64,000 nt of DNA from Actinospineispora spinosispora DSM 44797 (GTDB taxonomy: Bacteria > Actinomycetota > Actinomycetes > Mycobacteriales > Pseudonocardiaceae), in NCBI RefSeq assembly GCF_000429025.1, contig NZ_KE386833.1, positions 696,582 through 760,581 on the forward strand, read 5' to 3'. Positions 1 to 64,000 of the stretch are shown here, in pieces; position 1 is the stretch's first letter; every line of letters starts with the position of its first letter. The position numbers and the translations under genes were made by a program. The notes under the pieces are model-generated. The model saw only the letters and a list, made by a program, of their open reading frames with translations, searched no databases and had not been told where the DNA came from.

Positions 1-19
1 CGCAGGTTGTCCTGGGTCA

Positions 20-39
20 CCCCGGGAACTGTACCGGGG
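20..39. terminator. Short GC-rich hairpin at the window edge
   Basis: CCCCGG (20-25) and CCGGGG (34-39) pair around an 8-nt loop. There is no T-run. It may end a gene lying left of the window or be chance in GC-rich DNA. Confidence 0.25.
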
Positions 40-62
40 GCGTGACCGTCCACCGAGAATCA

Positions 63-74
63 ACTATAGTAATC
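63..74 (+). promoter_or_regulatory. Shared ACTATAGT motif, promoter of the carbamate kinase operon
   Basis: ACTATAGTAATC lies 60 nt upstream of the carbamate kinase start. TATAGT (65-70) could be a -10 element. Variants precede four other transcription units of this cluster (5202, 7802, 11117, 12804). No convincing -35 box is visible, which would fit a regulated promoter. Whether the shared sequence is a -10 element, an operator, or both is inference. Confidence 0.6.
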
Positions 75-133
75 GCTGAATCTCCGATGGTGTATGACTG
101 TGGGGTTCGTCGTCCGGAGGGGACAGCAGGTTC

Positions 134-1111
134 ATGGGCAAGACCGTGGTTGTGGCACTCGGCGGCAACGCCATCACACGCAGTGGCCAGGCCGGCACCT
201 ACGCCGAGCAGGCCGAGAACGCGCTGGGAATGGCCGACGCGGTATGTCGGTTGCGAGCGGCCGGATGGACCGTGGTGCTGGTGCACGGCAACGGCCCGCA
301 GGTCGGGAACCTGGCCGTGCAGCAGCAGGAGAGCACCGGGAAGGTGCCCGAACAGCCGCTGCACGTCCTGGGCGCGATGACCGAGGGACAGCTGGGGAGC
401 CTGCTCACGCTGGCGCTGCTGCGGGTCTGCGGCTCCACCCTGTCCGGGGTCGCGACTGTGGTGACGCACGTGGTCGTCGATCCGGACGATCCGGGATTCA
501 GTCGGCCCACCAAACCGATCGGACCGTTCCTCAGCGAGGCCGAGGCCCGCCGGCACGCGGACGAGCAGGGCTGGACGGTGGGGGAGGACGCCGGCCGCGG
601 CTATCGCAGGCTGGTCGCCTCCCCGGCGCCGTTGCGCATCGTGGAGCTGGACGCACTCCGGGCACTGGTCGACCGGGGTGTCGTGGTCATCGCGGCCGGG
701 GGCGGCGGCGTGCCGGTGGTGCGGGACGAGGTCGGGTACCGGGGTGTCGACGCGGTCATCGACAAGGACCTCGCGGCTCAGCGGCTGGCGACCGAGCTGG
801 GTGCCGAGGCACTGGTCCTGGTCACCGACGTACCCCAGGTGATGATCGACTACGGGACTCCGAACGCTCACCCGATCGACCGGATGACCGTCAGCGAAGC
901 CCAGGCGCACGCCGACGACCACCAGTTCCCCGAGGGCAGCATGGGGCCCAAGATGCGCGGCGCGATCCAGTTCCTCCGCGCGGGCGGCAGGCTCGCCGTG
1001 ATCACGAACGCCGAGCGGGCCTGCGCTTCGCTGGACCCGAACGCCAGCCCGGAGGCCGATCTGGGCACCCGAATCGTCGCCGCCGACCTGCATCTGGGAG
1101 CCGCTCCGTGA
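134..1111 (+). CDS. Carbamate kinase (AllK/ArcC-like)
   Basis: Cytosolic enzyme interconverting carbamoyl phosphate plus ADP with ATP, CO2 and ammonia. The 325-aa protein has the amino-acid-kinase fold: VVVALGGNAI near residues 4-13, HGNGPQVG near 51-58, a GGGGVPV loop and DKDLAA. Length is normal for the family. ATG 134 follows an AGCAGG/GGAGG stretch. Its stop overlaps the FdrA gene (GTGA). No arginine deiminase or ornithine carbamoyltransferase is nearby, so an arginine-deiminase role is unlikely. The fdrA, DUF1116 and DUF2877 neighbours match the E. coli all genes, where carbamate kinase (AllK) uses carbamoyl phosphate made by AllFGH. It probably yields ATP and ammonia at the end of this pathway. 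Confidence 0.9.
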   Translation: MGKTVVVALGGNAITRSGQAGTYAEQAENALGMADAVCRLRAAGWTVVLVHGNGPQVGNLAVQQQESTGKVPEQPLHVLGAMTEGQLGSLLTLALLRVCGSTLSGVATVVTHVVVDPDDPGFSRPTKPIGPFLSEAEARRHADEQGWTVGEDAGRGYRRLVASPAPLRIVELDALRALVDRGVVVIAAGGGGVPVVRDEVGYRGVDAVIDKDLAAQRLATELGAEALVLVTDVPQVMIDYGTPNAHPIDRMTVSEAQAHADDHQFPEGSMGPKMRGAIQFLRAGGRLAVITNAERACASLDPNASPEADLGTRIVAADLHLGAAP

Positions 1112-2700
1112 GCCCTGTCGCGTCATCCACCGTCAGTTCCTCGCCCGCGCACGTCGCTCAGGCGATCCACCGGGTCACCGTCCACCAGGACACCTACGTC
1201 GACTCGGTGGTCCAGCTGTCCGGCACCCGGGCCATGCGTCAGGTCGACGGTGTCGACTGGGCCGCCGCCGCCATGGCGACGCCTGCCAACCTGCAGACCC
1301 TGGTGCAGGAGGGGTTCGAGCTGACCGAAGTGGCATCGGCGGGGGCGAACGACCTGTTCCTCGCGGTGCGGGCCGACTCGGAGGAGTCGGTGACCGCCGC
1401 CAGGGAGGCCGCCGAGGCCGCGATGTTCACCCCGCGCCAGGGTGGGACGAACGAGCGCGCGGCGCGCGCCGCGCGGACACTGGCAGAGGCCCTGGACCGT
1501 GCGCCGGACAGCAACGTCGCGGTGATCTCGGTACCGGGCGACTACGCGGCGCTGGAGGCACACAAGGCGCTCTCCTCAGGCCTGGACGTCCTGCTTTTCA
1601 GTGACAACGTGTCGGTCGAGGACGAGATCGAGCTGAAGGACCGGGCAACCGAGCTGGGCAGGTTGGTGATGGGACCCGGGGCCGGGACCGCGATGCTCGG
1701 ACACACGTGCCTGGGGTTCGCCAACGTGGTCCGCCCGGGGCGCGTCGCGGTGGTCGCCGCCGCCGGCACGGGCGCTCAGGAGGCCGCGAGCCTCGTCGAC
1801 CGCTGGGGAATCGGTGTCTCCCACGTCATCGGGCTGGGCGGGCGCGACCTGACCGCCGCGATCGGGGGCCGGATGGCGCTGTCCGCCGTGCGTGGGCTGG
1901 TCGACGACGACAACACCGACGTCATCCTCCTGGTGTCCAAGCCGCCTTCGCCCGAGGTGGCGCGCGCCGTGCTGGCGGCCGCCGAGGGTAAGCAGCTGGT
2001 GGCCGCGCTGATCGGTGTCGCGCCGGACTTCGAGGCGCCCGACGGGGTCACCGTGACCCGGACACTGGAAGCCGGTGCGGTGGCCGCGGTACGAGCGTCG
2101 GGCGGCGCCGCGCCGACGGTGACCGACGGCCTCGTGGACCGGGTACGCGAGCTGGCCGCCGAGCTGCCCGCCGAACGCACCCTGGTGCGCGGGCTGTTCT
2201 CCGGCGGGACGCTCTGCTACGAGTCACTGGTCATCCTGGCCGACGTGCTCGGACCGGTGCACTCCAACACCCCGATCGACAAGTCGCTGGGGCTGCCGGT
2301 GCCCGACGGGGCGCACAGCTGCCTCGATCTCGGCGAGGAGGAGTACACGAAGGGCAGGCCACACCCGATGATCGATCCGGAGGCCCGCATCGAGATGCTG
2401 CGGGAGCAGGGCGCCGACCCGGCCGTCGCGGTGATCATCCTGGACGTCGTGCTCGGGTACGGCGCGCACCCCGATCCGGCGGCCGAGCTGGCCCCGATCT
2501 GCGCGAAGATCATCGAAGGTGGTGGGCCCCGGATCGTCACCTACGTGCTGGGGACCGAGCGTGACCCGCAGGGCTACGCGGCTCAGAAACGGGCGTTCGA
2601 GGAAGCGGGCTGTCTGGTCACCGAGACGGCGGCCCGCGCGTCGCTGGCGGCCGCGGCGCTGGCCGGCCGCAAGCCCGAGCTGGCCGGGCACGCGCTGTGA
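1108..2700 (+). CDS. fdrA: FdrA family protein (AllF-like, acyl-CoA-synthetase-like subunit)
   Basis: 530-aa FdrA homologue, related to the succinyl-CoA synthetase alpha/beta fold with tandem Rossmann-like parts. GPGAGTAMLG sits in the nucleotide/CoA-binding region and LFSGGTLCYES begins the second half. E. coli FdrA is AllF, one of three proteins that together form oxamate carbamoyltransferase. The other two partners, DUF1116 and DUF2877, are encoded at 8489-9895 and 7784-8479. GTG 1108 overlaps the carbamate kinase stop by 4 nt, so translation is coupled. The substrate here is not known; oxalurate, as in allantoin breakdown, is only one option because no other allantoin genes are in the window. 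Confidence 0.88.
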   Translation: MSPVASSTVSSSPAHVAQAIHRVTVHQDTYVDSVVQLSGTRAMRQVDGVDWAAAAMATPANLQTLVQEGFELTEVASAGANDLFLAVRADSEESVTAAREAAEAAMFTPRQGGTNERAARAARTLAEALDRAPDSNVAVISVPGDYAALEAHKALSSGLDVLLFSDNVSVEDEIELKDRATELGRLVMGPGAGTAMLGHTCLGFANVVRPGRVAVVAAAGTGAQEAASLVDRWGIGVSHVIGLGGRDLTAAIGGRMALSAVRGLVDDDNTDVILLVSKPPSPEVARAVLAAAEGKQLVAALIGVAPDFEAPDGVTVTRTLEAGAVAAVRASGGAAPTVTDGLVDRVRELAAELPAERTLVRGLFSGGTLCYESLVILADVLGPVHSNTPIDKSLGLPVPDGAHSCLDLGEEEYTKGRPHPMIDPEARIEMLREQGADPAVAVIILDVVLGYGAHPDPAAELAPICAKIIEGGGPRIVTYVLGTERDPQGYAAQKRAFEEAGCLVTETAARASLAAAALAGRKPELAGHAL

Positions 2701-3872
2701 GCGCCTCGCCCGGGGGCCTGGCGCTCGTCTCCCATTCCACGAAGCCACGCGGCGGCCTGGTGCACACCCTGAGCCTGGCCGAAGAGCTGCACCGTCAGGG
2801 TGTCGACGTGCACCTGGTCGCGCTGGGGGACCCGTCGGTCGGGCTGTTCCGGCCGACCGAGGTGCCGCACACCGTGCTGCCGGGGCCGACCAAGGCCGGC
2901 AGCACGTTGGAGCAGAGGGTGTTCGCCTCGATCGACACCCTGGCCGGCGGCCTGGCAGGGCTGGCCGACCGTTTCGACCTGATCCACGCCCAGGACTGCA
3001 TCGCGGCCAGGGCCGCGGTCCGGGTCCGTGATGCGGGGTCCCGCGCGACGGTCGTCCGCACCGTGCACCACGTGGACGACTTCACCACCCAGGCGTTGAT
3101 CGACTGCCAGCGCCAGGCCATCGCGGAGCCGGACCGGGTCCTCGTGGTGAGCGAACAGTGGCGCGGCATCCTGCGCGACGAGTACGGGCGGGCCAGCGAC
3201 GTGGTGCCCAACGGCGTCGATCTCGACCGCTTCCCCGAGCCGCCGCCGGAGGTACTAGCTCGGCTGCGCGCGCGAGTCGGAGCGGACCGGCCCGGCCGGT
3301 TCGTCTTCCTCGCGGTCGGCGGGGTGGAACCCCGGAAAGGCAGCGTGCACGCCTTCCGCGCTCTGGCGAGGCTCAAGAAGGACGGCATCGACGCGGTGCT
3401 CGCGGTGGTCGGCGGCCACTCGTTCCAGGACTACACGGCCTACCGGGACGCCTCGTTGGCGCTGCTACCCGAGCTGGGGCTGACGCTCGGCGAGGACGTC
3501 GTGCTGCTCGGCACGGTCAGCGAACAGGAGCTCGGCGGCTGGTACCACGCGGCTGACGCACTCGCGTTCCCCTCGGTCAAAGAGGGTTGGGGGCTGGCGG
3601 TGCTGGAGGCGATGAGCGCCGGCCTCCCGGTGATCGCGACGGACCTGCCGGTGTTCCGCGAGTACCTGGTCCACGCCGAGTCGGCGCTGCTCCCCTCGGT
3701 CGCCGACGACGTGGCCCTCGCCGGGGCGATGCGCACGATGGTCCTGGACGCGGGCCTGCGCCAACGCCTGATCACGGGAGGTACGGCGCTGCTGCCGCGG
3801 TTCAGCTGGGCGGCCAGCGCGCGGCGGCACCGGGAGATCTACGCCGACGTCCGGGCTCTCGTGGCCGGGTGA
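2697..3872 (+). CDS. Glycosyltransferase, MSMEG_0565 family (GT4)
   Basis: 391-aa GT-B fold enzyme. The N-terminus LVSHSTKPRGGLVHTLSLAE matches the family signature. The C-terminal donor-binding part has FLAVGGVEPRKG, AFPSVKEGWGLAVLEAMSAG and LPVIATDLP. This glycosyltransferase family is a standard member of Nit1C clusters, together with the radical SAM protein and the AIR-synthase-like protein also found here (9927-11114, 11174-12145). It overlaps FdrA by GTGA. It is presumably cytosolic because no signal or membrane segment is visible. The sugar donor and acceptor are not known for the family. The presence of this gene argues that the cluster builds or modifies a small glycosylated molecule as well as degrading one. 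Confidence 0.85.
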   Translation: MSASPGGLALVSHSTKPRGGLVHTLSLAEELHRQGVDVHLVALGDPSVGLFRPTEVPHTVLPGPTKAGSTLEQRVFASIDTLAGGLAGLADRFDLIHAQDCIAARAAVRVRDAGSRATVVRTVHHVDDFTTQALIDCQRQAIAEPDRVLVVSEQWRGILRDEYGRASDVVPNGVDLDRFPEPPPEVLARLRARVGADRPGRFVFLAVGGVEPRKGSVHAFRALARLKKDGIDAVLAVVGGHSFQDYTAYRDASLALLPELGLTLGEDVVLLGTVSEQELGGWYHAADALAFPSVKEGWGLAVLEAMSAGLPVIATDLPVFREYLVHAESALLPSVADDVALAGAMRTMVLDAGLRQRLITGGTALLPRFSWAASARRHREIYADVRALVAG

Positions 3873-3970
3873 CCTCCATCCGGGTGCGCCGACGGTTCGT
3901 ATCGGTGCCAGCCGGGCATACTCGGCCACCGACCGGTCGGTTCGGCCGGGGCGGACCGAAGGAGGAACCG

Positions 3971-4390
3971 ATGGACCCCGATGAGGTCGACGACGACGTC
4001 TTCGAGCAGCTGGACGGCCTGGACACTCTGGACGGGCGGGGCACCAACGACCCGCTGGACGAGGGCTACTCGCCGCCGGAGAAGCCGTGGGCCGTCGAGG
4101 ACTGGGGCACCACCGCGCGCGAGGAGGCCGAAGGTGAGGATCTCGACCATCGGCTGGCGCGTGAGCAGCCGGAGTCCTGGGCGAACGAGGATCCGGATGA
4201 CGACGGTCTCGGGGACGAGTCCGACACCGACGGTGAGCTGCGTGACTTCGAGGTCGGTGACGTCCGGTCCGGTCGGTTGACGGCCTCCGATTCCGGTGAC
4301 CACGAGCCTTACGCGGAGGACGTGGGGATCGACGGAGCAGCGGCGTCGGCCGAGGAGGCCGCTGTGCACGTGGTTCCGGATCCTGAGTAG
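3971..4390 (+). CDS. Acidic DUF5709-type hypothetical protein
   Basis: 139-aa, very acidic, probably disordered soluble protein rich in Asp and Glu. It has a YSPPEKPWAVEDWGTTAREE segment and a later LREQPESWA-like repeat (LAREQPESWANEDPDDDG), as seen in actinobacterial DUF5709 proteins. ATG 3971 is preceded by GAAGGAGG at good spacing, which rules out longer in-frame starts. It lies 98 nt after the glycosyltransferase and may have its own promoter. Function is unknown, and it is probably a common actinobacterial gene unrelated to the nitrile cluster. Confidence 0.75.
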   Translation: MDPDEVDDDVFEQLDGLDTLDGRGTNDPLDEGYSPPEKPWAVEDWGTTAREEAEGEDLDHRLAREQPESWANEDPDDDGLGDESDTDGELRDFEVGDVRSGRLTASDSGDHEPYAEDVGIDGAAASAEEAAVHVVPDPE

Positions 4391-4436
4391 CCCATCACCG
4401 GCATCCCCGCTGGTCCCGGGTCGGAGTGCACTCGTA

Positions 4437-4592
4437 TCCCCGCTGGCTTTTCAGTGTGCTTGGCGTGGCCGCCCGCTCTCAACCCCCGGCTGACGCCGGC
4501 CTCGCGCAGATTCCTGGTTGCGCTGCCTCGGGGGCGAGGTTTCAGGGTTGACAGCGGGCGGCCAGGCCAAGTGCTTAGCCAGGATCGCGGGG
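4437..4592 (+). repeat. Inverted repeat unit, copy 1
   Basis: The unit contains its own hairpin: CTTGGCGTGGCCGCCCGCT (from 4459) pairs with AGCGGGCGGCCAGGCCAAG (to 4571). It starts with TCCCCGCTGGCT and ends near GGATCGCGGGG. The reverse complement matches 4974-5127 over nearly the full length with few mismatches. Confidence 0.85.
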
Positions 4593-4682
4593 GAAGGGGA
4601 GCTCTGCGGCGCTTGTGTTGGTCACGGCTGCGTCGCGCCCCACCAGTCACAACAGCCCCATCGCGGCCGACTTTGCGCGTCT

Positions 4683-4726
4683 ACGTGTTGCGTCGCACAC
4701 GTCCGGACATGTGCGACGCAACACGT
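4683..4726. repeat. 44-nt near-perfect palindrome
   Basis: ACGTGTTGCGTCGCACA (4683-4699) pairs with TGTGCGACGCAACACGT (4710-4726). The centre, GTCCGGAC, is itself palindromic, leaving a single C/A mismatch. This is far longer than expected by chance. It could be a cruciform, a protein-binding site or a terminator-like hairpin. Confidence 0.85.
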
Positions 4727-4973
4727 GGGTGTGCAAAGCCAGCGGTGGCGCCCCGCCAGTCACACGCGTAACGCGCTGGGCGACTTCGCAGAGGCTCACG
4801 CCGCGTCGCAGACACTGCAGCATCTGCGAGGCGACACGACGCTCTGCGAGGCGTGACCAAAGCGACCACAGAGACTCCTGGGACTACGTGCTCGCGCGAG
4901 GGCGCAGCCCGATGCGCAAAGAAAGCGCCATCGGTCCGCCACCCCGCACGACGTGCGCGCACACCACCCCCAT

Positions 4974-5127
4974 CCCCGCGATCCTGGCTAAGCACTTGGC
5001 GTGGCCGCCCGCTGTCAACCCTGAAACCTCGCCCCCGAGCCCGCGCAACCAGGAACCCGCGCGAGGCCGGCGTCAGCCGGGGGTTGATAGCGGGCGGCCA
5101 CGCCAAGACAATCCGAGCCAGCGGGGA
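4974..5127 (-). repeat. Inverted repeat unit, copy 2
   Basis: Reverse-oriented copy of 4437-4592 with its own internal hairpin (4995-5107). It ends with AGCCAGCGGGGA, matching the start of copy 1. Confidence 0.85.
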
Positions 5128-5201
5128 CGACGGCCCCAACGAACCGGGACGCAACCAAAACATCTAGCCAGTTGCTCAGATGTGCAGTCATTGCTACATT
5201 C

Positions 5202-5228
5202 ACTATAGGAAATGAGAGCTCTCCTATC
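5202..5228 (+). promoter_or_regulatory. Shared ACTATAGG motif and dyad, amidohydrolase promoter
   Basis: ACTATAGGAAAT is the second copy of the shared motif. CACTATAGGA (5201-5210) and TCCTATCGTG (5222-5231) form a dyad with one mismatch around an 11-nt spacer. The spacer holds GAGAGCTCTC, a perfect 10-bp palindrome (5214-5223). TATAGG may serve as the -10 element. This is the best dyad of the five sites. Confidence 0.6.
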
Positions 5229-5249
5229 GTGAGCGACGGAGGCGGTTCG

Positions 5250-6116
5250 GTGGCATCGGCGGAGAAGGTGCGCGGTCAGGTGATCGACGCGCACAGTCAC
5301 ATCGGCACGATGGATGCGTGGCAGTTCTACGACCTCAAGGAGCCGGTCAAGCCGACGGTGTACGAGTTCGCCGACGCCAAGCAGTACCTACGGCACCTCG
5401 ACGGGGTGGGGGTCGAGCGCGGCCTGGTGCTTCCCAACTACGGGATCCCGGTACAGGGGCACGCGTTCTCGCTCAACGACCTCGTTCTGGAGTCGGTCGC
5501 CAACAACGATCGGCTGGTCGGCGGGCTGTGGGTGTCGATCCTGCCGCAGAACGAGGAGCTCACCCTCAAGACCCTCGAACACGCCGGTGAGTACGGCATC
5601 GTCGCGCTCAAGACCACGTTCCTGCTCGGCGGCAACCCGGACCCGAACACGTGGGACGCCAAGACCCGGGAGCTGGCCGAGGCGTGTTTCGACGCCGCCG
5701 AACGGCACAACCTGGTGTTCCACTTCCACACCAGCGCCGGCGGTAGCTCGGACATCAACAACTTCATCCCGCTCGTCGAGGAGTTCGGCAAGCGGGTCAA
5801 GATCTATCTCGTGCACTTCGGTGGCGGCGTGAGCGGCCACATCAAGCTGGTTCCCCGGTTCCTGGACTGGGTCGAGCAGGGTTACAAGGTGTACTGCGAC
5901 ACCACGTGGACGATCGGCTTCGGCGCCCGCTGGCTGATGACCGAGATCGAGAAACGGGGCGTCGGCGCCGACCGGGTGCTGTTCGCTTCGGACGAACCGT
6001 GGAGCGATTTCTGGGGCGAGTACTGGAAGATCAACGGCGCCCCGGTCAGCGACGAGCTCAAGCAGCGGATCCTCTACCGCAACTACGAGGAGCTGTATGG
6101 CAACAACAAGTCCTGA
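5250..6116 (+). CDS. Amidohydrolase 2 family metal-dependent hydrolase
   Basis: 288-aa TIM-barrel hydrolase. It shows the metal-binding IDAHSHIG near the N-terminus, FHFHTSAGG in mid-protein, IYLVHFGGG, and ADRVLFASDEPWSDF near the C-terminus (catalytic Asp region). The GTG at 5250 is chosen because GGAGG (5238-5242) lies 7 nt upstream; longer in-frame starts would run through the shared dyad. It has its own motif-bearing promoter and converges on the nitrile hydratase operon with a 9-nt gap. It probably hydrolyses a C-N, C-O or C-C bond in the same pathway. The substrate cannot be read from sequence. Confidence 0.82.
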   Translation: MASAEKVRGQVIDAHSHIGTMDAWQFYDLKEPVKPTVYEFADAKQYLRHLDGVGVERGLVLPNYGIPVQGHAFSLNDLVLESVANNDRLVGGLWVSILPQNEELTLKTLEHAGEYGIVALKTTFLLGGNPDPNTWDAKTRELAEACFDAAERHNLVFHFHTSAGGSSDINNFIPLVEEFGKRVKIYLVHFGGGVSGHIKLVPRFLDWVEQGYKVYCDTTWTIGFGARWLMTEIEKRGVGADRVLFASDEPWSDFWGEYWKINGAPVSDELKQRILYRNYEELYGNNKS

Positions 6117-6125
6117 CCGAAGCGG

Positions 6126-6509
6126 TCAGTGGCCATGGCCGTGGCCGTGCCCGTCCCGATGGTCGTGCCCTGCCGGACGGTGGGCCAGCGTCCCGGCCCG
6201 GTCGCCGATCTCCTCGACGGTGACGATGCCCCGGACGGCGAGCACGTCCTCCAGGGCGCCGAGCCAGTGCTGGTAGTAGCTCCAGCAACTACCGGCGGGC
6301 GGTGCCGCCTCCCATGCGGCGATCCGGGCGATCAGAGCGGCCTGGAAGTCCGGCCAGCGGAACACCCCGGCGTCGTAGAGGGTGACGGCCATGCCGAACG
6401 CCCGGCTCTCCCACGGCTCGGCGAACACCAGCTCGCCGTTGGACCGCGGTGGGGCCCCGGGGCCTTCGACCTCCAGCGGAGCGGTCCGGTCGTCGAGTCG
6501 AGCGGTCAC
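6126..6509 (-). CDS. Nitrile hydratase accessory/activator protein
   Basis: 127-aa protein related to the nitrile hydratase beta N-terminal domain ([20 protein letters not shown]). This is the family of cobalt-enzyme activators that deliver metal and exchange the alpha subunit. The C-terminus is His-rich ([13 protein letters not shown]), which suits metal binding. GTG 6509 overlaps the alpha-subunit stop by GTGA. The beta-alpha-activator order is the usual one for cobalt nitrile hydratases. Cytosolic. Confidence 0.88.
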
Positions 6510-7099
6510 GGTGCCATCACCTTCGCCACGCCGACCATCGCGTCGCGGGTCACCAGTGGGACCAGGTCCTCCTCGCCCAGGGACTCGGTGCCGGCCGGAC
6601 GCTCCGGGAGAACGAGCCAGCGGACCTCGCTGCTGGAGTCCCGGACGGTGATCCGGACGTCCTCGGCGAGGTCGAGACCCATCTCGGACAGCACCTTGCG
6701 GGGCTCCTTGACGACCCGGGCGCGATAGGCGGGGTCCTTGTACCAGGACGGCGGGAGGCCGAGCACCGGCCACGGGTAGCAGGAGCACAGTGTGCACACC
6801 ACGACGTTGTGCGTGGTCTCGGTGTTCTCCACGACCACGATGTGCTCGCCCTGCGGCCCGGCGAACCCGAGCTCCTTGATGGCGGCCGTCCCGTCGGAGA
6901 GGAGGCGTTGTCGGTAGTCCGGGTCCGTCCACGCCTTGGCGACCACCTTGGCGCCGTTGAGCGGGCCGACGTTGGTCTCGTAGTTGGTGATGAACTTGTC
7001 CATCACCGTCGGGTCGACCAGTCCGCGCTCGGTGAGTAGCTGTTCCAGTGCCTCGGTGCGCAGCGCTGCGGGAAGGCGTTCGGTGTCCTCGGTGCTCAT
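6506..7099 (-). CDS. Nitrile hydratase alpha subunit, cobalt type
   Basis: 197-aa metal-binding subunit converting a nitrile plus water to the amide. The claw motif C102-T-L-C105-S-C107 is complete and followed by [14 protein letters not shown]. Thr at 103 is typical of cobalt enzymes; iron enzymes have Ser. The two outer Cys-Ser/Cys positions are the ones oxidised to sulfinate and sulfenate in known enzymes. ATG 7099 overlaps the beta-subunit stop (ATGA). Thiocyanate hydrolase gamma subunits share the motif, but the separate full-length beta subunit favours nitrile hydratase. In Nit1C clusters this place is normally held by a nitrilase. Confidence 0.92.
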
Positions 7100-7764
7100 G
7101 CGGCGTTCTCCAGGTAGGTCTCGAACAGTTCGATGGTCAGTGCGAACGGCTCGGCGTTCGCGCCCCACAGCTCGCCGGACTCGAACCGCACCGAGTAGAC
7201 GTGCTGCGGGTTCTCGCCCTGGAAGTGGGCGTGTGTGTCGGGAAGCAGCGCTGCCGGTTGGATCACCTCGACGACGCCCGTATGGCCACGCACGTAGGCA
7301 GGCAGCCTGGTGTGTCCCTCGGGCGACATGTCCTTGGCCCGCACTCGCTGGCCGACCGCGAAGGCGGGGGTCTCCTCGACCGTGCGCAGCGAACCGGGCC
7401 CGGTCGGCGAGTAGTCCGGCTTGTGCGGCTCGGGCACCGCGGGTTCGTCGACCTGCTCACCGCGCAGCACCCTGGCTCGGGCGTCGACGGCGCCGGGAGC
7501 CAGGATCGCGCTGTCGACCAGCATCAGTTCCGACGCGTTGAGCCAGCGACCGTAGTAGCCGTCCTCGAGGTAGGACGTGGGGTCGAGGCGTTCGAGAGCG
7601 TGCCGGAACGCGTCCAGATTCTGTCCGGACACCCTCCCCATGGACAGCAGCGTCAGCGCGAACGCCCTGCCCTGCCAGCTCTCGGCGAACACGGGCTCGT
7701 CCGGGCGCGGTGGATGCACCGGCCCCCAGCCGTCCGTGCCGCCCATATCGGCGATCCCGTCCAT
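7096..7764 (-). CDS. Nitrile hydratase beta subunit
   Basis: 222-aa subunit that pairs with the alpha chain to form the active site. It starts [16 protein letters not shown], the family N-terminus, and has [12 protein letters not shown] and [18 protein letters not shown]. The C-terminal SH3-like domain has [23 protein letters not shown] and [12 protein letters not shown]. The start follows a GAGAGGTGG ribosome site. It is the first gene of the nitrile hydratase operon, and the shared promoter motif lies about 40 nt upstream inside the 3' end of the DUF2877 gene. Confidence 0.93.
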
Positions 7765-7783
7765 GGCGCCACCTCTCGTGGTT

Positions 7784-8479
7784 TCACGATGAAAGATGAG
7801 AATTTACTATAGTAGATAGATCGGGAATTGCGCCGCCGAGCCCGATCCTGATTCCGGACAGCAGCGCCCTGCCCGAGCTCGCCCCGATGTCGGTGAGTCG
7901 GGCGCACTCCGGGACGTCCGCGTCGGCGCCGTGCTCGGCGAGCGCGAGCACCACGTCGTGCGCGGGCGAGATGCACTGCCCGCGCGCGGCCCAGTACAGG
8001 AACGCGGCGGCGATCTCGGTGGTGCGGACCGACGCGGCGATCGCGGCCGGCACCTCGCATGCGTGCGTCGACGCGAGGACCAGGAACAGCCCGGCCAGGA
8101 GGTCGTCACCGGCCGGGGTGAGGCCCGGTCCTCGGCCGCCGAACCGATCCGCGTAGTCGGCCAGCTGGTCCGTCGTGATCGCCGGGGTCAGGCCGGAGGG
8201 CAGCGAGCCGACCCAGGTCGGAGCGTCGAGCGGCAGGCTCCAGGTGCGGCCGGACACGGTTCGGGAGTCGGTCCGGACCTGCTCGCCGGGCCGGCACGGT
8301 GGCAGCTGCGCGCACCGAGCATGGAGCGGCCCGGCGGGCACGGACGCGGTGGTGAGTGCGCACAGTCCTCCCGGCATCGCCAGATAGGCCGCCCGGCGGT
8401 AGCAGGCGAGCACCCGGCCGACCCCCGGCCGGCGTAGCGCGGCGGAGGCGCCGAGTCCGAGGTCCAGCACCGGGCTCAT
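7784..8479 (-). CDS. DUF2877 protein (AllH-like carbamoyltransferase subunit)
   Basis: 231-aa protein with the DUF2877 core FGGRGPGLTPAGDDLLAGLFLVL and a C-terminal GRALLSGIRIG segment. E. coli AllH (YlbF) belongs to this family and works with AllF (FdrA) and AllG (DUF1116) as oxamate carbamoyltransferase. It lies 9 nt after the DUF1116 gene on the same strand. It is separated from fdrA by the amidohydrolase and nitrile hydratase genes, unlike the compact E. coli arrangement. The 3' end carries the nitrile hydratase promoter motif. Confidence 0.85.
   Translation of the reverse strand: MSPVLDLGLGASAALRRPGVGRVLACYRRAAYLAMPGGLCALTTASVPAGPLHARCAQLPPCRPGEQVRTDSRTVSGRTWSLPLDAPTWVGSLPSGLTPAITTDQLADYADRFGGRGPGLTPAGDDLLAGLFLVLASTHACEVPAAIAASVRTTEIAAAFLYWAARGQCISPAHDVVLALAEHGADADVPECARLTDIGASSGRALLSGIRIGLGGAIPDLSTIVNSHLSS
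7802..7814 (-). promoter_or_regulatory. Shared motif, nitrile hydratase promoter
   Basis: Read on the - strand this is ACTATAGTAAAT. TACTATAGTA (7805-7814) is a perfect 10-bp palindrome. It lies within the last codons of the DUF2877 gene, so nitrile hydratase has an internal promoter or operator besides any read-through. TATAGT would give a leader of roughly 30 nt. Confidence 0.6.
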
Positions 8480-8488
8480 CTCCGATGC

Positions 8489-9895
8489 TCAGGTCACCCG
8501 GTCGGCCAGGTCGAGCAGCGCGGCGACGAAGCAGTCCTTCGGTGCGGTGGCGACACCCGCGCCCACCTGGCCGATGCCCGAGCTGGCGTGCAGGATTCCG
8601 GTGGTGACCTTCGGTGTGATGCCCAGCTCGACCACACGGCGTACATCCACACCGAGCGGAGTGCCGCTGAAGTCCATCGGCGGCAGGGTGAACCGGCTGC
8701 TGGTACCGGCACAGACGGCTCGGAAGCTGAGGGTGGCCTCCGCGGCGTCCGCCATCGTTCCACCGAGGAACGCCGCGACGGCCGCCGAACCACCCGCCGC
8801 CGGCCCGCCCATCCCGGTGAGCTCCAGTACCGCGCTGTCGCCGATGTCTCGTGCGCTGGTCTCCGGGCCGTAGCCCGAGTAGTAGAGCGCGTCGTTCACC
8901 GGCGGCGCGTCGGTGAGGTGCCAGGTCGGCGACCCGGCCAGCTTGATGCCGAACGTCGTGCCGTTGCGCGACATGGTCGTCACGATGCTCGACCCGGTGA
9001 CCTGCTCGGCCCACAGCTGCAGCGACTTGGCCGCCGCCATCGCGATGTTCAGGAAGAACAGGTGGTTGCCCGACAGGTACTCGCCGAACGGCACGCGTGC
9101 ACCGTCCGGCAGGCCGGTGATCCAAGGCAGCCAGGTGCGGGTCAGCAGGTTCGTCGCGGCCTGGGTGCGCATGTGCAGGTCGTCGCCCATCGTGATGCCC
9201 TGCGCGGCGATGGCCAGTACGTCCAGCGGTCCAGCGTGCTCGAGGATCTGTCGGACGGCGGGGCCGGCGACCTCGGCGAGGAAGCGCAGCCGGGCGATGG
9301 CCTCGTCGGTGTCGCGGCCGAACCACGCCACATTGCCGGGACCCTGGTTGATGCCGGAGAACGCGCGCGTTCCGCCTTCGGCGTTCTCCACGACCAACAC
9401 CGGCTGGCTCGGCCCGAGTGCGCTGGCCATCGGGACGACGGTGTCGTGGTGGTTCGCCGCGTCGAGTGCCACCGCGCCACGGCTCAGCAACCCGTCGGCT
9501 TCGGCCACGTCGTCGGCCCATCCCTCGGCGACCACGGCGGCACGCATGGAGCGGCGCAGCGGATCGCAGTGCTCCGGGTAGGGCAGCGGCGGTCCGCAGT
9601 GCAGCAGCATGCGGCCTTCGACACCCGGCACCGCCGCGCCGAGTGCGGATACCGTGACCAGCCGGGGGACCCCCTCGTTGAGTCGTCGGACCACCTCGGT
9701 GTTGGCGGCGTCGATCGCCTCGGCCGCGCGACCGTAGGTCAGGCACAGCGCGCGTACCGCGGCCAGGTCGCCGTCGGCCGGGATCCGCCAGTCCACCTGC
9801 TCGACCGGGCGATCCTGCGCACTGACCGCGTCGGCGAACATGGGCAGCCCGATGTTGACCACCTCGACGTTCTCCGGCAGCGTCAACTGGGTCAT
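8489..9895 (-). CDS. DUF1116 protein (AllG-like carbamoyltransferase subunit)
   Basis: 468-aa homologue of E. coli YlbE/AllG. Features include NIGLPMFADAVSAQ at the N-terminus, INQGPGNVAWFG, AAQGITMGDDLHMRTQAATN, a Gly-rich GGPAAGGSAAVAAFLGGTMA and a C-terminal GVATAPKDCFVAALL. AllG is the large, probably substrate-binding part of the three-protein enzyme. The start has an AGGAG site and follows the radical SAM gene by about 30 nt, so both are likely co-transcribed. With FdrA and DUF2877 the full three-subunit set is present in the window. Confidence 0.87.
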   Translation of the reverse strand: MTQLTLPENVEVVNIGLPMFADAVSAQDRPVEQVDWRIPADGDLAAVRALCLTYGRAAEAIDAANTEVVRRLNEGVPRLVTVSALGAAVPGVEGRMLLHCGPPLPYPEHCDPLRRSMRAAVVAEGWADDVAEADGLLSRGAVALDAANHHDTVVPMASALGPSQPVLVVENAEGGTRAFSGINQGPGNVAWFGRDTDEAIARLRFLAEVAGPAVRQILEHAGPLDVLAIAAQGITMGDDLHMRTQAATNLLTRTWLPWITGLPDGARVPFGEYLSGNHLFFLNIAMAAAKSLQLWAEQVTGSSIVTTMSRNGTTFGIKLAGSPTWHLTDAPPVNDALYYSGYGPETSARDIGDSAVLELTGMGGPAAGGSAAVAAFLGGTMADAAEATLSFRAVCAGTSSRFTLPPMDFSGTPLGVDVRRVVELGITPKVTTGILHASSGIGQVGAGVATAPKDCFVAALLDLADRVT

Positions 9896-9926
9896 CGCTT
9901 GTCTCTCCTAGCCCGGTGTGGGGTCG

Positions 9927-11114
9927 TCAGTTCCGTCTGCCGATCTGCAGGAGCGGCGCGGGGCGCGTCGCTCCCGTCGGGCTCGCGCACGGGGGTGCGG
10001 CGCCGGCCCGCTGGACCAGGTTCAAGGACGAACAGGCCTGGCAGCGTGCGCAGCCCGCGACCGCGGTGTCCGCACCGAGCCCCCGGGCGGCCAGGAAGCC
10101 GGCCACCTTGCGGTAGATCGGCTCGGTGTACTCCCGCGACGGTGCCGGGACGTGCTCCATGAGGGAGCCGGCCACCGGCCGCAGCGGTACCACGAACGGA
10201 TAGACGCCGATGTCGACGGCTCGGCGGCACATCTCGACGGTCAGATCGGGGTCCTCGCCCATGCCCAGGATCACGTAGGTCGACACCCGGCCTTCGCCGA
10301 ACACCTCGACCGCGCGCTCCCAGGTCTGGAAGTAGCGGTCGACCCCGGTGCGGAACTTGCCGGGCGCGACCCTGGCCAGCACCGCCGGGTCGAACGACTC
10401 GATGTGCACACCCACGGCGTCGATGCCCATGTCGTGGACCCGATCCAGCACGGTGAGGTCACGCGGCGGCTCGAACTGCACCTCGACCGGAAGCCCGGCG
10501 GCCTCCTTCACGGCCTGCCCGCAGCGCGCGACGTACAGGGCGCCCCGGTCGGGCGCGACCGACGAGCCCGTGGTCAGCGTGGCGTCCACCGCGCCGTCCA
10601 GCTCCTTCGCCGCGACCGCGACCTCGGCGAGCATCGCCGGTGTCTTCTTGGCGATGGTGGCGCCCGAGGCCAGTGACAGGCCGATCCCGCAGAAGCCGCA
10701 CTGGTCGGAGTTGCCCCAGTAGTTGCAGGTCTGCACGACGGTGGACGCCAGCGAGTCGAGGTGCAGCAGCGCGATCTGGTGGTAGGGCACGCCGTCCGCG
10801 GTGGTGAGGTCATAGAACCGGGGGCGGGAGGTCCCGGACACCGAGGCCACCTTGACCCCGTGGAGATAGATGCCCTGGCTGCCGTCCTCGGCGCGCAGGG
10901 CGTAGGGCGAGTCGGCGCTCGGCGGCACGGTCACCGGGACGCCCTCGACCCACAGCATGCCCGAGTCGGACGGACCGGCGCCGCCCTTGCGTGAGGTCTC
11001 CAGGGTCGTCTCGATGCGCATCCCGACCGCCTGGAGCTCCATGATCAAGGCGGCGACGTCGGCGGTGTTCGAGCCGGTCGACGACGGGGGCGCGGTGCTC
11101 ACGACATCGGTCAT
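9927..11114 (-). CDS. Radical SAM protein, MSMEG_0568 family
   Basis: 395-aa radical SAM enzyme. The cluster cysteines are spaced C130-x8-C139-x2-C142 (within TCNYWGNSDQCGFCG), wider than the usual CX3CX2C. A second Cys-rich motif, CARCQAC, lies near the C-terminus and may hold another iron-sulfur centre. The barrel has TTGSSVAPDRG, VEVQFEPPRDL and GVHIESFDP. This family is a hallmark of Nit1C clusters; its reaction is not established. The start sits directly after TATAATAAATGA, so the mRNA may be leaderless. It begins the operon leading into DUF1116, DUF2877 and nitrile hydratase. Confidence 0.88.
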   Translation of the reverse strand: MTDVVSTAPPSSTGSNTADVAALIMELQAVGMRIETTLETSRKGGAGPSDSGMLWVEGVPVTVPPSADSPYALRAEDGSQGIYLHGVKVASVSGTSRPRFYDLTTADGVPYHQIALLHLDSLASTVVQTCNYWGNSDQCGFCGIGLSLASGATIAKKTPAMLAEVAVAAKELDGAVDATLTTGSSVAPDRGALYVARCGQAVKEAAGLPVEVQFEPPRDLTVLDRVHDMGIDAVGVHIESFDPAVLARVAPGKFRTGVDRYFQTWERAVEVFGEGRVSTYVILGMGEDPDLTVEMCRRAVDIGVYPFVVPLRPVAGSLMEHVPAPSREYTEPIYRKVAGFLAARGLGADTAVAGCARCQACSSLNLVQRAGAAPPCASPTGATRPAPLLQIGRRN

Positions 11115-11116
11115 TC

Positions 11117-11128
11117 ATTTATTATAGT
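11117..11128 (-). promoter_or_regulatory. Shared motif, radical SAM operon promoter
   Basis: On the - strand the site reads ACTATAATAAAT, with a consensus-like TATAAT only 6 nt from the start codon. That spacing suggests a leaderless transcript. Upstream ATAGT and this ACTAT form a short dyad with an 11-nt spacer, the same spacing as at 5201-5231. Confidence 0.6.
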
Positions 11129-11173
11129 GGTTGCCGCCTACTATCCGATACATCAGTTCAGGTTGCTCGGATG

Positions 11174-12145
11174 TCAGTGTGGTAACCCGGTGACGGTGAA
11201 CTCGTCGATGCGCAGCACGAGAGCGCGCTCACCATCGCGTTCCAGCGCGAGCTCGCCACTGCCGTCCAGGGTGCCGACCACCGCCGCGGCCAGGTCACGG
11301 GCCTCGAACGCGCCAACGCATTCCGCCTCTCGGCCGGGCGGCACACACAGCAGGAAGCCGTAGCTGGGGAAGCAGTTGAACCAGCGAACCAGCGGTACCC
11401 CGAGGGGACAGGGCACGGCGTCGACGTCCACCGTCACGCCGAGGCCGGTCGGCTCCAGCAGCATTGCGAGCGAACCGACCAGGCCCGCCATGCTGATGTC
11501 CTTCGCCGCCACCACGAGGCCCTCGTCGGCCAGCGCGGGCAGCAGACGTACGTCCCCGGGGCAGCGGTCGCCCCGCGCGCCGAACGCGGGGAAGAAGGGG
11601 AAGTCGGGACGCATCTCCCCGTCGAGGGCCGCCGCCACGACGAGGGACTGGCCCTCGGCGGCGCGGGTGACCGACAGGGCTCTCGGCGTCGTTCCGATCC
11701 CGAACGCGGAGATCGCCGGCTCACCGTCATGGATGGTCAGGTGGCCGCCGACGATCGGTACCTGAAAGAGCTCACTCGCCTCACGCATGCCGGCCAGCGC
11801 GGCCCTGGCCGTCGCCTCGGTGCCGACCACCGTGTCGACGATGCCCAGCGGTTCGGCGCCCATCGCCGCCAGGTCGTTGACGTTGGTGAGCACCGCGGCG
11901 AAACCGGCGCCGCGCGGGTCCGCCCGGACGAACGGCGGGAACATCGCCTCGCCGCAGGCGACCGTGCCGCCGGACAGCACCGCGCCGTCGTCGCCCGGCC
12001 CCGCGACCCAGTCGGTGCCCCCGAGTACCTCGCCGACCAGTGCGATGTCGGCCTTGGCGCGCAGACCGGGGTTGGCGAGCACCGAGGCCACGAGGTCGTC
12101 GAGGGACGCGGTGTCGACCAGCGTCCGGGGCGCCCGATCAGCCAT
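11174..12145 (-). CDS. AIR-synthase-like protein, sll0787 family
   Basis: 323-aa PurM/SelD-superfamily ATP-binding protein. It shows GGTDWVAGPGDDGAVL near the N-terminus, LTNVNDLAAMGAEPLGI, IVGGHLTIHDGEPAIS and DISMAGLVGSLAMLLEPTG. Family members bind ATP and phosphorylate or activate a small molecule. The sll0787 branch is found in Nit1C clusters and is distinct from purine PurM; its substrate is unknown. Its ATG overlaps the end of the regulator gene by 8 nt, so both are made from one mRNA. Confidence 0.85.
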   Translation of the reverse strand: MADRAPRTLVDTASLDDLVASVLANPGLRAKADIALVGEVLGGTDWVAGPGDDGAVLSGGTVACGEAMFPPFVRADPRGAGFAAVLTNVNDLAAMGAEPLGIVDTVVGTEATARAALAGMREASELFQVPIVGGHLTIHDGEPAISAFGIGTTPRALSVTRAAEGQSLVVAAALDGEMRPDFPFFPAFGARGDRCPGDVRLLPALADEGLVVAAKDISMAGLVGSLAMLLEPTGLGVTVDVDAVPCPLGVPLVRWFNCFPSYGFLLCVPPGREAECVGAFEARDLAAAVVGTLDGSGELALERDGERALVLRIDEFTVTGLPH

Positions 12146-12758
12146 TGAGCTGCCACCAGAGCGTGACGGCCGGCTCGTCGCCCGCGTTGTGCCAGCTGTA
12201 CGGGCAGTCGGTGGGGTGGGTCAGCGTGTCACCCGGCTGCACCACGTGCTGTTTGCCCGCCACCTCGACGGTCAGCGTGCCGCCGAGGACCAGCAGCAGC
12301 TGCTTGCCTTCCCGTGCCGCAACGAGCCCGCCGCTCGATCCGCCGGGCTCGATGACCGCCTGTACCGCGTCGGATCTCAGTCGTTCTTCGGGCAGGGACA
12401 GTGACACCGAGGTCACGCCCCTGGCCTCGGGAGCCCAGTCCCGAGGGGCTGGTGGGCGGCCCGCTGCCCGGACGTGCACCGCGACCGGAGCCGGTCGATC
12501 GGCGTCGTCGACGAAGTGCGAGATCGGTCGGCCGAGTGCGCCGACGATCTTGAGCAGGGTGGTGATCGTGGGAACCATGTCGCCGCGCTCCACCTTGTGG
12601 ATCGCGGCGGCAGAGACGTTCGCGCGCGCGGCGAGCTGCTGCAGGGACAGCCCCTGCTCCTGGCGTACCTCGTGCACCTTCGGGCCGATCGCCCGCACGA
12701 TCGGCTCCCAGTCCGGCGTGGCTTCGGACGAGTCGCTCTGGGGATCCGGCAGGGTCAT
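12138..12758 (-). CDS. XRE-cupin transcriptional regulator
   Basis: 206-aa regulator. An N-terminal helix-turn-helix (about residues 20-75, VRQEQGLSLQQLAARANVS, then AIHKVERGDMVPT) is followed by a C-terminal cupin (about 135-206, LLLVLGGTLTVEVAG and QPGDTLTHPTDCPYSWHN) that probably senses a small molecule. The start has a CCGGAGAAG site. A shared-motif variant lies about 50 nt upstream, so it may control itself. It is the only regulator in the nitrile cluster and the natural candidate to bind the five shared sites. That link is inference. Confidence 0.87.
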   Translation of the reverse strand: MTLPDPQSDSSEATPDWEPIVRAIGPKVHEVRQEQGLSLQQLAARANVSAAAIHKVERGDMVPTITTLLKIVGALGRPISHFVDDADRPAPVAVHVRAAGRPPAPRDWAPEARGVTSVSLSLPEERLRSDAVQAVIEPGGSSGGLVAAREGKQLLLVLGGTLTVEVAGKQHVVQPGDTLTHPTDCPYSWHNAGDEPAVTLWWQLNG

Positions 12759-12803
12759 CGACGGCTTCTCCGGTGATCAGGTGTATCCATCATTCTAGAT
12801 GAG

Positions 12804-12815
12804 ATTTCCTATGAT
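12804..12815 (-). promoter_or_regulatory. Shared motif variant upstream of the XRE-cupin gene
   Basis: On the - strand this reads ATCATAGGAAAT, differing from the amidohydrolase site only in the first three bases. TAGAAT further downstream could be the actual -10. It marks probable autoregulation. Confidence 0.5.
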
Positions 12816-12858
12816 AAACGGTCGCCGTCGGATGTGGAGCACGGAGAACGACGTACGG

Positions 12859-13680
12859 TCACTCCCCGGTGGGCGACCGGCCGTCGGACTCCAGCCACGC
12901 CCGGCGATCCGGCTCGGGCACGGCGAGGTAGGCGCGCATCCGTTCACGCGCGTCGTCGGACAGCATGGTGTTCTGGAAACTGTCGCTCTCGATATCGAGG
13001 CCTTCGGCGAGTGTGGTGTCCGTTCCCTGGTACACGGCGGTCTTGATGTTGGCGACCGAGGTCGACGGGAGCGCGGCGATCTCCGTTGCGACTCGCGTGG
13101 CCCGCTCCACCGCGTCGTCCGCGAGCTCGTGCACCATCCCGAGTCGCAGCGCTTCCACCGGGTCGACGACGCGTCCCCTGAGCACGAGCTCGAGCGCGCG
13201 GGCCGGGCCGATGAGCCGGGGGAGCCGCTGGGTGCCGCCACCCCCGGGCATGATGCCCAGTCGCGCCTCGGGAAGGCCGTAGCGGTGATCACCGTTCTGG
13301 CCGATCCGGATGTCGCAGGCCAGGGACAGCTCGAAGCCGCCGCCCATGGTGTCGCCGTTCATCGCCGCGATCACCGCCTGGGGAAGCCGGTTGAGTCCGT
13401 CGAGCAGCGCGTGATAGCCCCGGCTGACCTCCGCGCTGTCCCGCGCCGCGTCCGGGTCCGAGGCGATCTGCTCCAGCGTCTCGACGCTGAAGTGGGTGAT
13501 GAACCCGGTCGAACGGCCGTCACCGCACAGCACGATCGCCCGCAGCGAGCGATCGGTGTGCCACGACTCGATGAGCTGCCCCAGCTCCTGGGCCGCTTCG
13601 AGGGTGAAGTAGTTCATCTCCGGGTTCGAGTACGTGGCGACGGCAACACCGTCACCGGGTGTCGAGAGCGTCCACATCAC
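12859..13680 (-). CDS. Enoyl-CoA hydratase/isomerase family protein
   Basis: 273-aa crotonase-fold enzyme. The oxyanion-hole segments are present: VLCGDGRSTGFITHFS and MNGDTMGGGFELSLACDIRIG, then PEARLGIMPGGGGTQRLPRL. The Glu of the GGGGTQRLPR region and the Gly-rich loop support a hydratase or isomerase acting on an acyl-CoA. GTG 13680 (or ATG 13677) overlaps the stop of the upstream membrane-protein gene, so the two are coupled. It is separated by 100 nt from the XRE gene and probably is not part of the nitrile regulon. Substrate unknown. Confidence 0.82.
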   Translation of the reverse strand: MMWTLSTPGDGVAVATYSNPEMNYFTLEAAQELGQLIESWHTDRSLRAIVLCGDGRSTGFITHFSVETLEQIASDPDAARDSAEVSRGYHALLDGLNRLPQAVIAAMNGDTMGGGFELSLACDIRIGQNGDHRYGLPEARLGIMPGGGGTQRLPRLIGPARALELVLRGRVVDPVEALRLGMVHELADDAVERATRVATEIAALPSTSVANIKTAVYQGTDTTLAEGLDIESDSFQNTMLSDDARERMRAYLAVPEPDRRAWLESDGRSPTGE

Positions 13681-14795
13681 CGGTTGAGCTCCTGGGCGAG
13701 CGTCGCGGTGGAGAGGCCGCCCTGTTCGCGTCCCCGAAGCTCGGCGTAGGTGACGACGAGCATCGCGGTGCCCAGCACCGCGACCGGAACTCCGACGACG
13801 ATGCTGAGGACGAACGACAGGACCGAGCCGGAACCCTGGTTGAGAAGCTGCATCACGATGAAGATTCCCCAGAAGACGACGAAGCTGAGCACACCGTAGA
13901 CGGCCATGCGCCCGAGGGTCGGGAAGAAGCGGGGATTGACGAGTGTGAAGCAGCGTCCGATGCCCTTGCGTTCGAGGGCGACGACCCCGATCCAGCTGCC
14001 ACCCAGCACCGTCCCGAGATAGATGCCGGGCAGGAAGAACAGGAAGCAGCCGAGCGCGATGAGGAACCCGACGAGCAGCCCCCAGCCGATCGCGGGCCCC
14101 GCTCGTCTGCCGGCGAACCGGAGCGCGTCGGGGATCGCGGCGGACTCACCCGCGGCGTTGCGCACGACCAGGTACACCGACGCGACGAAGGTCGGGGCGA
14201 GTACCGCGAACATGCAGACCAGGTAGGCCAGGCCGAACAGGATGCTGGAGGCCATCATTCCGGCGAGGCTCGGCGCCTCGGCCGAGGGATCGAACTCGCG
14301 GGTCAGCCCACCGCCCGAGGTGTCGTAGCCCATCCCACTGTCACCGAGGCCGGACAGCAGACCGAGTATCGCCACGAGGATCGACAGGACCACCGCCGCG
14401 ATCACCTGGAGCAGCGCCAGACGGCCGAAGTTCTGGCCGGTCACGCTCATGACACGGCTGAACCAGCCGGAGAAGTCGCCGGGGATCAGCGGATCGTTCG
14501 GGGGTGGCGCCCAACCTCCGGGCCCGGCGTACGGCGGGTAGCCCTGGGCCGGCCCGTACCCCTGGGGTGCGCCGTATCCCTGCGGCCGCGGGTAGCTCGG
14601 CGGCGACGGATAGCCCGGGGGAGGGGGATAGGCACCTGGATGACCATGGGGTGCCGGGTGACCGGTGGGCGGTGGGTATGCCGGATAACCCGGGCCGAAC
14701 GGCTGGCCCTGGGGCGGCGGATAGCCCCCGCCGGCGGGCGGTTGGCCCTGGTTCGGGACGTACGGCGGATCCTGGCCGGGCGGATTCGTCATCAT
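13677..14795 (-). CDS. Pro/Gly/Tyr-rich N-terminal, multi-pass membrane protein
   Basis: 372 aa. Residues 1-100 are a low-complexity PPxGYG-type tail, rich in Pro, Gly, Gln and Tyr. About five to six hydrophobic segments follow, for example LLQVIAAVVLSILVAILGLL, LVCMFAVLAPTFVASVYLVV, GLLVGFLIALGCFLFFLPGI and YGVLSFVVFWGIFIVMQLL. This architecture is common in actinobacterial membrane proteins of unknown role. The start is placed at the MMTNPPGQ pair rather than the longer frame, because the upstream codons read as non-coding. It is coupled to the enoyl-CoA hydratase gene. Confidence 0.75.
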   Translation of the reverse strand: MMTNPPGQDPPYVPNQGQPPAGGGYPPPQGQPFGPGYPAYPPPTGHPAPHGHPGAYPPPPGYPSPPSYPRPQGYGAPQGYGPAQGYPPYAGPGGWAPPPNDPLIPGDFSGWFSRVMSVTGQNFGRLALLQVIAAVVLSILVAILGLLSGLGDSGMGYDTSGGGLTREFDPSAEAPSLAGMMASSILFGLAYLVCMFAVLAPTFVASVYLVVRNAAGESAAIPDALRFAGRRAGPAIGWGLLVGFLIALGCFLFFLPGIYLGTVLGGSWIGVVALERKGIGRCFTLVNPRFFPTLGRMAVYGVLSFVVFWGIFIVMQLLNQGSGSVLSFVLSIVVGVPVAVLGTAMLVVTYAELRGREQGGLSTATLAQELNR

Positions 14796-14986
14796 CGAAC
14801 TGTAGTGAGTCGATACTCCGATCGGAATACCGTTGAGTCCGCAAATGATCGAGAGACTCGCGGTGACGACGCGCATCGGGAGATCGGGACAACTTTTCCG
14901 AGCCCGCTACCGTCAGACCGGTTATGACTGTCCTGACGATCTCCGAGCCGCTCGTCGTCGACGTCGTCGTGATGAGGGCGACCGGC

Positions 14987-15655
14987 ATGTCCGTCGACTG
15001 GGACGGATGGCTCGCGGCCCTCGCTCGTGAGTTCGATGTGCGATGGCTGGCCGCGGTGCCGCGCCCGGCCCCTGCCGACCGGGAGCGGCGCGCCGGGCTG
15101 GTCCGGATCGGCCGGGACGAGAGCACCGAGCTCCGTGAGCTGGTCGAGGGGTTCTACCGGGATCACCGCGCCGAGCTGGTGCGGACGGCTCGCGGCCGGT
15201 TGTCGAACGTCGAGGACGCGCAGGAAGCGGTCAACGAGGTCATCCGCCGGATACTGACCAATCCGCCCCGCCTGAGCCATTCGGACATGCTCGGTCCGTA
15301 CCTGCACAAGGCGGTGCGCAACGAAGCGATCGAGCGGCTGCGCCAGTTGATCAGGCGGCGGGAGAACGAGGACGCCCGCGTCGAGGTCACCGCTGAGCTG
15401 GTGGACCGCGTGCGGCCGTCCGGGGCCGCGGTGGAGGACACCGTGATCCGCCAGCTCGTGATAGCGAAGGCGCTCGGCCGGCTGCCGGACCGGCAACGAG
15501 AGGTGTTCCTGCTGGTTGAGCGCGAGGGGCACACGATGCAGACGGCGGCCGAGGTGATCGGTGTCAGCGCCGGATCGGTCAAGCGCTACCTGCATGAGGC
15601 ACGGTCGGCGCTGCGTGCGGACGTATCGCTGCGCCAGCTGCGTTCCGTCGCCTGA
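14987..15655 (+). CDS. ECF-type RNA polymerase sigma factor
   Basis: 222-aa sigma factor. Region 2 spans about residues 46-105 (LVEGFYRDHRAELVRTARGR, EDAQEAVNEVIRRIL, LHKAVRNEAIERLRQ). Region 4 is at the C-terminus (LPDRQREVFLLVEREGHTMQ, AAEVIGVSAGSVKRYLHEAR). ATG 14987 with an upstream GAGGG is preferred; an in-frame ATG at 14924 would add 21 residues. No anti-sigma gene is adjacent. The next gene, a small secreted protein, lies 29 nt on and may be its target or co-transcribed. Confidence 0.83.
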   Translation: MSVDWDGWLAALAREFDVRWLAAVPRPAPADRERRAGLVRIGRDESTELRELVEGFYRDHRAELVRTARGRLSNVEDAQEAVNEVIRRILTNPPRLSHSDMLGPYLHKAVRNEAIERLRQLIRRRENEDARVEVTAELVDRVRPSGAAVEDTVIRQLVIAKALGRLPDRQREVFLLVEREGHTMQTAAEVIGVSAGSVKRYLHEARSALRADVSLRQLRSVA

Positions 15656-15684
15656 ACAGAGTCCGTACCGCGAGGAGAGTCCCG

Positions 15685-15978
15685 ATGCGTCAGAGTCATG
15701 CCCTGTTGTCGATGACCCTCGCGGTGGCGGCGGCCCTCACGATGGCACCGGACGCACACGCCGAGGGTGACCTGGGATGCACCACTCGGACGACGTACAA
15801 CAACGGGGTCAACGTGCGGAACACGTGCGATCGCCAGATCGCCGTCCGGGTGGTGTGGTCGAACCCCTCGTGGGTGACGGACTGCTGGCGGATCGACCCC
15901 TACCTGACGCGCCCCTTTCCGAAACCGAAGCCGACCTCGCAATACCAGGCAACTGAGGCGTGCACACCGCGCGGCTGA
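15685..15978 (+). CDS. Small secreted protein with four cysteines
   Basis: 97 aa. A clear Sec signal peptide (hydrophobic LLSMTLAVAAALTM) ends at AHA, giving a mature protein of about 71 residues. Cysteines at 32, 48, 67 and 93 could make two disulfides. The sequence is otherwise unrecognised. A GAGGAGAG ribosome site precedes ATG 15685. It follows the sigma factor closely and ends 7 nt from the convergent nSTAND gene. Confidence 0.75.
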   Translation: MRQSHALLSMTLAVAAALTMAPDAHAEGDLGCTTRTTYNNGVNVRNTCDRQIAVRVVWSNPSWVTDCWRIDPYLTRPFPKPKPTSQYQATEACTPRG

Positions 15979-15985
15979 CCGCCAC

Positions 15986-18900
15986 TCACAGGTCGGCCTC
16001 GCACGGTGGATCGGTACCGACACCCAACGGAAGTACCGAGCGCTCGAGCGCGGTGAACGGGCGGTTCTGCGCGGCGCAGATGCGCTCGAACCAGCGTCGA
16101 GGTTCCAACGGGATCGTCGTGTCGGAGAACGGCAGGACGAGACTGAGGCGATCGGGGGTCAGCCGGTCGATGTCCTTGCTGCCCAGCAGCCCGATCGGAC
16201 CGACTCGCGCGCCGTCGGCGTTCCACAGGAAGATCCCGTCGGAACTGGAGATGACCAGTTCGCCTGCCCCGTCGAAGTCGAGAAGGTGGGGTGCGAACAG
16301 CGACAGCCGCTGCAGACGGGTCCCGCTGGCCATGTCCCAGAGCTGAATCCGCTGGGTGTCGTCGACGAATGCGAGGTGCTGGCCGTCCGGACTGATGACA
16401 CAGTCGACAGGCGCCGATGGGGCGGGCCCGTTGCGTCGGGTTTCCATGATCAGACGCGTCACCAGGGCCGCGGCCGGAGCATCCGCCGGTAGCGGACAGG
16501 GCCGCCGCTCGGCGGCAGGTGTTGCGGTCCCGACCGGTCCGGGCGGGGGTTCGAGGCGATAGATGTTCTGACCGTCGGCGATGATCGGGACGGGCCGCCC
16601 GGACCCATCACGGATCGCACCCAGAGTGTTGAGTGGCCGGAATGGACTCTTGTCCTGGGCGTAGTACGCCGAGGGCGGCAGGAACAGCGGATACTGCCGC
16701 CCGTCGCTCAGCGAGTAGATGGTGACGAGGGAGTGCGAGTCGTTCGCCAAGCCGGGCGAGTACGAGCGTAGGTATTCGCGGTCGCCCGACAACGACACGG
16801 TGCCCCGAGTGGACTCGACGCAGCTTGTGCCCTCAAGGCCGGGGAAGCTGAGGGCCGGAGTCCCGTCCGATGCCCGGACGATCGAGATCGTGGGATCACA
16901 ACCGACGACGAGTGTGCCCTGCCGGGCGATCGCGCTGCCCGGTGCCAAACTGCGGAGTTCGGCTCCGCTGGCCACGTCACGGATGACCAATCGGGTGTCC
17001 GGGGACTGTGGATCGCCGTAGCGCAGCGCGATACGGGCGGGGTCGTCGGTGAGCCAGGCTTCGCTGACGGTGACGCCAGGGGAGATGCTGATCTGGTGCG
17101 GGACACCCTGGTTGGTCCGGAGATCCCAGATATGGACCTGCGGTGGGCCATCGGGTGTGCTGGTGATCCACACCGCCCGCGTGCTGTCGGCTGAGACCGC
17201 CGGTGCGGAGGACACGGCGAGTGGTGGCAGGTCGAGGTCGGTCAGGACGTCCGGCCCGGTGTGGTCCGCGACGTTCCAGGACAACAACCGGTTCGACTGG
17301 TCGACAGCGAGGACACGGCGACCGTCGGGGGTCAGCACGGGTCTGCCATCGATCGGGAGTTCGGGCGGCTTCCAGTGGTTCGGCGAGGTGCTGAGGGACG
17401 TGACCACCGCGTAGCCATTTCCCTGGGGAACCAAGACGGTGTCCGTCTCCGGGCCGGTCACGAGGTGGTCGATGGGTTTGTCCGCGACGTCGGTCAGCAC
17501 CGCGCCGACGGACATGATGGCCAGGTACGCGCGGCCGAGTGCGGTGCGTGCTTCCGGGCTCGACGGGTCGGCGCGGAAAGCGGCCAGTGCGAGTTGGGCC
17601 GCGAAGCTCGGATCCCCTGTCTCCCGGCTCGAGTTGCTGGCCAGGATCCGGGCGTCGACCTGCCGGTTCGCGTCACGCAGCTGCAGGCCGGCGACGACGA
17701 TGCAGACGACCAGGGCTGCCACCGCGGCCCCGGCCAGGGCCCTGCGTCTGACACCGCGACGTTGGTGGGCCACGCTGGCGCGGACGTAGTCCCGGTACAC
17801 GCCGGGGATGTCGTCGGGCCGGGTCTCGGTCATCTCCCGAGCGGTGCGCAGGGCACCTCCGGTCAACAGGGCGGCGGACTCCCTGCCCCGGGTGAGCCAG
17901 TTCTGGCGGTGCCGCTGTAGTTCCCTGCGCCAGGTGAGGAACTCGCGGTCCTCGGTGAGTCGGGCACGGAACTGCGGCCAGTGATCGATGAGCGCCTGGT
18001 GCGCGAGTTCGAGGGACTCGCTGCCGTCGGCGTCGGCGGTGATCACGATCAGGCGTCTCGCGGCGAGCTTCCTGGCCACCGGGCGGAGCGTGGCGGGCAG
18101 TGAGCCGAGCTGCCGTGAGGTGCGCAGGAACTGGTCACTCGCCGAGGGCTTGACCAACAGGGTCAGCACCCGCCAGGCGGCCGCGCGTTCCTCGGGTGCG
18201 GTGAGCTCGGCCCAGACCTGCTCGGCACGCCGGGCGATGGCGGTGTGGACGCCGCCGAGCTGTTCATAGGTCGAGGCACGCAGGACACCGCCGTCGCGTT
18301 GTTCCCACAGCTGCGCCAGCAGCGACTCCAGCAACGGCAGCCGGCCGGGCTCCTCGCCGGTGTCGTCCAGGATGCGGTCGACCAGACCTGGCTCGAAGTA
18401 CAGCCCGGGTGCGCGCACGCTGGGCGCGACGATCGCCTCGCGCAGCTGCGCCCTTCCCATCGTGCGGAGCACGACGGTGCCTTCGTCGAGCATGTCCGCG
18501 AGCGGGCCGGAGGGCAGCTCGATCATGGCGGCCCAGCGCAGCGTGACGAGCACACGCATCCGGCGCCTACCGTCCACGGTGTGTGCCTCGACGAGCTGCG
18601 CGAGCATGCGCAGCAACGCCCGGGCGTCCTCGGGCCGGTCCGCTGCCAGCTCTTCGAACTGATCGGCGACCATGACCAGCTCCGCCTCACCCACGCGGGT
18701 ACGTAGCCGGGACGCCACGGCCGGTAGGTCCCGCTCCAGCTGCTGGCTCAGAGCGGAGGCGTAGGTACCGGCGGACTCCTCGACGAGGGTCGGTTCGAGG
18801 ACCGGGGCCAGCGCGCCGGCCAGCATTCGGGCGGCCGACGTGGCGCCGACGGTACGGAACTGGCCGATCCGTGCACCGCGCTCACGCAGCCTCGGCAGTA

Positions 18901-19699
18901 CACCGGCATACAGCAGCGACGACTTGCCGACACCGGAACCACCGGTCACCGCGACGACCGGTGACCGCGACAACGCGCACAGGACTCGGTCGATGTCGGC
19001 GTCGCGGCCGTGGAAGAACTCGGCGTGATGCTCGTCGAACGGTTCGAGGCCCCGGTACGGGTTGGGCAACAGCGTGGGATCGATGCCGAGCACCTGCTGG
19101 ATCGGCATGGCGAAAGCGCTCGCCGGGCCGTCCGTGCGGGCCGCGACGGCCATGCCGACGACGGCACGGGACTCGACGTCCCACACCGGGGCTCCGCTGA
19201 ACCCGTGTACCAGGCGGGGCGATCCAGGCGCCGGCCGTAGCTGCAACCATCCTGAGCCCTGCACATGGAGGAACTGGCCGGTGGCCCACTCGCCGTCCCT
19301 CAGATCGGTGGGGAAGCCCAGGACCCGGTATTCACGTCCGGACACGTCGTCGGGTCGCAGCATGGGCGGGACCGTCGCCTCGGACGGAGCCTGGGCCGCC
19401 AGCTCGAGCAGCGCGACGTCGCCCGAGCCGTCCTCCCGCATGGGCGACCAGCGGGACACTCGCGCCGTGACCTCTGTACATCTGGTGACCAGCGGAAACG
19501 TCAGTGTCAGTGTTCCGGCGGGCGTGCTGCCGGACTCTGGGTCCGCGTCCAGTGCTTCAGCGACGACGTGTGCACAGGTGGCGACCAGGCCGGGCGCGAC
19601 GATGAAACCGGCGCCGAGAACCTCGCCATCCGGCCGATGGATCCGAACGACGGATACCCCAAGCACCCCACAGCCCCCTCTGGATTCGCCCGACAACAT
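15986..19699 (-). CDS. Trypsin-like protease-nSTAND NTPase-beta-propeller protein
   Basis: 1237-aa multidomain protein. Residues 1-205 are a trypsin-like serine protease with the triad H44 (TCAHVV), D94 (GDVALLEL) and S168 (GFSGAP). Residues about 213-580 are an nSTAND1-type NTPase: NPYRGLEPFDEHHAEFFHGR entry, Walker A GGSGVGKSS (253-261) and Walker B LVMVADQFEE (341-350). A transmembrane helix lies at about 653-673. The rest is a WD40-like propeller, with SPDGQHLAFVDDTQRIQLWD as one clear blade. STAND proteins assemble on sensing a trigger, here probably through the propeller, and then switch on the effector, here the protease. Such architectures occur in signalling and in antiviral defence. 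No signal peptide is seen. Confidence 0.85.
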   Translation of the reverse strand: MLSGESRGGCGVLGVSVVRIHRPDGEVLGAGFIVAPGLVATCAHVVAEALDADPESGSTPAGTLTLTFPLVTRCTEVTARVSRWSPMREDGSGDVALLELAAQAPSEATVPPMLRPDDVSGREYRVLGFPTDLRDGEWATGQFLHVQGSGWLQLRPAPGSPRLVHGFSGAPVWDVESRAVVGMAVAARTDGPASAFAMPIQQVLGIDPTLLPNPYRGLEPFDEHHAEFFHGRDADIDRVLCALSRSPVVAVTGGSGVGKSSLLYAGVLPRLRERGARIGQFRTVGATSAARMLAGALAPVLEPTLVEESAGTYASALSQQLERDLPAVASRLRTRVGEAELVMVADQFEELAADRPEDARALLRMLAQLVEAHTVDGRRRMRVLVTLRWAAMIELPSGPLADMLDEGTVVLRTMGRAQLREAIVAPSVRAPGLYFEPGLVDRILDDTGEEPGRLPLLESLLAQLWEQRDGGVLRASTYEQLGGVHTAIARRAEQVWAELTAPEERAAAWRVLTLLVKPSASDQFLRTSRQLGSLPATLRPVARKLAARRLIVITADADGSESLELAHQALIDHWPQFRARLTEDREFLTWRRELQRHRQNWLTRGRESAALLTGGALRTAREMTETRPDDIPGVYRDYVRASVAHQRRGVRRRALAGAAVAALVVCIVVAGLQLRDANRQVDARILASNSSRETGDPSFAAQLALAAFRADPSSPEARTALGRAYLAIMSVGAVLTDVADKPIDHLVTGPETDTVLVPQGNGYAVVTSLSTSPNHWKPPELPIDGRPVLTPDGRRVLAVDQSNRLLSWNVADHTGPDVLTDLDLPPLAVSSAPAVSADSTRAVWITSTPDGPPQVHIWDLRTNQGVPHQISISPGVTVSEAWLTDDPARIALRYGDPQSPDTRLVIRDVASGAELRSLAPGSAIARQGTLVVGCDPTISIVRASDGTPALSFPGLEGTSCVESTRGTVSLSGDREYLRSYSPGLANDSHSLVTIYSLSDGRQYPLFLPPSAYYAQDKSPFRPLNTLGAIRDGSGRPVPIIADGQNIYRLEPPPGPVGTATPAAERRPCPLPADAPAAALVTRLIMETRRNGPAPSAPVDCVISPDGQHLAFVDDTQRIQLWDMASGTRLQRLSLFAPHLLDFDGAGELVISSSDGIFLWNADGARVGPIGLLGSKDIDRLTPDRLSLVLPFSDTTIPLEPRRWFERICAAQNRPFTALERSVLPLGVGTDPPCEADL

Positions 19700-19820
19700 A
19701 TATCACTGCCGCCTGCGTGCTGGATTCGCCAGCGCAGGCCCGTCGGACCGCGCGGAGGCGGGTGGCTCCGCGCGGTCCGCCCCCCTCAACTCAGCTGGTC
19801 AGGCGCGATCGTCGCCTGCC

Positions 19821-20192
19821 TCAGCGGTGGCACTTCTTCTCACCGGCCGCGAATCCCTCGCGGTACCCGTCCCGGTAGCCGTCGTCGCGGGCGCTCTCCG
19901 ACTGGAGGCCGCGGTCTCCCCGGCACGACTTCTTGCCGTCGGCGAATCCGTGCCGGTAGCCCTCGCGGTAACCCTTCCGGTAGTCCTTGCCGGCGGGTCG
20001 GAGGCTTCCGAGTGCAACGCCGTCCGGGCTCGAGGGCCGCAGCTCGCCGAGCGCGATTCCCTCCGGGGCCGCCGGTGCCGGGACGATCTGGGCCGGCGTT
20101 GCGGCGAGCGCCATCGGGGCCGTTGCCACCATCGAGGCGGCGAATGCCGCCGACAGGACCGCTGCGACCCCGAGCTTCTGAATATTACGCAT
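19821..20192 (-). CDS. Secreted protein with YRxGYREG repeats
   Basis: 123 aa. A signal peptide ends near ALA30-A. The mature part has two internal duplications: GIALGELRPSSPD/GVALGSLRPAGKD (45-70) and DYRKGYREGYRHGFADGKKSC/GYRDGYREGFAAGEKKC (70-90, 105-121). Each of the latter ends in a single Cys, so one disulfide could join them. Repeats of Tyr-Arg-x-Gly resemble glycine-zipper or cell-surface motifs. The protein is not recognised otherwise. It stands alone, downstream of an AT-rich region. Confidence 0.72.
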   Translation of the reverse strand: MRNIQKLGVAAVLSAAFAASMVATAPMALAATPAQIVPAPAAPEGIALGELRPSSPDGVALGSLRPAGKDYRKGYREGYRHGFADGKKSCRGDRGLQSESARDDGYRDGYREGFAAGEKKCHR

Positions 20193-20970
20193 TTCTGTAT
20201 CCCCTCATCGGTGAACTGAACACTACGACCATAACCTTGTCCGAGGCGAACTGTTCATCGTTCTTTAGTAGGTATCGGCAATAAATAGTTGCATTCTTTT
20301 TTTCGGGCACGACAAATGCTGCGAGTGCTTCACGAAAAGCTTGCTCGCAGGCTCGACAATGGTATTGATGAGGTAATCGTCCGGTCGATCCGGATCGCCG
20401 TGCAACCGTATATCGGCCGAGGTCAGAGCTTCGTTACACCAGGTCAAGATGCATATCGAGAGGGCGGTTCGACTCAACCCGCGCATGCCGAATCGCGCGT
20501 GACCTCGATGGGCACGCGCGACGGGAGACGGTGGCCGTCTACGGTGACGAGTGGTATTCGCTCTCGTGGCGCCCGGAGTCGGCCGGCCCGGTGGCGATCT
20601 GTGCGGTCGCCGGAGCGGACGACGTGAAATCGAACGCGGACGGAATTGCCGCCGCAGTTGCGGTGACGCACCATAAGGCGAGAGTCGTGCAGATGTTGAT
20701 CCGTCGAACGGTCGAGACCATCGGGCACCCACTTCCGCTAGGCGACGCCGGTTCCGGTGCTGGAACCGGCCTCACCTGATCTGACGGGAGAGGTGACGAT
20801 TTGGTTGTGCCGGCTCAGTCTCGGGCGGTGCTGGACCGGAGTCGCCGGCGTCGACTGGCCGCGCGAGTGTGTCCGAACCGACTGTGCGTCACTACCCTGT
20901 TGGGCAGCAGTTCACCGTCAGTTCGTTTTCTGTGTTTAGCGTTCCGTACCTCAGGACGACAGGGGTGGGT
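20193..20970. other. Non-coding, partly AT-rich intergenic region
   Basis: About 780 nt between the divergent secreted-protein and ppk2 genes. The first third (about 20210-20340) is much richer in A and T than the surroundings and holds a run of seven T. Small ORFs exist on both strands in 20265-20780, but none has coding features strong enough to call except the weak one at 20539-20721. The AT-rich part may hold the secreted gene's promoter or be foreign DNA. Confidence 0.5.
20539..20721 (-). CDS. Possible small secreted peptide
   Basis: 60-aa ORF starting at an ATG with an upstream GCGGAAG. An RR-containing basic start and hydrophobic stretch (ICTTLALWCVTATAAA) resemble a signal peptide, followed by a short polar tail. 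No homology recognised. A competing ORF occupies the other strand (20531-20779). It may be chance. Confidence 0.25.
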   Translation of the reverse strand: MVSTVRRINICTTLALWCVTATAAAIPSAFDFTSSAPATAQIATGPADSGRHESEYHSSP

Positions 20971-21951
20971 ATGACATCGGTCGAGGCGGCGGTCAACGAC
21001 TTCCGGCGCACTACCCGGGCGGACGGGCACTCCCAGAAGACCCGGCACGAGCTGCGCGAGGCATTGCGCGGTGTCGATCTGCTCGATGACCTGCACACCT
21101 GGCGGGTGCGCGAGCTGGACGACGACGACGCGGTGTTGATCGATGCCGACGGGCTCGAGAACACCACCTGGAAGCAGGACTATCCGTACCAGGAGCGGAT
21201 GACCCGCGACGAGTACGAGGACATCAAGCGCACGCTGCAGATCGAGCTGCTCAAGATGCAGTCCTGGGTGAAGGACAGCGGGCAGCGGGTCGCGGTGCTG
21301 TTCGAGGGGCGCGACGCCGCGGGCAAGGGCGGCACGATCAAGCGCTTCCTCGAGCACCTCAACCCGCGTGGCGCCCGCGTGGTCGCGCTGGGCAAGCCGA
21401 CTGAGCTCGAGAGCGGCCAGTGGTATTTCCAGCGCTACATCAGCCAGCTTCCTTCGGCCGGCGAGATCGTCCTGTTCGACCGCTCCTGGTACAACCGCGC
21501 CGTCGTGGAGCGTGTGATGGGGTTCTGCGACGAGGACCAGTACCAGGAGTTCATGGCCCAGGTCCCCAGCCTGGAGTCGCTCCTGGTCGACTCGGGACTG
21601 AACCTGATCAAGCTGTGGTTCTCGGTGTCGCGGGCCGAGCAGCGCACCCGGTTCACCGTGCGGGTGATCGACCCGCTGCGTCAGTGGAAGCTCAGCCCGG
21701 TGGACCTCGGCTCGCTGGACAAGTGGGACGACTACACCAAGGCCAAGAACGCCATGTTCGCCGACACGGACACCTCGGTGGCGCCGTGGACGGTGGTCAA
21801 GAGCAACGACAAGAAGCGCGGCAGGGTGAACGCCCTGCGGTGGGTGCTGACCCAGCTGGACTACCCGACCCGCGACCTCGACGCGATCGGCAAGCCGGAC
21901 CCGCTGATCGTCGGCCCGCCCGCCCAGGTGTACGAGCAGAGCGAGCGGTGA
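20971..21951 (+). CDS. ppk2: Polyphosphate kinase 2
   Basis: 326-aa PPK2 family enzyme transferring phosphate between polyphosphate and nucleoside di- or monophosphates. Walker A FEGRDAAGKGG is at residues 111-121. EIVLFDRSWYNRAVVERVMGF holds the Walker B/DRSWYNR signature, followed by VSRAEQRTRF and WKLSPVDLGSLDKWDDYTKA. ATG 20971 with AGGGGTGGG upstream is preferred over an in-frame start 34 codons earlier. Length fits the single-domain class. A strong hairpin follows the stop. Confidence 0.92.
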   Translation: MTSVEAAVNDFRRTTRADGHSQKTRHELREALRGVDLLDDLHTWRVRELDDDDAVLIDADGLENTTWKQDYPYQERMTRDEYEDIKRTLQIELLKMQSWVKDSGQRVAVLFEGRDAAGKGGTIKRFLEHLNPRGARVVALGKPTELESGQWYFQRYISQLPSAGEIVLFDRSWYNRAVVERVMGFCDEDQYQEFMAQVPSLESLLVDSGLNLIKLWFSVSRAEQRTRFTVRVIDPLRQWKLSPVDLGSLDKWDDYTKAKNAMFADTDTSVAPWTVVKSNDKKRGRVNALRWVLTQLDYPTRDLDAIGKPDPLIVGPPAQVYEQSER

Positions 21952-21955
21952 CTCT

Positions 21956-22021
21956 CATGATCACCACCGCCTGAGGGCTGATTTCCCGCCCGGTGACAGC
22001 CCTCAGGCGGTGGTGATCATG
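21956..22021. terminator. 25-bp perfect hairpin, copy 1 of a repeated palindrome
   Basis: ATGATCACCACCGCCTGAGG and CTGAGG-region partners form 25-bp perfect arms (21956-21980 with 21997-22021) around a 16-nt loop. It lies between convergent ppk2 and the oxidoreductase, whose stop codon is in the arm. This would suit a two-way terminator. Related hairpins occur at 49398-49457 and 57866-57935. Confidence 0.8.
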
Positions 22022-23048
22022 GGTGTACGTCGATGAGGACCTTGCCGACAGCGCCGTTCTCGCTGGCGCGATGGGCCTCGGCGGTGTCCGCCAGCGGATA
22101 GCGGTGCAGCGGCAGGCCCCGCTCGGGTCCGATGGCGAGCGAGCCGTCCTTCAGCGCGGCGTTCACGTCCTCGGCTCCGGCGCGGAGCTTGTCGGTGCCG
22201 ACCGTGTACAGCACCAGGAACTGGTAACGGGAGTTCAGCCACAGGTTCGGGCCGAACTCGAGGGCGATCGTCCCGGTGCCCCGGTCGTCGCCGTAGACCG
22301 CGACGGTGCCGCGCGTGCGCAGCAGCTGGGGGTGAAGGGCCGCGTTGGTCCCCGCCGCGACCTCGACGATCAGGTCGAGCCCGTCGGGCGCGATCTTGCG
22401 GACGTCGGCGACGAAGTCGTCCGAGGTGTAGCGCAGGACGTAGTGAGCGCCCGCGCGCCGGGCGAGCTCCGCCTTGTCGTCCGTACTGACCGAGGTCAGG
22501 ACCGTGGCGCCGGCCCAGCGCGCCAGCTGGATGGTGGCGTTGCCGACCGCGCCGGCACCGCCGGTCACCAGGATCGTCCTGCCCGCGAGCGCACCGGGAC
22601 CGAGCCGGGTCGGACCGTCCTCGGCGACCGTGAGCGCGCGGTGCGCGGTGAGCGCGGGGATGCCGAGCGCGGCACCCTCGTCGAATCCGACGCCGTCGGG
22701 CAGCGCAATGACCTTCTCGACCGGCAGCACCGTGTACTCCTGGGCCGTGCCGGAGGTAGGCGCATGGTAGGCCGCCAGGATCAGCCACACCCGGTCACCG
22801 ACGCTGAACTCGGAGACTCCCGGACCGACCGCGTCCACGACGCCGGCGCCGTCCTGGTTCGGGACGGTCACCTCGGAACCGCCGTCTCCGGACAGGCCGC
22901 CGGTGCGCCGCCTCTTCCAGTCGGTCGGGTTCACCCCCGAGACCGCGACACGGACCCGGACCTGCCCGGCCGCCGGTTCGTCGAGTTCACGTTCGGTCAG
23001 GGACAGCACATCGGGGCCGCCGGTGCCGCGATAGGTGATTGCGCGCAT
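22017..23048 (-). CDS. Zinc-type alcohol dehydrogenase/quinone oxidoreductase (NADPH)
   Basis: 343-aa medium-chain dehydrogenase/reductase starting MRAITYRGTGGPDVLSL. The NADPH-binding Rossmann segment reads TILVTGGAGAVGNATIQLAR. The PNQDGAGVVDAVG segment belongs to the zinc-independent quinone oxidoreductase branch; structural-zinc cysteines are absent. ATG 23048 is chosen because the family N-terminus begins there. It runs in the same direction as the acyl-CoA synthetase gene, 50 nt downstream. Substrate unknown. Confidence 0.85.
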   Translation of the reverse strand: MRAITYRGTGGPDVLSLTERELDEPAAGQVRVRVAVSGVNPTDWKRRRTGGLSGDGGSEVTVPNQDGAGVVDAVGPGVSEFSVGDRVWLILAAYHAPTSGTAQEYTVLPVEKVIALPDGVGFDEGAALGIPALTAHRALTVAEDGPTRLGPGALAGRTILVTGGAGAVGNATIQLARWAGATVLTSVSTDDKAELARRAGAHYVLRYTSDDFVADVRKIAPDGLDLIVEVAAGTNAALHPQLLRTRGTVAVYGDDRGTGTIALEFGPNLWLNSRYQFLVLYTVGTDKLRAGAEDVNAALKDGSLAIGPERGLPLHRYPLADTAEAHRASENGAVGKVLIDVHP

Positions 23049-23098
23049 GTCACGTCGAACCTGGAGCGATCGAGGTCTATTCCGGGAGCCCGGGCTCC

Positions 23099-24949
23099 TC
23101 AGCCGTCCTCCCACGCCTCCGCGGTGAGCGGGTCGTAGAGCTGCTCGATCTCGTCGCGGTAGCGCTCGGCGATCACCGACCGCTTCATCTTCATCGTCGG
23201 GGTCAGCTCACCGGACTCGACGGTCCACAGCGTGTCGAGCAGCGTCCAGTTCTTGACCTGTTCGACCCGGGACAGCGCCGCGTTGCCGGCTCCGATCGAG
23301 CGGGCCAGGTCGAGCCGGACGCGTCCGTCGGCGATCGCGTCGGCGAGTGAGTCCGCCGCGATTCCGCGCGACTCACACCAGCTCCGCCAGTTGGTCGGAT
23401 CCAGCGTGACCAGTGCGACGAGGCAGGGTTTGTCGTCGCCGTGGACGTACACCGAGCCGATCAGATCGGAGCCTCGGGCCAATGCCTGCTCCACGTTGCC
23501 CGGCGAGATCGTCTTGCCGGACGCGGTGTTGATGAGTTCCTTCTTGCGGCCGGTGATCCGCAGGTAGCCGTCCTCGTCGACCGTGCCGAGGTCGCCGGTG
23601 TGCAACCAGCCGTCGGCGTCGATGGCCTCCTCGGTGGCGTCCGGTCGGTTGAGGTAGCCCGGGGTGATGTTCGGGCCTCTGGCGAGAATCTCGCCGTCGT
23701 CCGCGGTCTTGAGCTCGATGCCCGACAGCGCCCGGCCCACCGAGCCGAGGCGCGGTGCGTCGAGTGGGCTCGCGGTGAGCATCGCGCTGGTCTCGGTCAT
23801 GCCGTAGACCTCGATGATGGTGATCCCGATGCCCGCGAAGAACGCCATCACGTCCGGTGAGAGGACAGCCGCGCCGCTGACCGCGAGCACGACCCGGTCG
23901 AGGCCGAGTGCGTGCCGGATCTTCCCGTAGACCAGCCGTTTCATCACCGGGTAGAGCATGCGGTTGGTGAAGCCGGGCGAGCGGTTCTCCAGGCGGGCGG
24001 TGCCGACGACCTGCGCGATCGCGATCGCCTTTGCGCCCACCACACGGCGCACCGGGCTCTTCTGCGTGCTCGCGCGTTCCCGGATGCTGCTGTGGATCTT
24101 CTCCCAGACCCTCGGCATCCCGAGGAACATGTACGGCCTGGCGACCGGAAGGACCTGCGGCAGCTGTCCGATGTCACGGATGTAGGTCACGGTGAGCACA
24201 CAGGACAGCGACTGGTAGTGCGAGAAGACCCGTTCGGCCACGTGTGCCAGCGGCAGGTACGACACGGTGGACCAGCCGACCGGCACCGGCGCGCCGGTGC
24301 TCTCCTGCAGCTGTCGGTCCACCTCGTCCAGCACCCACAACACCGCTGTGTGGGTGATGATCGTTCCCTTGGGCGGCCCGGTGGTCCCCGAGGTGTACAC
24401 GATCGTGAGCGGATCCTGCGCCTGAACCTTCTCGCGGGACCTCTCGACCTCCGAAGCGCGCTCGGGTAACTGTGCCTCGGCCGCGGTGATCCACTGCTCG
24501 AACCGGACGACACCCTCGGGAAGCGGATCCTGGGGGGCGGTGTCCAGGACCACCAGGTGGCGCAGCTCGGGAAGGTTCTTCCGGATGGACAGCCACAGGG
24601 GCAGCTGCGCGGCGTCCACGATGGCGGCGACGGCGCCGGAGTCGCGTGCGACGAACTCGAGCTGTTCGGCTGCCAGGGTGTTGTAGTAGCTGGTCGGGGT
24701 CGCGCCGGCCATCAGCGCGCCGATGTCGGCCAACGCGTGCTCGCCCCGGTTGACCATGTGCAGACCGACGACGTCACCGTGGGCGACGCCCAGATCGATG
24801 AGCGCCAACGCGATGATCCTGGCGTGCTGCCGGTACTCCGCCCAGCTGACCCGGGTCTCGCCGTCCACGATCGCGACGACGCCGGGGTGCGCCCTGGCGT
24901 TGCGCTCGACGAGGTCGAGCAGCGTCTCGCGATAGTGCCGATTTCCCAC
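23099..24949 (-). CDS. Long-chain fatty acid-CoA ligase (FadD-like)
   Basis: 616-aa AMP-forming ligase that activates a fatty acid to its acyl-CoA. The P-loop is [15 protein letters not shown], then [32 protein letters not shown] and [17 protein letters not shown], which includes the hinge and the catalytic region. Length matches the long-chain class (FadD15-like). GTG 24949 has GGGAG 9 nt upstream. It lies 87 nt downstream of a TetR gene on the same strand. Cytosolic or membrane-associated. Confidence 0.9.
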
Positions 24950-25036
24950 TGCCGGAACTCCCTTGAGGCTGCCTGGTTACCGGGCAGTATCGGTCGTCTC
25001 CGCACATAGTCTCAAGTCACGGGACCGGCCGCTATG

Positions 25037-25651
25037 TCAGCGAGGTCGCAGCCCCGCCATGATCGTGGCGACCAGGGCGTCGGCGAACTCGACCGTGAGT
25101 GGCTGGTCCGGAATGAGGAGCCGGTGGTAGCCGGCACCCCACAGCTGGTCGACGACGACCTCGGGGTCGACGTCGGCCCGGATCTGTCCCCGGCCCTGCG
25201 CGATGCCCAGGGTATGGACGGCGAGCGCGCGGCGCGGGGCGGAGTACCGCTCGCGGAAGGCCGCCGCCAGCTCGTGATCGGTCTGTGACTGGCCGATCAG
25301 CTCGGCGATCGCTCGCCCGGCCGGACCGTTCAGCACACCGATGAATGCGCGGACCTGGCTGGTCAGGTCGGCCTCGACGTCTCCGGTGTCGGGGAACTCG
25401 AGGTCGTGGCTCACCGCGTGGGTGTAGCCGTCGAGCGCCAGCGCCCCCTTGGACGGCCACCACTTGTAGAGCGTCACCTTGCTGGCTCCGGACCTCGCCG
25501 CCACCCGCTCGATGGTGAACGCCGACATCCCTTCCTCCATCAGGATCTGCCCGGCCGCCGCGACCACCTCGGCCCGCACCTCGTCCGCCGGTCGCCGGCC
25601 GCGGCCTCGCCGTCGAGCCTCACTTCCGTTGTGTCCTACATCACTGGACAT
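25037..25651 (-). CDS. TetR family repressor
   Basis: 204 aa. The N-terminal HTH covers about residues 24-70 (AAGQILMEEGMSAFTIERVA, SGASKVTLYKWWPSKGAL). A TetR C-terminal ligand domain follows (FRERYSAPRRALAVHTLGIA). It is divergent from two SDR genes and shares with them a dyad at 25665-25689, so it probably represses them and itself. Confidence 0.88.
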   Translation of the reverse strand: MSSDVGHNGSEARRRGRGRRPADEVRAEVVAAAGQILMEEGMSAFTIERVAARSGASKVTLYKWWPSKGALALDGYTHAVSHDLEFPDTGDVEADLTSQVRAFIGVLNGPAGRAIAELIGQSQTDHELAAAFRERYSAPRRALAVHTLGIAQGRGQIRADVDPEVVVDQLWGAGYHRLLIPDQPLTVEFADALVATIMAGLRPR

Positions 25652-25664
25652 CTTATGGACGCTC

Positions 25665-25689
25665 CGTTCATTTCTTGATTATATGAACG
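25665..25689. promoter_or_regulatory. Dyad between TetR and SDR genes
   Basis: CGTTCAT (25665-25671) and ATGAACG (25683-25689) form a 7-bp inverted repeat with an 11-nt AT-rich spacer. Its position, 13 nt from the TetR start and near the SDR promoter, fits a TetR operator. Confidence 0.6.
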
Positions 25690-25726
25690 CATCGTACACA
25701 ACGGAACGACATCGGGGAGGCTCCCA

Positions 25727-26473
25727 ATGACCAACACCCAGACGACCCAGCGCACCGCGATCGTGACCGGCGCGTCCGGCGGTATCGGTCGCGCGGTGGC
25801 CGAGCGGCTCGCGGCGGACGGCTTCGCGGTGGTCGTGCACTACGCGGGCAGCGAGCAGCGAGCACGGCAGGCCGTCGAGACCATCACCGAGGCCGGCGGG
25901 ACCGCGGTGGCCATGCGCGCGGACGTCGCCGACGAGAAGGAGGTCGCCGAGCTGTTCGACCGCACCCGCGAGCGGTTCGGCGGCGTGGACGTCGTCGTGC
26001 ACACCGCCGGGATCATGCTGCTCGCCCCGCTCGCCGAGGCCGACCTGACCGATGTGGACCGGATGTTGCGCACCAACATCCGGGGGACGCTGGTCGTGGC
26101 CCAGCAGGCAGCCCGGCAGCTGCGACAGGGCGGCGCGATCATCACCTTCTCGTCGACCGTGGTGCGGCTGGCCCAGCCCACCTACGCGGCATACGCCGCC
26201 AGCAAGGGCGCTGTCGATGCCATGACCCTCGTGCTGGCCCGGGAGCTGCGCGGGCGCGACATCACGGTCAACGCCGTCGCCCCCGGCCCCACCGCGACAC
26301 CACTGTTCCTCAAAGGCAAGGACGACGCGACCGTCGAGCGTCTGGCGAAGCTCCCGCCGCTGGAGCGTCTCGGCACCGGCGAGGACATCGCCAGGACCGT
26401 CGCCTTCCTCGCGGGCCCGGACGGCCGTTGGGTCAACGGCCAGGTGCTGGCCGTCAACGGCGGCATCGCCTGA
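25727..26473 (+). CDS. SDR family oxidoreductase
   Basis: 248-aa classical short-chain dehydrogenase. TGASGGIG (residues 13-20) is the cofactor loop, followed by HTAGIM, the catalytic Ser in ITFSSTVV, and YAAYAASKG with the Tyr-x3-Lys pair. The C-terminal NGQVLAVNGGIA is typical of 3-ketoacyl reductase-like enzymes. GGGGAGG precedes ATG. It is the first gene downstream of the TetR dyad and 39 nt from a second SDR. Confidence 0.9.
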   Translation: MTNTQTTQRTAIVTGASGGIGRAVAERLAADGFAVVVHYAGSEQRARQAVETITEAGGTAVAMRADVADEKEVAELFDRTRERFGGVDVVVHTAGIMLLAPLAEADLTDVDRMLRTNIRGTLVVAQQAARQLRQGGAIITFSSTVVRLAQPTYAAYAASKGAVDAMTLVLARELRGRDITVNAVAPGPTATPLFLKGKDDATVERLAKLPPLERLGTGEDIARTVAFLAGPDGRWVNGQVLAVNGGIA

Positions 26474-26512
26474 ACTCCTCTTCGATCACCTACTCAGCCA
26501 AGGAGAACCGTC

Positions 26513-27403
26513 ATGTCCACAGTCATCCTGATCAGCGGCGCGTCGAGCGGATTCGGCAACCTGAGTGCGCGTGAGCTCGCCGACGCGGGGCACACCGTCT
26601 ACGCCGGAATGCGCGATCTGGCCGGTCGCAACCGGGACAACGCCGAGCAGGCCACGGCCTACGCGTCCGAACACTCGGTCACGTTGCTGCCCATCGAGCT
26701 CGACGTCGCCTCGGAGGACTCGGTCCGCGCCGCCGTCGACCGCGTGTACCGCGAGCAGGGCAGGCTCGACGTACTGGTCCACAACGCGGGCCACATGGTC
26801 ACCGGGCCCGCCGAGGCATTCACCCCGGACCAGATGGCCGCGCTCTACGACACCAACGTGCTGGGCGCCCAGCGGCTCAACCGGGCGGCCCTGCCGCGCA
26901 TGCGGGCGGCGGGTGACGGGCTGCTCGTGTGGGTCAGCTCGTCCAGCTCCCGTGGCGGCACGCCGCCCTACCTGGCGCCCTATTTCGCGGCGAAGGCAGG
27001 CATGGACGCGTTGGCGGTGTCCTACGCGGGCGAGCTGGCGCGGTGGGGAATCGAGACGTCGATCATCGTGCCGGGCTCCTTCACCAGGGGCACCAACCAC
27101 TACGCGCACAGTGGCAGCCCGTCCGACACGCAGGTGGTCGCCGAGTACGAGACCCGCTACGCGGGCCTGCTCGACCGCCTCGCCGTCACGATGCAGGAGA
27201 TCGAGCCGCCGGACGCCGATGTCACCGAGGTGGCGAAGGCGATCGTCGACGTCGTCAACACGGAGAAGGGCCGAAGGCCCTACCGCGTGCACATCGACCC
27301 CTCCGACGACGGCGCCTCGGTGGTGTTCGCCGTCGGGGACCGGGTCCGGGCGGAGTTCCTGCGCCGCGTCGGGCTGGAAGACCTGCTGCACCCCGTGGGA
27401 TGA
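26513..27403 (+). CDS. SDR family oxidoreductase
   Basis: 296-aa SDR with the cofactor motif SGASSGFG (9-16), HNAGHM, SSSSSRGG and the YLAPYFAAKAG catalytic Tyr/Lys. The longer C-terminus (EVAKAIVDVVNTEKGRRPYR) resembles retinol-dehydrogenase-like enzymes. AAGGAG precedes ATG. It is probably co-transcribed with the previous SDR under the TetR regulator. Substrate unknown. Confidence 0.88.
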   Translation: MSTVILISGASSGFGNLSARELADAGHTVYAGMRDLAGRNRDNAEQATAYASEHSVTLLPIELDVASEDSVRAAVDRVYREQGRLDVLVHNAGHMVTGPAEAFTPDQMAALYDTNVLGAQRLNRAALPRMRAAGDGLLVWVSSSSSRGGTPPYLAPYFAAKAGMDALAVSYAGELARWGIETSIIVPGSFTRGTNHYAHSGSPSDTQVVAEYETRYAGLLDRLAVTMQEIEPPDADVTEVAKAIVDVVNTEKGRRPYRVHIDPSDDGASVVFAVGDRVRAEFLRRVGLEDLLHPVG

Positions 27404-27412
27404 GCATGACCC

Positions 27413-27446
27413 CACAACCGCCCCGGCCGACGCCGAGGCGGTTGTG
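27413..27446. terminator. Terminator hairpin between convergent genes
   Basis: CACAACCGCC (27413-27422) pairs with GGCGGTTGTG (27437-27446) over a 14-nt loop, with no mismatch. It lies between the SDR and the lyase genes, which converge, so it can serve both. Confidence 0.7.
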
Positions 27447-27453
27447 TAGCGAG

Positions 27454-28359
27454 CTACGAGTCGTCCGTGGTGAGCCGAGCGATCGACCCGGACTCCAACG
27501 CCACCCACACGTGCCCCTCCACCCCGATGGCCAGGCCGTGTGGTTCCGAGGACGGGGTCGGCAGCTCGTAGCGGCTGATCTGCCCGTGCGCATCGCGCCT
27601 GCCGACCCGGTTGGCGCCCCACTCGGTGAACCAGCAGGCACCTCGGGCGTCGAACGCGAGCGCGTGCGGTCGCGCGTCGCGGTCCGGCAGGGGGAACTCG
27701 GTGATGTCGCCGTCGGTCGTGATCCGGCCCAGCTGACCGGCGAGGAGCTCGGTGAACCACAGAGCGCCGTCCGGACCGGACGTGATCCCCACCGCTCCGG
27801 AGCCCTCTGTGGGGATCGGGAACACCGTGACGGCACCCTCGGTGGACATCCGGCCGATCTGGTTCGCCTGGTTCAGGGTGAACCACAGCGCCCCGTCCGA
27901 GCCCGCGCTGATCATGGCGGGGAAGGTGCCCGAGTCCGGCAGCGGGAACTCGTCGATCGACCCGTCCTGGGTGATCCTGCCGATCTTGTCGGTGTTCATC
28001 TCGGTGAACCACACGGCCCCGTCCGGGCCGACGGCGATGCCGTACGGGCCCGCGGCCTCGGTAGGGACCTCGAACGACGCGATGTCCCCGTCGAGGGTGA
28101 TGCGGCTGATCCGGTTGGCGTGAATCTCGGTGAACCACAGGGCGCCGTCGGGGCCCGCCGTGATGACCGACGGACCGCCCGATGCCGGGTCGAGCCGGTA
28201 GGAGCGGTACTGCCCGGCCGAGGTCATCCGACCGATCCGGCCCCCGTGAACCTGGGTGAACCACACAGCCCCGTCCCCGCCGACCGCGACACCGTATGGC
28301 CCCTGAGCCTCACCGGGCACGGGGTACTCGACGACCGACACGGACGGCTGCGCGACCAC
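27454..28359 (-). CDS. vgb: Virginiamycin B lyase (streptogramin lyase) homologue
   Basis: 301-aa seven-bladed propeller. Each blade repeats a GPDGAVWFTE-type motif: AVWFTQVHGGRIGR, ALWFTEIHANRISR, AVWFTEMNTDKIGR, ALWFTLNQANQIGR and so on. Known family members open the lactone of type B streptogramins. A Tyr early in the protein (EYPVP) matches the conserved active-site region. GTG 28359 is chosen because GAGGAG lies 7 nt upstream; the longer frame is non-coding. It may protect against streptogramins or act on another cyclic depsipeptide. Propeller lyase homologues of unknown substrate are common. Confidence 0.8.
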   Translation of the reverse strand: MVAQPSVSVVEYPVPGEAQGPYGVAVGGDGAVWFTQVHGGRIGRMTSAGQYRSYRLDPASGGPSVITAGPDGALWFTEIHANRISRITLDGDIASFEVPTEAAGPYGIAVGPDGAVWFTEMNTDKIGRITQDGSIDEFPLPDSGTFPAMISAGSDGALWFTLNQANQIGRMSTEGAVTVFPIPTEGSGAVGITSGPDGALWFTELLAGQLGRITTDGDITEFPLPDRDARPHALAFDARGACWFTEWGANRVGRRDAHGQISRYELPTPSSEPHGLAIGVEGHVWVALESGSIARLTTDDS

Positions 28360-28430
28360 TGACTGACTCCTCGGCGACTTCGCATATCGGGATCCACTTC
28401 GCATACCGCACAACCTGTGCGGAGTGCAGC

Positions 28431-29783
28431 TTAGGTGTGCGAAGCCGGGCCGGGGGCGAGCGGCATGGGGTGGGGGTGGTCTGCCAGGGACAGGGCCGGC
28501 CTTCGGGTTATCCGGTGGCCCAGGAAGACCGGGCGGTTGGCGTGGCCCAGCAGGAGAGGGAGCAGCTCGTCTGCTCGGACCTGGCCGTACCAGCCCCGGT
28601 GTGCCGGCTTCTCGCCGAACTCGGACACGTCGTCCGCGCGTACCGTCGGGCCCGAGACGACCAGCGGGGTCGGCTCGCCCGCGTGCATCAGGCCGTGGGT
28701 CGAGGGCGTGGCATGGTCGCCGGTGACCGCGATGATCGCGTCGTCCGCCAGGTGGAGCAGGTCCGCCAGCCCACGGTCGATCGCCTCCAGTGCGTCCCGC
28801 TTGGCGTAGGGCAGTTTGCTGTGGCCCGCCTCGTCGGTCGCCTTCGTGTGGACGTGCACGAACCGGGCACCGTCGGCGATCAGCCGCTCGGCCGCCTGTA
28901 CCCGCGCGGCGAGGTCCGTCGTCAGATCGGGAACGGGGGACAGGTGGGTCGAGGACATACCGAGCGTGGCCGCCAGTCCTCGGTACAGCCTGGTGCTGGT
29001 GACCAGCGCACCGGCGATCCCGACCTGCTCGACGAAGCTCGGCAGCTCCCGGTGGGTGCCCGCCCATTTCGTCGTCAGCACGTCCAGGGCGGGAAGGCCG
29101 CGTGTCCGTCGCGCGGCGTTGACCTCACTGACCAGCAGCTGATCGCGGGCGGTCGCCAGTACCTCGGTCAGCTTGTCGGCGAACGCCGAACCGTGCTCGC
29201 TGGTCGCCACCGGGCGCAGCCAGGGGTGGAATGTCTCGAAGAACGGGTCCGAGTCCGTGATGTCGGCGTTCGGGTACCCGGGCGCGGTCAGCACGGCCTC
29301 GCCTCGGCCACCGAGCGGGTCCAGCCGGACGCCGTCGAGGACGGCGTCGAGCTCGGCCAGGAGCGCGGTCGCGTCGGCCTCGTCGTCCCGTCCCGCGCGG
29401 CCGGTGATCCACAGCAGCTCACCGTCCCGGTGGGAGGTCCGCAGAGCGGCGTGCGCGAGAGCGGTGTCCCGGGGGACCGACAGCCCGGCACCGAGCGCCT
29501 CCAGCACCGCGCGGCCGGGGAACGGGACGTCGGAGAACCCGAACATCGCCCAGTGCGCGAGCTCCGAGGTGGGGGCTCGCCCCCAGCCGAACGGCAGGTG
29601 CCAGCCGCTTGCGCCGCGCAGCGCCAGCGCGTCGAGGTTCGGGGTGTGCGCGGCCTCGGACGGAGTGCACCCGCCGAGCTCCGGGATCGGCCGGTCGCCG
29701 AGCCCGTCGAGCACGACCAGGATGATCGGGAGGCGGTCGTCGTCGAGACGGGGCTGGGTCTCGCCGTGGCCGGGTGGTCTCAC
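28431..29783 (-). CDS. ApgM-like phosphoglycerate mutase/alkaline-phosphatase-superfamily metalloenzyme
   Basis: 450 aa. Metal and phosphate-binding motifs include VVLDGLGDRP near the N-terminus, APTSELAHWAMFG with a Ser at the usual phospho-site, HVHTKATDEAGH and VTGDHATPSTHGLMHAGEPT. These place it in the 2,3-bisphosphoglycerate-independent mutase/phosphonoacetate-like superfamily. The length is near archaeal ApgM. GTG 29783 overlaps the nucleotidyltransferase stop (GTGA) and has GGAGG upstream. As last gene of the SelD operon it may transfer or release phosphate from a special metabolite, not 3-phosphoglycerate. Confidence 0.82.
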   Translation of the reverse strand: MRPPGHGETQPRLDDDRLPIILVVLDGLGDRPIPELGGCTPSEAAHTPNLDALALRGASGWHLPFGWGRAPTSELAHWAMFGFSDVPFPGRAVLEALGAGLSVPRDTALAHAALRTSHRDGELLWITGRAGRDDEADATALLAELDAVLDGVRLDPLGGRGEAVLTAPGYPNADITDSDPFFETFHPWLRPVATSEHGSAFADKLTEVLATARDQLLVSEVNAARRTRGLPALDVLTTKWAGTHRELPSFVEQVGIAGALVTSTRLYRGLAATLGMSSTHLSPVPDLTTDLAARVQAAERLIADGARFVHVHTKATDEAGHSKLPYAKRDALEAIDRGLADLLHLADDAIIAVTGDHATPSTHGLMHAGEPTPLVVSGPTVRADDVSEFGEKPAHRGWYGQVRADELLPLLLGHANRPVFLGHRITRRPALSLADHPHPMPLAPGPASHT

Positions 29784-30322
29784 GGCCGGTCCTCCTTCGT
29801 CGTGTGGGGCAACAGCGCGCGGAGCACCGGGACCACCGCTTCGGGCGTCAGCTCCTCCCAGCCGGCGCCCTGCTCGATGCGTGCCCGGATGTCGGAGGAG
29901 GACAGTCTCCCCTCGGGATCGCCGTCGAGCACGCGAACCGGGTAGCCGGCGTCGGCGAGCAGCCGTGCCTTGTGCCGTTCCCAGTCGCTGTAGGCGCGCA
30001 CCAGCTGGCGCGCGTGCAGCGGCACGTACTCGGGCCAGTGCTCCGGCCGGGTCAGGTCGAACGGAACGATCGTGGTGCGCTCGGTGAGACCGCGCGCGGC
30101 CAGCGCGGCGGCCAGCAACCGCGCCCGTTCGTAGTAGGTGAACGGGTTGGCCGAGCGACGGTGACGATGGTCGGAGGTCACCTCCCGATGGCGTGCTCCG
30201 AGGTCGGGATTGGTGATCGCCACGATCAGCCCGTCCGCGTCGTTCAATGCGATCTCGAACAGCTCGAGGTGCTGGGCATGGACGGGCTGGAAGCGGCCGG
30301 TGACGCAGACCAGGCCCGTCAC
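29780..30322 (-). CDS. NadM/RibL-like nucleotidyltransferase
   Basis: 180-aa cytidylyltransferase-fold enzyme. GRFQPVHAQHLE (9-20) is the (T/H)xGH-type nucleotide-binding region and LSSSDIRARI near residue 140 is the ISSTxIR-like motif. The nearest known types are archaeal NMN adenylyltransferase and related enzymes that attach AMP or CMP to a phosphate. GTG 30322 overlaps the SelD stop. In this operon it may adenylylate or cytidylylate a selenium- or phosphate-bearing metabolite. An ordinary NAD role is possible but does not explain the neighbours. Confidence 0.8.
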   Translation of the reverse strand: MTGLVCVTGRFQPVHAQHLELFEIALNDADGLIVAITNPDLGARHREVTSDHRHRRSANPFTYYERARLLAAALAARGLTERTTIVPFDLTRPEHWPEYVPLHARQLVRAYSDWERHKARLLADAGYPVRVLDGDPEGRLSSSDIRARIEQGAGWEELTPEAVVPVLRALLPHTTKEDRP

Positions 30323-31389
30323 CGGGTGCCACCGGCAGCCACGGCGCCGGGTTCCCCGTCGATGAGCTCCCCGATCACCGCCGACCGAGGGTCCCCGCGT
30401 TCGCGCAGCCGGGCCACCACCTGGTCGGCGTGCTCGCGCGGGACGGCGAGCAACAGCCCGCCCGAGGTCTGCGCGTCGCAGAGCAGCAGCTGGCGGGTCG
30501 GGTCCAGACCGCCGGGATCGAACCAGCCGCTTGCCAGGGCGTTCGCCAGGGTGCGCCGGCTGCCGTCCGGTCCGAAACCTCGTTCGACCAGCTCCGGTAC
30601 ACCGGTGAGAACCGGTACCGCGTCGGCGTGGACCCTGGCCGCGAGGCCGGCCGCCGCCGTCATCTCGTGCAGGTGCCCGACCAGCCCGAAGCCGGTCACA
30701 TCGGTGCCGCCGCGCAGCCCGAAGTCCCGCGCCACCTCGGCGGCGTCGGCGTTGAGCCGGGTCATCGTCCGCACGGCGTCCCCGACCAGCGTGGGATCGG
30801 CCGAGCCGTGTTTCAGCGCGGTGGTGACGACACCGACCCCCAACGGTTTCGTCAGCACCAGCACGTCCCCGGGCCGACCTCCGCCCTTGAGCAGAATCGC
30901 GTCCCGCTGCACCTGGCCGACCACCGAGAGCCCGTACTTCGGAGCCGGGTCGACGATGCTGTGTCCGCCCGCGATCACCGCTCCCGCGTCCGTGACGGCC
31001 CGGGCCCCGCCCCGTAACACCTCGGTCAGCAGCGCACGGTCCAGCTCCGAGGGCCAGGCCAGCAGGTTGAGAGCCAGCAGCGGTCGCCCACCCATCGCGT
31101 ACACGTCGGACAGGGCGTTCGTCGCCGCGATGCGTCCCCAGTCGTACGGGTCGTCGACGACCGGGGTGAGGAAATCGCAGGTGGCGACCAGCGAGCCGTC
31201 GGCGGGACCGTCGAAGACGGCGGCGTCGTCGGCCGGGTCGAGCCCGACCCTCAGCGCACCGCCCGGCCCGGCGAACGCACCGTCGGCGCGGAGATCGGCC
31301 ATGACGTCACCGAGCAGGGACTGAGGCATCTTGCACGCACAGCCACCGCCGGGCGAGTAGCTGGTCAGCGGTCGGGCCGGAACGGTCAC
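30319..31389 (-). CDS. selD: Selenide, water dikinase (SelD)
   Basis: 356-aa enzyme making selenophosphate from selenide and ATP. The catalytic Cys17 and Lys20 are kept in GGGCACK (residues 14-20). Further motifs are CDFLTPVVDDPYDWGRIAAT, NALSDVYAMGG and IAGGHSI, all typical of SelD. It is a Cys, not Sec, type. GTG 31389 overlaps the acyl-CoA dehydrogenase stop by GTGA. No selA, selB, tRNA-Sec or 2-selenouridine synthase gene is in the window, so this may be an orphan SelD serving another selenium product. Confidence 0.92.
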   Translation of the reverse strand: MTVPARPLTSYSPGGGCACKMPQSLLGDVMADLRADGAFAGPGGALRVGLDPADDAAVFDGPADGSLVATCDFLTPVVDDPYDWGRIAATNALSDVYAMGGRPLLALNLLAWPSELDRALLTEVLRGGARAVTDAGAVIAGGHSIVDPAPKYGLSVVGQVQRDAILLKGGGRPGDVLVLTKPLGVGVVTTALKHGSADPTLVGDAVRTMTRLNADAAEVARDFGLRGGTDVTGFGLVGHLHEMTAAAGLAARVHADAVPVLTGVPELVERGFGPDGSRRTLANALASGWFDPGGLDPTRQLLLCDAQTSGGLLLAVPREHADQVVARLRERGDPRSAVIGELIDGEPGAVAAGGTR

Positions 31390-32633
31390 GACACCTGTTC
31401 CCGGTCACGCAGCAGTCCCCGGGCGATCGCGTTGCGCTGGATCTCCACGGTCCCGGCCGGGATGCGGAGGTTGCGCGCGAGCCGGAACAGTTTCTCCTCC
31501 GGAGAGCCCAGCAGCAGCCCGCGCGCGCCGCGCGCCTGGACCGCGTTGTCGGCGACCCGGTAGAACGACTCGTCGTTGATGACCTTCACCAGGCTGATCA
31601 GCCTGGGTGCGTCGTGGTGGAGCGGGATGTCGAACGGCCCCAGCCGGTCCAGCTCGGCCTGCGCGATGAGCGAGGTGGCCCTGGCCTGGTAGATGGCCGC
31701 GTCCATGTCCGCCAGCAGGTGCTGCACAGCCTGCAGCGACCCGATCGGCTTGCCTCCGGACATGCGCTGCCGCGTGTAGTCCAGGGCGCGGTCGAGCAGC
31801 CATGCGCCCCAGCCCGCGCACATGCCTCCCCGGCAGAGCCGACGCCAGTTGATCCACGACATGGCCAGTGCGAACCCGTCGCCGATCTCGCCGACGATGT
31901 TCTCAGCGGGTACCCGGACGTCGGTGAACTCCAGCTCGCCGGTCAGCCCGTCGTTCAACATCGTCGGAATGTCGCGGCCGCGACGGAAGCCTTCGGCAGC
32001 CGCGTCGACCAGGAACATCGACAGCGACCGCGTTCCGGCGCCGGGCTCGGTGACCGCGACCACCTGGATGACATCGGCGAAGTGCGCGTTGGTGATCCAG
32101 GACTTGTGGCCGTTGAGGATCCAGTCGGAGCCGTCGCGGGTGGCGGTGGTCGACATGGCCAGCACGTCGGACCCGACGTCGGGTTCGGTGTTGGCGAAGG
32201 CGGCGGTGATCTCGCCGTTCATCAACGGGGTCAGGTACTGCTCGCGGGCCGTCTCCGAGCAGTGCTCGACCGCGGGGTTCGGTCCTTCGGTCCAGGCCAG
32301 GGCGGCCAGGCCGAGTCCCAGTCCGGACTCCCGGTAGACGAACTCCTCGACGTGGTGCATCTCCACCCGGGACAGTCCGCCACCACCGGCGGCCTCGCTG
32401 TTGTGCGGCGTGTAGAGGCCGGCGCTCGCCGCGCGGCGCTGGACCTCCCGTCGTGCCTGCCACACCTGTGGATGCATGCGGCCCGACTCGTCCAGGTGCG
32501 GCTGCCATGCGGTCCCGGCTCCCGCCGAGGCGAGCTGCTCCTCGAGCGGCGTGACCTCGTCGTGGAGGAATCGGCGGAAGCGCGCGGTGTAGTCGCGGAC
32601 CCGGTCGGTGACGCCGACGCCTTCAGCGGCCAT
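31386..32633 (-). CDS. Acyl-CoA dehydrogenase family flavoenzyme
   Basis: 415 aa. FAD-binding features include AFANTEPDVGSDVLAMSTTA, WILNGHKSWITNAHFADV, a mid-domain VPAENIVGEIGDGFALAMSW and a C-terminal LFRLARNLRIPAGTVEIQRN. ATG 32633 follows GGGAGTGG at good spacing; earlier in-frame ATGs lack a site. It is first in a four-gene operon with SelD, nucleotidyltransferase and ApgM-like genes, each joined by GTGA. Such linkage suggests action on a common substrate, perhaps a flavin-dependent oxidation, but the substrate cannot be read. Confidence 0.87.
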   Translation of the reverse strand: MAAEGVGVTDRVRDYTARFRRFLHDEVTPLEEQLASAGAGTAWQPHLDESGRMHPQVWQARREVQRRAASAGLYTPHNSEAAGGGGLSRVEMHHVEEFVYRESGLGLGLAALAWTEGPNPAVEHCSETAREQYLTPLMNGEITAAFANTEPDVGSDVLAMSTTATRDGSDWILNGHKSWITNAHFADVIQVVAVTEPGAGTRSLSMFLVDAAAEGFRRGRDIPTMLNDGLTGELEFTDVRVPAENIVGEIGDGFALAMSWINWRRLCRGGMCAGWGAWLLDRALDYTRQRMSGGKPIGSLQAVQHLLADMDAAIYQARATSLIAQAELDRLGPFDIPLHHDAPRLISLVKVINDESFYRVADNAVQARGARGLLLGSPEEKLFRLARNLRIPAGTVEIQRNAIARGLLRDREQVS

Positions 32634-32722
32634 CGAGTTCCACTCCCTTGTGAACATCATTCATTTTATTGAACCTCGTTCGCACGCTAGCATCACGGAC
32701 CGCTGACCGGAAGGAACGATGC

Positions 32723-33349
32723 ATGTCGGAGGGCACTCGCGCGGATCGACGCGAGGCAGTCGGGAACCTGAAGCGGGGAATCATCCTGGAGGCCGCGCTC
32801 CGGGTCTTCGCCACGCACGGACTGCGCGGCGCGAGCATGCGGGCGATCGCCACGGAGGCCGGCTACGTGCCGGGCGCGATCTACGCCTACTTCCCGAGCA
32901 AGGAACACATCTACGCGGCCGCGCTGAGCGAGTCACTGACCCGACTGCGGGACGCGACCGAGACCGCGGCCTCGACCGCCGCCGACGCCCAGGGCCGAGT
33001 GGTCGCCGCGGGCCTGGCCTTCTTCGACTTCTACGACGCGAACCCGCGCGACCTCGACCTCGGCTTCTACCTGTTCGGCGGTGGAATCCAGCCGCGCGGG
33101 CTGTCCGAGGAGCTCAACCGGGAGCTCAACGCCGCGCTGCTCGCCACACTCGATCCGCTGCGCCGCGCCGCCGTCGAGCTGGGCGCGGACGCGGCCACGG
33201 CGACCGCACTGACCGCGGACGCGTTCGCCCATGCCTCGGGCCTGCTGCTACTGGTCCACACCCGCCGCCTGGAGCTGTTCGACCTGGATGCGAGGTCCCT
33301 GATGCGCCGCCACCTGGAGCACCTCTCAACCCGCACCGGGCCCGCCTGA
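32723..33349 (+). CDS. TetR family regulator
   Basis: 208 aa. HTH at about 20-65 (AALRVFATHGLRGASMRAIA, EAGYVPGAIYAYFPSKEHIY). A C-terminal helical ligand domain follows. ATG 32723 is preceded by GGAAGGA. It is divergent from the acyl-CoA dehydrogenase-SelD operon and probably controls it; the 89-nt gap carries AT-rich DNA but no clear long dyad. Confidence 0.87.
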   Translation: MSEGTRADRREAVGNLKRGIILEAALRVFATHGLRGASMRAIATEAGYVPGAIYAYFPSKEHIYAAALSESLTRLRDATETAASTAADAQGRVVAAGLAFFDFYDANPRDLDLGFYLFGGGIQPRGLSEELNRELNAALLATLDPLRRAAVELGADAATATALTADAFAHASGLLLLVHTRRLELFDLDARSLMRRHLEHLSTRTGPA

Positions 33350-33434
33350 GCCACGCCGCGTCGTCCGCCGGAACTGGTCCGGTCAGCGGGATACGCATGG
33401 ACCCGGAGCGTGTTCTCTTGCCAGACTGCTCGGA

Positions 33435-35000
33435 ATGGCGGGACCCGAGACGCTCCTGGATGTGCTGGCCCGGCGCGCGGTCGACGACCCCGATGCCGAG
33501 CTGCTCCGCTTCGGCGACGATCCCTGGTTGCGGGTCGGGCAGATCGACGAGGGCGCGCGTGATCTCGCCGCTCGGCTGGCGCCTCTCATCGGGCGCGGTG
33601 ACCGGGTAGCCACGTGTCTGCGGCCGGGCCGCGTCAGCGTGGAGCTGATCTTCGGGCTGGCGATGCTCGGCGCGGTCGAGGTGCCGCTCGCGCTCGACGT
33701 CACCGAGTCCGCCGCCCGCGCGGTACTGAACGCGGCGCGGGTCGACCTGGTCGTGGTGGGCACCGGGGCGCTGGCGGGTAACAGCGCGTTGGCCGGTGTG
33801 CTCACCGAGGTCCGGACGGTCGTGGGCGTACCGGAGCCGGGCGCGCGCACACCGCCCGACCTGGCGCTGCTCGAAGACCTGCCGCCGGGCGGGTACACCG
33901 CGCGGTCACCCGGCCCTGGCGACCCGTTGGCGATCCTGTCCACCTCGGGTACGACCGGCAGGGCCAAGGCCGCCGTGCTGCCGCACTACGCGGCCGTCCG
34001 CCACGCCGGAAGGGTGTGCGCGACGATGGGCTACGGCACCGAGGACGTGCTGCTCAACGTCTTCCCGTGGAACCACATCAACGTCCGGCACGCCGCGCTG
34101 CTGCCCGCATTGCTCAGCGGGGCACGGCTGATCGCGCGCCCCCGGTTCTCCGCCTCCCGCTTCTGGGACTCCTGTCGCCTCGACGGCGTCACGGCCTTCA
34201 ACTTCATGGGCGCGATGCTGGCTATCCTCGACCGGCGTCCGCCGGACCTCGGCGACTCCACACATCCCGTTCGTCTCGCCTACGGTGCGCCCGCGCCGAT
34301 CGAGCTGGCCAGGCGGTTCCACGAACGGTTCGGGGTACGTGCGCTGGAAGCGTACGCGTGTACCGAGCTCGGGGACGTCGCCGCGAACACGGTCGACACC
34401 TGGCGACCGGGTTCCGCGGGCCGGGTCGTCCCGGAGTACGAGGTGGCGATCCTCGGCGAGGACGGGAATCCGCTGCCGGTCGGCGAGATCGGACAGATCG
34501 CCGCTCGTCCACGGCGGAACGACATGATCTTCGTCGGCTACGCGGGTGACACCGACGCGACGACGGCGGCGCTGCGTGACGGGTGGTTCCGCACCGGCGA
34601 CCGGGGCCGCCTCGACGCCGACGGCTACCTGTACTTCGCGGGCAGGCACGCCGACGTGGTGCGTCGCCGGGGCGAGAACATCGCGAGCTGGGACGTCGAG
34701 CAGGTGATCGCCGCGATGCCGGGTGTCGTGGACGTCGCCGCCGTCGCGGTGCCGTCCGAGCTGACCGAGGACGAGGTCCTGGTCGCGCTGAGCATCGTCG
34801 CGGGTGCCGGAGTGGACGGGTCCTCGGTGCGGGAATGGTGCCGGACCCGGCTGCCGCGCCATGCGCTGCCCAGGTTCGTCCGGATCGTGCCCGACCTGCC
34901 GCGCAACCCGAACGGCAAGGTGCTCAAACACGTCCTGGCCGACCACGGCCCGGACGAGCAGACCTGGGACGCGGAACGCCAGGTCACGTACCGGCGGTGA
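33435..35000 (+). CDS. AMP-forming acyl/aryl-CoA ligase
   Basis: 521-aa ligase. Motifs are LAILSTSGTTGRAKA (P-loop), LEAYACTELGDV, GWFRTGDRGRLDADGYL, FAGRHADVVRRRGENIAS (hinge) and the C-terminal NPNGKVLKH with the catalytic Lys. It activates a carboxylic acid as CoA thioester, cytosolic. It lies upstream of a LysR gene and its last 17 nt overlap that convergent gene's end. With the nearby CoA transferase and hydratase it likely supports the catabolic island. A bile-acid- or carnitine-CoA-ligase-like substrate is possible. Confidence 0.88.
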   Translation: MAGPETLLDVLARRAVDDPDAELLRFGDDPWLRVGQIDEGARDLAARLAPLIGRGDRVATCLRPGRVSVELIFGLAMLGAVEVPLALDVTESAARAVLNAARVDLVVVGTGALAGNSALAGVLTEVRTVVGVPEPGARTPPDLALLEDLPPGGYTARSPGPGDPLAILSTSGTTGRAKAAVLPHYAAVRHAGRVCATMGYGTEDVLLNVFPWNHINVRHAALLPALLSGARLIARPRFSASRFWDSCRLDGVTAFNFMGAMLAILDRRPPDLGDSTHPVRLAYGAPAPIELARRFHERFGVRALEAYACTELGDVAANTVDTWRPGSAGRVVPEYEVAILGEDGNPLPVGEIGQIAARPRRNDMIFVGYAGDTDATTAALRDGWFRTGDRGRLDADGYLYFAGRHADVVRRRGENIASWDVEQVIAAMPGVVDVAAVAVPSELTEDEVLVALSIVAGAGVDGSSVREWCRTRLPRHALPRFVRIVPDLPRNPNGKVLKHVLADHGPDEQTWDAERQVTYRR

Positions 35001-35904
35001 GCGTCGCGGCGACCGCGCGGCACTCCTCGCCGAATGCGAGCACGCGCCGGTTGGGGCGGATGTTCGCGACCTGGATGAGCCCGAGCACGACCGGCTCGGC
35101 GTCGGTGATCGCCACCTCGTGGGTCCGGCCGCCCTCGGTGCCGGGTGTGCGGGGTCGCTGGTTCAGGATGGTGAACGCCTCACCGGCCGCCACCAGCGCG
35201 CGCATCGTCTCGAAGCTGGTGGTCCGGATGATCTCCGGTGGCCTCGCTCCGGCGCGGGCGAGCATCCCGAGCATGAAACGGCTGGACTCGGGCAGATCCA
35301 GCATGATCATCGGGAACCGGGAGAGCTGGGACAGTGTCGCCTCGGACCGACCGGCCAGCGGGTGCCGTTCGGACACCAGTGCGTAGGGCCGAAGCTGGGC
35401 GAGGTGCTCGAACGCCATGTCGTCGCCGAGGTCGAGACGGTAGGTCAGGGCGATCTCACACGCGCCGCTGCGCAGCAGGTCGTGCAGGCCGGCCCCGTCG
35501 GTCTCGTGCACCTGGACCCGCAGGCCGGCGTGCCGTGACCGCAGCCGGGTGAGGACCGGCGGCAGGTAGAACGGCGCGAGCGTGACGAAGCAACCCGCGT
35601 GCAGCTCACCGGACAGGCTGCCCTGCAGGCTCCGCGCGTTCTCCTGGAAGGCGAGGGCGTCGTGCAACAACGTCCGCGCTTCGTCGAGCAACCGACGTCC
35701 GTTGGCGGACAGCGAGACGCCGCGCGCGTGATGGCGGATGAACAGGTCGCACCCGAGCTCCCGTTCCAGCCGGTGGATCGCCGACGACATCGCGGACTGG
35801 GAGGCGTGCAGCTGCTGCGCGGCCGTCGAGATGCTGCCGGTCTCGGCGGTGGCGATGAAGTACTGCAGCTGCGCGAGCGTGAATCGAGGTCTCGGATATG
35901 CCAT
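34984..35904 (-). CDS. LysR family regulator
   Basis: 306 aa. HTH at about 12-60 (LAQLQYFIATAETGSISTAA, QQLHASQSAMSSAIHRLERE). A periplasmic-binding-like sensor domain follows, with LTRLRSRHAGLRVQVHETDG. It is divergent from the flavin reductase gene at 36020, so it probably controls the catabolic operon. ATG 35904 matches the family N-terminus; upstream codons in frame are a shadow. Its end overlaps the convergent ligase gene. Confidence 0.88.
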   Translation of the reverse strand: MAYPRPRFTLAQLQYFIATAETGSISTAAQQLHASQSAMSSAIHRLERELGCDLFIRHHARGVSLSANGRRLLDEARTLLHDALAFQENARSLQGSLSGELHAGCFVTLAPFYLPPVLTRLRSRHAGLRVQVHETDGAGLHDLLRSGACEIALTYRLDLGDDMAFEHLAQLRPYALVSERHPLAGRSEATLSQLSRFPMIMLDLPESSRFMLGMLARAGARPPEIIRTTSFETMRALVAAGEAFTILNQRPRTPGTEGGRTHEVAITDAEPVVLGLIQVANIRPNRRVLAFGEECRAVAATLTAGT

Positions 35905-36019
35905 GTGACCTGCCTGGATCGTGGGATGCGATGCAGCGTAGCGAGAAGACGCGATTTCGCCGGCGGCGTGGCCGGGCCAACACTGAAGCCGGCGAACTTC
36001 GGTGCGGAAGGGCGGGACG

Positions 36020-36538
36020 ATGACCGGACAGGACGTGAACCTCGCTCGTCCCGAGCTTCGGACGGCGTACGTGGCGGCCATGGCACGGACCGCGGCGGCG
36101 GTCACGGTGGTGACCACCGACGGCCTCGCGGGGCGGTTCGGGCAGACGGTCAGCGCCGCGACCTCGGTCACGGCGGACCCGCCGACGCTGCTCGTCTGCC
36201 TGTACCGCACGACCTCGGTCGCCGAGGCGGTCCGGGCGAACGGCTGTTTTGCGGTGAACGTGCTGGGCCCCGATCAGCGAGGTGTCTCCGACACGTTCGC
36301 CGGCCGAGGTGGCGCGGCCGGCCGGTACGTGTTCGACGAGGGCTGGCACACGGTGCGGACCGGCTCGCCGGTGTACCCGTCGGTGCCCGCCGCGTTCGAC
36401 TGCGTGCTGAGCGACTCGCTGGTCGTCGGAACCCACGTCGTGTTCGTCGGCCGTGTCATCGCCGTCGAGTCGACCGAGGCGGAGGGGCTCACCTACCGCG
36501 ACCGCGGCTACGGCCGGCACATCCCTGAACCGAACTGA
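36020..36538 (+). CDS. Flavin reductase (HpaC/IacG-like)
   Basis: 172-aa flavin reductase domain protein. Motifs are VTVVTTDGLAGRFGQTVSAA, TSVTADPPTLLVCLY, CFAVNVLG and a C-terminal HVVFVGRVIAVE. It supplies reduced FMN or FAD to an oxygenase, most likely the ACAD-fold enzyme 18 nt downstream. GGCGGGACG precedes ATG. It is the first gene of the catabolic operon, divergent from LysR. Confidence 0.88.
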   Translation: MTGQDVNLARPELRTAYVAAMARTAAAVTVVTTDGLAGRFGQTVSAATSVTADPPTLLVCLYRTTSVAEAVRANGCFAVNVLGPDQRGVSDTFAGRGGAAGRYVFDEGWHTVRTGSPVYPSVPAAFDCVLSDSLVVGTHVVFVGRVIAVESTEAEGLTYRDRGYGRHIPEPN

Positions 36539-36556
36539 TTGCGTGGGAGGAGTCCG

Positions 36557-37801
36557 ATGAAGCAGTGTCTGAGCGAACGTCAGCAGGAGTTCGTCGATCT
36601 GGCGGGCACGCTCGCCGACGTCTTCGCCGAGCGCGCCCAGCGCCACGACCAGGACAACACGTTCCCGTTCGAGAACTACGACGACATGCGGGCGAGCGGG
36701 TTCCTGCGGTTGACGTTGCCCGAGGAGCTGGGCGGCCGGGGCGCCACCCAGGCGGAGGCGATTCCGGCGATCGAGCGCCTGGCGATGGGTGACGGCGCGA
36801 CGGCGCTCGCGGTCAACATGCACCTCTCGCCACTCGGGCAGTGGTCGGCGGTGTGGCGCCGCACCCGGGACCCGAAACTGGCCGAGTTCCTGCGCGCGGC
36901 CGCCGAGGACCGGCTCGTCTGGGCGGCGGTGACCAGCGAGATCGGCAGCCCGAACCTGATGACCGATGCGCGGACCACGGCCAGGAAGGTGGACGGCGGG
37001 TTCCTGGTCAACGGCCGGAAGAACTTCGGCACCAACACCTCGGTGGCGACCCACTGCTCGACCACCGCGCGCTACGAGGACCCGGTCCGGGGGCCGCGCC
37101 TGCTGCTGATGCGCGTCGAGCTGGCCGATCCAGCGGTCACCATCCACCAGAACTGGGACATGATGGGGATGCGCGGCACCCAGAGCAACGACGTGGAGTT
37201 CACCGACCTGTACGTGCCGGACGAGGCCGTGGTCCACTCGCTGCCCGTCGGACACCTCGACGCGCGGGTGTTCGAGACCGTGTTCGCCTGGGCGATGCCC
37301 GCGTTCGGCGCGGTGTACAACGGCATCGCGGTCGGTGCGCTGGGCTGGGCGACGCGTCAGGTCGTCCGGCGGGGCATCGCGACCCAGCCGCTCATCATGG
37401 ACACCTTGGCCAGGGCGGAGATCCTGGTCGAGCAGTCCCGGTCGGTGTTGTACCGGCACGCCGAGGAGGCCACGGCCGGGCGGATGTTCGCCCAGCTCAG
37501 CGTCCAGGAAGGGCTCGCGCGCTGTGCGCTGGTCAAGTACGTGTGCGCCAACAACGCGGTCGAGGTCATGACGACGCTCGTCGAGGTTGTCGGCGGCGCC
37601 GCCTACGTGCGGAAGCTGCCGTTCGAGCGCATGTGGCGCGACGTCCAGGCCGGTCCGTTCATGCCGTTCGCCAACCACGCCGCGCGCGAGCTGATCGGCG
37701 CGACCTCGGTCGGCGTCGAGCTGGCCCCGGCGATCGGCTTCGACGAGACCGGGCCGGACAGCAGGCCCCGGACCACCGCAACCCGAGAAGGAGTGGCATG
37801 A
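36557..37801 (+). CDS. Acyl-CoA dehydrogenase-fold flavoenzyme (IacA/HpaB-like)
   Basis: 414 aa. Domain features include LPEELGGRGATQAEAI, SEIGSPNLMTDARTTARKV, VNGRKNFGTNTSVATH and MMGMRGTQSNDVEF. The C-terminal FERMWRDVQAG replaces the usual IYRDA dehydrogenase motif, as in flavin-dependent monooxygenases of this fold. GGAGGAG precedes ATG 36557. Together with the upstream flavin reductase it looks like a two-component monooxygenase. A plain dehydrogenase role remains possible. Confidence 0.82.
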   Translation: MKQCLSERQQEFVDLAGTLADVFAERAQRHDQDNTFPFENYDDMRASGFLRLTLPEELGGRGATQAEAIPAIERLAMGDGATALAVNMHLSPLGQWSAVWRRTRDPKLAEFLRAAAEDRLVWAAVTSEIGSPNLMTDARTTARKVDGGFLVNGRKNFGTNTSVATHCSTTARYEDPVRGPRLLLMRVELADPAVTIHQNWDMMGMRGTQSNDVEFTDLYVPDEAVVHSLPVGHLDARVFETVFAWAMPAFGAVYNGIAVGALGWATRQVVRRGIATQPLIMDTLARAEILVEQSRSVLYRHAEEATAGRMFAQLSVQEGLARCALVKYVCANNAVEVMTTLVEVVGGAAYVRKLPFERMWRDVQAGPFMPFANHAARELIGATSVGVELAPAIGFDETGPDSRPRTTATREGVA

Positions 37802-38175
37802 GCGCGCAGGACTACCGGGAGGATTCCCGCAAGGCGATCCGGACGCTGTTCTGCATCGGGGTGCGGGACGCGTTCTTCGCCACCGACGCGGCGGAGCGGG
37901 CGCTGGTGATCGACGAGTCGAGGCGCGCGTTCGCCGACCTGGCCGGGCGCTTCGGTGTGCGGGTCCTCGGCACGATGGACGACGACGAGGTCATGGTCGG
38001 CCCGTCGACGACGTTCCCCTGGACCGCCTACATCCTCGCCGACATCCCGGACTACGCGACCGCGGCGCGGGTGTGTTCCATCCTGCGCGACCACCCGGTG
38101 GGCGAGGTGCGGCTCTGGCACTACTTCACGATCCAGGCCCGGCTCGGGCGCCCGCTGTTCTTCGGGAACGAGTGA
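37798..38175 (+). CDS. Small conserved catabolic-operon protein (possibly IacB-like)
   Basis: 125 aa, soluble, no clear domain. It has LFCIGVRDAFFATDAAERAL, GTMDDDEVMVGPSTTFPWTA and GEVRLWHYFTIQARLG, like a ferredoxin-fold dimeric monooxygenase-like or EthD-like protein. Joined to the flavoenzyme by ATGA and to the SDR by TGATG. In iac (indole-acetate) clusters a small protein of unknown role, IacB, sits beside the ACAD-fold enzyme. Similarity is suggested by context only. Confidence 0.7.
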   Translation: MSAQDYREDSRKAIRTLFCIGVRDAFFATDAAERALVIDESRRAFADLAGRFGVRVLGTMDDDEVMVGPSTTFPWTAYILADIPDYATAARVCSILRDHPVGEVRLWHYFTIQARLGRPLFFGNE

Positions 38176-38921
38176 TGGCGGACCCGAGCAGGACCGCGGT
38201 GGTGACCGGCGCGGGCAGAGGGCTCGGCGCGGCCGCTGCCGTCGAGCTGCACCGCCGCGGACATCGGGTGGCGCTGCTCGACCTCGACGGCGAGAGCGCT
38301 CGCCGGGTCGCGGACACGCTGGACCCGGACGGACGGACGGCGATCGGCATCGCGGTCGACGTGCGGGACGAACGGGCGGTCCAGGTGGCCTGCGACGAGG
38401 CACGGGACCGGCTCGGTGAGCCCGATGTGCTGGTCAACAACGCGGCGCGCACGGTGTCGCGCTCGGTCTGGGACATCGAGCTGGACGAGTGGGACGACGT
38501 GCTCGCCACCAACCTGCGCAGCGTGCTCGTCACCACGAGACGACTCGCTCCCGGCATGCGGGAGCGGGGCTGGGGACGAATCGTCAACATGGCGTCGCTC
38601 GCCGGCCAGCAGGGCGGCCTGGTCGCGGGTGCGCACTACGCGTCGTCGAAGGCCGGCATCCTGGTGCTCACCAAGATCTTCGCGCGTGAGCTGGCCTCGA
38701 CCGGTGTCACGGTGAACGCGGTGGCACCCGCCGCGATCCGCGGCCCGGTGATGGACGGAATGGACCCCGAGCAGCTCGATCGCGCACTCGCGGCGATCCC
38801 GGTCGGGCGGTTCGGCACCGCCGAGGAGGTCGCGGGCCTGGTTGCGTACCTGTGCGGCGAGCAGGCGGGCTACCTCACCGGCACGACCGTCGACGTCAAC
38901 GGCGGCCTGTTCATGCGGTGA
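38175..38921 (+). CDS. SDR family oxidoreductase
   Basis: 248-aa classical SDR with TGAGRGLG (11-18), VNNAART, NMASLAG and HYASSKAG (Tyr-x3-Lys), ending GTTVDVNGGLFMR. Starts with a TGATG overlap. It probably oxidises a hydroxyl formed by the upstream monooxygenase or reduces a keto group. Similar to FabG-like and IacE-like enzymes. Confidence 0.9.
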   Translation: MADPSRTAVVTGAGRGLGAAAAVELHRRGHRVALLDLDGESARRVADTLDPDGRTAIGIAVDVRDERAVQVACDEARDRLGEPDVLVNNAARTVSRSVWDIELDEWDDVLATNLRSVLVTTRRLAPGMRERGWGRIVNMASLAGQQGGLVAGAHYASSKAGILVLTKIFARELASTGVTVNAVAPAAIRGPVMDGMDPEQLDRALAAIPVGRFGTAEEVAGLVAYLCGEQAGYLTGTTVDVNGGLFMR

Positions 38922-39006
38922 GTTCGCTGGGCAGACCGGATCACTTCGCACCGAGCGGCCACCGACCTAGCGTCGGCGCCGAGCGCCCCGACGATGAGGA
39001 GATCAC

Positions 39007-41325
39007 GTGTCCGAACCGCGGGTTCTGGATCTGACCGACGAACTGGCCTTCCAGGGCGCCCGGCTGCTGGTGGGGCTCGGTGCGGATGTCGTCCGGGTCG
39101 ACGAGCCCGCCGAACCGGACGGCGCCGCCACCGTGCACTGGCACGCGGGGAAGCGCTGGGTTCGGCTCGCGCCGGGGGATCGGCCCCTGGACGAGCTCGC
39201 CGCCCGGGCCGACATCGTGCTGGAGAGCGGACCGGTGGCGGCACTGCGTGGGCTGCGACCCGACGGCACGTCCCGGTGGCCGCACGCCGTGCACGTCGTG
39301 GTGACGCCCTTCGGGCTGACCGGTCCACACCGCGACCGGGTCGCCGACGACCTGGTGCTCGCCGCCGCCGGCGGTATGGCCTGGCTCGGTGGCCGCGCGG
39401 ACGGGCCCCCGATGCCGCCACCGCGCGCGCAGGCCGTGCAGGTCGCGGGCGCGCACGCGGCGGTGGCCGCGATGCTCGGCGTGCTGGCCCGCGACCGGAT
39501 CGGGTCCGGCCAGCTGGTGGACGTCTCCGCGCAGGAAGCGGTGGCCGCGACGCTCGAGACCGCGGCCATCAGCTGGATTCACGCGGGCCACTACCCGGTG
39601 CGCAACGGCGGTGTGTACCAGCACGTGGCCCACCGGATCTTCGCGGCGGCGGACGGATACGTGGCGGGCGGGTACTCGGGAAGCAACCGCATGTGGACCG
39701 ACCTGCTCGCCTGGCTCGACGAGGAGGGCGAGGCCGGGGACCTGCTCGACGAGCGGTGGGCCGACCCGGTGACCCGCTGGCGGGAACGTCCGCACGTGGA
39801 CGACGTGGTCGGGCGGTTCGTCGCGAAGCGATCCGCGCGAGACATGGCCGAGCGGGGCCGGGAGCGTGCGTTGCCGTGGGCAGAGGTCGTCGAGCCCGCC
39901 CGGCTGGTGGAGAACCCGCAGCTGCTCGATCGGCGGTTCTTCGTCACGGTGACCGGGGACGGACTACCCGGCGGCGCGGTGCGAGATGTGGGTTTCCCGT
40001 TCGAGTCACCCGGTCTGCCCAGGCCGGTGCGTCTCGACGCACTACGGGAAGCGCAGGCCACGCCGTGGGGCTCGCCGCGGCCGCGCGAGGGCGACCGTCG
40101 CGCGACGGGGCCCGGTGGCGCGCTGGGCGGGTTGCGGGTTCTGGACCTGACCTGGGTGCTCGCCGGCCCCTACGCGACCAAGATCCTTGCCGAACACGGC
40201 GCCGAGATCATCAAGATCGAGTCGAGACACCGCCAGGACCCGACCCGGTTCGCGCCGTCGATGCGGCTGCGCCCGGACGCGGGCCCCGACGACAGCGGCT
40301 ACTTCCTGAACTTCAACCGGGGCAAACGCAGCGTCGCGCTCAACCTGCGTACCGAGCAGGGACAGCAGCTGCTACGCGACCTGGTCGCGCACTGCGACGT
40401 CGTCGTGGAGAACTTCAGCCCGGGCGTGCTCGACCGATGGGGCATGGACTACACCTCGCTGACCAAGCTCAATCCCGAGGTGATCCTGGTGTCGATGGCC
40501 GGGGTCGGCCAGACCGGGCCGTGGCGCGACGCCGTGACGTTCGCCGACACGCTCGCCGCCATGTCCGGCCTGTCGAGCGAGATGCGGGATCCCGGTGGCG
40601 CACCTCAAGGCCTGACGTTCGGTCTGGGTGACATGGTGGCGGCGAACGCGGCGGTGCTCGCCACGCTGGACCTGCTCTCCCGAGGGCGAGGCCGGCACGT
40701 CGACCTCTCGCAGCTGGAGGCGATGGCGGCCACGATGGGCAGCGCCGTCACCGAGACCGCGTTCCCCGGCTTGGCGCTCGACCGGCGCACCGCCGGGCAA
40801 CCGAACCGCTCGCCCGCGATGGTGCCGCACGGTGTGTACCCGACACATGGCGACGACCGCTGGATCGCGATCGCCGTCCAGGACGACGCACGGTGGCGTG
40901 AGCTCGTCGAACTGGTCGGCGCCGAGCACCCCGCCGCACCCGTCGGCGCCGGTCTCGACGACAGACGTGAGGCCGAGGACGAGGTCGACGGCTGGCTCGC
41001 CGACTGGACCCGGGACCAACCGAGCAAGGCTCTGGCCGGACGGCTCCAGGCGGTGGGAATCGCCGCCGCACCGGTCGCGTCGGGCCGTGACCTCGTCGAG
41101 AACGACGAGCATCTCGCGGCACGCGGGTTCTACCCGGTGCTGCAGCATCCGGTCGCCGGCCCGGTCCGGCACGAGGGCATCGTCGCTCGGCTCACCGCGA
41201 CTCCGGGCTCGCTGGGCGCACCCGCGCCACTGCTCGGACAGCACACGGCAGCGGTACTGAGCGAACTGCTCGGCATCGGCGAACAACAGCTCGACGGCCT
41301 GCGGGCGGCGGGCGCGATCGAATGA
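39007..41325 (+). CDS. Fused CaiB/BaiF CoA transferase (two halves, N-half degenerate)
   Basis: 772 aa, about twice the usual length. Residues about 1-365 and 375-772 are each class III CoA-transferase domains. The C-terminal half is complete: RVLDLTWVLAGPYATKILAE, NFNRGKRSVALNL and FGLGDMVAAN with catalytic Asp542. In the N-terminal half the same place reads PRAQAVQVAG (139-148), without Asp. So only the second half seems catalytic, with the first as a structural partner. GAGGAG precedes GTG 39007. It moves CoA to a carboxylic acid, probably the island's substrate. Confidence 0.87.
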   Translation: MSEPRVLDLTDELAFQGARLLVGLGADVVRVDEPAEPDGAATVHWHAGKRWVRLAPGDRPLDELAARADIVLESGPVAALRGLRPDGTSRWPHAVHVVVTPFGLTGPHRDRVADDLVLAAAGGMAWLGGRADGPPMPPPRAQAVQVAGAHAAVAAMLGVLARDRIGSGQLVDVSAQEAVAATLETAAISWIHAGHYPVRNGGVYQHVAHRIFAAADGYVAGGYSGSNRMWTDLLAWLDEEGEAGDLLDERWADPVTRWRERPHVDDVVGRFVAKRSARDMAERGRERALPWAEVVEPARLVENPQLLDRRFFVTVTGDGLPGGAVRDVGFPFESPGLPRPVRLDALREAQATPWGSPRPREGDRRATGPGGALGGLRVLDLTWVLAGPYATKILAEHGAEIIKIESRHRQDPTRFAPSMRLRPDAGPDDSGYFLNFNRGKRSVALNLRTEQGQQLLRDLVAHCDVVVENFSPGVLDRWGMDYTSLTKLNPEVILVSMAGVGQTGPWRDAVTFADTLAAMSGLSSEMRDPGGAPQGLTFGLGDMVAANAAVLATLDLLSRGRGRHVDLSQLEAMAATMGSAVTETAFPGLALDRRTAGQPNRSPAMVPHGVYPTHGDDRWIAIAVQDDARWRELVELVGAEHPAAPVGAGLDDRREAEDEVDGWLADWTRDQPSKALAGRLQAVGIAAAPVASGRDLVENDEHLAARGFYPVLQHPVAGPVRHEGIVARLTATPGSLGAPAPLLGQHTAAVLSELLGIGEQQLDGLRAAGAIE

Positions 41326-41339
41326 CACGGGGAGTGGAG

Positions 41340-42125
41340 ATGAGCGGCGGCCAGACGCGGTCGGTTCTGCGGGTCACCCACGACGGGGCGGTGGCGACGG
41401 TGCGGATCGACCGGCCTCCGGCCAACGCGGTCGACCCGGCGATGATCCAGGAGTTCCTCGCGGTCCTTCCGTCGCTCGCGGCGGACCCGGCGGTCCGGTG
41501 CATCGTGATCACCGGGACGGGCCGGTTCTTCGTGGCGGGCGCCGACATCGCCGTCATGCGGGACCTGTCGGCGTCTAACCAGGCGCGGATGCGGCGCTGG
41601 ATCGACGTGCAACGGGTGATCGAGCTCGCGCCCAAGCCCGTTGTGGCCGCCATGAACGGGCACGCCCTCGGCGGCGGCGCCGAGCTGTCACTGGCTTGTG
41701 ACCTGCGAATTCTGGCCTCGGAAGCGACGTTCGGGTTCCCGGAGATCGCCCTCGGGCTGTTTCCCGGCGCGGGGGGCAGCCAACGACTGCCCCGGCTCGT
41801 CGGGCCGCACCTCGCCCGCCGCCTGATGATCGAGGGAGAGCGCCTGTCCGCCTCCCGCGCTCTGGAGCTGGGACTCGTGGACTCGGTGGTGGACGCCGAC
41901 GCGTTCGACGCCGCGGTCACCGAGCAGGCCCAGCGGCTGGCCGCCAAGCCGACCAGGGCGATCGGCCTGCTCAAGTGCGTGGTCGACGAGGGCTTCGGCC
42001 TACCCATCGAGGACGCGTTGGAACGGGAGGAAACGGGGGTGCAGGCACTCATGGGCACCCTGGATGCCGCGGAGGGACTGCAGGCTTTCCTGGACAAACG
42101 CCCCCCGACCTTCACCGGCCGATGA
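41340..42125 (+). CDS. Enoyl-CoA hydratase
   Basis: 261-aa crotonase-family enzyme. Oxyanion-hole segments GRFFVAGADIAVM and MNGHALGGGAELSLACDLRI are followed by PEIALGLFPGAGGSQRLPRL with the catalytic Glu region. Adds water to an enoyl-CoA. ATG 41340 with GGGGAG is preferred over the ATG at 41322 that overlaps the CoA transferase stop. Confidence 0.9.
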   Translation: MSGGQTRSVLRVTHDGAVATVRIDRPPANAVDPAMIQEFLAVLPSLAADPAVRCIVITGTGRFFVAGADIAVMRDLSASNQARMRRWIDVQRVIELAPKPVVAAMNGHALGGGAELSLACDLRILASEATFGFPEIALGLFPGAGGSQRLPRLVGPHLARRLMIEGERLSASRALELGLVDSVVDADAFDAAVTEQAQRLAAKPTRAIGLLKCVVDEGFGLPIEDALEREETGVQALMGTLDAAEGLQAFLDKRPPTFTGR

Positions 42126-42282
42126 CGCGAGGCCGGTCCGGTGAGCGGTCCAGCCTCGGCCGTGCGGACCGCGGTTCGCACAGCGGACCGGACTGCTTGG
42201 TCGCGGGACACCCCGATGGTGGACTCGTGTCGATCGCGCTCGGCGCGACGTGCGGAATTGCGAGTACCGAAATGGAGCGGTC

Positions 42283-43482
42283 ATGAGCGAACCGAGCAGG
42301 ACGGCCACCACCTCGCGTCGCCGCCCGGTCCAGCCCGGAAAGCTTCCCGGCCGGCAGGACTGGTCGACCTGGCCCAATTATCAGGCGGCCGCCGCGGGAT
42401 TCCGGGGCTATTGGTATCCGGTGTGTTATTCGTCGGCGATCACCGGAAAACCGACCCAGGTGACGATGCTCGGCGAGAAGATCGTGCTGATCCGGGACAA
42501 CGGCACCGTGTACGGGCTCAAGGACCGGTGCCCGCACCGGGGCGTCCCGCTCAGCGAGGGCAACCAGCAGTTCCCCGGCACGATCTCCTGCCCGTACCAC
42601 GGCTGGACGTTCGACCTGGGCACCGGTGAGCTGAAGGCCGCGATCACCGACGGGCCCGAGTCACCGATCTGCGGCAAGGTCACCCAGCCGACCTACCCGG
42701 TCGCGGAACGGCTCGGCATGGTCTGGGTGTTCATCGGCGACGGTGAGGAGGCGCCGCCGATCGACCAGCACCTCCCCGAGGAGCTCGCGGGCAACGCCGC
42801 GGTGGCCGGTTCGCGGATCCAGCGGCGCGTCGGCAACTGGCGGTTCGCGTGCGAGAACGGCTACGACGAGGGGCACGCGAAGTATCTGCACCGCACCTCG
42901 CTGTGGCGGCTGTTCAAGGCCATGCCGGTGTGGAACAAGACCCGCATCGAGCGGCGCGGCAGGTGGATCTACCGGGTGCAGCTGGAACAGCACTGGGAGG
43001 CGGACTTCCCGGGGCTGGGGCCGTGGAGCAACCAGGCATGGTTCAAGCTGAAACCGCCGAAGAAGGTCGGCAACATCGGTAACACCGGGAGCCACCGCGA
43101 GGTCGATCCGGTGATCGCGGAACAGAACTTTCCCGGTTTCGCGTCGGTGGCGATGCCCGGAATACTGCGGATCGTCTACCCGACGTTCATCCATTACGAG
43201 TTCTATGCGCCGATCGACGCGGAGAACCATCTGTACGTCGGGATCATGGTCGAATTCCGTCGAGGGCTGAAAGTCCTCCCGTTCTACCTGAAGTACCTCG
43301 GTTTCGTCCGCTGGCTCTTCCACGGCCAGTTCTCGGCGCAGGACAAATGGATGGTCGAGGTCACCGACGCACCGCCGGAACGGCTCTACCGGCCGGACGA
43401 CTCGCTGCTGCAGTGGCGAAAGCTCGCCGAAGAGATCTCCGAGGAGCGGGCCGCGCGACTGCGTGAGTCAGGTGTGGGCTGA
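42283..43482 (+). CDS. Rieske non-heme iron oxygenase, large component
   Basis: 399 aa. The Rieske centre has CPHRGVPL and CPYHGW with the expected 2Cys/2His. The iron site shows NGYDEGHAKYLHR (two His), with a later Asp/Glu. This is the oxygenase component that hydroxylates or demethylates a ring; it needs an electron-transfer partner, which was not found in the window. GGAG precedes ATG 42283. A 157-nt gap upstream may hold a promoter. TGATG overlap with the dioxygenase gene follows. Confidence 0.9.
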   Translation: MSEPSRTATTSRRRPVQPGKLPGRQDWSTWPNYQAAAAGFRGYWYPVCYSSAITGKPTQVTMLGEKIVLIRDNGTVYGLKDRCPHRGVPLSEGNQQFPGTISCPYHGWTFDLGTGELKAAITDGPESPICGKVTQPTYPVAERLGMVWVFIGDGEEAPPIDQHLPEELAGNAAVAGSRIQRRVGNWRFACENGYDEGHAKYLHRTSLWRLFKAMPVWNKTRIERRGRWIYRVQLEQHWEADFPGLGPWSNQAWFKLKPPKKVGNIGNTGSHREVDPVIAEQNFPGFASVAMPGILRIVYPTFIHYEFYAPIDAENHLYVGIMVEFRRGLKVLPFYLKYLGFVRWLFHGQFSAQDKWMVEVTDAPPERLYRPDDSLLQWRKLAEEISEERAARLRESGVG

Positions 43483-44411
43483 TGGCGGAGATCGTGGTCG
43501 GGGTCGGGGCGTCGCACTCGACGCTGATGAACACCCACTGGGACAAGGTCGTGCACGTCGATCGCGCGGACCGGTTCCGTGCGGCGCTCGGCGAGGCGCG
43601 GGACACCGTCGCGGCGGCTCGCCCCGACGTCGCGGTCATCGTCGGGTCGAACCATTTCCGTGGCTTCTGGCTGGACCTGATCCCGGCCTTCACCCTCGGC
43701 GTCGGTGAGGTGATCGGCTCCGGTGAGTCGAAGACCCCGTCCGGTCCGCAACGCACCGACCCGGTGTTCGCCCGCGCCCTCGCCGAGCAGCTCGTCGAGC
43801 GGGGCACCGAGGTGGCGATCTCGGCGCGACTGCAGATCGACCACGGCCAGACCCACGCCATCCAGTACCTGCTGCGTGAGCTCGACGTCCCGGTCGTGCC
43901 GCTGGTCGTCAACGTGTTCGCGGCGCCGCTGCCGCGCGTCGACCGCTGCGTCGAGCTGGGCCGGAACCTGGCCGAGGCGATCGAGGGACTGCCCGGCGGT
44001 CGGGTCGCGGTCATCGCTTCCGGCGGGCTGTCCCACCAGCTGCCGTGGCCGTCGGACTGGCGCAACCCGGTCGGCGATGACGAGGAGTTCCTCGTCGAGG
44101 CCTGGCTGAACGGGCGAGGAGACTGGGAGCGGTACGACGGACGGCGCCGGGAGATCATCACCGCGGCCCGCCCGGCGATCTTCCCCGAGTTCGACGAAGA
44201 GTTCCTCGCGGCACTGGAACGCGGCGAGCTGGAGCAGTACGCCGGGCTGTCCACGTCGGAGATCGAACGCAGAGCGGGCAACGGTGGGCAGGAGCTGCGC
44301 AGCTGGCTCATCATGGCCGCCGCGCTCGGCTTCGCGCCGGGCAGGGCGCTCGCCTACGCGGCCATGCCCGAATGGCTGACCGGCATGGGCGTCGCGGTGA
44401 TCGAACCGTGA
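43482..44411 (+). CDS. Class III (LigB-type) extradiol ring-cleavage dioxygenase
   Basis: 309 aa. VGVGASHSTLMNTHW carries an active-site His, VGSNHFRGF another and ASGGLSHQLP a third, all characteristic of the LigB catalytic subunit. The C-terminal LRSWLIMAAALGFAPGRALAY resembles a fused LigA-like helper part. It opens a catechol-type ring next to the hydroxyls. Strong ties by overlap to the Rieske gene and the amidase gene suggest one pathway. Substrate is presumably a catechol made by the Rieske and flavin oxygenases. Confidence 0.85.
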   Translation: MAEIVVGVGASHSTLMNTHWDKVVHVDRADRFRAALGEARDTVAAARPDVAVIVGSNHFRGFWLDLIPAFTLGVGEVIGSGESKTPSGPQRTDPVFARALAEQLVERGTEVAISARLQIDHGQTHAIQYLLRELDVPVVPLVVNVFAAPLPRVDRCVELGRNLAEAIEGLPGGRVAVIASGGLSHQLPWPSDWRNPVGDDEEFLVEAWLNGRGDWERYDGRRREIITAARPAIFPEFDEEFLAALERGELEQYAGLSTSEIERRAGNGGQELRSWLIMAAALGFAPGRALAYAAMPEWLTGMGVAVIEP

Positions 44412-45712
44412 CCGCGCCCGGCACCGAGGCGCTGCTCGGCGAGGTACTGGGCCGGATCACCGAGGAACGGCTGCGGGCGGCGGCCGTGGATGTCACCGAC
44501 ATCCCCAGCCCCACCGGCAGGGAGGCGCCGCTGGCGCATTGGCTGGCCGACCGGCTGAACCGTGCGGGGCTGGTCGCGCAGGCACAGCACCTCGACGAAC
44601 ACCAGGCGAACGCGGTCGGCAGGCTGCGCGGCAGCGGGCGGGGGCCCGACCTGATGCTGTACGCGCCGATCGACACCCTGACCACCGGCGACGCCGATCT
44701 CGACGTGCCGTGGATCGGACCGACACTGCGCCCGGACATGCTGCCCGACGCCGTCGTCGGCGGTCCGTTCGTCACCGGGCTCGGCGCGAGCAACCCGAAG
44801 GGGCACGCGGCCTGCATCCTCGTTCTGGCCGAGGCACTCGGTGCCGTCGGAGCCCGGCTCGACGGTGACGTCGTGGTCGCGTTCGGCGCCGGCGGCATGC
44901 CCACCAACAGCATCGCCGCGAGCGGCTACCCGGGCCGGGCGAACACCGGCCATGGCGTCGGCTGCTCGTTCCTGCTCGAACGCGGCTGGCACACCGACCG
45001 CGCGGTCATCGCCAAACCCGGCGACTTCATCGCGCACGACGAGGTCGGGCTGTGCTGGTTCGAGATCACCGTGCCGGGCATCCACACCTACGTGGGCAGC
45101 CGCCATCGCCTGCCCTACGCCAACCCGATCGTCACCGCGGCGACCGTGGTGACGAGGCTGGAATCCTGGCTGGCCGACTACCCGGCCCGTCATCGCACGC
45201 CGACGGCGGCCCCGCAGGGGGTGATCGGCGCGATCGCCGGCGGGTGGGAGCGGATGCTCGCGGTCACCCCCGCCGAGTGCCGGATCCGGCTCGACCTGCG
45301 GATCGCACCGGGCACGACGCCGGTGGCCGTCCGCCGTGAGCTCGCCTCCTACCTGGCACAGCTGGGGACCGAGCTGGGTGTCGACCTGGGGCTCGACCTC
45401 GTCCTGGCCGTTCCCGGCACCCACACGCCGCCGGACTCGCCGTTCGTCCGCGAGGCGATCGACGCGTGGGAACGGACGAACGGACGGCCGCACGAGCCGG
45501 TCGCGGACAACAGCGGAGCGACCGACGCCAACATCCTGCGTGCCCGGGGTATCCCGACGGTGCGGGTGGGCATGCCCAAGGTGGTGTCCGACGACTTCGA
45601 GGTCGACTTCTCCCGGGGCATGAACACCGTGGACGTCCGTGCGATGCGCCGGCTCTGCGAAGTACTCGCCCGGATCACCCTGTCCACCACCCGGGCCGAC
45701 GAGACCCACTGA
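44408..45712 (+). CDS. M20 family metallopeptidase/amidohydrolase
   Basis: 434-aa ArgE/DapE-like zinc amidase. The metal-binding regions are LMLYAPIDTLTT (Asp), GLGASNPKGHAACILVLAEA, GAGGMPTNS and AHDEVGLCWFE, with a final DNSGATDANILR. M20 enzymes split N-acyl amino acids or amide conjugates. GTG 44408 overlaps the dioxygenase stop. In an aromatic island it might remove an amino-acid or acyl group, as plant indole-acetate amide hydrolases of the same family do. That role is inferred from context. Confidence 0.82.
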   Translation: MTAPGTEALLGEVLGRITEERLRAAAVDVTDIPSPTGREAPLAHWLADRLNRAGLVAQAQHLDEHQANAVGRLRGSGRGPDLMLYAPIDTLTTGDADLDVPWIGPTLRPDMLPDAVVGGPFVTGLGASNPKGHAACILVLAEALGAVGARLDGDVVVAFGAGGMPTNSIAASGYPGRANTGHGVGCSFLLERGWHTDRAVIAKPGDFIAHDEVGLCWFEITVPGIHTYVGSRHRLPYANPIVTAATVVTRLESWLADYPARHRTPTAAPQGVIGAIAGGWERMLAVTPAECRIRLDLRIAPGTTPVAVRRELASYLAQLGTELGVDLGLDLVLAVPGTHTPPDSPFVREAIDAWERTNGRPHEPVADNSGATDANILRARGIPTVRVGMPKVVSDDFEVDFSRGMNTVDVRAMRRLCEVLARITLSTTRADETH

Positions 45713-45724
45713 CGGAAGGCGACG

Positions 45725-46582
45725 ATGCACCCTCCCGCGAGCCGATACGCCGACGCGGACGGCGTGAACTACCACTATCACGAGCTGGGCACCGGCCCGG
45801 ACACCGTGTTCCTGCACGGGGGCGGCCCGGGGTGCACGGCATGGAGCGACTTCGGGCCCGTAGCCGGCCTGTTCGCGGCCGACCGGCACTGCGTGCTGCC
45901 GGACATCCTGCAGTACGGCCGGTCGGACAAGATCCGGATCAGCGGGCCGATGTGGGATTACCACGCGGCGAAGACGGTCGCGCTGCTCGACACACTCGGC
46001 ATCGCCGAGGCGGACTTCGTGTGCAACTCGTGGGGCGGGACCATCGCGCTCAACCTGGCCGCGAAGTACCCGGACCGGGTGCGGTCCCTCGTGGTCACCG
46101 GCAGCATGCCGGTGTTCTACGGCCCGCTCGCACCCCTGCCGGAAGGTGCGCGCCGGGGCCGCAACGCGCGCGACGCCTACTACGGGGGAGAGGGCCCGAC
46201 CAGGGAGAAGATGCGCCAGCTGATCAGCAGGCTGGAGTGGTACGACGGGACGAAACTGCCCGAGGAGACCCTCGAGCTGCGGTACCGGCAGAGCCTCGAC
46301 CCGGAGGAACGCGAGCTGGCCGCGATGTCGGACTCTCCTCGCGGCGACTGGCAGGACCTCACCACCGAGCTGGGCCAGGTGCAGGCACCGACGCTGTTCG
46401 TCTGGGGCATGCACGACGCGTTCCTGACCCCGGACTATCCGCTCATGCTGGCGCGCATGGTGCCGAACGGGAACCTGCACGTGATGGACCACGTCTCGCA
46501 CCATCCACAGGAGGAGCGGCCGGGTGCGTTCCACGCCGTGGTCAGCGGCTTCCTCCGGTCACTGGAGGCGACGTCCGGATGA
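45725..46582 (+). CDS. Alpha/beta hydrolase (MhpC/BphD-like C-C hydrolase)
   Basis: 285-aa hydrolase. The oxyanion region is FLHGGGPGCTAWSDFGPV, nucleophile Ser in CNSWGG, acid in WGMHDAFLTPD and His in DHVSHHPQEE. HGGGPG with the neighbouring dioxygenase favours a meta-cleavage-product hydrolase. GGAAGG precedes ATG. It overlaps the small membrane peptide gene by ATGA. Confidence 0.87.
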   Translation: MHPPASRYADADGVNYHYHELGTGPDTVFLHGGGPGCTAWSDFGPVAGLFAADRHCVLPDILQYGRSDKIRISGPMWDYHAAKTVALLDTLGIAEADFVCNSWGGTIALNLAAKYPDRVRSLVVTGSMPVFYGPLAPLPEGARRGRNARDAYYGGEGPTREKMRQLISRLEWYDGTKLPEETLELRYRQSLDPEERELAAMSDSPRGDWQDLTTELGQVQAPTLFVWGMHDAFLTPDYPLMLARMVPNGNLHVMDHVSHHPQEERPGAFHAVVSGFLRSLEATSG

Positions 46583-46725
46583 CCCGTCGCACGAAGCTCT
46601 TCGCCGCGTTGTCGGCGCTGTTCGGCACCGCGTTCCTGCTGCGACGGCTCGCGGCGCGCAGCAACACGCAGGTGCACCGCATCAACCACCACCAGCCCTC
46701 GACCTCTCGGAGCAGCACATCGTGA
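46579..46725 (+). CDS. 48-aa membrane peptide in the catabolic operon
   Basis: A basic start (MTRRTKLF) is followed by one hydrophobic helix (AALSALFGTAFLLRRLAARS) and a His/Ser-rich tail. ATG overlaps the upstream hydrolase stop (ATGA) and its stop overlaps the next start (GTGA), so both ends are translationally coupled. That makes it a real gene despite its size. It may anchor an enzyme or help a transporter. No homologue recognised. Confidence 0.65.
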   Translation: MTRRTKLFAALSALFGTAFLLRRLAARSNTQVHRINHHQPSTSRSSTS

Positions 46726-47579
46726 GCATCTGGACCGACCTGACCCCGATCGCCCACCGGGTCGAGTACATCGACGCGGCCGGCGTGCCGACCCGGGCCC
46801 TGCGCGCCGGCGATCCGGACAGGGACAGCGTGGTGTTCCTGCACGGCACCAGCGGCCATCTGGAGGCGTTCTCCCGCAACCTGGTGGCGCACGCCGAGCA
46901 CTTCGACTGCCACGCGATCGACATGCTCGGCCACGGCTACACCGGCAAACCCGACCGGCCGTACGAGATCTCGGACTACGTCACGCATCTCGTCGACTAC
47001 CTGGACGCGGTGGGGATCGACCGCGCGCACATCGTCGGCGAGTCCCTCGGTGGCTGGGTCGGAGCCCGGTTGGCGATCGAGCACCCGGCGCGGGTGATCA
47101 GCCTTCAGCTGCTGTGCGCGGGCGGGACGGTGGCGAACCCCGAGGTCATGGACCGGATTCGGACCAGCACCCGCGAAGCCGTGGCCAGCGACGACGTGGA
47201 GCTGACCCGCAAGCGGCTGCGGCTGCTGATGGCCGACCCCGTCGACGCCACCGAGGAACTGGTCGACGTCCGGCACGCCATCTACCACCGGCCCGATTTC
47301 GTGGCGAACATCGACAACCTGCTTTCGCTGCAGGACATGGAACGCCGCCAGCGCAACCTGCTGCGCACCGAGGACCTCGCCAGGATCACTCAGCCGACCC
47401 TCATCGTCTGGGGCAGGCAGAACCCGTTCGGTGAGGTGCCGGAGGCGTCGAAGATGCACGAGGCGATCCCCGGCTCGCGGCTGGAGCTGTTCGAGAAGTG
47501 CGGTCACTGGCCGCAGCACGAGCAGGCCGCGCTGTACAACCCGCTGAGCCTCGCGTTCCTGAGCAAGGCGTCCGGCTGA
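46722..47579 (+). CDS. Alpha/beta hydrolase
   Basis: 285 aa. VFLHGTSGHLEAF, nucleophile GESLGGWVGA, acid region WGRQNPFGEVPE and GHWPQHEQAA with the His. It belongs to the same broad C-C/ester hydrolase group as the gene at 45725 but is clearly divergent. GTG 46722 overlaps the small-peptide stop. It probably acts on a later intermediate of the same pathway. Confidence 0.87.
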   Translation: MSIWTDLTPIAHRVEYIDAAGVPTRALRAGDPDRDSVVFLHGTSGHLEAFSRNLVAHAEHFDCHAIDMLGHGYTGKPDRPYEISDYVTHLVDYLDAVGIDRAHIVGESLGGWVGARLAIEHPARVISLQLLCAGGTVANPEVMDRIRTSTREAVASDDVELTRKRLRLLMADPVDATEELVDVRHAIYHRPDFVANIDNLLSLQDMERRQRNLLRTEDLARITQPTLIVWGRQNPFGEVPEASKMHEAIPGSRLELFEKCGHWPQHEQAALYNPLSLAFLSKASG

Positions 47580-48541
47580 TGCGGGCGGCCCGCTTCCACG
47601 AGTGGGGTGCCCCGCCGGTCCTCGACGAGGTCCCGGAACCGGTGCGAGGCCAGGGCGAGCTGTTGGTCGAGGTGCGGGCGGCGGCGGTCGCGCACCTGGA
47701 CGTGACGGTGTCCGGCGGCGACTTCGGCATGCGCCCTCCGCTGCCCTACATCGGCGGCGTCGAGGGCGCGGGCGTCGTCCTCGAGTCCGACGACCCGTCG
47801 TTGCCACCGGACACCCAGGTCATGCTGCGTGGTGGCGGCCTCGGACTGCTGCGTGACGGCTGCTGGGCGGAACGGGTCGCCGTCCCGGTGAAAGCGGTGA
47901 CCCGGCTGCATCAGTCGTTGCCGCCTGCCGTCGCCGCGACGTTCTTCGTGCCGGCCACCACCGCACATGTGGCCCTGCACGACGTCGCCCGGCTGGAGGC
48001 GGGGGAGACCGTCATCGTGGTGGGGGCGGCGGGTGCGGTCGGGTCGATGGTCGCGCAGCAGGCTCGCGCGGCCGGCGCGACCGTGCTCGGTGTCGTGGGG
48101 CGGCCCGACCAGTTGGGCCAGGTCCCGGACGGAGTCGAGGCGGTCGACGCGACCGACGCGGCGACCACGGAGCGTCTGGCGAAGGAACGAGGGGCGAGCC
48201 TGCTGGTGGACACACTCGGCGGCGCGGACCTCGTCAGCCGCTCCCGCTGGGTACGCCAGGGCGGTCGCGCCGTGGTGATCGGCTACGTGACCGGAGCCGA
48301 GACGCGGATCGATCTGCCGTCGTGGCTGCTCGACGACGTGGCACTGCTGCCGCTCAACATGATTCGGCGGGAACGTCGGGCCCGTGAGGTGGCCGGCGAG
48401 CTCGTGGCGCGACTGGCGGCGGGGGAGCTACGGGTCCCGGTGCAGACCTTCGAGCTGAACGACACGGCGCTCGCGGTCGAGAAGCTGCGTGCCGGACGGG
48501 TGGAGGGTCGGGCAGCGGTCCTCCCGCACTCCGTCGGGTGA
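47579..48541 (+). CDS. Zinc-type alcohol dehydrogenase family/quinone oxidoreductase
   Basis: 320-aa MDR protein. GEGAGVVLES-like GGVEGAGVVLESDD, cofactor segment ETVIVVGAAGAVGSMVAQQA and a typical LRAGRVEGRAAVLP end. No structural-zinc Cys set is visible, so the quinone-reductase branch is favoured. TGATG overlap upstream and GTGA overlap with IclR downstream show one operon. Confidence 0.87.
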   Translation: MRAARFHEWGAPPVLDEVPEPVRGQGELLVEVRAAAVAHLDVTVSGGDFGMRPPLPYIGGVEGAGVVLESDDPSLPPDTQVMLRGGGLGLLRDGCWAERVAVPVKAVTRLHQSLPPAVAATFFVPATTAHVALHDVARLEAGETVIVVGAAGAVGSMVAQQARAAGATVLGVVGRPDQLGQVPDGVEAVDATDAATTERLAKERGASLLVDTLGGADLVSRSRWVRQGGRAVVIGYVTGAETRIDLPSWLLDDVALLPLNMIRRERRAREVAGELVARLAAGELRVPVQTFELNDTALAVEKLRAGRVEGRAAVLPHSVG

Positions 48542-49386
48542 CCCGCGTTCCGGTGAACGGACTGGGTCCGTTGACCGGGTCCGAGACGCTGGGTGACCCT
48601 GACCGGATGCACGCACTCGCCGAGGAGTCGCCGGAACGGGGCAGCAGCGTTCTGGGCAAGGTCCAGCTCATCCTGGAGACCTTCGGACCGGACGACGAGC
48701 ACCTGAGTCTGTCCGAGATCGCCCGCCGGTCCGGCGTGGCCAAGGCGTCGGTGCACCGGCTCGCGCAGGAGCTGCTGCGGTGGGGGCTGCTGGAACGCCG
48801 GGGCTCGGACTACCGGCTCGGCATGCGCCTGTTCGAGATCGGGCAGCGCGTGCCCCGGCAACGCATCATCCGTGAGGCGGCGCGGCCGTACATGGAGGAC
48901 CTGTACCAGGCCACCAATGAGACGATCCACCTCGCGGTGCTGGACGGTCTCGAGGTGTTCTACCTGGAGAAGGTGTCCGGCCACGGCCAGATCACCCGGC
49001 CGTCGAGGGTCGCCGGTCGCATGCCGCTGCACTGCACCGCGACCGGCAAGGCACTGCTCGCCTTCGGTGCCCGCACGGTGCTCGACGAGGTACTGACCAC
49101 GCCGTTCGAACGGGTCACCCCGCACACCGTCTCCACACCGGGGCTGCTGATGCAAGAGCTGGCCCGGGCTCGGGAGCTCGGCTACGCGGTCGAACGGGAG
49201 CAGACCCGGATCGGTTTCCTGAGCGTCGCCATCCCGCTGGCCGGGTCGAGCGGCGCCACGATCGCCGCGTTGTCGGTGACGGCGCCGGTGTTCCGTGCCG
49301 ACGTCACGAAGTTCGCCGGTCTGCTGAGCATGGTCGGCGGCCGGATCACCAAGACGATCTCCACCCTGGGCCGCGCAACCGCCTAG
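48538..49386 (+). CDS. IclR family regulator
   Basis: 282 aa. HTH at about 35-95 (LGKVQLILETFGPDDEHLSL, SEIARRSGVAKASVHRLAQE). The IclR effector domain shows GRMPLHCTATGKALLAFGAR and a C-terminal SSGATIAALSVTAP. Last gene of the operon (GTGA overlap). It probably controls the operon through a pathway metabolite, alongside LysR at 34984. Confidence 0.87.
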   Translation: MTRVPVNGLGPLTGSETLGDPDRMHALAEESPERGSSVLGKVQLILETFGPDDEHLSLSEIARRSGVAKASVHRLAQELLRWGLLERRGSDYRLGMRLFEIGQRVPRQRIIREAARPYMEDLYQATNETIHLAVLDGLEVFYLEKVSGHGQITRPSRVAGRMPLHCTATGKALLAFGARTVLDEVLTTPFERVTPHTVSTPGLLMQELARARELGYAVEREQTRIGFLSVAIPLAGSSGATIAALSVTAPVFRADVTKFAGLLSMVGGRITKTISTLGRATA

Positions 49387-49397
49387 CCGACCTCGAA

Positions 49398-49457
49398 GAT
49401 CATCACCGCGTCAGGGCTGATCGGGTGCCACGACACAGCCCTCAGACGGTGGTGATC
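49398..49457. terminator. Repeated palindrome, copy 2
   Basis: GATCATCACCGCGTCAGGG and CCCTCAGACGGTGGTGATC form 22-bp arms with three mismatches around a 16-nt loop (49398-49419 with 49436-49457). It lies between convergent IclR and hydrolase genes and holds the hydrolase stop codon. Same family as 21956-22021. Confidence 0.75.
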
Positions 49458-50257
49458 TGCTGGGGCGAGCCGAGGAACGGGAGTACCTCGGCGGCGACCT
49501 CGGCGGCCTTCTGCTCCATCAACGGGATCGTGCCGCCGGCGATGACGGCCGTGCGCGGCAGGGTGGGCAGCGCGGCGGCCAGGCGCTCCAGCGCCGGGAG
49601 CGCGAACGGGTCGGCCTCCGCACCCAGCAGGAGCACCGGGGCCTCGACCAGCGGTATCCGATCCTCCATCCGATAGCGGGCGCAGGCCTGGTGCCCCTCG
49701 GCGGGGTCGACGCCCGGCGCGAGCGCGTCGTGGACGAAGCGGTCGAGCAGCGGTGCGGACGGTGCGGGGTAGTACGGGCGGCGCTGTTCCCAGAGTGCGA
49801 GGAGATGGCTCCCGTCCTCGGTCGGGTCCACGACGTCGACCGAGGGCCCGGCGGCGTGCGACGCGCGGTACGACGGGTCGGTGTACGGTGTGGAGGACAG
49901 CACCAGTGCACTCACCCGCTCCGGGGCGGAGGCGGCCATCTCGATCGCGACGGCCCCGCCGGTGTGATGGCCGAGTACGGCGGCGCCGTGCACGGACAGC
50001 GCGTCTAGCAGGGCGAGCGCGCCCACCGCGAAGTGCTCGATGGTGTGCGGCGGCGGGCACGTGGCGCTCCTGCCGAAGGTCGGCATGTCCATCGCGATCG
50101 CGCGGTGACCGGCGGCGAGCAGCGGCAGCAGCTCGCGGAACTCGTCGTGCGAACGCGGCGTCTGGTGCAGCAGCAGCACCGGCGGTCCCTCACCCTGCTC
50201 GACGTAGTGGAGCTGGCCGAGCGGGGTGTCGGCGTAACCGAAGCGGGCGGGACGCAT
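49442..50257 (-). CDS. Alpha/beta hydrolase with unusual nucleophile elbow
   Basis: 271 aa. LLLHQTPRSHDEF is the oxyanion region and LGHHTGGAVAIEMAA the nucleophile elbow, where His (not Ser) occupies the usual place. The acid region is LLLGAEADPFALP. A GHHTGG subgroup of hydrolases exists; its mechanism is unclear. ATG 50257 is chosen as family N-terminus. It is divergent from an NCS1 permease with overlapping dyads between them. Confidence 0.8.
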   Translation of the reverse strand: MRPARFGYADTPLGQLHYVEQGEGPPVLLLHQTPRSHDEFRELLPLLAAGHRAIAMDMPTFGRSATCPPPHTIEHFAVGALALLDALSVHGAAVLGHHTGGAVAIEMAASAPERVSALVLSSTPYTDPSYRASHAAGPSVDVVDPTEDGSHLLALWEQRRPYYPAPSAPLLDRFVHDALAPGVDPAEGHQACARYRMEDRIPLVEAPVLLLGAEADPFALPALERLAAALPTLPRTAVIAGGTIPLMEQKAAEVAAEVLPFLGSPQQITTV

Positions 50258-50420
50258 ACCGCTCACGGTGAGCGCTACCGCCGGCTCCCTCAACCACAGC
50301 GGACCGGTGAACGGACCATCCGCACATCGCGCACCGTCTGTTCACCCCGCGCCACGTGCACATCGCGCGGCGTGGACGCGGCGTGCGCGGTGTCGTCTGA
50401 GTCGTGCCCGGTCCGGAGAG

Positions 50421-50474
50421 CGAACCGGATTCGTTGTAGCCGGTTCGGGTGCTTGTGAGGGTGGGCACACCCGA
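50421..50474. promoter_or_regulatory. Overlapping dyads between hydrolase and permease genes
   Basis: CGAACCGG (50421-50428) pairs with CCGGTTCG (50440-50447); TCGGGTG (50445-50451) pairs with CACCCGA (50468-50474). Two overlapping inverted repeats just upstream of the permease start suggest a regulator-binding site. Confidence 0.45.
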
Positions 50475-50493
50475 ACAGGTGAGGTGCAGCTCT

Positions 50494-51939
50494 GTGGCGA
50501 ACGACAAGACGCAAGTCGGCGGCCGAATGTGGCAGGCCATCGACGACAACTCGCTGACGCCGGTTCCCGCCGACCAGCGCAAGTCCGGGTGGTACCTGTC
50601 CTGGCTGCCCGCCGGTGTCGCCACCTCGCTGCTGCAGCTGACCATCGCCGGCACGATCACCGCACTGGTCGGCTCGATCATGGGACTGGTGGCCGGGGCG
50701 CTGGTCGGCACGCTCATCATGGCGCTGGGCTGGCTCTTCGGGAACATCGCACGGAAGGAAGGCTTGTCGAGCACCGTGCTGCCGCGGTTCTACGGCCTCG
50801 GTCTGCGCGGCTCCGCGATCTCCTCACTCGCCTTCGGGATCATGATCATCGGTCTGCTGGCCAGCGAGAACGTTGTGCTCTACCACGGAACGCTGTTCGC
50901 TCTCGGTTGGCAGGACACGACCGGGACGAGAGTGCTGGTGTACGGCGTGCTCACCGCCGTATGGGTGCTGCTGAGCATGTTCGGCATCACGATGGTGACC
51001 CGGACGTCCTCGGCGCTGGTCGTCGTGTTCCTGTGCCTGCTCGCCTACATGACGTTCCAGATCTACCACGGCTCCACCGTCACCCTGGCCGACGCCTTCA
51101 CCCAGGCGAGTACCTCGATGACCGGGTCCGACGCGTCGCGGTTCATCACCGTCATCGGCATGCTCGGTGGCCAGGGCGGCGCGCTGATCCTGGTCAACGC
51201 GGACTACAACCGATACGCCCGCAGCACCGGCGCGGTCGGCGGTGTCAGCCTGACCGGCGTGATCATGCTCGACATCGTGGGCATCGCGCTCGGCATCCTC
51301 GTGCTGACCGGCGGTAACAAGCTGGTGGGCGAGTACCTGGTTGCGCACGGCGAGTCGACCGCCGCGACGGCGGTGGCCCAGGCCGGAGTCCTCGCCACGC
51401 ACAACACCGGTGCCTACTTCGTGATCCTGTCGGGGACGCTCGGGTTCGTGCTCATGTACGTGGCGCAGACCAAGGTGCAGGTACTGAACGTGTACTCCGG
51501 GGCGTTGGCGCTGTCCAACCTGTGTTTCGTCCTGTCCGGCAGGCACCCGAACCGGTTGGTCATGATCCTGCTGGCGAACGCGATCTGCCTGCTGATGATC
51601 GCGTCGAACGTGTTCGAGAAGCTGGCCGGGTTCCTCGCGGTGCTCGGCATCGTGATCGTCGGGTTCATCGCGCTGGTCGTCGCGGACTACTACATCGTCG
51701 CTCGGCGAGCGCCCCGCCCCGCGCAGGTCGAGCAGGTCAACTGGGCGGGTGTGCTGACCCTGGCCGGTGCGTCGGTCGTCGCCTACGTCCTGAGCGAGAC
51801 CGGGGTGTTCCCGTTCGGGTTCATCGCATCCACCGTGCTGGTACTGGTCGTGTACCCGGTCGTCCGGCTGTGGACGGTGGGACATCCGGCCCCGGTGGCG
51901 ACCGAGCACAGCCTGGCCGACTCCGGGCGCGCGTCCTGA
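50494..51939 (+). CDS. NCS1 family nucleobase/allantoin-type permease
   Basis: 481-aa membrane transporter with about 12 helices. Typical NCS1 features are SWLPAGVATSLLQLTIAGTI at TM1, ENVVLYHGTLFALGW, VNADYNRYARSTGAVGG in mid-protein and LVVADYYIVARRAP near the end. It imports a nucleobase, thiamine or allantoin-like solute with a cation. GTG 50494 follows GTGAGGTG. It could feed the carbamoyl-transfer genes in region 1, but these are 40 kb away and no shared motif is present. Confidence 0.87.
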   Translation: MANDKTQVGGRMWQAIDDNSLTPVPADQRKSGWYLSWLPAGVATSLLQLTIAGTITALVGSIMGLVAGALVGTLIMALGWLFGNIARKEGLSSTVLPRFYGLGLRGSAISSLAFGIMIIGLLASENVVLYHGTLFALGWQDTTGTRVLVYGVLTAVWVLLSMFGITMVTRTSSALVVVFLCLLAYMTFQIYHGSTVTLADAFTQASTSMTGSDASRFITVIGMLGGQGGALILVNADYNRYARSTGAVGGVSLTGVIMLDIVGIALGILVLTGGNKLVGEYLVAHGESTAATAVAQAGVLATHNTGAYFVILSGTLGFVLMYVAQTKVQVLNVYSGALALSNLCFVLSGRHPNRLVMILLANAICLLMIASNVFEKLAGFLAVLGIVIVGFIALVVADYYIVARRAPRPAQVEQVNWAGVLTLAGASVVAYVLSETGVFPFGFIASTVLVLVVYPVVRLWTVGHPAPVATEHSLADSGRAS

Positions 51940-51956
51940 CAACGCGCGCGTTCGCG

Positions 51957-53023
51957 TCACTCCGGATATTCTCTGGTCGCTGTCGGTACCTCCCCCGGGA
52001 CTGACAGCCTCGAGGGCGCTGGTTGAACGCCCTGCCGGTCGGCCCCGCGGGAACCCTTCGTCCGCGGGGCCGATCCACGTGACGCGTGCGAGCTGATCGC
52101 GGCCGCGGTGACGACAGCGATCGTGAGGACGAGCAGGCCGGTGCTCACCCACAGCACGGCGACCGTGCCCTCGACGTCCATGACCAGCCCGCCGATGAGC
52201 GCTCCGGCGGAGATGCCGGCGTTGAACGTGGTCACCAGCAGCGCCGAAGCTGCTTCCGGCATTCTCGGTGCGGCGGCCAGCAGCCACATCTGGGCGCTCA
52301 CCGACGCTCCGCCGTAGCCGAGGCCCCACACGACGAGGAGCACCGGCGCGGTCGAGGCGCTGACCCCGAGCGCTGCCATGACCAGGATCGGAACAGCGAT
52401 CAGAGCGGTGAGCACCAGCACCGTGCGGTGCACCGCACGGCTCACGAGAGCGCCCGCCGCGAAGTTCCCGACCACCCCGGCGACTCCGTAGGCCAGCAGC
52501 ACACCGCTGATCAGCGCCGGCCCGACGCCACCGAGCTGCTCCAGCACCGGGCGCACGAAGGTGTAGGCGGCGAAGTGCCCGGTGACCAGCAGGTGGCGCG
52601 TGCCACCGACCGAGGCGGGACCAGGCGCATGGCGAGCCCGGCAGCCATGGCCCACACCCCGCCGGTCGCCAACCCGGCGGCCAAGCGTGCCACCAGCAGG
52701 ACCGGGAACACGGTGGCCACCGTCGACACCGCGTTGGCCAGCACGAGCAGCCCGACCAGGCCCGCCAGCACGAAGCGGCGATCCCAGCTCCGGATCACGA
52801 GCGTCAGCAATGGGGCGGACACGGCGGCGACGAGCGCCGGCACGGTCATGGTCAGCCCGACCGTGCCGGGCGCAACGCGCAGGTCCGCCGCGATGGGGGT
52901 CAGAAGGCCGACGGGGAGCAGCTCGGTGGTCACCACGGCGAAGGTCGCGGTGGCGATCGTGGCGATGGCCGCCCAGGCACGCGGGGGTGACGTGCCGGTA
53001 CCGGGCTCGGTCGTGGTGGTCAT
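51957..53023 (-). pseudogene. MFS transporter, frameshifted
   Basis: The N-terminal half runs from 53023 (MTTTTEPGTGTSPPRAW) through PLLTLVIRSWDRRFVLAGLV to RLVPPRSVARAT. The frame then turns to nonsense (CWSPGTSPP), while the expected LVTGHFAAYTFVRPVLEQLG follows in a different frame and continues to 51957. A one-base deletion near 52590-52595 restores a normal DHA1-type drug-efflux protein of about 355 residues. It may be a true pseudogene or a sequencing error. It is divergent from a LysR gene. Confidence 0.8.
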
Positions 53024-53108
53024 GGCTCAACCCTCGGCCGCCGTCCGGAGCGGAACAACAGCGAAGATCGAAAGGTTTGATGAGTGGAGCTAATCGATCG
53101 GGGGCACG

Positions 53109-53999
53109 GTGGAGCTGCGTGAGCTGGAGTGCTTCCTGGTCCTGTGCGAGGAGCTGCACTTCGGCCGGACCGCGCGGCGGCTGCTCGTGTCCCAGGGCCG
53201 GGTCAGCCAGCTGATCGCCGCGCTGGAGCGCCGGATCGGTGCGCGGCTGATCGACCGCACGAGCCGCCGGGTGGCGCTCACTCCTCTCGGCGCGGAGTTC
53301 CGTGCGGAGCTGCGGCCCGCGTACGAGGCACTCGCCGCCGCCGTCCAGCGCGCCACCACCAGCGCACGCGACGTCTCGGGCCTCCTGCGCATCGGCTTCG
53401 TGGGCACCCTGCGCGGCCCGCTCCAGAACAGCGTGTGGGACTTCCAGCGCCGCCACCCGGCCTGCGACGTGAAGGTGGTCGAGCTGCCGCTCGCCGACCC
53501 GTTCGGCCATCTGTACCGAGGTGAGGTCGAGGTGGCGATCGTGCTGGGCCCGATCGAGGAACCCGACCTCGTCGTCGGCCCGACCTTCTCCGAGGCGCCC
53601 GCCGCGCTGGTCGTGTCCAGCCGCCACCCGTTCGCGCGGCGCGGTTCGGTCACGGCGGAGGAGCTGGCCGACACCACGCTCATCAGGATCGCGGAGTCGG
53701 CGCCGCGCTACTGGCGGGAGCAGCAGGTGCCGCTGCGCACCCCAGCCGGCCGGCCCATTCCGCAGGGTCCCGCCGTCTGCACGGTGTCCGAGGGACTGTT
53801 GCTCGCGGCGGTCGACCGAGGCGCCCTGTTGCTGTGTGCACCCACCGCGCGCTACCACGAACGCGACTCCCTGCGAGTCGTGGAGATCACCGGTCTCCCG
53901 GAGACGGAACTGGCTCTGATCTGGCACCGGGACCGTGAGACGGCGACCGTCCGAGCCTTCGGCGACGCGCTCACGCGCGTCGACTGGTCGACCGAGTGA
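53109..53999 (+). CDS. LysR family regulator
   Basis: 296 aa. HTH at about 1-60 (LRELECFLVLCEELHFGRTA, RRLLVSQGRVSQLIAALERR). The effector domain has VVELPLADPFGHLYRGEVEV. GTG 53109 begins the family N-terminus. It is divergent from the frameshifted MFS gene across an 85-nt gap and probably controls it. Confidence 0.87.
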   Translation: MELRELECFLVLCEELHFGRTARRLLVSQGRVSQLIAALERRIGARLIDRTSRRVALTPLGAEFRAELRPAYEALAAAVQRATTSARDVSGLLRIGFVGTLRGPLQNSVWDFQRRHPACDVKVVELPLADPFGHLYRGEVEVAIVLGPIEEPDLVVGPTFSEAPAALVVSSRHPFARRGSVTAEELADTTLIRIAESAPRYWREQQVPLRTPAGRPIPQGPAVCTVSEGLLLAAVDRGALLLCAPTARYHERDSLRVVEITGLPETELALIWHRDRETATVRAFGDALTRVDWSTE

Positions 54000-54225
54000 C
54001 CCGGACGCCGATCAACGGCGGGTAACGGATTCGAGTCGTGCCGATACGTCGTCGGCCCGGGTCCCATGAGTCATAGGCCGTATCGATGGATGCCTCGAAA
54101 ACACGCATTGGACCCGCTCCGGTACCGCTGCCAGGGTGGCTTCAGCGAATACGGCCATTCGTCGGGATCGCCCACGCTGTCGCCCCCCACCGCGCCGCCG
54201 TCACCATTGATCGAGGAGAGGTCAC

Positions 54226-55164
54226 ATGACCACCGCCGCGAATCCGTCATCGCAATCGATGTCGTTGAGCGATGCGTCCGCACAGACATTGGCGAACTCC
54301 ACCAAAACCGTTCCCCAGATGGCGAGCATCACGCCTCGCTGGCTGACGCATCTGATGTCCTGGGTTCCGGTGGAAGCCGGTATCTACCGGGTGAACAAGG
54401 TGGTGCACCCGGAGTCGGTGCACATTCAGTGCGACAACTACGACGAGTCGCCGTTGCCGGACACGTTCGTCGATTACGAGCAGGAGCCGAGGGAATACCG
54501 GCTCAAGGCCGTCCAGACGATTCTGGACGTCCATACCCGAGTGTCGGACCTGTACTCACACCCGCACAACCAGATCGCCGAGCAGCTGCGTCTCACGATC
54601 GAGGCGGTGAAGGAGCACCAGGAGAGCGAGCTGGTCAACAGTCCGGACTATGGCTTGTTGGCCAGCACCGTCGAGTCGCAGCGGATCTCGACGCTGGGCG
54701 GCCCGCCGACGCCCGACGACATGGACGCGCTGATCGCGAAGGTGTGGAAGCAGCCCGCGTTCTTCCTGACCCATCCCGAGGCGATCGCCGCGTTCGGCAG
54801 GGAATGCACCCGCCGAGGAGTACCGCCGCCCACCGTGAGCATGTTCGGTTCGCAGTTCCTGACCTGGCGGGGCCTGCCGATCATCCCGACGGACAAGATG
54901 CCCCTGGAGTTCGGCAAGACGAAGGTCATCCTGCTGCGCACCGGTGAGGCGCGCCAGGGCGTGGTCGGGCTGTTCCAGCCGGGACTGACCGGTGAGCAGG
55001 GCCCGGGACTGTCGGTACGGTTCATGCAGATCGACCGCAGTGCCATCGCGTCCTACCTGGTGTCGCTCTACTGCTCGCTGGCCGTGCTGACCGAGGACGC
55101 GATCGCCGTGCTCGAGGACGTCGAGGTGGACAAGTTCCATGACTACGCCCCCAACTACCGCTGA
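54226..55164 (+). CDS. Family 2A encapsulin shell protein (SrpI-type)
   Basis: 312-aa HK97-fold shell protein. TKTVPQMASITPRWLTHLMS, WVPVEAGIYRVNKVVHPESV, LDVHTRVSDLYSHPHNQIAE, VSMFGSQFLTWRGLPIIPTD and GVVGLFQPGLTGEQGPGLSV match family 2A encapsulins closely. It builds a protein nanocompartment holding cysteine desulfurase and, in known cases, elemental sulfur. GAGGAGAGG precedes ATG 54226. Its end overlaps the cargo gene by 26 nt, so the two are co-translated. Confidence 0.93.
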   Translation: MTTAANPSSQSMSLSDASAQTLANSTKTVPQMASITPRWLTHLMSWVPVEAGIYRVNKVVHPESVHIQCDNYDESPLPDTFVDYEQEPREYRLKAVQTILDVHTRVSDLYSHPHNQIAEQLRLTIEAVKEHQESELVNSPDYGLLASTVESQRISTLGGPPTPDDMDALIAKVWKQPAFFLTHPEAIAAFGRECTRRGVPPPTVSMFGSQFLTWRGLPIIPTDKMPLEFGKTKVILLRTGEARQGVVGLFQPGLTGEQGPGLSVRFMQIDRSAIASYLVSLYCSLAVLTEDAIAVLEDVEVDKFHDYAPNYR

Positions 55165-56929
55165 CGGTGCCGTTCCGCCGTGGCTGCCGGACGAGGCGAC
55201 GCTGACCCGGATGGCGAGCGAGCTCTTCAGCGCGCTTCCGGGGCAGGACCCGTCGGCGGCTGCCGGAGCGTCGCCGTCCGGGCTCGGTCACGGTTCGCCG
55301 AGCAGCTCGGGAGCACCCGTGCCGGTCGGCATGCCGGCCGCGGACCTGCCGCCACCGGCGCCCCGGTCGAGGCCGAGCTCACCCAGCCTTCCGCCGCCGA
55401 CCAGCGCGCCGGTCGTGCACGGCGCCACGGCGGCGGGGTTCGTGCCGCCGATGATCCCGGAGGTGCCGACGCTGATGAACCTGGCGCCGGAGCCCGGCCC
55501 CGGCACCTCGGCTGACCCGGGTGCGTTCTACTTCCTGAGCGGCCGGCCCGAGCTGCCGACGGCCGTGCCCTCGGTGCCCGGATTCGAGCACCGATCAGTT
55601 CCACGACTGTCGCCTGTCTCGCCGGAACAGTTCGGCGGCGAGCGGTTCTACTTCCTCGACGGGGGCGGCCGGAACGAGGTACCGGATCTGCCGCTGGATC
55701 CGCACCCGGCGTTCGACGTGCACGCGGTGCGGCGGGACTTCCCGATTCTGTCCGAGCGGGTCAACGGTCGGCCGCTGATCTGGTTCGACAACGGGGCCAC
55801 GACGCAGAAACCCCAGTCCGTCATCGATCGGCTGGCGTATTTCTACGCGCACGAGAACTCCAACATCCATCGCGCCGCGCACGAGCTGGCCGCCCGTTCC
55901 ACCGATGCCTATGAATCGGCGCGGGACACCGTGGCCCGATTCATCGGGGCCGGCTCGTCGGACGAGATCGTGTTCGTCCGCGGCTCCACCGAGGCGATCA
56001 ATCTGGTGGCCCAGAGCTGGGGCAGGGCGAACATCGGCGCCGGGGACGAGATCGTCATCTCGCACCTGGAACACCACGCGAACATCGTTCCGTGGCAACA
56101 GCTGGCTGCGGAGAAGGACGCGGTCCTGCGGGTGATTCCGGTCGACGAGGACGGCCAGATCGTGCTGTCGGAGTACCAGAAGCTGGTGAACGACCGCACC
56201 AAGCTCGTGGCCGTCACCCAGGTCTCGAATGCGCTCGGCACGATCACCCCGATCCGGTCGGTCATCGAGATGGCACACGCGGCGGGAGCACTGGCGTTGG
56301 TGGACGGCGCGCAGAGCGTTCCGCACGCGCCGGTCGACGTGACCGAGCTCGACGCCGACTTCCTGGTCTTCTCCGGTCACAAGGTGTTCGGACCGACCGG
56401 GATCGGAGTGCTGTACGGCAAGTCGGCCGTTCTGGAGTCGATGCCGCCATGGCAGGGCGGCGGGAACATGATCGCCGACGTCACGCTCGAAGGGGCCCGC
56501 TTCCAGGACCCGCCGAACCGGTTCGAAGCGGGCACCGGCAACATCGCCGACGCGGTGGGTCTCGGCGCGGCTCTCGACTACGTGCAGCGCATCGGCATGC
56601 CCACGATCGCCCGGTACGAGCACGACCTGCTGATCCACGCCACCCGCGGCCTGCGGACCGTGCCCGGTCTGCGGATCGTCGGGACCGCGCCGGACAAGGC
56701 GAGCGTGCTGTCCTTCGTGCTCGACGGGTACGAACCCGTGGAGGTCGGCACTGCGCTCAACGAGGAGGGCATCGCCGTCCGGGCCGGCCATCACTGCGCC
56801 CAACCGATCCTGCGCCGCTACGGCCTGGAGGGCACCGTGCGGGCATCGCTGGCCTTCTACAACACGCGGGACGAGATCGACGTGCTGGTCGCCGCGCTCA
56901 CCCGGCTGGCCGAGAACGCCGGACGCTGA
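55139..56929 (+). CDS. Encapsulin cargo cysteine desulfurase (SufS-type)
   Basis: 596 aa, about 190 longer than SufS. Residues 1-190 are a Pro/Gly/Ser-rich, probably disordered cargo-loading tail with two similar motifs, FYFLSG (130) and FYFLDG (170). The PLP enzyme starts near 191 (HPAFDVHAVRRDFPILSERV). The PLP-Lys is in SGHKVFGPTGIG and the catalytic Cys is C553 in GHHCAQP. It takes sulfur from cysteine inside the shell. ATG 55139 has GAGGTGG upstream and overlaps the shell gene. Confidence 0.93.
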   Translation: MTTPPTTADGAVPPWLPDEATLTRMASELFSALPGQDPSAAAGASPSGLGHGSPSSSGAPVPVGMPAADLPPPAPRSRPSSPSLPPPTSAPVVHGATAAGFVPPMIPEVPTLMNLAPEPGPGTSADPGAFYFLSGRPELPTAVPSVPGFEHRSVPRLSPVSPEQFGGERFYFLDGGGRNEVPDLPLDPHPAFDVHAVRRDFPILSERVNGRPLIWFDNGATTQKPQSVIDRLAYFYAHENSNIHRAAHELAARSTDAYESARDTVARFIGAGSSDEIVFVRGSTEAINLVAQSWGRANIGAGDEIVISHLEHHANIVPWQQLAAEKDAVLRVIPVDEDGQIVLSEYQKLVNDRTKLVAVTQVSNALGTITPIRSVIEMAHAAGALALVDGAQSVPHAPVDVTELDADFLVFSGHKVFGPTGIGVLYGKSAVLESMPPWQGGGNMIADVTLEGARFQDPPNRFEAGTGNIADAVGLGAALDYVQRIGMPTIARYEHDLLIHATRGLRTVPGLRIVGTAPDKASVLSFVLDGYEPVEVGTALNEEGIAVRAGHHCAQPILRRYGLEGTVRASLAFYNTRDEIDVLVAALTRLAENAGR

Positions 56930-56935
56930 CACCGG

Positions 56936-57838
56936 TCAGACGGGCCAGTCGGGCTCGGTCACCGTCGCCGCCAGCGCGTCGAGCAGGACCTGGGCGGGTT
57001 GCGACGGCGGAGGTTTGCCGCACACGGCGGTGAGCACCTGCCTGCGCAACCCGGGCACCCGGTCGAGCCGCACCCCGGAGTGCCGGTTGGCGACCACGGT
57101 CAGGCCGGGCAGCAGGCTGACTCCCAGGCCCGCCGCGACCAGGGCCTGCACGGCGACGTAGTCCTCGGTCTCGAAGTCCACGGTCGGGGTGAACCCGGCC
57201 TGCTCGCAGGCCACGACGAGATGTTCACGGCAGCGTTCGCACCCGGCGATCCACCGGTCCTCGGCGTAGCTGGTCAGCTCGGTGCGCTGCCCCTGCCAGG
57301 CCCGGTCGGAAGGGGTCACGACGTAGAGCGGCTCGTCGAGCAGCGGTGTCATGGTGATGTCCCGCCGGTCGCAGCTGGGCGGGTCGCCGTGTTCGAAGAT
57401 GAGCGCGACATCGACGTCGTTGTTGCGCAGTGCGCTGAGCGCTTCCGCCGGCTCGGCCTCGGTCAGCGAGAGCTTGATGCCGGGGTGCTCCGCCGTGACC
57501 CGCGCGGCGGCGGCCGGGACGAGCGTGGCCAGCGCGGAGGGAAAGGCGGCCAGCCGAACCTGCCCGGCGCGCAGCCCGGCCAGATCGTCCAGCTCGGCGT
57601 GCACCGACTCGACCTGCGCGAGGATCGACTCGGCTCGCTCGGCCAGCAGCCGGCCGGCGTCGGTCAGCCGGATGCCGCGACCCATCCGCTGCAGCAGGGG
57701 CATGCCGACCTCGGCCTCGAGCTTCGCCAGGTGATGGCTCACCGAGGGCTGCGCGTAGTGCAGCGCCTCCGCCGCCGCCGTGACCGAGCCTTCCCTGGCG
57801 ACGGCGACCAGAACCCGCAGCCGGCTCAGGTCGATCAT
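56936..57838 (-). CDS. LysR family regulator
   Basis: 300 aa. HTH at about 1-60 (LSRLRVLVAVAREGSVTAAA, EALHYAQPSVSHHLAKLEAE). The sensor domain has two Cys in IAGCERCREH, which could respond to redox or sulfur. It ends 6 nt from the convergent cargo gene. ATG 57838 starts the family N-terminus. Its targets are unclear; a redox/sulfur role would fit the encapsulin. Confidence 0.85.
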   Translation of the reverse strand: MIDLSRLRVLVAVAREGSVTAAAEALHYAQPSVSHHLAKLEAEVGMPLLQRMGRGIRLTDAGRLLAERAESILAQVESVHAELDDLAGLRAGQVRLAAFPSALATLVPAAAARVTAEHPGIKLSLTEAEPAEALSALRNNDVDVALIFEHGDPPSCDRRDITMTPLLDEPLYVVTPSDRAWQGQRTELTSYAEDRWIAGCERCREHLVVACEQAGFTPTVDFETEDYVAVQALVAAGLGVSLLPGLTVVANRHSGVRLDRVPGLRRQVLTAVCGKPPPSQPAQVLLDALAATVTEPDWPV

Positions 57839-57865
57839 GGCCGGGTCACCGGCTCGCGCGACTGT

Positions 57866-57935
57866 CTCATGATCACCACCGCCTGAGGGCGGTTTCCGAG
57901 CCGACAAACAGCCATGAGGCGGTGGTGATCATGAG
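57866..57935. repeat. Repeated palindrome, copy 3
   Basis: CTCATGATCACCACCGCCT (57866-57884) pairs perfectly with AGGCGGTGGTGATCATGAG (57917-57935); the inner arms are imperfect. It sits in the gap between a FAD-oxidoreductase stop and the LysR start on the same strand. Family of 21956 and 49398. Confidence 0.75.
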
Positions 57936-58070
57936 AATCGAACCTGACTGAATTGGTCAACAATCGCGGGACTGTGCCGATCATGCCCGGTCCGGCGCCG
58001 GGGCGACCGAGCTGTCGACCACTCGGGTGTCGTCCTGTCCGGTGACGCACACCCGAAAGGGATGCGGGGG

Positions 58071-59483
58071 TCAGCGGCCGGTGAGGAGGTTCGCGACGCG
58101 GGTGATGCGGCTGGGTCTGCGCAGGCCCGTGGCCTCCCTGCGGTCGGCCTCCCGGTAGAGCAGGTACATCGCGCGCACTCCGAGCCAGCGCAGCGGTTCG
58201 GGCTCCCACCCTCGGACCCGGCGGTTCGTCCACGGCAGCCGGGTCAGCTCGGTGTCGCGTCGCAGCACCAGGTCGGCGAGGGTTCGCCCGGCGAGGTGGG
58301 TGGTCGTGAGCCCGCTGCCGACGTAACCACCGGCCCACCCGAGCCCCGTCGCCGGGTCGAGGGCGACGCTTGCGCACCAGTCCCGGGGGACGCCGAGCAC
58401 ACCGCACCAGGCGTGCGCGAGCGGAACGTCCTGCGTCGCGGGGAACTGGCTGTGCAGGATCGCGGCGAGTGAGGAGATCGTCCGGTCCTGCGTGATCCCG
58501 TCGGTGTCGGTGCGCGAGGCGTAGCGGTAGGGGACACCGCGCCCACCCATCGCGATCCGGCCGTCGGCGGTGCGTTGCGCGTAGCTGTAGGCGTTCGCGG
58601 CGTCCCCGACCAGCTCGGCGCCGTTCCAGCCGATCTCGTCCCAGACGTCGCCCGGCAACGGTTCGGTGGCCACCATCGACGAGTTCATCGGCAGCCACTC
58701 CCGCCGGGCGCCTGCCACGCCGGCCGTGTAACCCTCCAGGCAACGCAGCACGGTGTCGGCGCGCACGACACCGAAGGGCGTGACGGCTCTGCCCGGCGCG
58801 ATCCGGGTGACCTCGGTGCCTTCGAAGATCGTGACGCCGAGCCCGCGCACGGCGTCGGCGATTCCCCGGACGAGCTTCGCGGGCTGCACCCGCGCGCAGT
58901 GCGGGCTGTAGATCGCGCCGAGCGCGCCCTCGACCCGGACCCGGTCGTGGACCTCGCGTCGGGTGAGCGGCCGCTCGTGGTCCTCGCCGATTCCCCAGTC
59001 CGCGTTCGACGCCAGCGCCGCCTTCATCCTGGCGAGCTGCGGTTCGGACCGTGCCACGTGCAGGACGCCGTTCTTGACGATGTCGGCGTCGATGTCCTCC
59101 CTGGCGCACACGTCGATGACGTCGTCGACGGCGCGCTCCATCGCCCTGGTGAGCGCGACGACGCCGGCACGCCCCCCGGTGGCCGCGTACCGCTCGCGGT
59201 TCCCGGCGAGTTCCGCCGACAGCCAGCCACCGTTGCGCCCGGAGGCGCCGAAACCCGCGAACTCCTTCTCCAGTACGACGATCCGCAGGTCCGGCTGCCA
59301 GGTGGCGAGGAAGTAGGCGGTCCACAGGCCGGTGAGGCCGGCTCCGACGATGCAGACGTCCGCTGTGCGGTCGCCGGGCAGCGCGGGTCCTCGGCTCGGA
59401 ATCCCGGTCTGGCCGTACCAGAACGACACCCCGCCGTTGGTGACGCCGTCACTTCGCCGCGTGCGGTAGCCGCGCTCGCTCAT
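58071..59483 (-). CDS. FAD-dependent DAO-type oxidoreductase
   Basis: 470 aa. FAD-binding VCIVGAGLTGLWTAYFLAT, EKEFAGFGASGRNGGWLSAE and a C-terminal GWAGGYVGSGLTTTHLAGRT. Belongs to the glycine oxidase/gamma-glutamylputrescine oxidase-like group that oxidises amines or amino acids. ATG 59483 overlaps the TetR stop by ATGA. Same operon as TetR. Substrate unknown. Confidence 0.87.
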   Translation of the reverse strand: MSERGYRTRRSDGVTNGGVSFWYGQTGIPSRGPALPGDRTADVCIVGAGLTGLWTAYFLATWQPDLRIVVLEKEFAGFGASGRNGGWLSAELAGNRERYAATGGRAGVVALTRAMERAVDDVIDVCAREDIDADIVKNGVLHVARSEPQLARMKAALASNADWGIGEDHERPLTRREVHDRVRVEGALGAIYSPHCARVQPAKLVRGIADAVRGLGVTIFEGTEVTRIAPGRAVTPFGVVRADTVLRCLEGYTAGVAGARREWLPMNSSMVATEPLPGDVWDEIGWNGAELVGDAANAYSYAQRTADGRIAMGGRGVPYRYASRTDTDGITQDRTISSLAAILHSQFPATQDVPLAHAWCGVLGVPRDWCASVALDPATGLGWAGGYVGSGLTTTHLAGRTLADLVLRRDTELTRLPWTNRRVRGWEPEPLRWLGVRAMYLLYREADRREATGLRRPSRITRVANLLTGR

Positions 59484-60187
59484 GGTCGATCCTTCGTCGC
59501 GGTGATGCCGGCCAGGATGAGATCGATGCCGCCGAGGAACTGCTCGCGGTCGTCGTGGTGGCGCATCTGACCGGCGACGGCCCGGGTGAACGGGTAGTCG
59601 GCCGGGTCGAGGTCCTCCCACGCCGAGGACACGGAGTCGAGGAACTCACCACGGTCCCCGTGTGGCCGTAGCGTGCGAGCGCTCACCGCGTTGGCGGAGT
59701 TCTGGCCCGCGGCGCCGAGGATGTAGTGCACCAGCGCGGAGGCCGCCGAGAACCAGCTCGCCTCGGGCGTGCCCAGGTCGCGCACCTGTTGGCCGATGCT
59801 CTCGAAGATTCGCGGCGTCACCGAGCCCGAGGGGTCACGGGAGATCAGTGTCGAGAGCTGTGCGGCGAGCCAGGGGTGTTCGTCGATCGCGTCGAAGAGG
59901 CTGAGTGCCACGGCGCGGATCCGGTCGCGCGGCGAGATCGGGGGAGGGGCCGGCGCGATGACCAGGGCGCCCGCGATGACGCGCTCGGCCGCCGCGTCGA
60001 GCAGCTCGCTCTTGTTCGCCACGTGCCAGTAGACGGCTCCTGGGCCGGTGGCGAGACGTTCGGTGAGTGTCCGGAACGTCAGTCCGCTCTTGCCCTCGGC
60101 GTCGAGAAGATCGACGGCTGCCTCGACGATGCGTTCCCGGGACAGCGCGTCGGTGCGTCGCTGAGACCGTCGCGTGCGTGGTGCCAT
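59480..60187 (-). CDS. TetR family regulator (TetR_C-like)
   Basis: 235 aa. HTH at about 18-62 (RERIVEAAVDLLDAEGKSGL, TERLATGPGAVYWHVANKSE). The C-terminal domain is of the TetR-class repressors. It is divergent from a TetX-like monooxygenase and coupled to the DAO-type gene. A nested dyad (60205-60240) lies in the divergent gap. Confidence 0.87.
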   Translation of the reverse strand: MAPRTRRSQRRTDALSRERIVEAAVDLLDAEGKSGLTFRTLTERLATGPGAVYWHVANKSELLDAAAERVIAGALVIAPAPPPISPRDRIRAVALSLFDAIDEHPWLAAQLSTLISRDPSGSVTPRIFESIGQQVRDLGTPEASWFSAASALVHYILGAAGQNSANAVSARTLRPHGDRGEFLDSVSSAWEDLDPADYPFTRAVAGQMRHHDDREQFLGGIDLILAGITATKDRP

Positions 60188-60204
60188 GAGTCATCTTGAC
60201 ATGC

Positions 60205-60240
60205 ATGGAATTGCGTTCCAATAATGGAACGAGATTCCAT
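60205..60240. promoter_or_regulatory. Nested dyad, probable TetR operator
   Basis: Outer arms ATGGAAT (60205-60211) and ATTCCAT (60234-60240); inner arms GTTCCA (60215-60220) and TGGAAC (60225-60230) around a 4-nt centre. The 36-bp site covers most of the gap between the TetR and monooxygenase genes. Confidence 0.7.
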
Positions 60241-60257
60241 TCTAGGAAGGAACCGTC

Positions 60258-61391
60258 ATGCGTACCCCGGTCACGATCATCGGCGCGGGTCTGGGCGGGC
60301 TCACCCTGGCTCGCGTCCTGCACGTCCACGGAGTCCGGGCCACCATCTACGAGGCGGACCGATCGCCGATGGCACGGACGCAGGGCGGCCAGCTCGACAT
60401 CCACGAGCACAACGGACAGCTCGCGCTCGACGCGGCCGGCCTCACCGCCGAGTTCCGGGCCGCCGTCCACGAGGGCGGCGAGGCCACGCGGGTACTCGAC
60501 CGGTCAGGCAGGGTGCTGCTGGACGAGCCCGACGACGGCACGGGTGGGCGCCCCGAGGTTCTCAGGGGAGACCTGCGCCGGATCCTGCTCGACTCCCTGC
60601 CGCACGAGACGGTCCGGTGGGGGCGCAAGGTCACCCAGGTCGCATCCCTGGGTGACGGTCGGCACGAGCTCGCCTTCGGCGATGGGTCGACCGTGACCTC
60701 CGACCTACTCGTCGGCGCCGACGGTGCGTGGTCACGGGTTCGGCCGCTGCTCTCCGACGCTGTGCCCGAGTATGCGGGCGCGTCGTTCGTCGAGACCTAT
60801 CTGTTCGACGCCGACACCCGTCACCCGGCCACCGCGAAGGCCGTCGGCGGCGGGGCGCTGTTCGTTCCCGAGCCGGGGAAGGGGATCCAGGCCCATCGGG
60901 AGCGCAACGGGACCCTGCACACCTACGTGGCGCTCTCGAGACCCTCGGACTGGTTCGCCGGCGTCGACTTCACCGACTCGGTCTCTGCCTCGGCTCGGAT
61001 CGCGCGGGAGTTCGACGGATGGGCGCCGGAGCTCACCGCGCTGATCACCGACGGCGACACCGCGCCGATTCTCCGTCCGCTCAACGTGCTGCCGATCGAC
61101 CACCGATGGGACCGCGTGCCGGGCGTGACGCTGCTGGGCGACGCGGCCCACCTCGCTCCGCCCAACGGAGAAGGCGCCAACCTGGCCATGTACGACGGAG
61201 CTGAGCTGGCGAAAGCCCTCGCCGCGTCCCCCGGCGACGTCGAGGCCGCGCTCGCCGACTACGAGCGGGCACTGTTGCCGCGCAGCGCCGACGCCGCGGC
61301 CGAAGCAGCCCGCGACTTCGACCTCTGCTTCGGCGACAGCGCACCCCACAGCCTGATCGCCCTGCTCACCGGGCACGACCAGGCCCGCTAG
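60258..61391 (+). CDS. TetX-like FAD-dependent monooxygenase
   Basis: 377 aa. FAD motif IIGAGLGGLTLAR (7-19), QGGQLDIHEHNGQ near residue 43, LVGADGAWSRVR and the second FAD motif GDAAHLAPPNGEGANLAMYDG. The order and wording match TetX and relatives, which hydroxylate tetracyclines, but many homologues act on other aromatics. GGAAGGAACC precedes ATG. It is divergent from a TetR repressor, as expected for drug-inducible enzymes. Confidence 0.85.
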   Translation: MRTPVTIIGAGLGGLTLARVLHVHGVRATIYEADRSPMARTQGGQLDIHEHNGQLALDAAGLTAEFRAAVHEGGEATRVLDRSGRVLLDEPDDGTGGRPEVLRGDLRRILLDSLPHETVRWGRKVTQVASLGDGRHELAFGDGSTVTSDLLVGADGAWSRVRPLLSDAVPEYAGASFVETYLFDADTRHPATAKAVGGGALFVPEPGKGIQAHRERNGTLHTYVALSRPSDWFAGVDFTDSVSASARIAREFDGWAPELTALITDGDTAPILRPLNVLPIDHRWDRVPGVTLLGDAAHLAPPNGEGANLAMYDGAELAKALAASPGDVEAALADYERALLPRSADAAAEAARDFDLCFGDSAPHSLIALLTGHDQAR

Positions 61392-61446
61392 CGGCATCAC
61401 GCGGCCACCGACGTGTGGGTCGGGCGGCGGACGGGTAGGCGGATCC

Positions 61447-61644
61447 ATGGCATCCGATGAGTCGAACGACAGCACCCGCGGTACGACCGAGCTGGAGCGT
61501 TCGGTCGACGAGATGGAAGAGAGGGTCCTCGGCCACACGGTGGGGCAGGAACGCCACGAGGACGACGACCCGGACGCGCCCGCGTTCGAACAGGACCTCG
61601 ACGAGGGCGACGCCTCGAAAGCCACCCGGGAGAACCCTGTGTGA
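61447..61644 (+). CDS. Small acidic hypothetical protein
   Basis: 65 aa, rich in Asp and Glu, probably disordered, resembling actinobacterial DUF-type acidic proteins (ELERSVDEMEERVLGHTVGQ). A weak GGCGGATCC lies before ATG. Function unknown. Confidence 0.5.
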   Translation: MASDESNDSTRGTTELERSVDEMEERVLGHTVGQERHEDDDPDAPAFEQDLDEGDASKATRENPV

Positions 61645-61826
61645 ACACGGGTTCGCACACATCCGGTGTCGTTGTTGCTACTCGATGTCGATGCACGGGT
61701 AAGATTCGCGTCGAGCACGGCTCAACCGGTTGAACTCACAGCTGGTGGTCGCCGAGCCCGCCCCCGAAGGTTCGTGGGGGCTGGTCCGGCGGCGTCTACC
61801 AGTGGATCGCGGCTAGCGCCGCGTGT

Positions 61827-62594
61827 GTGAGGGCGGTTTGGGGCACGTTGAACGCGGGGAAGCCGGATCCGTTGGACAGACTGGACCAGGCCGCGCAGGC
61901 GATGGCGGGTCTTCGCGACGTCGTCGAGGCCGAGGAGCCGCTCGACGAAGCGCTGCACCAGGTCGCGGTCGGAGCGACGCAGGTCATTCCGGATGCCGAC
62001 GCGGTGACGGTCACGGTGTTGAACGGCCGCGAACCGAGCACGGTCGCCTGGACGGACGACCGTTACCTGGACATCGACAAACAGCAGTACGCGGGTGGTC
62101 GTGGTCCGTGCCTCGTGGCCGCGAGCACCCAGCGGCCGGTCCGGGCGAGCACGGTCGAGCATCGTCTGGAGTGGCCCGAGTTCTCGGCGGCAGCGGAACA
62201 GACCGGTGTCGGCGCGTACCTGGCGGTCCCGCTGTTGTTGGCCGCTGTCGGGCGCAAGGCCGAGTGGGTCGGCGCGCTGAACCTCTACAGCCTCAACCCT
62301 GACGGCTTCGACACGTTCGACGAGGGACTGATGCGGGTCTTCAGCCTCGCGGCGGCGCAGTCGATCAACAACGCCCGGCGATGGCAACAGTCCCGCGAGC
62401 ACATCCGGAACCTGGAGACCGCACTCGAGTCACGTGCCGAGATCGACCAGGCCAAGGGCATCCTGATGGGCGCCTACCGGTGCAGCGCGCAGGAAGCCTT
62501 CGAGAAGCTGGTCGAGCAGTCCCAGCGACGCAACGTCAAGTTGCGTCAGGTAGCGCTGGACCTGTTGGCGTCGGTCTCCCGCACGCCGCACTGA
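61827..62594 (+). CDS. GAF-ANTAR antitermination regulator
   Basis: 255 aa. GAF domain at about 25-175 (EPSTVAWTDDRYLDIDKQQY, GRGPCLVAASTQRPVRASTV). C-terminal ANTAR RNA-binding domain at about 190-250 (LESRAEIDQAKGILMGAYRC, AQEAFEKLVEQSQRRNVKLR). It binds two-hexaloop RNAs to stop termination. GTG 61827 is uncertain; TTG 61848 is another choice. Target RNA not seen nearby. Confidence 0.83.
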   Translation: MRAVWGTLNAGKPDPLDRLDQAAQAMAGLRDVVEAEEPLDEALHQVAVGATQVIPDADAVTVTVLNGREPSTVAWTDDRYLDIDKQQYAGGRGPCLVAASTQRPVRASTVEHRLEWPEFSAAAEQTGVGAYLAVPLLLAAVGRKAEWVGALNLYSLNPDGFDTFDEGLMRVFSLAAAQSINNARRWQQSREHIRNLETALESRAEIDQAKGILMGAYRCSAQEAFEKLVEQSQRRNVKLRQVALDLLASVSRTPH

Positions 62595-62598
62595 CCGG

Positions 62599-62892
62599 TC
62601 AATCGCTCCGCAGCGTCCGGGAGGCGTAGGCCACCGGGTGGTTGGGGTATCCCCGGTCCATCAGGCGTTCGTTGAGTGCCTGAGCGACGACGTCGTGGTC
62701 GTGCTCGGTGAGGTCGCCCGTTCCCTGCAGCGCGGCGTCCAGCTTGCTCAGGCTCAGGTTCCCGCCGAGTGCCACCTGCGCGGCCCACAACTGTTCGACG
62801 CTGAACTCGCACAGTGCGAACCCCGCTTCGAGTGACAGCGGCACCTCGCCTCCCGACGAGTCCCGAGGAGCTCCACGGTGCGTTGAGACCAT
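62599..62892 (-). CDS. Conserved hypothetical protein
   Basis: 97 aa, soluble helical protein (SVEQLWAAQVALGGNLSLSK, LTEHDHDVVAQALNERLMDR). No domain recognised, though actinobacterial homologues are likely. Convergent to the ANTAR gene by a 4-nt gap, ATG 62892. Confidence 0.6.
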   Translation of the reverse strand: MVSTHRGAPRDSSGGEVPLSLEAGFALCEFSVEQLWAAQVALGGNLSLSKLDAALQGTGDLTEHDHDVVAQALNERLMDRGYPNHPVAYASRTLRSD

Positions 62893-63021
62893 CACAGCCG
62901 TCAGGTACCCCCTGTGTCGTCGCCCAAACGGGACCGGGCCACTCGTCCGGCCGACTTGATGACCGGGGCGATGACGGGAGATTCTGGCACTCCCGGATCG
63001 CGTGCATGGTCGGAGGTCGTC

Positions 63022-63513
63022 ATGACCGGTGGAGAACCCGACGACGGGCGTGGTGAAACCCATGCAGAACGGCTGGACCGGAACTGGAACGACCTGCTCC
63101 AGGAGCTGCGGGTCGCGCAGACGGGTGTGCAGCTGCTGACCGGGCTGCTGCTGACATTGCCGTTCCAGCAGCGTTTCAGCGAGCTGACCCACCTCCAGCG
63201 GATCATCTACCTCGTGACGGTCGCGTTGTCCGTCGCGGCCACCGGACTGCTCATCACACCGGTCGGTCTGCACCGTGCGCTGTTCCGTCAGCGGGCGCGT
63301 GGTTCGCTGGTCGCCGCGGGGCATGCGCTAGCGCTGGGCGGGCTGGCACTGCTCGGGCTGGCTGTGACTGGCGTGGTGCTGTTGATCTTCGGAGCTGTAC
63401 TCGACGAGACGGCCGGGGTGGTCGCCGCGCTGTGCGCCTTCGTGCTCTTCGCCGGGTTGTGGGGCATGGGGCCCTGGATATGGCGATTCAGAACACGTGA
63501 CCGACAGGGCTAG
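63022..63513 (+). CDS. DUF6328-like membrane protein
   Basis: 163 aa with about four helices (AQTGVQLLTGLLLTLPFQQR, IIYLVTVALSVAATGLLITP and others), typical of DUF6328 proteins (LQELRVAQTG). ATG 63022 with GGAGG 5 nt upstream is preferred over a GTG at 62914. Function unknown. Confidence 0.75.
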   Translation: MTGGEPDDGRGETHAERLDRNWNDLLQELRVAQTGVQLLTGLLLTLPFQQRFSELTHLQRIIYLVTVALSVAATGLLITPVGLHRALFRQRARGSLVAAGHALALGGLALLGLAVTGVVLLIFGAVLDETAGVVAALCAFVLFAGLWGMGPWIWRFRTRDRQG

Positions 63514-63580
63514 AACCGGTTCGACACTCGATCAGGCGGGTATGTGCTGGTGTAACGGTTGACTACGGGAGGACAAGATC

Positions 63581-64000
63581 ATGGGTAACGGGGCGTACCT
63601 ACTCGTTCTGTTTCTGGGGGCTGTCCTGGTCGTGATCGACGGTCAGCTGATACTGCGCAGCAGCGCCGGATACTTGGCCGAGGTGTATGACAATCCCAAA
63701 GAGGCCAAGCAGGTCGCCGCTCTGGTGACCGTGCTGTTCCACCTGGTGATGCTGGGACTCGTCGCGTTGATCGCGTCGGTCGCCTTCTCCCCGGACGACG
63801 GCGTCCGGTCGGTGCTGGCCAGGGTCGGTGTTCTGCTGCTGGTCACCGCCATCGGCCACGCGTTGACCATTGTCGTGTTGTCCAGGATGCGCGAGCAGCA
63901 GCTGAGCACCCAGCTCGCCGAGGCACAGGTGGCGGAGGTGGAGCACGGGCACCCGCACCCCAACCCCGCGGCGGACAAGGACGGGGTGCTGCGGAAGAAC
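63581..64000 (+). CDS. Small membrane protein, truncated by the window end
   Basis: ATG 63581 follows GGGAGGA. At least 140 residues with about three helices (YLLVLFLGAVLVVIDGQLIL, QVAALVTVLFHLVMLGLVAL, GVLLLVTAIGHALTIVVLSR) and a His/Pro-rich tail. No stop occurs before 64000, so it is incomplete. Unrecognised. Confidence 0.65.
   Translation, partial: MGNGAYLLVLFLGAVLVVIDGQLILRSSAGYLAEVYDNPKEAKQVAALVTVLFHLVMLGLVALIASVAFSPDDGVRSVLARVGVLLLVTAIGHALTIVVLSRMREQQLSTQLAEAQVAEVEHGHPHPNPAADKDGVLRKN

Follow-up and report, generated by a model that had tools for sequence, protein, structure and literature searches.

The locus examined here raises the question of why genes of a Nit1C type, a nitrile hydratase and a carbamoyltransferase with its carbamate kinase should lie together in one actinobacterial genome, apparently that of a relative of Pseudonocardia, and whether they could serve a single pathway. 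The initial annotation of the window (the whole 64,000-nucleotide stretch that was analysed) placed these genes at 63-12815, and every gene that it named is present, although its limits were slightly wide and the genes span 134-12758.

Gene content and organization of the supercluster

The genes within the window are as follows, with family scores in bits given against their cut-offs.

134-1111, plus strand: carbamate kinase (ArcC/AllK type); NF009007 292.9 against 266, TIGR00746 just under, Pfam AA_kinase
1108-2700, plus strand: AllF (FdrA), AllFGH-type carbamoyltransferase subunit; NF004760 424.7 against 433 (just under), Pfam Ligase_CoA far over
2697-3872, plus strand: MSMEG_0565 family glycosyltransferase (Nit1C-type gene); TIGR04047 347.8 against 259.85
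about 5250-6116, plus strand: Amidohydro_2 metal-dependent hydrolase-like protein; PF04909
6126-6509, minus strand: nitrile hydratase accessory/activator protein; TIGR03889 76.7 against 46
6506-7099, minus strand: nitrile hydratase alpha, with a CTLCSCY metal motif; TIGR01323 301 against 249.85
7096-7764, minus strand: nitrile hydratase beta; TIGR03888 192.6 against 152.2
7784-8479, minus strand: AllH (DUF2877) carbamoyltransferase subunit; PF11392 67.9, gathering threshold 25
8489-9895, minus strand: AllG (DUF1116) carbamoyltransferase subunit; PF06545 219.9, gathering threshold 27
9927-11114, minus strand: MSMEG_0568-type radical SAM protein; TIGR04043 382.6 against 303.7
11174-12145, minus strand: AIR-synthase/HypE-superfamily ATP enzyme, sll0787-like; TIGR04049 250.9, under the cut-off of 321.3
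12138-12758, minus strand, first gene of its operon: XRE-cupin transcriptional regulator; weak XRE and cupin matches, no family over cut-off

AllF is 39% identical to E. coli FdrA, but its start is uncertain in that the likeness to the E. coli protein begins at about residue 20; its best PDB match is 3dmy (FdrA), followed by succinyl-CoA synthetase alpha. AllG is 36% identical to E. coli YlbE and matches 3clq, a structure of unknown function. The radical SAM protein has a CX8CX2C pattern and a C-terminal CX2CX2C, and all six cysteines (C130, C139, C142, C355, C358 and C361) are conserved at the 95% level in an alignment of 51 rows. The AIR-synthase-like protein has sll0787 as its best family match, and its score below the cut-off indicates that it has diverged; it also matches methanogenesis marker 2 (147.3 bits), and PurL, PurM, ThiL and HypE are weak PDB relatives. 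Relatives of the XRE-cupin regulator adjoin the cluster in other families, and its cupin part weakly matches ureidoglycine aminohydrolase, far under the cut-off. PDB sequence comparison gave no relative of the Amidohydro_2 protein, but relatives at 46-49% identity occur at Nit1C-type loci of other actinobacteria (L064-L066, L079 and L082); the gene was not seen at most Pseudonocardiales cluster loci.

These genes are tightly packed. On the plus strand the ArcC-AllF and AllF-glycosyltransferase spacings are both -4 bases, and on the minus strand the spacings are -8 (XRE-AIR), 59 (AIR-radical SAM), 31 (radical SAM-AllG), 9 (AllG-AllH), 19 (AllH-nitrile hydratase beta), -4 (beta-alpha) and -4 bases (alpha-accessory). 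Because Nit1C-type and All-type genes alternate within these tight and in part overlapping operons, the arrangement goes beyond a chance juxtaposition.

Only the right-hand 12.6 kb of a supercluster of approximately 29 kb (about G000:C1:680517-709339) falls within the window, and the parts invisible to the initial annotation include coenzyme M (CoM) genes, LarBCE, a disulfide reductase, Sll0783 and a GNAT protein. The MSMEG_0567-type GNAT lies about 3.2 kb left of base 1 (TIGR04045 107.9 against 68.45) and MSMEG_0572/Sll0783 about 4.4 kb left (TIGR04044 233 against 109.85; both in locus L089). The absence of an N-acetyltransferase from the window, literally true as first remarked, is thus an edge effect of a cluster cut by the window boundary. 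The CoM biosynthesis-type set consists of ComA (XcbB), an XcbA-family protein, and XcbC-, XcbD- and XcbE-like proteins. The XcbA-family (DUF7714) protein is over its cut-off (328 against 150), and XcbC (420 against 575), XcbD (568 against 600), XcbE (246 against 450) and ComA (233 against 280) are clear relatives that score under the curated NCBIfam cut-offs, so that a CoM analogue is possible in place of CoM.

Also to the left are a CoA-disulfide-reductase relative, OsmC, F9, and LarB, LarC and LarE of the nickel-pincer nucleotide system, all three over curated cut-offs. LarA (PF09861) had no match in the whole genome at E 0.001. LarE has a CXXC-C pattern of the kind described for iron-sulfur LarE (PMC9283937). 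In the single-cysteine FAD disulfide reductase Cys59 is kept in 28 of 30 rows, and in Sll0783 Cys114 is kept in 39 of 39 (one protein being counted twice in each alignment); a model of a Sll0783 relative (P0108, 94% identical) matches DsrE/YchN/TusBCD folds. F16 (87 residues) gave no family match. A SARP-type regulator is also present among the cluster genes, and the host genome carries a second, distant AllG elsewhere.

Recurrence of the linkage in actinobacteria

The linkage is general, and the block recurs in several other actinobacterial families. In a draw of 396 genomes from the phylum, this genome included, the diverged radical SAM protein (at least 51% identity) is found in 13 genomes of six families; close AllG (at least 55%) occurs in nine genomes and close XcbC (at least 57%) in ten, all of them within those 13. 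By contrast, neither close AllG nor close XcbC accompanies the more distant radical SAM protein (49% or less) in any of the 15 genomes that have it. Co-occurrence gives Fisher p values of 1.2e-15 to 1.2e-17, computed with kinship ignored. The distance between AllG and XcbC is 1.6-17 kb in each of the nine genomes with both, and AllG is within 13 kb of the radical SAM gene in ten of ten genomes that hold the two on one contig. The suggestion that the two halves belong together is thereby borne out, and a linkage confined to this genome, which had been named as grounds for discarding it, is not what we see, since it recurs in many.

The association has exceptions and looser relatives. Three of the 13 genomes, all in family f22, have no co-located XcbC and carry only distant ones (39-43%) elsewhere, and G124 has XcbC and the radical SAM gene with no AllG match. 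More distant AllG proteins are common without the radical SAM gene (AllG is found at E 1e-20 in 49 of the 396 genomes), and XcbC relatives at E 1e-60 occur in ten genomes that have no radical SAM gene, at 46% identity or less.

Among 28 Pseudonocardiales genomes chosen for having the radical SAM gene, AllG and XcbC are present in the identical 19. Close Sll0783 is full length in 18 of these 19 (fragments in G421) and in one of the other nine. These nine keep the radical SAM gene, usually with the glycosyltransferase and GNAT, without AllG and XcbC, and several AllG-bearing genomes, such as that of P. dioxanivorans, have it elsewhere, so the radical SAM core is separable. Independent changes within the order are few, amounting to four pairs, each of which is concordant (sign test p 0.125).

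The patchy distribution within the Pseudonocardiales would fit parts brought together only by recent horizontal transfer of one island. However, between families identity to the radical SAM protein, AllG and XcbC of the window genome is only 51-66%, even for the close forms of the last two, gene order is shuffled between several families, and the GC content of the cluster (0.707) matches that of the window (0.701). For these reasons the association looks old and maintained, and the already weakened notion of hitch-hiking is now most improbable.

Relation to known systems and variable parts

The cluster shares with Nit1C (Podar et al. 2005, PMC1199592) the YchN/DsrE-fold ORF1 (Sll0783/MSMEG_0572), the radical SAM protein, GNAT, an AIR-synthase-like protein (here under the sll0787 family cut-off) and the optional glycosyltransferase, and TIGR04043 in the window and TIGR04045 and TIGR04044 in L089 are Nit1C markers over cut-off. 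It adds CoM-type genes, AllF, AllG and AllH, carbamate kinase, the disulfide reductase, F9 and F16, and its radical SAM protein forms a branch separate from the Nit1C rows. In tblastn searches of 54 sequences (the window, L089, L090, L046-L057, L068-L078 and L091-L118) there was no match at E 1e-3 to two nitrilases of the Nit1C locus L066, used to look for the subfamily 1 nitrilase, none to an L066 protein taken as the MSMEG_0569-type flavoprotein, and none to three queries called ORF6 (about 100 residues) by size and place. The missing flavoprotein accords with the initial annotation, and the FAD disulfide reductase of the cluster is a different protein. With no nitrilase, flavoprotein or ORF6 at the loci searched, the cluster is best classed as a sister of Nit1C and not a member.

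The three subunit families and the kinase are those of the E. coli oxamic transcarbamylase system (PMC11326118), although here they are embedded among Nit1C-type, CoM-type and nitrile hydratase genes, and typing of the cluster genes turned up no member of the allantoin pathway. The xcb system of alkene and vinyl-chloride degraders likewise has ComA, XcbC/D/E-like and XcbA/DUF7714 genes in one overlapping operon, with a CoA-disulfide-reductase-like gene adjoining (PMC8727900); here the set has AllFGH, carbamate kinase and Nit1C-type genes as its neighbours, and the genes typed across the roughly 29 kb include no recognisable epoxyalkane:CoM transferase or alkene monooxygenase. Nitrifiers carry AllFGHK with biuret hydrolase, again a non-allantoin setting, in an account whose text does not use the term radical SAM and reports nitrile hydratase separately (PMC12625717).

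These precedents bear on the view that independent modules merely sit side by side, AllFGH-ArcC serving purine ureides, CoM and the disulfide reductase an alkene/epoxide pathway, and the Nit1C-type core something else. Vinyl-chloride/ethene clusters do hold CoM genes, a CoA-disulfide-reductase gene and a gene for a 308-residue protein (PMC8727900), nitrifiers have AllFGH-ArcC beside biuret genes (PMC12625717), the radical SAM core can be separated from the rest in Pseudonocardiales, and AllG does not always have AllH next to it. We nonetheless consider this view unlikely, given the co-occurrence of close AllG and XcbC, the interleaving of the genes, the recurrence of the block with shuffled order in several families, and the lack of recognisable allantoin-pathway, epoxyalkane:CoM transferase or alkene monooxygenase genes among those typed in the cluster.

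The nitrile hydratase resembles the cobalt enzyme, with all three proteins over cut-off, a cobalt nitrile hydratase as the best PDB chain for alpha, and the CTLCSCY motif, which we take to be a mark of the cobalt type; it differs in sharing an operon with AllG, AllH and the radical SAM gene, and the genes typed in that operon include no recognisable amidase. Thiocyanate hydrolase was considered and rejected (alpha scores 185.5 against a cut-off of 291.45 for the gamma-subunit family TIGR03887). Nitrile hydratase is an accessory part of the cluster. Outside the Pseudonocardiales, alpha was not found in seven of 12 carriers (one of them, G253, 81% complete) and is close in only three, so the idea of a nitrile hydratase in place of the nitrilase does not hold generally. 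Close alpha lies near AllG or XcbC on the same contig in 14 of the 19 AllG-bearing Pseudonocardiales and is missing in two, and it is present in five of eight AllG-lacking ones other than G418. The AllFGH set, described at first as complete, is so in the window but not elsewhere: the fetched stretches contain AllH for 13 of 24 AllG-carrying genomes (weakly in two), whereas it was not found near AllG in the other 11, and at several loci that lack it nitrile hydratase beta almost directly follows AllG. Variation between genomes affects LarBCE and the amidohydrolase as well as nitrile hydratase and the presence of AllH next to AllG.

A possible CoM-linked carbamoyl pathway

It had been proposed that hydration of a nitrile yields an amide whose carbamoyl group ends as carbamoyl phosphate, and for an ordinary nitrile on carbon this is untenable. 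A carboxamide joined through a C-C bond is not a carbamoyl donor, so any nitrile in the pathway would have to be attached through S, N or O. That nitrile hydratase shares one operon with AllG and AllH, and lies near AllG or XcbC in most AllG-bearing Pseudonocardiales, favors the carbon-nitrile route, but the C-C cleavage that it requires is foreign to carbamoyltransferases, and alpha was not found in seven of the 12 carriers outside the order, while within it the close form is missing in two AllG-bearing genomes and present in five of the AllG-lacking ones. We regard this route as very unlikely. The E. coli AllFGH enzyme takes its carbamoyl group off nitrogen, in oxalurate (PMC11326118).

We favor, with a probability of a little over one in three, a model in which the supercluster acts as one metabolic unit that converts an S- or N-carbamoyl group from a CoM-thiol context to ATP, ammonia and CO2. 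The model starts from what is observed, namely which genes are present, how they interleave in operons, and that they are conserved and co-occur; the recurring parts are the CoM-type genes (ComA, XcbA-family, XcbC, XcbD and XcbE), a thiol/sulfur redox group (the single-cysteine FAD disulfide reductase, DsrE-fold Sll0783 and OsmC), the diverged Nit1C-type core (radical SAM, GNAT, AIR-synthase-like protein, glycosyltransferase and Sll0783), and AllF, AllG and often AllH with ArcC. A compound in the CoM-thiol context would acquire an S- or N-linked carbamoyl group, either directly or, in carriers of nitrile hydratase, through hydration of a nitrile attached to S or N; AllFGH would pass this group to phosphate, carbamate kinase would convert the carbamoyl phosphate to ATP, ammonia and CO2, and the disulfide reductase would keep the thiol carrier reduced. 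We infer that the thiol is CoM itself and that the direction is catabolic, as we do the sequence of steps and the chemical nature of the carbamoyl donor. The normal reaction of succinyl-CoA synthetase is acyl transfer between a thiol and phosphate, and we count the building of AllF on this plan in favor of the model. Counting against it are the substrate of E. coli AllFGH, an N-carbamoyl compound and not a thioester, and the AllG loci without a nearby AllH, which the E. coli enzyme needs.

The pathway could also run toward synthesis, with carbamate kinase and AllFGH carbamoylating an acceptor, CoM-derived or otherwise, and the AIR-synthase-like enzyme then dehydrating the carbamoyl group, HypE-like, to a nitrile or thiocyanate; the product would be an unusual cofactor or metabolite that bears sulfur or a nitrile. 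The superfamily of that enzyme includes HypE, PurM, PurL and SelD, and the glycosyltransferase, GNAT, radical SAM protein, two cofactor-type pathways (CoM and Lar) and SARP-type regulator lend the cluster a biosynthetic look, as do the aminotransferase- and decarboxylase-like genes between ArcC and AllF in f22 (L078). E. coli AllFGH is also reversible in vitro (PMC11326118). However, in E. coli the pairing of carbamate kinase and AllFGH serves catabolism, nitrile hydratase, where present, would undo the nitrile, and the HypE likeness is weak and common to many ATP enzymes. We see biosynthesis as possible, if on balance doubtful.

Returning to the catabolic model, its boldest reading is that cyanide or thiocyanate may be used via CoM-S-CN and CoM-S-CONH2. 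The gene block suggests an undescribed coenzyme-M-linked nitrogen pathway.

Interleaved operons inside and left of the window

All of the genes named in the initial annotation are found, spanning positions 134 to 12758, and they form two compact operons, each a mix of Nit1C-type and All-type genes. The plus-strand operon encodes carbamate kinase (ArcC), the carbamoyltransferase subunit AllF (FdrA) and the MSMEG_0565 glycosyltransferase (GT), with every neighbouring pair sharing 4 bases. The minus-strand operon contains the XRE regulator, an AIR-synthase-like protein of the sll0787 type (AIR), the MSMEG_0568-type radical SAM protein (rSAM), AllG (DUF1116), AllH (DUF2877), and the nitrile hydratase beta, alpha (NHa) and accessory proteins, with successive gaps of -8, 59, 31, 9, 19, -4 and -4 bases. 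Because the operons interleave both halves, AllF is overlapped by the Nit1C-type GT, and AllG lies 31 bases from the Nit1C-type rSAM. Reading frames were taken from a codon-score caller in place of a standard gene finder, and the locus tables may lack some genes.

The 24.6 kb to the left of the window (fetched stretches L089 and L090) continues the cluster, in the following order toward the window:

LarE, LarB and LarC (L090:8518-11236, G000:C1, the host contig), all above NCBIfam cut-offs
OsmC, opposite strand
110-residue ORF
ComA (PF02679)
XcbA/DUF7714 family protein, 328 bits against a cut-off of 150
XcbD-like protein, below cut-off (568/600 bits)
XcbE-like protein, below cut-off (246/450 bits)
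XcbC-like protein, below cut-off (420/575 bits)
CoA-disulfide-reductase-like FAD protein
87-residue ORF (F16)
MSMEG_0572/Sll0783 protein
F9 (L089:5636-6265), 209 residues, without a family
MSMEG_0567-type GNAT acetyltransferase
SARP-type regulator, opposite strand

The genes from ComA through XcbC, which are of the coenzyme M (CoM) biosynthesis type, overlap successively by 4 to 16 bases. With these genes the cluster measures approximately 29 kb, and the acetyltransferase that the initial annotation reported as absent from the window is not missing from the cluster, as the GNAT gene sits outside the window. F9 is conserved in the supercluster. Its AlphaFold model is confident (pLDDT 89.6), with a helical first half followed by a small beta sheet plus a pair of helices, and nothing in the PDB matches this fold at E 0.001. 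The F9 sequence has 107 matches, itself counted, and the few that are named come from Pseudonocardia, Pseudonocardiaceae or an unplaced actinomycete. The window occupies G000:C1:696582-760581, and its rSAM is 80-87% identical to Pseudonocardia proteins, which suggests that the host is related to Pseudonocardia.

Some 1.4 kb containing inverted repeats set the amidohydrolase gene (about 5250-6116) apart from the GT side; between the two genes, at window positions 4459-5107, a pair of 150-base inverted repeats (92%) flanks a spacer of 349 bases, and there are further palindromes of 27 and 39 bases. Further into the window there is a gene for SelD (selenide, water dikinase; 30319-31329, minus strand), far above its cut-off, with NMN-adenylyltransferase-like (29780-30322) and phosphoglycerate-mutase-like (28431-29783) genes as neighbours.

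Recurrence of the gene combination

An evenly drawn, phylum-wide sample of 396 genomes, the host (G000) among them, contains 28 with an rSAM match at E 1e-60. Thirteen of these carry the window type (51-100% identity, the G103 copy being a fragment at a contig end) and fall under six family labels (f1, f21, f22, f40, f42 and f46). Close AllG (at least 55% identity) occurs in nine genomes and close XcbC (at least 57%) in ten, all within these 13; the other 15, whose rSAM is more distant (at most 49%), have neither close form. These 15 include G251 and G112, the sources of the very distant rSAM relatives L083 and L087 ("other" in the 50-row tree described below), and Nit1C content was observed in only part of them; G100 and G121, also among them, have a distant AllG (37%) away from rSAM. 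The association of AllG, XcbC and rSAM has Fisher p values of 1.2e-15 to 1.2e-17 with kinship ignored. Distant forms are more frequent, with an AllG match (E 1e-20) in 49/396 genomes and an XcbC match (E 1e-60) in 23, ten of these lacking this rSAM type.

The linkage is also physical. The distance between AllG and XcbC is 1.6-17 kb in each of the nine genomes holding both close forms, and AllG is within 13 kb of rSAM in all ten genomes that have both on a single contig; in G253 and G103 the two are on separate contigs, and G124 is without any AllG match. The three f22 genomes have AllG of 41-43% within the locus and XcbC of 39-43% elsewhere. Across families the gene order changes and much of the content is kept. 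The initial annotation had raised the case that the linkage might be confined to this genome, but it recurs in several families, and recurrence in many genomes rules out a single-genome accident. In one f22 locus (L078, with related genes in L076 and L077), a distant version of the cluster, aminotransferase- and decarboxylase-like genes are inserted between ArcC and AllF.

For Pseudonocardiales, a genome scan with rSAM yielded 36 loci, and 28 genomes containing them were tested (25 titled Pseudonocardia, two Pseudonocardiaceae and one Pseudonocardiales), all selected by the presence of rSAM; two of them, G397 and G399, share the same rSAM row and have near-identical search results. AllG (at least 68%) is present in 19/28 and close XcbC (at least 76%) in the identical 19. 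An rSAM tree that covers 26 of these genomes shows five changes in AllG, giving four independent pairs that are all concordant with XcbC (p 0.125, too few pairs to reach 0.05). Of the 19 AllG genomes, 18 have a full-length close Sll0783 (at least 78%) and G421 has short fragments of it; among the other nine it occurs in one, the small metagenome-assembled genome G418. This genome probably lost AllG through a contig break, and its contig L054 keeps ArcC, AllF, the reductase, Sll0783 and nitrile hydratase. Carriers of the cluster include P. dioxanivorans, P. hydrocarbonoxydans and P. oceani; in P. dioxanivorans AllG, XcbC and rSAM are far apart (approximately 6.64, 1.71 and 5.46 Mb) yet all retained. 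In AllG-lacking genomes such as P. autotrophica, rSAM stands with GT and GNAT, so that core is able to exist alone, and the AllG-lacking rSAM loci are nested among hybrid loci in the 50-row tree described below.

Relation to Nit1C and the variable parts

The core of the cluster is recognisably Nit1C-related. Nit1C-type clusters are known from several phyla, according to PMC1199592. Their nitrilase is linked to cyanide assimilation in Pseudomonas. Whereas Nit1C has a nitrilase, here there are carbamoyltransferase subunits and carbamate kinase, co-occurring with CoM-type genes. Seven Nit1C features were tested, of which the nitrilase, flavoprotein and ORF6 were not found in the loci searched (tblastn, 54 sequences), which excludes filing the locus as Nit1C; the names of the queries from L066 (the MSMEG_0569 flavoprotein and two F17 "nitrilase" proteins) were assigned by sequence and place. 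A fourth of the seven, the AIR protein, is at 250.9 bits below the sll0787 family cut-off of 321.3. Across 51 rSAM rows two motifs are conserved at the 95% level, CX8CX2C and, C-terminally, CX2CX2C, and rSAM has no PDB relative by sequence at E 0.001. In a quick tree with long branches it lies on a branch separate from nine rows labelled Nit1C, with support of 99 on the Nit1C side and 87 on the other. This tree has 50 rows, as L047, L059, L061, L062, L063, L067 and L085 yielded no usable rSAM row; the tree of Pseudonocardiales genomes covers 26 of 28 for the same reason.

Several components vary among carriers. For AllH, GNAT, F9, the reductase and the amidohydrolase, the search covered fetched stretches of the genomes. 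There, a profile search finds AllH in 13/24 AllG genomes, weakly in G078 and G143, and not in G028, G386, G396, G398, G404, G406, G410, G411, G413, G417 or G423. In L047, L049, L053 and L104, unlike the window, nitrile hydratase beta comes almost directly after AllG with no space for AllH between. The complete AllFGH set described in the initial annotation holds for the window and not, in the stretches searched, for all carriers. An explanation by independent modules kept side by side gains a little from this patchiness, which slightly lowers the odds of the favored explanation and of the cyanide pathway, both considered below; with close AllG and close XcbC in identical Pseudonocardiales genomes, we nonetheless consider independent modules unlikely. 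The host has a second, distant AllG (34%; G000:C1:1004343-1005554, L001 and L088), and neither tblastn with the window proteins nor the AllH profile recognised an AllF or AllH in the surrounding 19.9 kb (L088). Just past AllG in L108 and L117 (P. terrae and P. kujensis) there is a corrinoid methyltransferase-like set, judged by sequence (MttB-like, corrinoid protein and activator).

Of the 19 Pseudonocardiales genomes with AllG, 14 have NHa (at least 72%) close to AllG or XcbC on one contig, three (G404, G405 and G409) have it on other contigs, and in G410 and G421 it was not found; it also occurs in five AllG-lacking genomes (G397, G399, G400, G408 and G412) and in G418. Among the 12 carriers outside the order, close NHa (73-75%) is present in three of f46, a distant form (57-64%) in two, and none in seven. 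Its motif is CTLCSCY in 17 of 18 rows and CSLCSCY in one. A thiocyanate hydrolase is ruled out, as NHa is above the nitrile hydratase cut-off and below that of thiocyanate hydrolase. The amidohydrolase, which has no PDB relative by sequence at E 0.001, is present in the window, in L046 and in most loci outside Pseudonocardiales, and was not seen in L047, L049 or L051-L055.

LarC (at least 64%) is found in 13 of the 19 AllG-bearing Pseudonocardiales, as pieces of 38-61% in four (G404, G405, G406 and G409) and in a distant form (40-41%) in two (G419 and G420), compared with 3/9 of those lacking AllG (67-69%); within the 28 genomes the association with AllG has a Fisher p of 0.005 with pieces scored as present. 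Distant LarC (42-44%) occurs in 4/12 other carriers, and 20 further genomes from the same order or class yielded no LarC. This distribution rules out Lar as a core part: it is associated, not obligate. There is no LarA match in the host genome, and the nickel-pincer cofactor of the Lar genes is apparently an orphan.

Plausible chemistries and their meaning

According to PMC11326118, E. coli AllFGH uses phosphate to split oxalurate into oxamate and carbamoyl phosphate, and from the latter carbamate kinase then forms ATP. We tentatively favor, at a probability of a little over one in three, a model in which the whole cluster is one CoM-thiol/carbamoyl unit with AllFGH and carbamate kinase yielding ATP, ammonia and CO2. 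The transferable carbamoyl group is heteroatom-bound, and a carbon-bound carboxamide is unusable. General chemistry therefore speaks against the route proposed in the initial annotation, from a carbon-bound nitrile through a carboxamide to carbamoyl phosphate; given that nitrile hydratase belongs to the operon, one would expect a nitrile attached to S, N or O. A thiol-carried carbamoyl group is an attractive candidate, both because CoM-type synthesis, a single-cysteine reductase, a DsrE-fold protein, OsmC and the sulfur-inserting LarE surround the operon and because AllF shares the succinyl-CoA-synthetase plan.

The thiol proteins have conserved cysteines. Cys59 of the reductase, as in the CoA-disulfide-reductase type, is present in 28/30 rows; L102 (P. 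dioxanivorans) and L106 hold the other two, diverged copies in which Ala takes the place of the active-site Cys. In the PDB the reductase is closest to NADH oxidases and to CoA-disulfide/persulfide reductases, with 2-oxopropyl-CoM reductase far lower, which rules out a 2-ketopropyl-CoM reductase. Cys114 of Sll0783 is present in 39/39 rows, and a model of a 94% identical protein (P0108; pLDDT 81.8) matches DsrE, YchN and TusBCD structures, in agreement with the YchN-like assignment in PMC1199592.

A more specific version, which we regard as a long shot, is a route on which CoM carries the nitrogen of cyanide or thiocyanate. Cyanide would be captured as CoM-S-CN by CoM disulfide (or persulfide), and the cobalt-type nitrile hydratase would hydrate this to S-carbamoyl-CoM. 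AllFGH, with its succinyl-CoA synthetase-like build, would phosphorolyse that thioester, releasing CoM and forming carbamoyl phosphate, from which carbamate kinase would yield ATP, ammonia and CO2. The single-cysteine reductase, Sll0783 (DsrE fold) and OsmC would serve the thiol/persulfide side, and carriers lacking nitrile hydratase would need another route to the S-carbamoyl stage. For the favored model as a whole, a cluster that runs biosynthetically is a serious competitor: one of the operon's proteins is related to the AIR-synthase superfamily, whose member HypE converts a thiocarbamate to a thiocyanate.

A literature search, largely of papers open without subscription, met no recognisable description of this gene combination, nothing on MSMEG_0568, no account of the product of the whole Nit1C cluster, and no paper joining three or more of CoM, nitrile hydratase, carbamoyl phosphate, nickel-pincer and Pseudonocardia. 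With no alkene-pathway genes recognised in it, the cluster points to CoM in actinobacteria; it also points to an AllFGH substrate outside allantoin, and it holds genes for the nickel-pincer cofactor where the genome has no LarA match. If true, the cyanide pathway would extend CoM use beyond methane/alkane and alkene-epoxide chemistry and give the Nit1C-type core a cyanide-linked role. This conserved Nit1C relative supplies a chemical handle, a carbamoyl group and a sulfonated thiol, for tracing the pathway.
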